From a virus, in IMG/VR virus record IMGVR_UViG_3300029827_000043, positions 1-20,635 of that record: a stretch of DNA of 20,635 nt; one strand, written 5' to 3'. How positions within the stretch are numbered: position 1 is the first letter of the stretch; each line of letters starts with the position of its first letter. The notes beneath the pieces are model-generated. The model had not been told where the DNA came from and did no database searches. It was given only the letters and a program-made list of their open reading frames with translations. This document shows, piece after piece, positions 1-20,635 of this stretch. A program made the position numbers and the translations under genes.

Positions 1-1572
1 GGTATTGGTTCTCAAATGAGGCTGGATATGAATGTTATTCCAGTTGGTACTGAGGATGAAGCATTATCTGAATTGATGCACAATACTATTAAGCATTTCA
101 AAAGAAAACTGAATCTTGATAGGAAAGAAGGGAGATGTTTTGAACACTGTATTAAGAGTGGAAGAAGCTATCTTAACTTCTATATAGATACAAGTAATCC
201 TTTCAAGAAGAAGATAGAAACTAAGGTCTATCGTGGTTATGACTGCTATAAAGACCCAGATTCTACTGAATATGATATGTCTGATGCGAGGTTCTTCTTT
301 GCTAATAAGTGGTTAACAGAGGAAGAGATTAAGCAGTTCTGGCCAGACTTCGATGGAAGTGCTGCTGGAACTGGAAGTTCTGTTGAGGGTATGCCAGACT
401 TCTTTGATGTAACTGCTGAGAAATACAGGCTTGTTGAAGCTTGGTGGCGGGAGATAAAGGAAGTTATTTGGTTTGTAAATCCTGTGAATGGGAAGCAAGA
501 ATACTTATTTCCGCCTGATTTTAAGAAGTTTAGTAATGCTATCATGGAGGGCATTGAAATGCCTATGCCTGATGGCAGCATGAGAAAATTTCAAAACCCA
601 GATGGTGTTCAAGGAATATCTGCTCATAAGAAGATTGTATACTTTGCTATCTTTTCTGGGAGTGGAATATTAAGGTGGGGAATAACTCCATATACTCATG
701 ATATGTTTCCTTTCATTCAGTTTGGTGCTTATGAGGATGACAATAACAATAGGTTCTTTAGTGCAATAACTATGATGAAAGACCCACAGCGTGGTCTTAA
801 CACTATGAGGAGGCAGTTAACTCATTTACTACAAACAGCACCGAAGGGAATACTGTTACATGAGGCTGGTGCGGTTCTCAATATTGAGGACTATGAGGAA
901 AGAAGTGCTGACCCAACATTTCATATGGAGCTATCAAAGGGTGGGCTTAACAGGATTGATTTTACTAAGCAACCACAAATTAGCCCTATATTCCAGGTTC
1001 TTGATGCAACGAATCAGCAAGCAATGAAAGATGCTTCAGGCGTTCAAGACCCTATGATGGGAGTTCAAACTTATTCAAGAGAGCCTGGAATTTCTATGCA
1101 AATGAGGCAGCAAAGTTCTATTGCTGTTTTAAATATCCTATTTGAGAATTATAATGAAAGCAGAAAACTTAGCACAAAAATGCTAATGTCATTGATTCAG
1201 CAGTATGTTACTCAAGAAGAAGTAATAAGAATTGAAGGTCAAAATGGCTGGCAACTGATGAAAATAAACAGTCAGTTGAATCCGCAAGGCCCTGATTTTA
1301 ATGATATAACAGCTGCGGAATTTGACTTAATAATTGATGAAGAATCTATGGCACAAAGTACAAGACTTGCAATAGCCAAGATGCTTGTTGACTTCAGCCA
1401 GAATAATCCTGGTGTTATTCCACCAGATGTTATAATGGACTATACATCTATTCCATTCTCGGTCAAGCAGAGGATTCGAGTCTATCAGGAAGAAATGTAT
1501 CAGAGACAACTCCAGATGATGGAGAAAGAAATGCAACTCAAAAATGCTGGTAAGAAGCAAGGAGGTCAGTAA
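1..1572 (+). CDS. Portal protein, P22-like (5' end outside window)
   Basis: Portal proteins form the dodecameric ring at one capsid vertex through which DNA is packaged and ejected. The frame is open from base 1 (GGT ATT GGT ...), so the first ATG at 16 is probably internal and N-terminal residues are missing; 523 codons are visible. The portion seen resembles P22-type portals: an IPVG segment near the visible start, a DP-S-DMSDAR segment around residues 84-97 followed by LTEEEIKQFWP, and a KDPQRGLNTMRRQ stretch near residue 262, matching the conserved 'DPQR..N' region. The C-terminal part (from about 420) is helical and charged and ends in a Met/Gln/Lys-rich tail, as in many portals. It overlaps the next gene by one base (TAATG). 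Aspartates before proline use GAC throughout. The family call rests on motifs and gene order, without a database search. Confidence 0.85.
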   Translation, partial: GIGSQMRLDMNVIPVGTEDEALSELMHNTIKHFKRKLNLDRKEGRCFEHCIKSGRSYLNFYIDTSNPFKKKIETKVYRGYDCYKDPDSTEYDMSDARFFFANKWLTEEEIKQFWPDFDGSAAGTGSSVEGMPDFFDVTAEKYRLVEAWWREIKEVIWFVNPVNGKQEYLFPPDFKKFSNAIMEGIEMPMPDGSMRKFQNPDGVQGISAHKKIVYFAIFSGSGILRWGITPYTHDMFPFIQFGAYEDDNNNRFFSAITMMKDPQRGLNTMRRQLTHLLQTAPKGILLHEAGAVLNIEDYEERSADPTFHMELSKGGLNRIDFTKQPQISPIFQVLDATNQQAMKDASGVQDPMMGVQTYSREPGISMQMRQQSSIAVLNILFENYNESRKLSTKMLMSLIQQYVTQEEVIRIEGQNGWQLMKINSQLNPQGPDFNDITAAEFDLIIDEESMAQSTRLAIAKMLVDFSQNNPGVIPPDVIMDYTSIPFSVKQRIRVYQEEMYQRQLQMMEKEMQLKNAGKKQGGQ

Positions 1573-2456
1573 TGGGTAAGGATGGCATAGACAGCTTAAT
1601 AGAAAAAGACTTTGATGGTGAAGATATTAACAGTGACCCAGGTGATGTAGAGGACGCTGCATTAGCGGCTGGTCCTGACAAGACTATGGATGAAGATAGT
1701 CCTGATTCTGGGGCAGAGGAAACCCCTGCTGAGCAGGCAAGTTCCGAAACTGATAATGATAATCCCGATAATGCTGGTCAGGAGGCAGAAGCTGCTGCGA
1801 CTGATTCAGACGATGCTGGTGGAGATGTTGATATTCAACCAGCTGACAGGGAAAGTAATTACAGAGCTTTATTGCGTGAACAAGGTCAGACAATTCGTGA
1901 CATAAATGAGCGTAATAAGCTACTGGAAGCTAAGTTGCAAGAAGCTGGCATCTTAAGTGATGAGGATGTCGAAAATTTAAATGCTGATACTTCAGTTGAT
2001 ACAGGTCGTCAAGACCAGCTGATGGATATGCTTGAAATGATGAGGATAAATCCTAAGTTTGAAGATGTTGATACAGTGGTTTCCCAACAGCACCACGATG
2101 ACTTCGTAGATGCCTTGACACGGAGCGTTGCTGAGGATAAAGGAATTTCCTACAGCGATGCTTATGCAATGACTATGGAGCATATTTGGGGACAGAGAAA
2201 CCCATATAAATATCTATATGAAAACATCAAGAAGCATCATCCCTCATACAGAAAAGCCAATGCTGCGACACCTACTGGACGGAAAGCTGATGGAAGCGAT
2301 AACAATGTTGCTCCCAGTATTTCCAATGTTGGAGGTGGAGGCGGTGGAAAAGGTGGCTGGACAATGTCTAAGATAGATGCTATGGATGAATCACAGCTTG
2401 CTAGTGTTCCAGCTGATGTCTACGACAAGTATCTTGCTGAGGAACTGCCTAAATAA
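1572..2456 (+). CDS. Probable capsid scaffolding protein
   Basis: This 294-residue protein lies between portal and major capsid genes, the usual place for a scaffold, which guides procapsid assembly and then leaves the head. Residues 1 to about 90 are very acidic and low in complexity, rich in Asp, Glu and Ala. Residues 95-125 form a likely helix or short coiled coil (RALLREQGQTIRDINERNK). Near the C-terminus is a run of glycines (GGGGGGKGG, about 255-263) followed by a Trp and a short acidic helix. Acidic N-terminus, central helix and compact C-terminal capsid-binding helix is a common scaffold layout, but sequence is poorly conserved in this group, so the call is mainly positional. It starts at the ATG in TAATG at the end of the portal gene, suggesting translational coupling. 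Confidence 0.65.
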   Translation: MGKDGIDSLIEKDFDGEDINSDPGDVEDAALAAGPDKTMDEDSPDSGAEETPAEQASSETDNDNPDNAGQEAEAAATDSDDAGGDVDIQPADRESNYRALLREQGQTIRDINERNKLLEAKLQEAGILSDEDVENLNADTSVDTGRQDQLMDMLEMMRINPKFEDVDTVVSQQHHDDFVDALTRSVAEDKGISYSDAYAMTMEHIWGQRNPYKYLYENIKKHHPSYRKANAATPTGRKADGSDNNVAPSISNVGGGGGGKGGWTMSKIDAMDESQLASVPADVYDKYLAEELPK

Positions 2457-2458
2457 TC

Positions 2459-2463
2459 GGAGG
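2459..2463 (+). promoter_or_regulatory. Ribosome-binding site of the major capsid gene
   Basis: GGAGG lies 8 bases before the ATG at 2472, in the 15-base gap after the preceding stop. It supports an independent strong start for the most abundant virion protein, unlike the coupled TAATG starts elsewhere. Confidence 0.8.
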
Positions 2464-2471
2464 ATTTTTAA

Positions 2472-3521
2472 ATGGGACAGACAAAATTCTTGACCAATAA
2501 TGCGCTTACTCGTAAGAGATGGTCTCGGGAACTTTTCAAAGTCGTTCTCAAGGACATTGAATTTAACGAGCTGATTGGTACAGGGACGGAAAATATCGTT
2601 CAGATGAAGACCGAACTTGGCAAAGGCGAGGGTGATACTATAACAATGGGTATCAGGCTGCCGTTGTCTGGCGAAGGTGTTGTTGGTCGTGATACTGTTG
2701 AGGGGAATGAAGAGGCACTGGTCTTCAAAGACTTTGACATGACCATTGAAGAACTTAATCATGCGGTTGACACTGGTGGCAGAATGGACCAGCAGAGGGT
2801 TCCCTATGACCTTATGCAGGAAGGTAAGATGGGCCTCCAGGAGTGGTGGTCAGATAAGCTTTCTGACTTGATGTTCGCTCATCTTTGTGGTGATACCACC
2901 TTCAGGATTGCTGGCAAAACATTTGCTCAGAATCCATCGGCTCCTGATAGTGACCACTTGGTTCTCGCAGATGATGTAGCTGAGGCATCTATGACCTCGG
3001 CAAATATCCTGGATTTGACCATGCTTGATAGGATGAAACAAATTGCTAGGATACCAAGAGCTGCTACCGGCTACAAGCTTCGTCCACTTATGATTCAGGG
3101 CAAGAAATACTATCGTGTTATACTTCACGACTATGTATTTGATGCTTTGAGGAAAAATACCAATGTTGGTGAGTGGGGTGATATGCTGCGGTCAGCCCAG
3201 AAACTGGCTATGGAGAATGTAGAAATTGTCTACAATGGTATGCTGGTTTCCAAGTCTGAGCGTATTCGCAGAGTACAGGGAGATGCCTCCGGTGGTGTCT
3301 ACCGTAATCTTTTCCTTGGTGCACAGGCTGCTTGTATTGCATGGGGTGGAGCTGGTGAAAGCAAAGGAACTACAATGTCCTTTGTACCCTATGAGAAAGA
3401 TGCAAAACGCTATGTGAATATTCGTGGTGGTGGTATTCTTGGTATAAAGAAGGTTGTCTTCAATAGCCAGGATTACGGTTGTCTGGTAGGTTCTTCCTAC
3501 GCTGAGCCACTGTCTGCGTAA
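2472..3521 (+). CDS. Major capsid protein, N4 gp56 family
   Basis: This 349-residue protein forms the icosahedral shell and should have the HK97 fold. It matches the N4-gp56 type by its N-terminal LTRKRWSRELF segment, the strand-rich GEGDTITMGIRLPLSGEG region (about 54-71), the helix with WWSDKLSDLMFAHLCG (about 124-139), and the C-terminal half with LILHDYVFDALR-like and YGCLVGSSYAE segments. Length fits the family. It has its own GGAGG site 8 bases upstream. Codon use differs from its neighbours: CGN arginine codons and CpG are clearly more frequent, as expected of a very highly expressed gene or one with a different history. The scaffold lies upstream and a probable decoration gene downstream. 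Confidence 0.88.
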   Translation: MGQTKFLTNNALTRKRWSRELFKVVLKDIEFNELIGTGTENIVQMKTELGKGEGDTITMGIRLPLSGEGVVGRDTVEGNEEALVFKDFDMTIEELNHAVDTGGRMDQQRVPYDLMQEGKMGLQEWWSDKLSDLMFAHLCGDTTFRIAGKTFAQNPSAPDSDHLVLADDVAEASMTSANILDLTMLDRMKQIARIPRAATGYKLRPLMIQGKKYYRVILHDYVFDALRKNTNVGEWGDMLRSAQKLAMENVEIVYNGMLVSKSERIRRVQGDASGGVYRNLFLGAQAACIAWGGAGESKGTTMSFVPYEKDAKRYVNIRGGGILGIKKVVFNSQDYGCLVGSSYAEPLSA

Positions 3522-3549
3522 CAATTAATTTCTGGGTAAGGAGGTTATC

Positions 3550-3954
3550 ATGCCTGATAGGTATTCTACAGCAGCATCGGACAACTATCGTCTTGCCAGA
3601 AGCAAGCTGATGATTGAACCAGCTGATGGGAGCTACAACATCATTCATCTACCAAGATTCACCTTTGTTAAGAAAGTATGGGTTCGTATAGATACTGCTT
3701 ATGGTGATGCTGGTGCGACAATGACTGTTGGCTTCATTGGCAACGGTGAATCGGCTGACCCAGATGCTTTCATGACAAGTACTGAATGTGACCCTGATGC
3801 TACTGGAATGAAAACATCTGTGGGTGGGACTGCTGACGAAGCAGAAGGTAAGTGGTTTGACACTGCAAGAGGTGCTATCACCGTTGATGTAGATGACAAT
3901 GGTGGTACAGTTGGAACATTCACAGTTTTTGTGGAGTATACAGTATTGAAATAA
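3550..3954 (+). CDS. Probable head decoration / small virion protein
   Basis: This 134-residue acidic protein follows the capsid gene and has a strong AAGGAGG site (3538-3544). Residues 34-60 (LPRFTFVKKVWVRIDTAYG) alternate hydrophobic and polar residues as in beta strands, followed by Gly/Asp/Thr-rich turns and a closing pair of strands (GTFTVFVEYTV, 122-132). Small beta-sandwich proteins of this look are common next to N4 gp56-type capsid genes in environmental phages, where they are taken to be decoration or stabilising proteins. It resembles the next protein in length, acidic turns and strand pattern. No catalytic motif is visible. Role is inferred from position and composition. Confidence 0.6.
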   Translation: MPDRYSTAASDNYRLARSKLMIEPADGSYNIIHLPRFTFVKKVWVRIDTAYGDAGATMTVGFIGNGESADPDAFMTSTECDPDATGMKTSVGGTADEAEGKWFDTARGAITVDVDDNGGTVGTFTVFVEYTVLK

Positions 3955-3986
3955 GCTGGGATGGTCAAAATTTGAACATCGTAGCT
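3954..3986. repeat. 33-nt imperfect palindrome between two virion genes (copy 1)
   Basis: The sequence is symmetric about base 3970: arms 3954-3969 and 3971-3986 pair over 16 positions with two mismatches (3959/3981, 3964/3976) and one G-T wobble (3958/3982). The central part is GGTCAAAATTTGAAC (3963-3977). The outer arms are AGCT at both ends. The reverse complement of the core occurs exactly at 19145-19159 inside a second palindrome. It starts on the last base of the preceding stop codon and ends 10 bases before the GGAGG of the next gene. No T-run follows, so it is not a typical intrinsic terminator. A protein-binding operator or an RNA processing or stability hairpin are both possible. 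Confidence 0.75.
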
Positions 3987-3996
3987 GTAAATATTT

Positions 3997-4012
3997 GGAG
4001 GAATAACAAATG
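3997..4012 (+). promoter_or_regulatory. Ribosome-binding site with shared TAACAAATG leader (copy 1)
   Basis: GGAGG at 3997-4001 is followed by AATAACAA and the ATG at 4010. The same GGAGG-n-TAACAAATG arrangement precedes the genes at 6061 and 6792, so three small structural genes share a nearly identical translation-initiation cassette. Confidence 0.75.
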
Positions 4013-4498
4013 GCAACTAACGACAAAAGGAGAACAGATGTTAGAAATCAGGTTCTTGAGAATCCTGTTTGGATAACCTCTGCTGAAGTCACTTACGAAG
4101 ACACTGGTGATAATGTCATCTTGTTTGACTTTGTGAATACAGGACAAATCTATGTCATTCATCACTGTATCTGCCAGGTAACCACACTGTTTGCAGGTGG
4201 CACACCGCTGTTGGATTTGGGTTCTGGTACTATTCCTACACCGGATGACCCAACACTGAGTATTGTTGACGCAGACGAGTACATTGCCCAGGCTGACATT
4301 ACAGCCACTTCTACCGGTGTATATGGCTGGGCAACAAGTGATGCTTATACAGCATGGGCTGCAGGGACTCTTGGTCTTGCTATTACCGGTGCTCAGGCAA
4401 CTGTACCTGTTGTATATGCTACAGTGTCTGCATCACTGACTGCAGGAGCTGCACGGTTCCATATGCTGATTTCAAGTATACCAGGAACCCGTTCCTAA
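4010..4498 (+). CDS. Probable second head decoration / small virion protein
   Basis: This 162-residue protein begins after a strong GGAGG site. After a basic N-terminus (NDKRRTDVRNQVLE) comes a strand-rich domain: VTYEDTGDNVILFDF, then IYVIHHCICQVTTLF, a Gly/Asp/Pro loop with LLDLGSGT (about 67-74), a DADEYI turn, and an Ala/Thr/Val-rich C-terminal half. The LGSGT...D...DADEYI arrangement is one I associate with small virion proteins found beside N4-type capsid genes. It looks like a distant relative of the protein at 3550-3954 (same position, beta-rich, acidic loops), but I cannot show homology by eye. It is separated from that gene by an unusual palindrome. Role as a decoration protein is inferred. 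Confidence 0.55.
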   Translation: MATNDKRRTDVRNQVLENPVWITSAEVTYEDTGDNVILFDFVNTGQIYVIHHCICQVTTLFAGGTPLLDLGSGTIPTPDDPTLSIVDADEYIAQADITATSTGVYGWATSDAYTAWAAGTLGLAITGAQATVPVVYATVSASLTAGAARFHMLISSIPGTRS

Positions 4499-4515
4499 GA
4501 TAGGAGGTTGATGTA

Positions 4516-5151
4516 ATGAACTTTGGGAAGCTCATATCAGAGGTACAACTCCTCGTGCAAGACTGGAGTCCAGATATTGCTTCAAGTATCCCTGGGGCTA
4601 TTAATGAGGCTCTAGCCTTCGTAGCAGGAGAGGTAGACCTTCCTGAGTTAAAGGCAGTTACATCAGTGTTGACAGTAGTCGACCAGGCTTGGGCTTCTAT
4701 GCCAAACACCTCTGCTGGCAAGCTTTTGTTTGTTTCCTATGGGAGCGACACAAAGGTTGAAATAAAGCCAAGTTTGACTGACCTCCTAAATGAAAGTCCG
4801 GGACTGGACGATGAGGGAGATGTAGAGATGGTAGCCTTAGAGGGAAATACCCTGTGGTACAGAAAGATACCCTCTGTGGCTACCTCTCTACTAATCCTTT
4901 ATTATAAGCTACCAACGGCACTATCTGGTAATTCTGATATACCTACTTGTTTACCTGAGCATCTTCATAGGGGACTTCTAGCACATGGTGCTGCAAAGAT
5001 ACTTTATGAGAATATTGAGGATGGACTGGATGAGAATGAGAAAGTCAATACACTGCATCATATGAGTCAGCAGGAGTTACATCTTCAAAAGCTTCGGGAG
5101 TGGATTGGTAAGAATAGGCCATCTGCCATAAGGAATCCTTATAATGTCTAA
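4516..5151 (+). CDS. Head-tail adaptor (connector) protein
   Basis: Adaptor proteins bind the portal ring after packaging and join head to tail. This 211-residue protein has the usual layout for podovirus adaptors: an N-terminal helix (FGKLISEVQLLVQD), a PGAINEALAFVAGEVDLPEL helix (residues 28-47), a central strand region with WYRKIPSVATSLLILYYKLP (about 114-133), and a C-terminal helical segment beginning CLPEHLHRGLLAHGAAKILYE (about 143-163), the typical 'P..h..l..ya...ly' part. Its place between decoration genes and a nozzle-like gene supports the call. TAGGAGG at 4501-4507 serves ATG 4516; an ATG-TAA pair at 4511-4516 overlaps this start. Its end overlaps the next gene by 8 bases. Confidence 0.7.
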   Translation: MNFGKLISEVQLLVQDWSPDIASSIPGAINEALAFVAGEVDLPELKAVTSVLTVVDQAWASMPNTSAGKLLFVSYGSDTKVEIKPSLTDLLNESPGLDDEGDVEMVALEGNTLWYRKIPSVATSLLILYYKLPTALSGNSDIPTCLPEHLHRGLLAHGAAKILYENIEDGLDENEKVNTLHHMSQQELHLQKLREWIGKNRPSAIRNPYNV

Positions 5152-6049
5152 AAGATATTTAATGCTGCGAGCAACCACAGGATTGAATAATGTGGTAGAC
5201 CCAGCTCGGCTGAGCTATAACGAAGATAATGGTGTCTGTGAATTAGCTGAAGCTGTCAATGTGGACATAGATAGGACAGGCAGAGTAGGGAGGAGAAAGG
5301 GATATTCTGAAATAGGAAACTTTACCAATGTTCACAGTCTCTATGCGTCGTCTGCTTATATGTATTTTATCTCTGAGGGTATCCTTTATGCTATGAATCA
5401 GTCTGAAGGGACTACAGCACTGGGGAGTATATCTGATGAAAGGACAGCGTTTGAGACTGTTGGTAGCAGGACTTATTTTTCTAATAATATGGATTCTGGG
5501 ATTATTGACGGTTTATCTAGGTCTCCATGGACTGCAGCTTCCTATGTAGGTCCAGCTACTGATAGAACATTTAGTGACCCACCGAAAGGTAATCACTTAA
5601 GATTATTTAATAGTAGGATGCTCATAGGCAGTGGGGATTTAATATGGGCATCTGAAAGATTTTCATATCACTGGTTCGATATGGCAAGAAGCTATATGCC
5701 TGTTGGTTCTGAAATTAGAATGATTGATAAAGTGAGTTCTGGTTTCTATGTTGGAGTTGATGGAAGAATTCTTTACTATCATGGTAATGACTTTGATTCA
5801 GTTGCTATGACAGTAATATCTGATGAGACGATTATAACTGGAACAAATCAGATGATTCAAGGAAGTAACTTTCCTGACTACAGGATTCATGAACAGATGA
5901 TAATTGCAGCAACTAATAGAGGAATTATCCTCCTCGGACCAGGAGGCTTTTACAAAAATTTAACAGATGACAAATTAACTTATGATGCTTCTAAACTTGG
6001 TGGGAGCGTCCTTACTGATAAGAAATACATCTTTTCTTGTGAACCATAG
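5144..6049 (+). CDS. Tail nozzle / stabilisation-like protein
   Basis: This 301-residue protein follows the adaptor, the position of P22 gp10-like tail stabilisation or nozzle proteins, which plug the portal channel and carry tail appendages. The N-terminus holds the signature I rely on: GLNNVVDPARL (13-23) followed by AVNVDIDRTGRVGRRKGY (about 37-54). The rest is a series of short strands with Tyr/Phe/Gly turns (SAYMYFISEGILYAM, GSRTYFSNN, FSYHWFDMARSYM, IIAATNRGIILLG), consistent with a beta-propeller. It ends at FSCEP, short for the P22 protein (about 470 residues), so a C-terminal portion seems absent or is supplied by another gene. The start ATG lies inside the adaptor gene's last codons. 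Confidence 0.6.
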   Translation: MSKRYLMLRATTGLNNVVDPARLSYNEDNGVCELAEAVNVDIDRTGRVGRRKGYSEIGNFTNVHSLYASSAYMYFISEGILYAMNQSEGTTALGSISDERTAFETVGSRTYFSNNMDSGIIDGLSRSPWTAASYVGPATDRTFSDPPKGNHLRLFNSRMLIGSGDLIWASERFSYHWFDMARSYMPVGSEIRMIDKVSSGFYVGVDGRILYYHGNDFDSVAMTVISDETIITGTNQMIQGSNFPDYRIHEQMIIAATNRGIILLGPGGFYKNLTDDKLTYDASKLGGSVLTDKKYIFSCEP

Positions 6050-6063
6050 GAGGATAACAAATG
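6048..6063 (+). promoter_or_regulatory. Ribosome-binding site with shared TAACAAATG leader (copy 2)
   Basis: AGGAGG at 6048-6053 overlaps the preceding TAG stop and is followed by ATAACAA and the ATG at 6061, nearly the same leader as before 4010 and 6792. Confidence 0.75.
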
Positions 6064-6780
6064 GGTCTTAAACTGAGTACAGGTTTGAGGAACTCCTTAC
6101 TAGCTGACGCTTTCCACATGGGTACTACGCTTCAGTATAATGATAATGGAGGTTCTCCCGACACAATAACCGATAGCGAAAATACATTCCTCACAAGAGG
6201 TTTTCGTGTGGGAGATGCTATTACAACTGCGAATTCAACTACCGCTGGCAATGATATATCAGGTATTACATTGACTGCTGTATCTGCGAGTACACTGACT
6301 TTTGCCACCGGTACACTTGCTGCAACGGAGGCCTTTGAAGCCGATACTACGGTAACAAGCGATAATGGAGAATCCTTCCAGGAATTGCTAAAGGATGGAG
6401 TCATCAGGATTTATTCTGGCTCCCAGCCTTCATCCGCAGATGATGCTGAAACAGGTACATTACTTGTTACTATCACAGTCGGTTCTGGTGCCTTTACACC
6501 AGGTTCTCCGACTAATGGGCTTGAGTTTGGGCCTATTGTAAGTGGCATTTTATCCAAGCGTTCTGATGAAGTTTGGTCAGGCGTAGGTGTTGCTGCTGGT
6601 ACAGCGGGATGGTTCAGGTATTATTCTAATCCCATGGACACTGGTGCAAATGCAACTGCTGTGAGATTTGACGGTAATGTAGCTACAAGTGGAGCAGTCA
6701 TAAATATGTCATCTACCAATATTGTTATAGGTGCTACATCAACGGTAGATACTTTTGCAATAACTCTACCCGCTTCTTAA
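6061..6780 (+). CDS. Small virion protein with an inserted beta domain
   Basis: This 239-residue protein begins MGLKLSTGLRNSLL, a start I recognise in a common family of small phage structural proteins of unknown role. In that family the N-terminal helix runs directly into an IRIYSGSQPSSADDAETGT segment, a GLEFG strand, and an EVWSGVGVAAGTAGWFR segment. Here those pieces sit at about 114-132, 154-158 and 171-187, and residues of roughly 20-105 are an added Thr/Ser-rich domain with TDSENTFLTRGFRVGD and ISGITLTAVSASTLTF, like Ig-like or fibre modules. The protein therefore looks like a known core with a surface domain inserted after its first helix. It probably sits on the tail or head surface. 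No enzymatic motif is seen. Confidence 0.55.
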   Translation: MGLKLSTGLRNSLLADAFHMGTTLQYNDNGGSPDTITDSENTFLTRGFRVGDAITTANSTTAGNDISGITLTAVSASTLTFATGTLAATEAFEADTTVTSDNGESFQELLKDGVIRIYSGSQPSSADDAETGTLLVTITVGSGAFTPGSPTNGLEFGPIVSGILSKRSDEVWSGVGVAAGTAGWFRYYSNPMDTGANATAVRFDGNVATSGAVINMSSTNIVIGATSTVDTFAITLPAS

Positions 6781-6794
6781 GGAGGTAACAAATG
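6779..6794 (+). promoter_or_regulatory. Ribosome-binding site with shared TAACAAATG leader (copy 3)
   Basis: AAGGAGG at 6779-6785 overlaps the preceding TAA stop and is followed by TAACAA and the ATG at 6792, the third occurrence of this initiation cassette. Confidence 0.75.
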
Positions 6795-7199
6795 TCTAAA
6801 TGGTGTGCTGATTATCTTTTAGATTTAATGCTTACCGAGATAAAAGGTAATGCAAATAGGCTATCTGTGTGCTCTGCTCAGCCCACAACATATGACCAAG
6901 CAGTAAATGTTGCTGCATCTTCTGGTTATATGTTGGCTATATCCAGTGTTGTAGATATTACTTCTCTTGCCACAGTAGGTGATGGTACCAGCGGAAGAAA
7001 GCTGACTATCCCCGAAAACTTTGGCAGTGCATCTGCTCTGTATATTTCAGATGGTGGCTCAGCAACGCACATTGCTTTAACTGATAATGGAAGCAGTGGA
7101 ACACTGATGTATATAACCACCTGTACTCCACAGTCATTAACAGCAACAGGTAATGTAACTGTTCCTTCTTGGGGCATAACCTTACAAGACCCAACATAA
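6792..7199 (+). CDS. Small conserved virion protein
   Basis: This 135-residue protein begins MSKWCADYLLDLMLTEIKGN and continues ANRLSVCSAQPTTYDQA (22-38), a pattern recurring in environmental tailed phages as a small structural protein beside the MGLKLSTGLRN type. The remainder is beta-rich: TSGRKLTIPE (about 74-83), ATHIALTDNGS, LMYITTCTPQSL, VTVPSWGITL. The C-terminal PSWGI-like strand ending near DPT is a usual family ending. Its exact position in the virion is not known to me. The stop codon shares a base with the next gene's ATG (TAATG at 7197-7201). Confidence 0.55.
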   Translation: MSKWCADYLLDLMLTEIKGNANRLSVCSAQPTTYDQAVNVAASSGYMLAISSVVDITSLATVGDGTSGRKLTIPENFGSASALYISDGGSATHIALTDNGSSGTLMYITTCTPQSLTATGNVTVPSWGITLQDPT

Positions 7200-9133
7200 T
7201 GGCAGACTTAGACTCTCTAGATTATTCAGAATGGTTCACTGTTATTTATTGGGAAGCTGCTCCTAATGAGCAGTATCCTAATGAGGAATGGGATGCTGGA
7301 TTTTATCCAGATATTTTGACTGGGACATATAACCCCTACAATCCCAGCTATATGTGGAACTGGCATAGTAAACACTGGATTCCTGTACACCAAGACCCAG
7401 ATAGTGAGTATGATAGGATAATAACTTCATCTCACATGGCTAATGGATATGAAGTCCAGTATGGTAATAATGCCTTATATAGTGGAATAACCAAAAGCAG
7501 TGGAACAATAACTGGGTATCAAGCATACTCCTATAATGGTAATCAAAAAGGGGATGTTGGTGTACTGGTTCCTGTAAAGGCTCCTCCAGTTTATAATCCA
7601 ACTAATCTAGTTGTTGAAGTATATTATCCTGGAGACCATGTACCAGTGACAATTACTGTATATGGGCAGGATGATGCTGTAATGGGTACAAGTGCTGGAA
7701 ATAATTTACTAAGGACTATACCACTTAACTGGGCTCAAGACCCATATCTCATTGAGTTAGAAGAAATATACTGTCATCCTGAATATATAGGAGATAATTA
7801 CTACCATTGGGATAATAACTATCATAGAACAATAGTTCATATTGATGAGCTAGGATATACACATATGATAGATATGACCAGCTTCTGGTATAGGATATAC
7901 TATGTTACAAATGGGACTGGAAGCTGGACATTTACAGATATAACACCACCAGTTGAGCCAGACTATTATTTAACTTGTCTTAGCTGTGATGCTTGTGTAG
8001 ATATTAATGGCAAGTTTCACTTAGCTATACAAACAACCTATACTCCTCCAACTCCAGATGTTGATGGTGTAGGATATTATACTAATGCATCAGGTGCGTG
8101 GGTATGGACGCAGTTACTTAGTGTTGCCAGTGATGAAGATATATATGAGGTAGTTATAACAACTGATGACAATGGCTATCCTCATATTGCATACTGGTTT
8201 CATGAGGATGTAGGCCCAGTTGACACCTGGATGTATATGTACTGGAATGGAGCAACTTGGTCTACTCCAATAGCTATATGTGATGCAACTACTTATGATT
8301 ACATAGGTAAACACTATCGCACACTTGTAGTAAGTGGAGATGGAACAAGAAGATTGTTTTTTACTGTTGACCATGTAGCCAGATATAAGATGTGGATGTT
8401 CTATAGTACTGGTGGAGCATTTAATAGTGTAATGCTGAATGATGGCACAATGTATGCTATATCTCCGATGGCTATAAGAACCAGCTCTAATACCTTTGAA
8501 TTATATTACCTAAGAGCTACGAGTGTAAGTGGAACAGATGAATATATGCCAAGTCAGATGTCTGGAACATTTAACCCAATATACTGTGGTAATGATGTTG
8601 TTGACCTTGTAACATTAGCTGGTATGACTCCTATAACTACATATGTGGATATTGGGCCTAACTTCAGATGGGTTCGTGGAGCTAATATGGACTCAAGTGG
8701 AAGAAGGTATATTCCACTGTATGATGATACTTACCATGCTGAAAAGACTGGCCATCTTTATTCAGATGATGGTATTACCTGGGATGGGATATGGAATTTT
8801 GCTGACTATAATACAACTAAATATATGGAGTTTACTCATATAACAGGTAATAAGTTGTACGGTAATGTATTCTTTTATAATGCACAGAGCTATGGTGGTG
8901 GGTCACCAGGTTATTATGGGGAGTATACATGGGGATGGAATATGGGAGCTGTTCTGGTTATCGACAGAATAGAGATTGATTATGATACTGACCAGACTGA
9001 TGAAGTAATCTTTGACGGTAACTTTCAAGATGGTTCACCACAGACTCCTGTTGAACTTGGTAATGCTCATGTGCTAACAGATAATGTTGATGACTTAGGG
9101 GTTTTCCTGATTCCTCACTTAATAATTGATTAA
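7199..9133 (+). CDS. Beta-propeller-like tail fibre / receptor-binding protein
   Basis: A 644-residue protein starting at ATG 7199 in a TAATG overlap with the previous stop. An in-frame ATG at 7169 would overlap that gene by 31 bases without a good ribosome site. The middle (about 205-540) has repeated blades of the form 'D..G..H.A.....w.y..NG.W....I', seen at HIDELGYTHMID (~214), CVDINGKFHLAI (~265), TTDDNGYPHIAYW (~320) and VSGDGTRRLFF (~377), each followed by an aromatic strand and a W/G turn. SDDGITWDG (~521) fits an Asp-box. Such sialidase-like propellers are common in carbohydrate-binding or -cleaving proteins. Tyr, Trp and Gly are abundant, as in adhesins. No catalytic residues could be assigned, so binding is favoured over cleavage. 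Confidence 0.55.
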   Translation: MADLDSLDYSEWFTVIYWEAAPNEQYPNEEWDAGFYPDILTGTYNPYNPSYMWNWHSKHWIPVHQDPDSEYDRIITSSHMANGYEVQYGNNALYSGITKSSGTITGYQAYSYNGNQKGDVGVLVPVKAPPVYNPTNLVVEVYYPGDHVPVTITVYGQDDAVMGTSAGNNLLRTIPLNWAQDPYLIELEEIYCHPEYIGDNYYHWDNNYHRTIVHIDELGYTHMIDMTSFWYRIYYVTNGTGSWTFTDITPPVEPDYYLTCLSCDACVDINGKFHLAIQTTYTPPTPDVDGVGYYTNASGAWVWTQLLSVASDEDIYEVVITTDDNGYPHIAYWFHEDVGPVDTWMYMYWNGATWSTPIAICDATTYDYIGKHYRTLVVSGDGTRRLFFTVDHVARYKMWMFYSTGGAFNSVMLNDGTMYAISPMAIRTSSNTFELYYLRATSVSGTDEYMPSQMSGTFNPIYCGNDVVDLVTLAGMTPITTYVDIGPNFRWVRGANMDSSGRRYIPLYDDTYHAEKTGHLYSDDGITWDGIWNFADYNTTKYMEFTHITGNKLYGNVFFYNAQSYGGGSPGYYGEYTWGWNMGAVLVIDRIEIDYDTDQTDEVIFDGNFQDGSPQTPVELGNAHVLTDNVDDLGVFLIPHLIID

Positions 9134-9135
9134 CT

Positions 9136-10113
9136 ATGCCAACTCATGTACACATAGCAGACCCATTATGGTCAGCAAATAATGGTAGTGCAGAACACGC
9201 TTTTGGTTCTGATGAGCCAATACTTCATGTGTTCCTGGTTATAGATGATGCTGATATTTTGCATACTCCTGATAGTTTACTTTATGCTATATCAGATGGG
9301 GATGATATTCAGCATGATGGTGAGGAAATTACTCTTTCAGTTATTTTAAAGCCTTACAATGTTTACTCTCATATATCCTCACCAGTAATACTTACAGTTC
9401 CTATATTACCTGTAAATGATGCTGTACATATACATGATACAGTAGACCCATATGCTATTCCCATAGTTGTTGATGATGCTGACCATTATATATCATCAAG
9501 TTATCCTATGGTCATTCCTCAGAATCCACCGGTTGGCAGGGGATTTGGATACATTCCAGCCTTAGAATGTGAGGCTTATACAGGTGCAACAGCAAACATT
9601 GAGCTTCCCTCATTTGATGCTGATTCCACTATCATACTTGGAGAAGTAGCATCTGCTGATATTGACTTACCAAAGCTAAGCGTACTTGGTTACACGGGTG
9701 CTATTGCAAATATAACACTTGGTTCTATTGAGGTTGAGGCTACTGCACTACACAGTCCTCTTATAAATGCTTCAGTAATATTACCAAGACTAACTGCATA
9801 CGCAGAGGCTTATGGAAGTGGGTCTATAACTGCAAGTGTAAAATTACCAGCGTTGACATTAAGTGCTACAGCATTCCAATCAGCCCTAATAACTGCTGAT
9901 ATAACACTTCCTGTCTTGAGAATAGCTGCAACAGGCGAAGCAGGTTATTATGCCTATGCAGAATTTACATTACCTTATTTCATGGCTGATGCAACAGGAC
10001 ATACAGAAGCCTCAGGAGATGGTGATGCTGACTTACCAAGTCTTATTATTCATGGTACAGTTATAACAAACACAACAGAGTACTGCTCTAATGTACTTAG
10101 GTATAGCAGATAA
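9136..10113 (+). CDS. Tail surface protein with His-rich and 21-residue LP repeats
   Basis: This 325-residue protein has two repeat regions. Residues 1 to about 135 contain degenerate ~20-residue units with a DDAD/NDA-H pattern (IDDADILHTPDSL, PVNDAVHIHDT, VDDADHYIS). Residues about 150-305 hold eight copies of an 'A-x-hydrophobic-x-L-P-x-L' unit (NIELPSF, DIDLPKL, SVILPRL, SVKLPAL, DITLPVL, EFTLPYF, ADLPSL; one copy has LG for LP), spaced 21 residues apart except one gap of 17. Regular spacing suggests a repetitive beta fibre or solenoid. Similar LP repeats occur in phage tail proteins where, to my recollection, they are fused to the domain encoded separately by the next gene. ATG 9136 is two bases past the previous stop. 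Confidence 0.5.
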   Translation: MPTHVHIADPLWSANNGSAEHAFGSDEPILHVFLVIDDADILHTPDSLLYAISDGDDIQHDGEEITLSVILKPYNVYSHISSPVILTVPILPVNDAVHIHDTVDPYAIPIVVDDADHYISSSYPMVIPQNPPVGRGFGYIPALECEAYTGATANIELPSFDADSTIILGEVASADIDLPKLSVLGYTGAIANITLGSIEVEATALHSPLINASVILPRLTAYAEAYGSGSITASVKLPALTLSATAFQSALITADITLPVLRIAATGEAGYYAYAEFTLPYFMADATGHTEASGDGDADLPSLIIHGTVITNTTEYCSNVLRYSR

Positions 10114-10595
10114 TGGCAACTTGTAGACAAGTCATAGCAATAAGAATTCCACTAGTAGCTTGCTCTCAGTACCTTAACTATTCATTTGGTTCTATGGTTA
10201 AGTTCGGGAATAAGTGCTATGGTGGAAATGAGGATGGACTGTTCCAAATTGAAACTGGTAGTGATGATGTGACAGCGAGCATTGATGCTTATTTTAAGCT
10301 ATATACAACAGACTTTGGATTAAGGAATCTTAAGAGAATGAGGTCTTTATTTGTAAGACATGAAGCTGATGGAGACCTTAAGTTTACTGTATATAACAGC
10401 GAGGAAAATGCTAGGGAATATGTCCTTGAAAAGACCTATAATGGACAGCTGGAGAAAGGTAGTAAAGTACCTGTTGGAAGAGATGGTAAAGGCGTTCATT
10501 GGTCTGTTCGAGTTGATAATATTGATGGCTGTGACTTCTCAATAGACTCAATGGAAGCATTAATGCTTATTCTTAAGACGACATCTGAAGCATAA
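10113..10595 (+). CDS. Free-standing tail-protein C-terminal domain
   Basis: This 160-residue protein matches the C-terminal domain of larger phage tail proteins: a 'Y.NY.F.SM..FG' segment (about 19-34), YGGNEDGLFQIETG (36-49), SIDAYFKLYTTDFG (56-69) followed by a basic KRMRSLFVRHEADGDL stretch, and a GRDGKGVHWSVRVDN-x-DGCDFSIDS ending (124-146). In the fused versions I know, this domain follows LP-type repeats; here a stop codon separates them and the ATG lies in a TAATG overlap. The domain looks complete from about residue 5, so the protein is probably functional and may assemble with the product of the preceding gene. Molecular function is unknown. Confidence 0.5.
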   Translation: MATCRQVIAIRIPLVACSQYLNYSFGSMVKFGNKCYGGNEDGLFQIETGSDDVTASIDAYFKLYTTDFGLRNLKRMRSLFVRHEADGDLKFTVYNSEENAREYVLEKTYNGQLEKGSKVPVGRDGKGVHWSVRVDNIDGCDFSIDSMEALMLILKTTSEA

Positions 10596-11650
10596 TGTGG
10601 ACAGGACTTAACCCAAAATTCATCTTAAGAGGAGATGTTCGTGCTTGTAATAATCTTATTGGATTGGCATTACAGCAACTTGAAGTGCTGCAAAATCTTA
10701 TGTCATTCAATAAGGTGCTTGTTGATAGGAGAATCCTTAATAGAGCTGATGGAAGTGTAATATCTATTTATGTAAATCAGAGCTATAATGAAATAACGAT
10801 AACCTGTCCTCCATATGGTGGAGAAGTTATTAAGGAGAAAAAGCGAAGGCCATGGGAGCCCTGGGAAGGAACGAAAGATGCTGTCTGTCTAGACCACTTG
10901 TGGGAAGTATACATGAGGACAGACTTATATTTCTACCCTCTACAGTTTCATTCAAGTATAACTGATTACACAGGAGCTAACCCACAGCCAGGAAGTGGCT
11001 ATCCAGGAATCGACCCACTTACAAATCCAGATATGTGTAGCTGGACTTGGACTTGGCCAGTCAATGATGATGAAGTCGATAATATGTTCTGGGTAGATAT
11101 TCTTGGTGGATACTTAGAATGTAATATTCATACAGAAGTTGCTTATAGAATAAGCCCAAGTAATTATGCTTATTATTCAAGTTTTGGAGTAATTTGGGAT
11201 AATAGAACAACAGGAGGAGCACCAGGAGACCCAGTAAATCCCTATACAAACTCAGGAGCTACGACACTTGAAATTGCTGCCAAATGTTGGGCAGATGCAG
11301 ACCCTGGATGGGGATTTGGAGAAACCGCAATAACACAAACTAGCTCATGTGCATTTATTGCTACAGATGCTAATGGTCACTATTGGGTGTGGTTTCTAGG
11401 GATTGATGAGAATTTATATAATAATTCAGGATATAATCCACCTGGAAGTAATACTTCATTTATAGGAGACTTAGGATTTTCAGTGGGCTCAAGTGGAACA
11501 CCGATACAGATTGACTTAACTAGTCCTTCTTATCCATTTGATTCTGATATAGTAAGATGTGGATTCGTTTTTGACCTATTTGAAGTATTCCCAAAAGGTA
11601 GTCCAGGAAGGAATACAATGCTTGAGTGTGACTATATAGATTTCTATTGA
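10595..11650 (+). CDS. Virion-module protein of unknown function
   Basis: I do not recognise this 351-residue protein. It begins at a TAATG overlap with the previous gene. Residues 1-90 include a likely helix (CNNLIGLALQQLEVLQNLM, 18-36) and short strands; a basic, Trp/Pro-rich linker follows (EKKRRPWEPWEG, about 80-92). Residues 100-351 are rich in Trp, Tyr, Gly, Asn and Pro with strand-turn patterns (WTWTWPVNDDE, YYSSFGVIWDN, HYWVWFLGID, RCGFVFDLFEVF), typical of a lectin- or jelly-roll-like surface domain. Six or more cysteines are scattered without a metal-binding spacing. Its place between the LP-repeat genes and the coiled-coil gene suggests a tail or fibre component. Confidence 0.45.
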   Translation: MWTGLNPKFILRGDVRACNNLIGLALQQLEVLQNLMSFNKVLVDRRILNRADGSVISIYVNQSYNEITITCPPYGGEVIKEKKRRPWEPWEGTKDAVCLDHLWEVYMRTDLYFYPLQFHSSITDYTGANPQPGSGYPGIDPLTNPDMCSWTWTWPVNDDEVDNMFWVDILGGYLECNIHTEVAYRISPSNYAYYSSFGVIWDNRTTGGAPGDPVNPYTNSGATTLEIAAKCWADADPGWGFGETAITQTSSCAFIATDANGHYWVWFLGIDENLYNNSGYNPPGSNTSFIGDLGFSVGSSGTPIQIDLTSPSYPFDSDIVRCGFVFDLFEVFPKGSPGRNTMLECDYIDFY

Positions 11651-11655
11651 GGTGA
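11649..11655 (+). promoter_or_regulatory. Ribosome-binding site of the coiled-coil gene
   Basis: GAGGTGA overlaps the preceding TGA stop (11648-11650) and lies 3-4 bases before the ATG at 11659, which supports this start. Confidence 0.6.
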
Positions 11656-11658
11656 AAT

Positions 11659-13656
11659 ATGCCAGTTGAAACAACAGTAACAGATTGGACTTTTGAGATA
11701 GATTGGACTCAATGGAGAAGTCCTTATTGGGCAAGCACTATAGTCAAAGACCAGTTCGATTTGGCTAAAGCATATGCTGATACAATATGGAATCTTGCTG
11801 TTGAAACTGCAGCAGACCTTGTTGACGACAACTTTCAGTTTACTCCATCTGATATAGAGCAGGAAACTAATGTAGTAACCTTTGATGCTGTAACAGCTGA
11901 TGTCCCTGAACCTGATATTAATGTTGACTTTGATAGAGTGGATAATCCAGTAAAACCTACGCTGGATAGTTATCCTACTATAAATCCTGTTAACATTCCT
12001 ACATTTACAGAAGAAATAACTGTTAATATCCCAGAGATTCCTATTGTAACTTGGCCAGAAGAACCTGGTGATGTACCAGATGTTCCTAATAGAGATATGC
12101 CAGCATCTCCCGATGTTGAACTGCCTACTGTTCCAGTCCTCGAAGACATTACTTTACCAGAAGCTCCTACTATTCAAAGGCCTGGATTTGATGCACAGGA
12201 GCCAGTATTATCAGTCACACCTCCAGGTAATACATTTATATATAACGAGCAAGTTTATCAGTCAGCATTGGGAGATGCACTAGATGCTAGGTTACTTGAA
12301 GAAGTACTTGCAAATAGGACTGTACTGTCTGATGGAACAGTTACCTTTGGTTCTGGTATTCCTGCCATAGTTGAAAATGCTATCTATGAAAGAGGTCTTG
12401 ATAGACTTCAAGATGAGGTTGATAATAACTATAGAGAAATTGAGCAATACTTTAGTGCCAGAGGACATGAGATTCCTCCAGGTGCTATGTCTGGAAGATT
12501 GCTTGAAGCTAATAAGGTTGCTGCAAGACAGAGACTTGACCACAGTAATGCAGTCCTTGTTCAGGCATTTGAAGTTGCCCAAAAGAATAATCAGTTTATA
12601 ATAAGTGCTGGATTACAGCGTGAAGACTCACTAATGCAGTTTGCTAATCAAGTTGCACAGCGAGCATTTGAAACTGCAAAATATATCCAGGAAGCAGCAA
12701 TACTTGTGTTTAATGCTAATCTTAATTATTTCAATGCACAAGTAGAATTGTATAAGACAAAGCTTGCTGCATATGAAAGTGAGATAAGAGCTGAGATATT
12801 GTATCTTGAAGCATATAAGACACAGCTTGAAGGAGCGAGAATAAGGAAAGACTTGCAGGTGGCTGATGTTCAGATATATACAGCTCAGGTTGGTGCTGTA
12901 GAAACTTTGATTAATCTTTACAGAGCACAAGTTGATTCAGTAAGAATTGCAATAACTGCAGATGCTGCGAGAGTCCAGGCATATGGTGAAAAGGTAAGAG
13001 CTTATGCTACAGCAGTTGGAGCAAATACTGCAAAGTATGATGCTTACAAAGCTCAGATAACTGGTGAACAGGCTAAGGTAGATGTTTACAACGGTCTTGT
13101 AAGAGCATTTGTTGCTAAGGTGGAAGGAGCTAAATCTCAGGCTCAAGTGAATGAGATTGAATCAAGGCAGGTTATTGAAAAGAATAGAGCCTTAATAGAA
13201 GGTTACACTGCAGATATTAATAAGTACAGTGAGGAGATTAAAGCTATCTTAGGAAGTGGACAGATTCAGGGACTGATTTTTGATAGCAAAATAAAGGCAG
13301 CAGTAGCCAATATTGAGGCTCTTCGCTCTAACAATGAACTGGCTATAAAGGCCCAAGAAGTAACTATTGCAAGCATCAATGCACTTAATGATAGAGTTCT
13401 TAAACAAGCTGAGATAAACATCCAAGGAGCTATACAGACAAATGCACTGACTATAGAAGCAAAGAAGGCTGGCTCTTCTATGGCTAGTCAATTAGCAGCT
13501 TCCGCAATGAGTAGCATACACGCAAGTGCTGCAATGCAACACGGAAGCAACGATAGTTCTTCATCAGACCTTACAGCTAGTGATGTTAGAAGGTCACTGT
13601 CATTTAATGCTAATGTTGGTGGTGGTTCTGTAGACGACATTGGAAACTTATGGTAG
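11659..13656 (+). CDS. Long coiled-coil virion protein
   Basis: This 665-residue protein has three regions. Residues 1-100 include Trp-rich and helical segments. Residues about 100-192 are an extended Pro-rich stretch with short repeats (PEIPIVTWPEEPGDVP, PDVELPTVPVLEDITLPEAP). A short domain with SARGHEIPPGAMSGRL (about 266-281) leads into ~330 residues of nearly continuous Ala/Gln/Glu/Lys helix with 'AY...V.A...A' periodicity (VQAYGEKVRAYATAVGA near 437), a likely long coiled coil. The end is Ser/Gly-rich (SSSSDLTASDV). The RGx-PPGxM-R motif before a long helix recurs in phage structural proteins of unknown role. It could be a fibre shaft, a DNA-ejection component or a tape-measure-like rod; without tail tube genes the first two are preferred. 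Confidence 0.55.
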   Translation: MPVETTVTDWTFEIDWTQWRSPYWASTIVKDQFDLAKAYADTIWNLAVETAADLVDDNFQFTPSDIEQETNVVTFDAVTADVPEPDINVDFDRVDNPVKPTLDSYPTINPVNIPTFTEEITVNIPEIPIVTWPEEPGDVPDVPNRDMPASPDVELPTVPVLEDITLPEAPTIQRPGFDAQEPVLSVTPPGNTFIYNEQVYQSALGDALDARLLEEVLANRTVLSDGTVTFGSGIPAIVENAIYERGLDRLQDEVDNNYREIEQYFSARGHEIPPGAMSGRLLEANKVAARQRLDHSNAVLVQAFEVAQKNNQFIISAGLQREDSLMQFANQVAQRAFETAKYIQEAAILVFNANLNYFNAQVELYKTKLAAYESEIRAEILYLEAYKTQLEGARIRKDLQVADVQIYTAQVGAVETLINLYRAQVDSVRIAITADAARVQAYGEKVRAYATAVGANTAKYDAYKAQITGEQAKVDVYNGLVRAFVAKVEGAKSQAQVNEIESRQVIEKNRALIEGYTADINKYSEEIKAILGSGQIQGLIFDSKIKAAVANIEALRSNNELAIKAQEVTIASINALNDRVLKQAEINIQGAIQTNALTIEAKKAGSSMASQLAASAMSSIHASAAMQHGSNDSSSSDLTASDVRRSLSFNANVGGGSVDDIGNLW

Positions 13657-13660
13657 GAGG
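13655..13660 (+). promoter_or_regulatory. Ribosome-binding site overlapping a stop codon
   Basis: AGGAGG begins inside the TAG stop of the coiled-coil gene and lies 5 bases before ATG 13666, so termination and initiation here are closely linked. Confidence 0.75.
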
Positions 13661-13665
13661 CTAAT

Positions 13666-14382
13666 ATGCCAACAGTAGATGATTTAGAAGCAATACGAAG
13701 GGAATCACAAGCTGTATTTAATACAGGTAGTTCTCTTGGATTCACTGGAGTCAAGAACTATTCTAATACTGCAGCCGGTAGAAAGAAGCAGGCCAATGAC
13801 CAGTTTGCTGCAGCATTTGCAAACCTTCCAAGGTTCATAGCTTCCCAAACTAAAGCAGCCTCTAATCTTGCTTTATCAAAGCAGGAGCTTGCTAATAAAG
13901 GAGCACTTGCTGCTGCCAAGGCTGCTGGAAATATTACACTTGAAGCTAAGAAAATGGAGCTAGCTCAAAATGAGAAGGAAGCACTTCGGCAGCTTTCCTG
14001 GGCAAGTAAGGAAATGGAGAAGTACTACGGTGGACAGGAAGGAACTCCTGGAGCAGAGTTACCTGGTCAAGTATCTCCATCAGATAATCCTATTACGAGA
14101 ACACTAACAGGAGGGTATACCAATACAAGTCCTGTTTCATCTGTTATGAATAAAGTATTAGGTAGCTCTGGTGGAAGTGTATTTACTAATAGACAAGAGA
14201 CTCCCTCCAACTATGTTGCTGTGCCCCAGCCGTGGAGACCTACTAATGCACCAGAAGGAACTACACAAAGAAAGAGTGGAAGGGTGTCTGATATTACAAC
14301 TGAAGTATTCGGAAGACTACTTAGTCCACAGTTTTACAGGTGGTTTAAATCCCCAGAAGAATATGCTTATAAAGGACAATAA
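13666..14382 (+). CDS. Small alanine-rich helical protein, probable internal virion protein
   Basis: This 238-residue protein has an Ala/Lys/Gln-rich helical stretch (about 38-125: ASQTKAASNLALSKQELAN, then AAAKAAGNITLEAKKMEL) followed by a Gly/Pro/Ser/Thr-rich disordered region, and a short C-terminal helix with SPQFYRWFKSPEEY. It lies just before the 1,580-residue protein. In podoviruses, small helical proteins next to giant ones are often packaged ejection proteins (such as T7 gp14 or P22 gp7), and I infer a similar role, though no family motif is recognised. A GGDN-like nuclease or lysozyme motif is absent. It ends 3 bases before the next start. Confidence 0.45.
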   Translation: MPTVDDLEAIRRESQAVFNTGSSLGFTGVKNYSNTAAGRKKQANDQFAAAFANLPRFIASQTKAASNLALSKQELANKGALAAAKAAGNITLEAKKMELAQNEKEALRQLSWASKEMEKYYGGQEGTPGAELPGQVSPSDNPITRTLTGGYTNTSPVSSVMNKVLGSSGGSVFTNRQETPSNYVAVPQPWRPTNAPEGTTQRKSGRVSDITTEVFGRLLSPQFYRWFKSPEEYAYKGQ

Positions 14383-14385
14383 GCT

Positions 14386-17300
14386 ATGAGTATCGTAGAA
14401 TCTGTATTATCAACAGCAAGACAGGATTACTTCAGGAGACTTAGTGAACAAGCTAAGTTAACGGAGAAGATTGAGAAAAGAGATACCTATCTTGCCACCC
14501 CTGAGAAGGTAGATGTTCAGGTAGCTAAATTGGCTGCGAAACATCTCCCACCGAAGAAAGCTGTTGAGAAGCTTACAACATCTGTCCTTGACCCAATAAC
14601 TTCTATTGAGGAGGGATTTGCTAAGGATGACCCGATGAGGAGCTTAGCAAGAGATGTTAGAGCCAACCTAGAAAATCCTGATATTGTAAACCAGTATGGG
14701 CCTAGAATATCAGGGCCTCAGGTGGTTGAAGATGTCTATAAGAGAACTCTTGTAGATTATCTTAATACTGGTAAGCCATATGAATATAAGAGAAAAGCTG
14801 AAACAGCTATGCCGTTCTTCAAAAAAGATACTGGAGAACTTCCTGGATATGAACAATGGAGAGCAACTGAGGGAGCTGATAAACCCAGAGAGTGGGCTAA
14901 CTTTAGGAAGGGATTAACTCCTGAAGGAATAAAGGAATATATGCAGTTCGGTGCTGGAACTACTCTAGCACTTGCTGGTGTAGAAAAGCTTGGATGGAGA
15001 GGAATATCTAAGTTAGCTGGAACAATACTTGAGGAGACTCCAGCTCTTGGGCCTTGGGGAATAGTCTCAAAGATTGCTGGTGCTGCATTAATAGCTATCC
15101 CTGAATTTCTGGCATTTGATGCTGCAAGGGATGTTGTTAAAGATAGTGGTTGGGCTCAGGCTAGACAGGATGAACCTCTTAAGACTGAGATTGCAAGCTT
15201 CGCACTTGGAGCTGCTGTTCCCTTTGGGGCAACTACTGTAGCAAGAAGGCTTCGTAAAGGATATAAAGACGTTGCTGCCTATAATGCTGAAAGGCTGCAA
15301 CATGCTATGGATGTTACTAAAGAATGGACTCAGGCTGGATATGGTGGCGAAGGTAATACTGCATTGTCCATCCTTAATAAGCAACTTGTAGAATCTAAGC
15401 TTATAAACAAGACACAAGAGGTTGCTGACTTAGAGGTTGGCTTCAATAGGCTTCTGAAGAAAGATAAAGCAGGATTTGATAGTGTATTAGCTAAGTTTGA
15501 AGAGCAGGTTGCTAAGCCTAAGAATCTCATTGATGAAGCTCTTGGAGTCACAAAACAGTTTGGGCCTGAGGCACTAGACAGGTCATTTAGAAATATAGTC
15601 AGTAAGACAACAGGTATAGTAGACTCTGATATTGACATGATGCTGCAGTTAAATGTTGATGTTCTTGGAGATATTCAGGCTGCTGAATCATTGGGAGGAA
15701 AGATAACCACTGCTGTTAAGCAAAGTGCAGAGTCAAGACTTGCTAATACATATAATAAAGCTTTGTCAAGTCTTGATGAGAAGGGTGTTGAACAAACAGC
15801 TGATTTGATGGCTGAAGGTCTTGGCAGGAAAGAAGCTGCTATTAAAGCATATCGTTCACAGCTTGATGAAGGAAGATTATCTCTACTTACAGCAGATGAA
15901 GTAAGAGGAGAAGCTAAAACTGTTCTTGACAAAGTAACTAAAGATTATAAGCTTGGGAATGCTTTACAGGCTAGACTTATGGCTAGCGATGTTAAGGAAA
16001 CACTTAGTGTTCCAAAGCCTAAGTATACTCCGAACTGGAGAGATATGCCTGTTACTAATGAGGCAGAGTTCAGGAGATATACTAAAGCTGCAGCAATAGA
16101 GATGGAGAGAAAAACAAATATTGCTAAGGCAAGGCTCGGCCATAAGCAGATTACTAAAGACCAGTATAACACAATGAAAGGTAATTACTATAATGAATTC
16201 TGGAATGATGTCTTAAGTGTTGATAAGGAACTTGAAGCACAGTATGCTGCAGCAAGATTACCACTTCCAGATAAGTCTACAATTGAAGCTCAGCTTAAAG
16301 ACCTATTCCCAGAAAGGTGGGCTACAATATCTGAGAAAGCTAAGAGAAACATTAATATTATAGATGAAGAAATAGCAAAAAGCTTTGAAGGGAAAGTTGT
16401 TACTGAAGCCATGGGTGCTCAGGTAATGAATGACCAAATGGCTAAGGGTGATTCAAAAGCTGCTGCTGAAACATTCAGAACTTTATGGCGTGGAACTAAA
16501 GCTACGAGGCCATCTGCAAAAGCTCAGCAAGCTAGAGAAGCTTTAAAGGCTGAGAAGGACTTAATAAAGAAAGGAGCTATGGCAGGTAAGGAACTTCCTG
16601 ATGTTAAGTTCGCTAATGAATCTGAAAATGTAATGTCAACTGCTGAGGATATTGATAGCTTTATTAATACCATAACACAGAATAAGAAATACATTGCAGC
16701 ATTGACATTGATACCAGCCACTGCGCTGCTTGGAATTGATACTAAAGAATCAGAGGCTGCTGCCCTCCCAGTTGAAGCTGCAAAAGTAAGTGCACTAGCT
16801 GCTAGAGAGTTTGTTGACTATTATAAGTACGGAGCAAGGTCTCAAGAGCAGCTTATGAAGGATATGATTAAAAGAGGATATGTTTCTATCTTTGGTACTA
16901 ATAAATATCTTCCTAAGCAATATATGAATGGTGTTTCTCAGATGGCTCTTAAAGACCATTGGAAGCTTGGTCATAGCGATATGATAAAGAACTTTAATGG
17001 TGTTAATCATTTCCTTACTAATCTTATGACTAAGCCGGCCATCGGAGGTTTAATCTATCATAAGTGGTTTAATCCCTGGGTTGAGATGGCTAGTAGAATA
17101 ACTGCTGCGTTTGAGAATACTTCAATGGATAAACTAGCAGTATCAAATATCCTTGGAGATGTTAAGGGTCTTAATTCTGGTTCCCACAAAATAATAGCAG
17201 ATACGATGAAACCTGTTGCTGATAAGTATTATCAATCTGCTGTTGAAGCTGATATAGCAAAGAGAATGGTAACACAGATTGAAGAAGACTTAAATCCATT

Positions 17301-19128
17301 ACTTGCTAAACAGACTGCTGGTAAGCTTAAGGAAGGTGATATAGACCTTATTAATAACCTTAAAAAAGCTATGACCAAGAATCAAGAGATATATGATGTA
17401 AAGCATAAAGAGTTTCTTACACTAGGAAAAGGCTGGGAAAATACTGCTAAGTCGCTTGCACAGAAGTTTGCTGAAACAAGAATATTCTTAGCCCTGGATG
17501 ATACAGCAGAATTTGCTAAGTATCCTTGGTTAAAGCCAATGTTGACAAGGGGAGAGAATGCTGCCGTAAGTAGGTTCAGGGATTTACTAGGGAAGAAAGG
17601 AGCAATGATTGAACAGGCTGGTGAGGATGTAATAACTGGACCTTATGTTCATTATGCTGCCCATCCAGCAGTTGATTTCTCGAAGCTGCAAAACCAGTAT
17701 AGAAACTATATGACTGGTGAATTGGAGACTGTTAAGTTTGCTCACTTCCATAGCAGAAGTCTAGGTGCAAAGCCAATGATGCCTGACATAGTCTATTCTA
17801 TGGAGAAATATTTCCCTGATGCTAATAGAAGAATACAGGTTTCTGATTTCTGGAAGAGTGGATGGCGTGACCATATGCACTGGGCTATGCAGCAAACTGA
17901 TGGACTGAAGAATTTCTGGAATGACTTTAATGGAGCATTTAAGCCTGTTGCAGACACACCTTGGAATAGAAGATTCAGGACTTATTATGCACTTGAAACA
18001 GCAAGATTATTGTTTGCATCTCCTTCTGTTGCATGGAAACATATGCTGAAGCAGACAGGTAATGTGGCTATGTTTGGGCTTGGGCCAATAGTTAGAAATT
18101 CTCATAAAGCATTTCAGTCTGAGATGACAGCGAGATTATCATCTAAACTTTACAGAGATGTTTCACTTGATACAGGAAAGTCACTGACAGCATATGAGCG
18201 GTCTTCATTTATTAAAGCTTTATCTAATCAAGGCTCCTTTAATAATGTTGTAAATGACCTTGACCTAGGTGATATTCCTGTTGGTAGGCTATCAAATGCA
18301 CTGGCTAAGTGGAATGAAAAAGGTGCTGTCATGGTTGACTTGGTAGAGAAGTTTGACCGTGGTAATAGTATTTTCATGGCACTTGAGATGGCCGGTAAAA
18401 AGGGAATGACTCCAGAACAGGCTGCCTATTCAGTATATGATACAATCATAAGGGCTAACTTCTTGTCAGGGGTAACTAATCCTACCTGGCTTCGTGACCC
18501 AAAGATGAGAGCATTTCTAATGTTCCAGGGTACTCCGTTTAAGCTTATGGAGCAAAGAGTATTAAGGGCTATATCAGGTGTTAAAGCGATAAGTAATTCT
18601 GCTAAGAAACTATGGAAACAAGCAGATGCTTTGCAGGAACTTAAAGCAGAAATGAAAGGAACTGAGAATGCGTTTAAAGCGAATCTTATTATGGATAGTC
18701 TTAATTTGGATACTGACATCTTTGGAACGAATATTGGCAAGCAATTTATGACTAATGTTCTTGTCCTCGGTGGTGTAGCCTTTACAGGATTACAAACTAC
18801 AGATTCTAATCTGTGGCCACAACTATTTCATCCACCATTTATTAAGCCTGGGCCAGAGCAAATAGGGATTGGACTTAGCCCTATTGTTCAAGCAGCGTGG
18901 TCAGCTTCTCATAAGAAGGCTGATGATAACTGGTTCTTTAACTATGCAGCTAGACAATACTTTGCTGCTGGAAAGAATGTAGGGCCACAAGACTTATTGC
19001 CTGTTAACTTTAAAAAAGCCATTAGGCTTATGAGGGAAGACAATCCTAAGCTTTATGGTGATGATAACTGGACATTCTTTAGGTATCTATTTGCAATCCC
19101 AGCAAAGGGCAAGGGACATCTGCAATAA
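14386..19128 (+). CDS. Giant internal virion / DNA-ejection protein
   Basis: This 1,580-residue protein is the longest in the window. It is mostly charged helix (Lys, Glu, Ala), with hydrophobic islands: about 188-290 (FGAGTTLALAGVEKLGW ... IAGAALIAIPEFLAF ... SFALGAAVPFGATTVA), about 767-782 (YIAALTLIPATALLGI, then KESEAAAL), and about 1454-1470 (MTNVLVLGGVAFTGLQ). Residues 1357-1397 contain a segment with RDPKMRAFLMFQGTPFKLME, similar to conserved C-terminal parts of large phage virion proteins. Size, helical make-up, hydrophobic patches and position after a small helical protein fit an ejectosome protein that enters the host envelope with the DNA, as T7 gp16 does. I see no transglycosylase or peptidase site and no T/DxxGR polymerase motif. 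Ribosome site before ATG 14386 is weak (GGAC 9 bases upstream). Confidence 0.6.
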   Translation: MSIVESVLSTARQDYFRRLSEQAKLTEKIEKRDTYLATPEKVDVQVAKLAAKHLPPKKAVEKLTTSVLDPITSIEEGFAKDDPMRSLARDVRANLENPDIVNQYGPRISGPQVVEDVYKRTLVDYLNTGKPYEYKRKAETAMPFFKKDTGELPGYEQWRATEGADKPREWANFRKGLTPEGIKEYMQFGAGTTLALAGVEKLGWRGISKLAGTILEETPALGPWGIVSKIAGAALIAIPEFLAFDAARDVVKDSGWAQARQDEPLKTEIASFALGAAVPFGATTVARRLRKGYKDVAAYNAERLQHAMDVTKEWTQAGYGGEGNTALSILNKQLVESKLINKTQEVADLEVGFNRLLKKDKAGFDSVLAKFEEQVAKPKNLIDEALGVTKQFGPEALDRSFRNIVSKTTGIVDSDIDMMLQLNVDVLGDIQAAESLGGKITTAVKQSAESRLANTYNKALSSLDEKGVEQTADLMAEGLGRKEAAIKAYRSQLDEGRLSLLTADEVRGEAKTVLDKVTKDYKLGNALQARLMASDVKETLSVPKPKYTPNWRDMPVTNEAEFRRYTKAAAIEMERKTNIAKARLGHKQITKDQYNTMKGNYYNEFWNDVLSVDKELEAQYAAARLPLPDKSTIEAQLKDLFPERWATISEKAKRNINIIDEEIAKSFEGKVVTEAMGAQVMNDQMAKGDSKAAAETFRTLWRGTKATRPSAKAQQAREALKAEKDLIKKGAMAGKELPDVKFANESENVMSTAEDIDSFINTITQNKKYIAALTLIPATALLGIDTKESEAAALPVEAAKVSALAAREFVDYYKYGARSQEQLMKDMIKRGYVSIFGTNKYLPKQYMNGVSQMALKDHWKLGHSDMIKNFNGVNHFLTNLMTKPAIGGLIYHKWFNPWVEMASRITAAFENTSMDKLAVSNILGDVKGLNSGSHKIIADTMKPVADKYYQSAVEADIAKRMVTQIEEDLNPLLAKQTAGKLKEGDIDLINNLKKAMTKNQEIYDVKHKEFLTLGKGWENTAKSLAQKFAETRIFLALDDTAEFAKYPWLKPMLTRGENAAVSRFRDLLGKKGAMIEQAGEDVITGPYVHYAAHPAVDFSKLQNQYRNYMTGELETVKFAHFHSRSLGAKPMMPDIVYSMEKYFPDANRRIQVSDFWKSGWRDHMHWAMQQTDGLKNFWNDFNGAFKPVADTPWNRRFRTYYALETARLLFASPSVAWKHMLKQTGNVAMFGLGPIVRNSHKAFQSEMTARLSSKLYRDVSLDTGKSLTAYERSSFIKALSNQGSFNNVVNDLDLGDIPVGRLSNALAKWNEKGAVMVDLVEKFDRGNSIFMALEMAGKKGMTPEQAAYSVYDTIIRANFLSGVTNPTWLRDPKMRAFLMFQGTPFKLMEQRVLRAISGVKAISNSAKKLWKQADALQELKAEMKGTENAFKANLIMDSLNLDTDIFGTNIGKQFMTNVLVLGGVAFTGLQTTDSNLWPQLFHPPFIKPGPEQIGIGLSPIVQAAWSASHKKADDNWFFNYAARQYFAAGKNVGPQDLLPVNFKKAIRLMREDNPKLYGDDNWTFFRYLFAIPAKGKGHLQ

Positions 19129-19135
19129 CATTAAT

Positions 19136-19168
19136 TGCTGTGTTGTTCAAATTTTGACCGACATAGCA
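19136..19168. repeat. 33-nt imperfect palindrome before the cysteine-rich genes (copy 2)
   Basis: Symmetric about base 19152: arms 19136-19151 and 19153-19168 pair at all 16 positions except 19146/19158, with two G-T wobbles (19144/19160, 19140/19164). The core GTTCAAATTTTGACC (19145-19159) is the exact reverse complement of the core at 3963-3977, and GCT/AGC outer arms are also shared. It occupies the centre of the 60-base gap after the giant gene, one of only two gaps over 50 bases in the window; the other holds copy 1. It ends 8 bases before the AAGGAG of the next gene. No T-run follows. Confidence 0.75.
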
Positions 19169-19176
19169 CAAATGAA

Positions 19177-19182
19177 AAGGAG
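19177..19182 (+). promoter_or_regulatory. Ribosome-binding site deciding the start at 19189
   Basis: AAGGAG lies 6 bases before ATG 19189. The in-frame ATG at 19135 lies before the palindrome and has no ribosome site; using it would place the palindrome inside the gene. The later start is preferred. Confidence 0.8.
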
Positions 19183-19188
19183 AAACTA

Positions 19189-19962
19189 ATGGGATTCTAT
19201 GAGAAGCTGGATGAGAAGGATTTTTTAAAGAGGGCATTTTCATTACTGGAGAATGGTAACTACAGGATTAGTGCTGACACAGGATTAATAACTGTTGATG
19301 AACATATTGCCTGGAACTTACCCTGGATTATTATTAAGCATCCTGAGGGAATGAACTGTAGATTACAGCATAATATACTGTTTAATCTCTATAAGAAAGA
19401 CCTGGGCCAGCCACCAATTCGCTGCCAGGAATGCTGGAAGGTTGTGGTAAGACCTAATACTATTGTACAGTTATTCGACCTTATGGCTTTGATGGAGCAT
19501 AATTTTAAACCCATGGATGAGCTGTATGGATTCAAATGTGGGATAGAGAGAAGGGAATATGTTAATGGCTTGTATGGTGGATACTTCTATAACAAGAGTC
19601 TTGATGAAGGAAAAGTAGCTTATAACATAGTAAAGGATGTTATCAGTAAAGAACTTGGTGATGATGTATCTGTCATTCTTAAAAGAGCCTGCACAGAATT
19701 TGAACAGGAGTTTGGTGCTTCTGATAAGTGGTTTATATCTGATGAGCAAAGGACTAATGAGAAAACTATACTCTCATTGTTTGACCCAGGGAGAGCCCCG
19801 CAACCACAGCCTAACTTTGTTAAGATACCTATTATGAAAAGCTGGATTCGGTGGGCTTGTATGTGTGGTGATAAGACTTACTTAGAACTTGTCGATGAAC
19901 CACTTCATGCTAAGTATGTTAGCTATCATGATAAAGAAGTTGAATTTGAAGGAGCAATATAG
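19189..19962 (+). CDS. Cysteine-containing phage protein with CxxCW motif, function unknown
   Basis: A 257-residue protein whose start is set by AAGGAG at 19177-19182. It has seven cysteines: C57, C79 and C82 in RCQECWKVVVRP, C117 (FKCGIERREY), C168 (KRACTEFEQEFG) and C224/C226 (WACMCGD). Distinct blocks look conserved-like: MNCRLQHN, CQECWKVVVRP, KCGIERREYVNGLYGGYFYN (116-135) and RACTEFE...SDKW. I have a faint memory of similar proteins in environmental phages but no function. The spread cysteines could bind zinc or an Fe-S cluster, but the pattern is not radical-SAM (CxxxCxxC) or a simple zinc ribbon. It is coupled by a one-base TAGTG overlap to another cysteine-rich gene, suggesting a joint role. 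Not obviously a virion protein: no signal peptide, membrane segment or repeats. Confidence 0.5.
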   Translation: MGFYEKLDEKDFLKRAFSLLENGNYRISADTGLITVDEHIAWNLPWIIIKHPEGMNCRLQHNILFNLYKKDLGQPPIRCQECWKVVVRPNTIVQLFDLMALMEHNFKPMDELYGFKCGIERREYVNGLYGGYFYNKSLDEGKVAYNIVKDVISKELGDDVSVILKRACTEFEQEFGASDKWFISDEQRTNEKTILSLFDPGRAPQPQPNFVKIPIMKSWIRWACMCGDKTYLELVDEPLHAKYVSYHDKEVEFEGAI

Positions 19963-20438
19963 TGGGTAAACTTTGGTTAATTAGACCTAATGGAAGAATA
20001 TTCCATATACCAGTACAAGGAGCAGATGTAAATACTGGTCAAGACCCAATAGCTGTAGGATTAGTTCAGAGCATTGCTGCTAATCGTTGCCTGTCTCAAC
20101 CTTTTACAGTATCCCATCCTACATATGGAACTGTAACTATAGATTTCTCTAATCCAAACTTGACTGGCTCATGTAATCAGTGTGGTATGTGCTGCACTCA
20201 TGCTCCAGGAGATTGCCCCGATGCTGGAGGGAATTGTGGCTGGCCACTTAATACAAACCTTAATCTTCATATGTGTCAATATCTTACTATAACAGGTAAT
20301 TGGCATCAGTGGCCTAAAGCTGGATTAACCAGGTGTTCTGTATATTCAAACATCCTTGGAACATTTAAAGGTTGTGCGTATGTACCTGACATTATTAAGC
20401 CAGAATGGACTGAATGTGGATTTAGTGAGGCTACATAA
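19962..20438 (+). CDS. CxxCxxCC (YkgJ-like) metal/Fe-S cluster protein
   Basis: This 158-residue protein starts at GTG 19962, overlapping the TAG stop of the previous gene. Residues 71-78 are CNQCGMCC, an exact CxxCxxCC motif as in the YkgJ/UPF0153 family, annotated as zinc- or iron-chelating. Further cysteines follow at 85, 92, 105, 125, 138 and 152. The later part also fits: a CQYL segment (105-108), then TRCSVYSN (123-130) and FKGCAYVP (135-142), parallel to the family's 'C.fL....C.iY..RP..C..fp'. The first 65 residues are strand-rich and unrelated. Function in this family is poorly known; metal or Fe-S binding is inferred. The start by GTG with overlap suggests it is made in tight ratio with its neighbour. 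The next gene overlaps by TAATG. Confidence 0.6.
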   Translation: MGKLWLIRPNGRIFHIPVQGADVNTGQDPIAVGLVQSIAANRCLSQPFTVSHPTYGTVTIDFSNPNLTGSCNQCGMCCTHAPGDCPDAGGNCGWPLNTNLNLHMCQYLTITGNWHQWPKAGLTRCSVYSNILGTFKGCAYVPDIIKPEWTECGFSEAT

Positions 20439-20635
20439 TGGCATTAACTAGATTATATGCAGGTGCTTCTGAGTCAAGTATATCTCCTTCCTGGTCTAGT
20501 ACTTGGACTCATGTAAATACTACATATAGGTATAAATTAACGCTTGATACCCCAGATGGCACTTCTTCTCCATCTGGGCTATATAGTGAGACGGATGGTA
20601 GTGCTACATACTGTGGTATTCTGCAGCTTATCTCG
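20438..20635 (+). CDS. Probable virion surface protein, 3' end outside window
   Basis: The frame opens at ATG 20438, in a TAATG overlap with the previous stop, and is open to the window end (66 codons). It reads MALTRLYAGASESSISPSWS and continues with Ser/Thr/Tyr-rich strands (THVNTTYRYKLTLD, SGLYSETDGSATYCG). This composition resembles beta-rich phage surface proteins, but too little is visible to assign a family. The one-base overlap and same strand show it belongs to the same transcription unit. Confidence 0.45.
   Translation, partial: MALTRLYAGASESSISPSWSSTWTHVNTTYRYKLTLDTPDGTSSPSGLYSETDGSATYCGILQLIS
20551..20578. repeat. Perfect 9-bp inverted repeat inside the last gene
   Basis: CCCAGATGG (20551-20559) and CCATCTGGG (20570-20578) are exact reverse complements around a 10-base loop (20560-20569). 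The stem is GC-rich and would form a stable RNA hairpin in the coding region. The bases after it are CTATATAG, not a T-run, so a classical terminator is unlikely. Confidence 0.6.

Follow-up and report, generated by a model that had tools for sequence, protein, structure and literature searches.

A 20,635-nucleotide fragment of an uncultured virus (the window, meaning the whole stretch of DNA analysed here) contains no GATC site on either strand, and we conclude that this phage very probably purged GATC to evade a host enzyme that cuts the unmodified site. We infer an enzyme that is most likely an orthodox Type II restriction–modification system of the MboI/Sau3AI/DpnII type. Long selection by restriction at GATC had been proposed in an earlier note on this DNA, and it is supported by several lines of evidence: the loss is complete and exceeds codon expectation, it proceeded through synonymous changes, it has been kept up over deep divergence (30% between relatives), it switches patchily from lineage to lineage, and in the wider family only palindromes are eliminated. 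Under such selection, each unmethylated GATC on incoming DNA would be a potential lethal cut site, any mutation creating the site would be removed, and existing sites would be replaced by way of synonymous codon choice.

Judged by its predicted genes, the window comes from a tailed phage, as yet uncultured, of the P22-portal/Phage_capsid_3 type. The capsid and portal profiles scored above their cut-offs (147 and 256 bits, respectively), the virion genes share one direction and no tRNA was found in the window. The features are as follows.

1..20635, unstranded: GATC-free stretch, which makes up the entire virus record (exact count; codon-shuffle null)
1..1572, +: portal protein, truncated at its 5′ end (Pfam P22_portal, 7.8e-76; phrog_156)
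1572..2456, +: acidic protein encoded between the portal and capsid genes, probably a scaffold by position only; no family match in Pfam or PHROG at the usual thresholds
2472..3521, +: major capsid protein (Pfam Phage_capsid_3, 8.1e-43; phrog_334)
4516..5151, +: head–tail adaptor (Pfam SU10_adaptor, 1.9e-13)
5144..6049, +: head-closure-like connector protein (phrog_8040, head closure Hc3, 7.8e-28)
6061..6780, +: virion structural protein (phrog_3758, 1.2e-21)
11659..13656, +: conserved phage protein, function not known (phrog_10969, 1.8e-91)
14386..19128, +: 1,580-amino-acid protein, probably an internal virion or ejection protein by the size and position of its open reading frame; no match in Pfam or PHROG
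15269..15272, unstranded: sole ACGT of the window (exact count)

The window also encodes a 158-amino-acid protein (19962–20438, +) that has no Pfam match and contains a cysteine cluster of the form CxxCxxCC (CNQCGMCC); similar clusters occur in short open reading frames of two relatives (L114:5367–5666 and L115:17840–18157). Paracoccus phage vB_PmaP_KLEP18-1, Rhizobium phage RHph_Y1_10 and Burkholderia phage BcepIL02 have the same combination of a P22-type portal and a Phage_capsid_3 capsid. Among the matches listed, cultured phages with capsid homologues infect mostly proteobacterial hosts and share 27–33% capsid identity with the window, and portal identity to related phages is 20–24%. No cultured phage gave a near DNA match, and the group of the window is distinct from these cultured phages.

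The earlier note had described more than 20 kb without GATC, and exact counting agrees: 0 sites were found where about 60–70 are expected. None of the 491 GAT trinucleotides precedes a C, as had also been claimed (GATA 166, GATG 211 and GATT 114), and ATC is preceded by every base other than G (AATC 80, CATC 60 and TATC 97). A maximal-order Markov model predicts 61.6 GATC sites on one strand and 70.2 in its strand-symmetric form (P = 3e-31), and 300 second-order Markov simulations of the window gave a mean of 61.6 (range 43–87). The codon-shuffled null that had been named as a check, in which every protein and the codon usage are kept, comes nowhere near zero, with a mean of 71.7 (s.d. 5.9) and a minimum of 54 in 2,000 trials. 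Because both kinds of expectation lie so far above zero, base composition, protein content and codon usage fail to account for the absence. With 0 sites against 62–72 expected, GATC is eliminated in the window by the definition of a previous survey, that is, an observed/expected ratio below 0.1 with at least 15 sites expected (PMC6286503).

Most other four-base palindromes are present in the window, in line with the earlier note, which had placed GTAC at 47 and CATG at 543 exactly; GGCC and TCGA do occur, at 341 and 350 rather than at 339 and 348. Measured against expectation, ACGT is nearly lost, and milder depletion is seen for AATT (75 observed, 124 expected), CATG (47 and 104), GATATC (0 and 9.4) and GGNNCC (13 and 35). 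The CATG deficit is common to most relatives and may not be due to restriction.

The loss of GATC was achieved through synonymous codon choice. Aspartate is written GAT in 322 of 412 cases when the next base is not C, and in 0 of 56 cases before C, where all codons are GAC; about 46 GATC sites would be expected in this frame alone. Likewise, in the frame in which isoleucine could complete the site, ATC is used 47 times after a base other than G and in 0 of 69 cases after G. The window holds 1,115 tetramers that are one mutation away from GATC and none that is GATC itself, an absence that must therefore be actively maintained. Asp-Pro pairs written with GAC, already pointed out from the letters alone, are found as GACCCA at 253, 781 and 910 and as GACCCT at 1048 (previously given as near 1050). 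We then aligned the codons of the window with those of L003, which is nearer to the window than most relatives are. This relative has 26 GATC sites at aligned positions; the amino acids are the same in the window at 7 of these 26 and different at 19, as would be expected from the distance between the two. At the conserved residues, the window has GACCCA, GACCAG, GACCAC, GATTTG or CCTATA instead. Examples of synonymous removal from this alignment are listed below.

781..786, +: Asp-Pro written GACCCA where L003 has GATCCA
910: further synonymous removal
1048: further synonymous removal
985: further synonymous removal
2787: further synonymous removal
2952: further synonymous removal
3012: further synonymous removal

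Searching with the major capsid protein yielded about 80 uncultured relatives and two informative contigs from metagenome-assembled genomes (MAGs), and 90 contigs were tested; the longest of the relatives' contigs reach 40–50 kb. Searches with the portal or the 1,580-amino-acid gene confirmed no further close relatives, and two distant loci were recovered with the phrog_10969 gene. In most relatives the observed/expected ratio for GATC is 0.4 to 1.1, and the site is eliminated in 12 of the 90 contigs, on scattered branches: the window (0 observed, 70 expected), L002 (1 and 32), L022 (2 and 29), L013 (2 and 61), L088 (1 and 40), L044 (0 and 59) and six contigs that form one clade (L036, L040, L045, L046, L050 and L051). 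On a short-search tree of the capsid protein with SH-aLRT support, the GATC-free state requires at least six changes, counted without regard to direction. GATC-free and GATC-rich contigs are sisters on this tree, as in L022 (2 sites) and L003 (53, about as expected) or L013 (2 sites) and L094 (59 against 86 expected).

Comparison with L002, the closest relative, bears on the maintenance of the avoidance. Over 5,961 codon-aligned nucleotides the two are 70% identical, and sites present in one of them only number 18 and 28 for TGCA and 11 and 15 for GTAC; GATC was gained in neither (0 and 0), the single GATC of L002 lying outside the codon-aligned region. The window and L022 likewise show no GATC gain over 6,843 aligned bases. 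The lack of any gain at 30% divergence indicates that the pressure persisted on both branches or stopped too recently to show.

Site elimination in this family is restricted to palindromes. Every tetramer was tested in each contig where its expectation reached 15 sites. Elimination (a ratio below 0.1) was seen in 40 of 1,110 palindromic tests and in 0 of 10,422 non-palindromic ones; a looser cut-off of 0.3 gave 51 palindromic and 0 non-palindromic eliminations. These tests, of either kind, are not independent because relatives and overlapping words have a common history, but the difference is striking. The words eliminated are GATC, CTAG, CCGG, GTAC, CGCG, GCGC, CATG and ACGT. Elimination of palindromes only is a signature of Type II restriction. 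In a survey of viruses with known hosts, site elimination was almost confined to orthodox Type II systems and strongest in non-temperate phages (PMC6286503), and the pattern in this family agrees with that survey, as an orthodox Type II enzyme predicts.

Several relatives have lost more than one site. The 37-kb record of L046, counted as two pieces with a 500-base overlap, has no GATC, no GTAC, one CCGG and at most six each of GCGC and CGCG. In the clade of L112–L113 (record G010, 37 kb), L036, L045, L050, L051 and L040, GATC is gone and CCGG and GTAC are nearly all gone; its longer members have also lost most GCGC and CGCG, so that up to five four-base palindromes are purged together. L088 has eliminated CATG (2 observed, 38 expected) together with GATC, and its relative L013, which belongs to that small clade too, has lost GATC alone. 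CTAG is eliminated in eleven relatives on several branches (L023, with 0 of 55 expected, L026, L028, L030, L041, L054, L061, L081, L082, L014 and L027). These mostly retain GATC, which is also reduced in L041 and L014. Many bacteria have few CTAG sites for other reasons, and loss of this word should be read with caution.

In the window, 15.1 ACGT sites are expected and one occurs (P = 4e-6, with 136 tetramers tested in all). Within codon-aligned regions there are 7 ACGT sites in L002, 11 in L003, 5 in L022 and none in the window; the deficit is therefore either a second, younger loss on the branch of the window or one that was reversed in L002. Since ACGT was lost in the window and not in its closest relative, a second system recognising ACGT would probably have been encountered later than the one acting on GATC.

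Loss of GATC has another known route. In a Dam+ host, Dam methylation coupled to MutHLS mismatch repair, or interference by SeqA or Dam, could remove the site without restriction. ΦX174 and those enterobacterial phages that lack GATC resemble the window in having 0 sites; in such phages of Dam+ hosts restriction may not be the cause, and the loss in ΦX174 is partly ascribed to methyl-directed mismatch repair, restoration of GATC lowering its mutation rate eightfold (PMC5014478). In the window considered by itself, moreover, GATC is the main lost site. MutH, however, acts only at GATC, and this explanation predicts that only GATC is affected, whereas ACGT is down to 1 of 15 in the window and CTAG, GTAC, CCGG, CGCG, GCGC and CATG are eliminated in relatives. 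This argues against mismatch repair as the general cause, although it could account for GATC in the window taken alone; overall, we regard it as improbable. Slightly less probable still is a host system of the phosphorothioate (Dnd/Pbe) type, or a methyl-dependent one of the DpnI type, targeting GATC. An archaeal DndCDEA–PbeABCD system does modify a GATC motif, but just 1.4–2.6% of genomic GATC sites are modified in Pbe hosts, a poor fit to cutting of every unmodified GATC (PMC6459918). Similarly, of 46 phages from hosts that have Type IIM GATC enzymes, 45 show under-representation of GATC (CB < 0.8; PMC6286503), but Type IIM enzymes cut methylated DNA only, and the other sites eliminated in the family are ordinary Type II palindromes. 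Base composition, codon bias or a sampling or library artefact, such as DNA cut with Sau3AI, has a negligible chance of being the cause, given the floor of 54 sites in the codon shuffle, the lack of any non-palindromic elimination and the finding of GATC-free and GATC-rich contigs in single samples, which excludes a library artefact (3300027917: L022, 2 of 29 expected, and L074, 94 of 124; 3300047552: L044, 0 of 59, and L039, 44 of 53; 3300014911: L051, 0 of 50, and L028, 40 observed with 38 expected).

The earlier note had suggested that the missing site may help to identify the host. GATC absence alone did not do so. We scanned 84,980 GTDB species genomes with a capsid profile and searched family records for methylases; neither a host nor a restriction enzyme nor a methylase to match came to light, and the link to an enzyme is therefore indirect. 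The scan returned only three loci, consistent with a virulent life style, and the phage is probably virulent. These loci lay on MAG contigs assigned to Woesebacteria, Bacillota and Roseovarius, which were not trusted as pointers to the host, their binning being uncertain and the Roseovarius match a short fragment. A literature search with sample accession numbers yielded no habitat for the closest relative of the window.

A phage could also carry its own Dam-type methylase as an alternative to avoiding GATC. MethyltransfD12 (PF02086) was found in 0 of 50 family records, many of them fragments; nor was there a methylase match among the genes of the window, itself a fragment of a genome. An N6/N4 DNA methylase in a frame of 433–472 amino acids is present in 15 of the 50 records, mostly larger ones, including L095–L111. 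It occurs in both GATC-free (G010) and GATC-rich records, and its presence thus fails to separate the two classes. In G010 it is a ParB_N-like/methylase fusion (L113:15048–16340, −) that resembles CcrM and DpnA in sequence searches. This record lacks GATC, GTAC and nearly all CCGG despite the methylase, which evidently leaves avoidance of those sites necessary. The neighbouring frame (L113:12739–15051, −) encodes a DNA polymerase A with an N-terminal uracil-DNA-glycosylase-superfamily domain in one 770-amino-acid protein, and a 795-amino-acid open reading frame (L115:15456–17843) has a similar start.

Purging of restriction sites is already known from staphylococcal phage K, ΦX174 and the survey by Rusinov in 2018, and the window is a well-supported further case. 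In Staphylococcus phage K and the Twort-like fRuSau02, GATC is likewise wholly absent, which was ascribed to host restriction enzymes (PMC5618024); those are Twort-like myoviruses with known staphylococcal hosts, whereas the window belongs to a different phage type. As here, the survey found Type II palindromes eliminated (ratio below 0.1), more strongly in non-temperate phages, but it drew on viruses with known hosts (PMC6286503), whereas here avoidance has switched on and off repeatedly within one uncultured capsid family. What this family adds is the contrast across its members, with GATC-free and GATC-rich relatives interleaved and only palindromic tetramers eliminated. It allows gains and losses of site avoidance to be counted and, with complete genomes, polarised, and missing sites are a possible host-linking signal for viruses that have no cultured host. 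The sets of missing palindromes differ among members (GATC; GATC and ACGT; GATC, GTAC, CCGG and GCGC; CTAG; GATC and CATG). A more tentative reading, which we consider plausible without favouring it, is that turnover of restriction systems has left a natural record in the family: the missing palindromes would report the enzymes of the current host lineage, and their gain and loss would be fast enough for sister phages to differ. If so, the restriction systems of hosts would be readable from the genomes of their phages, and uncultured phages could be matched to their hosts.
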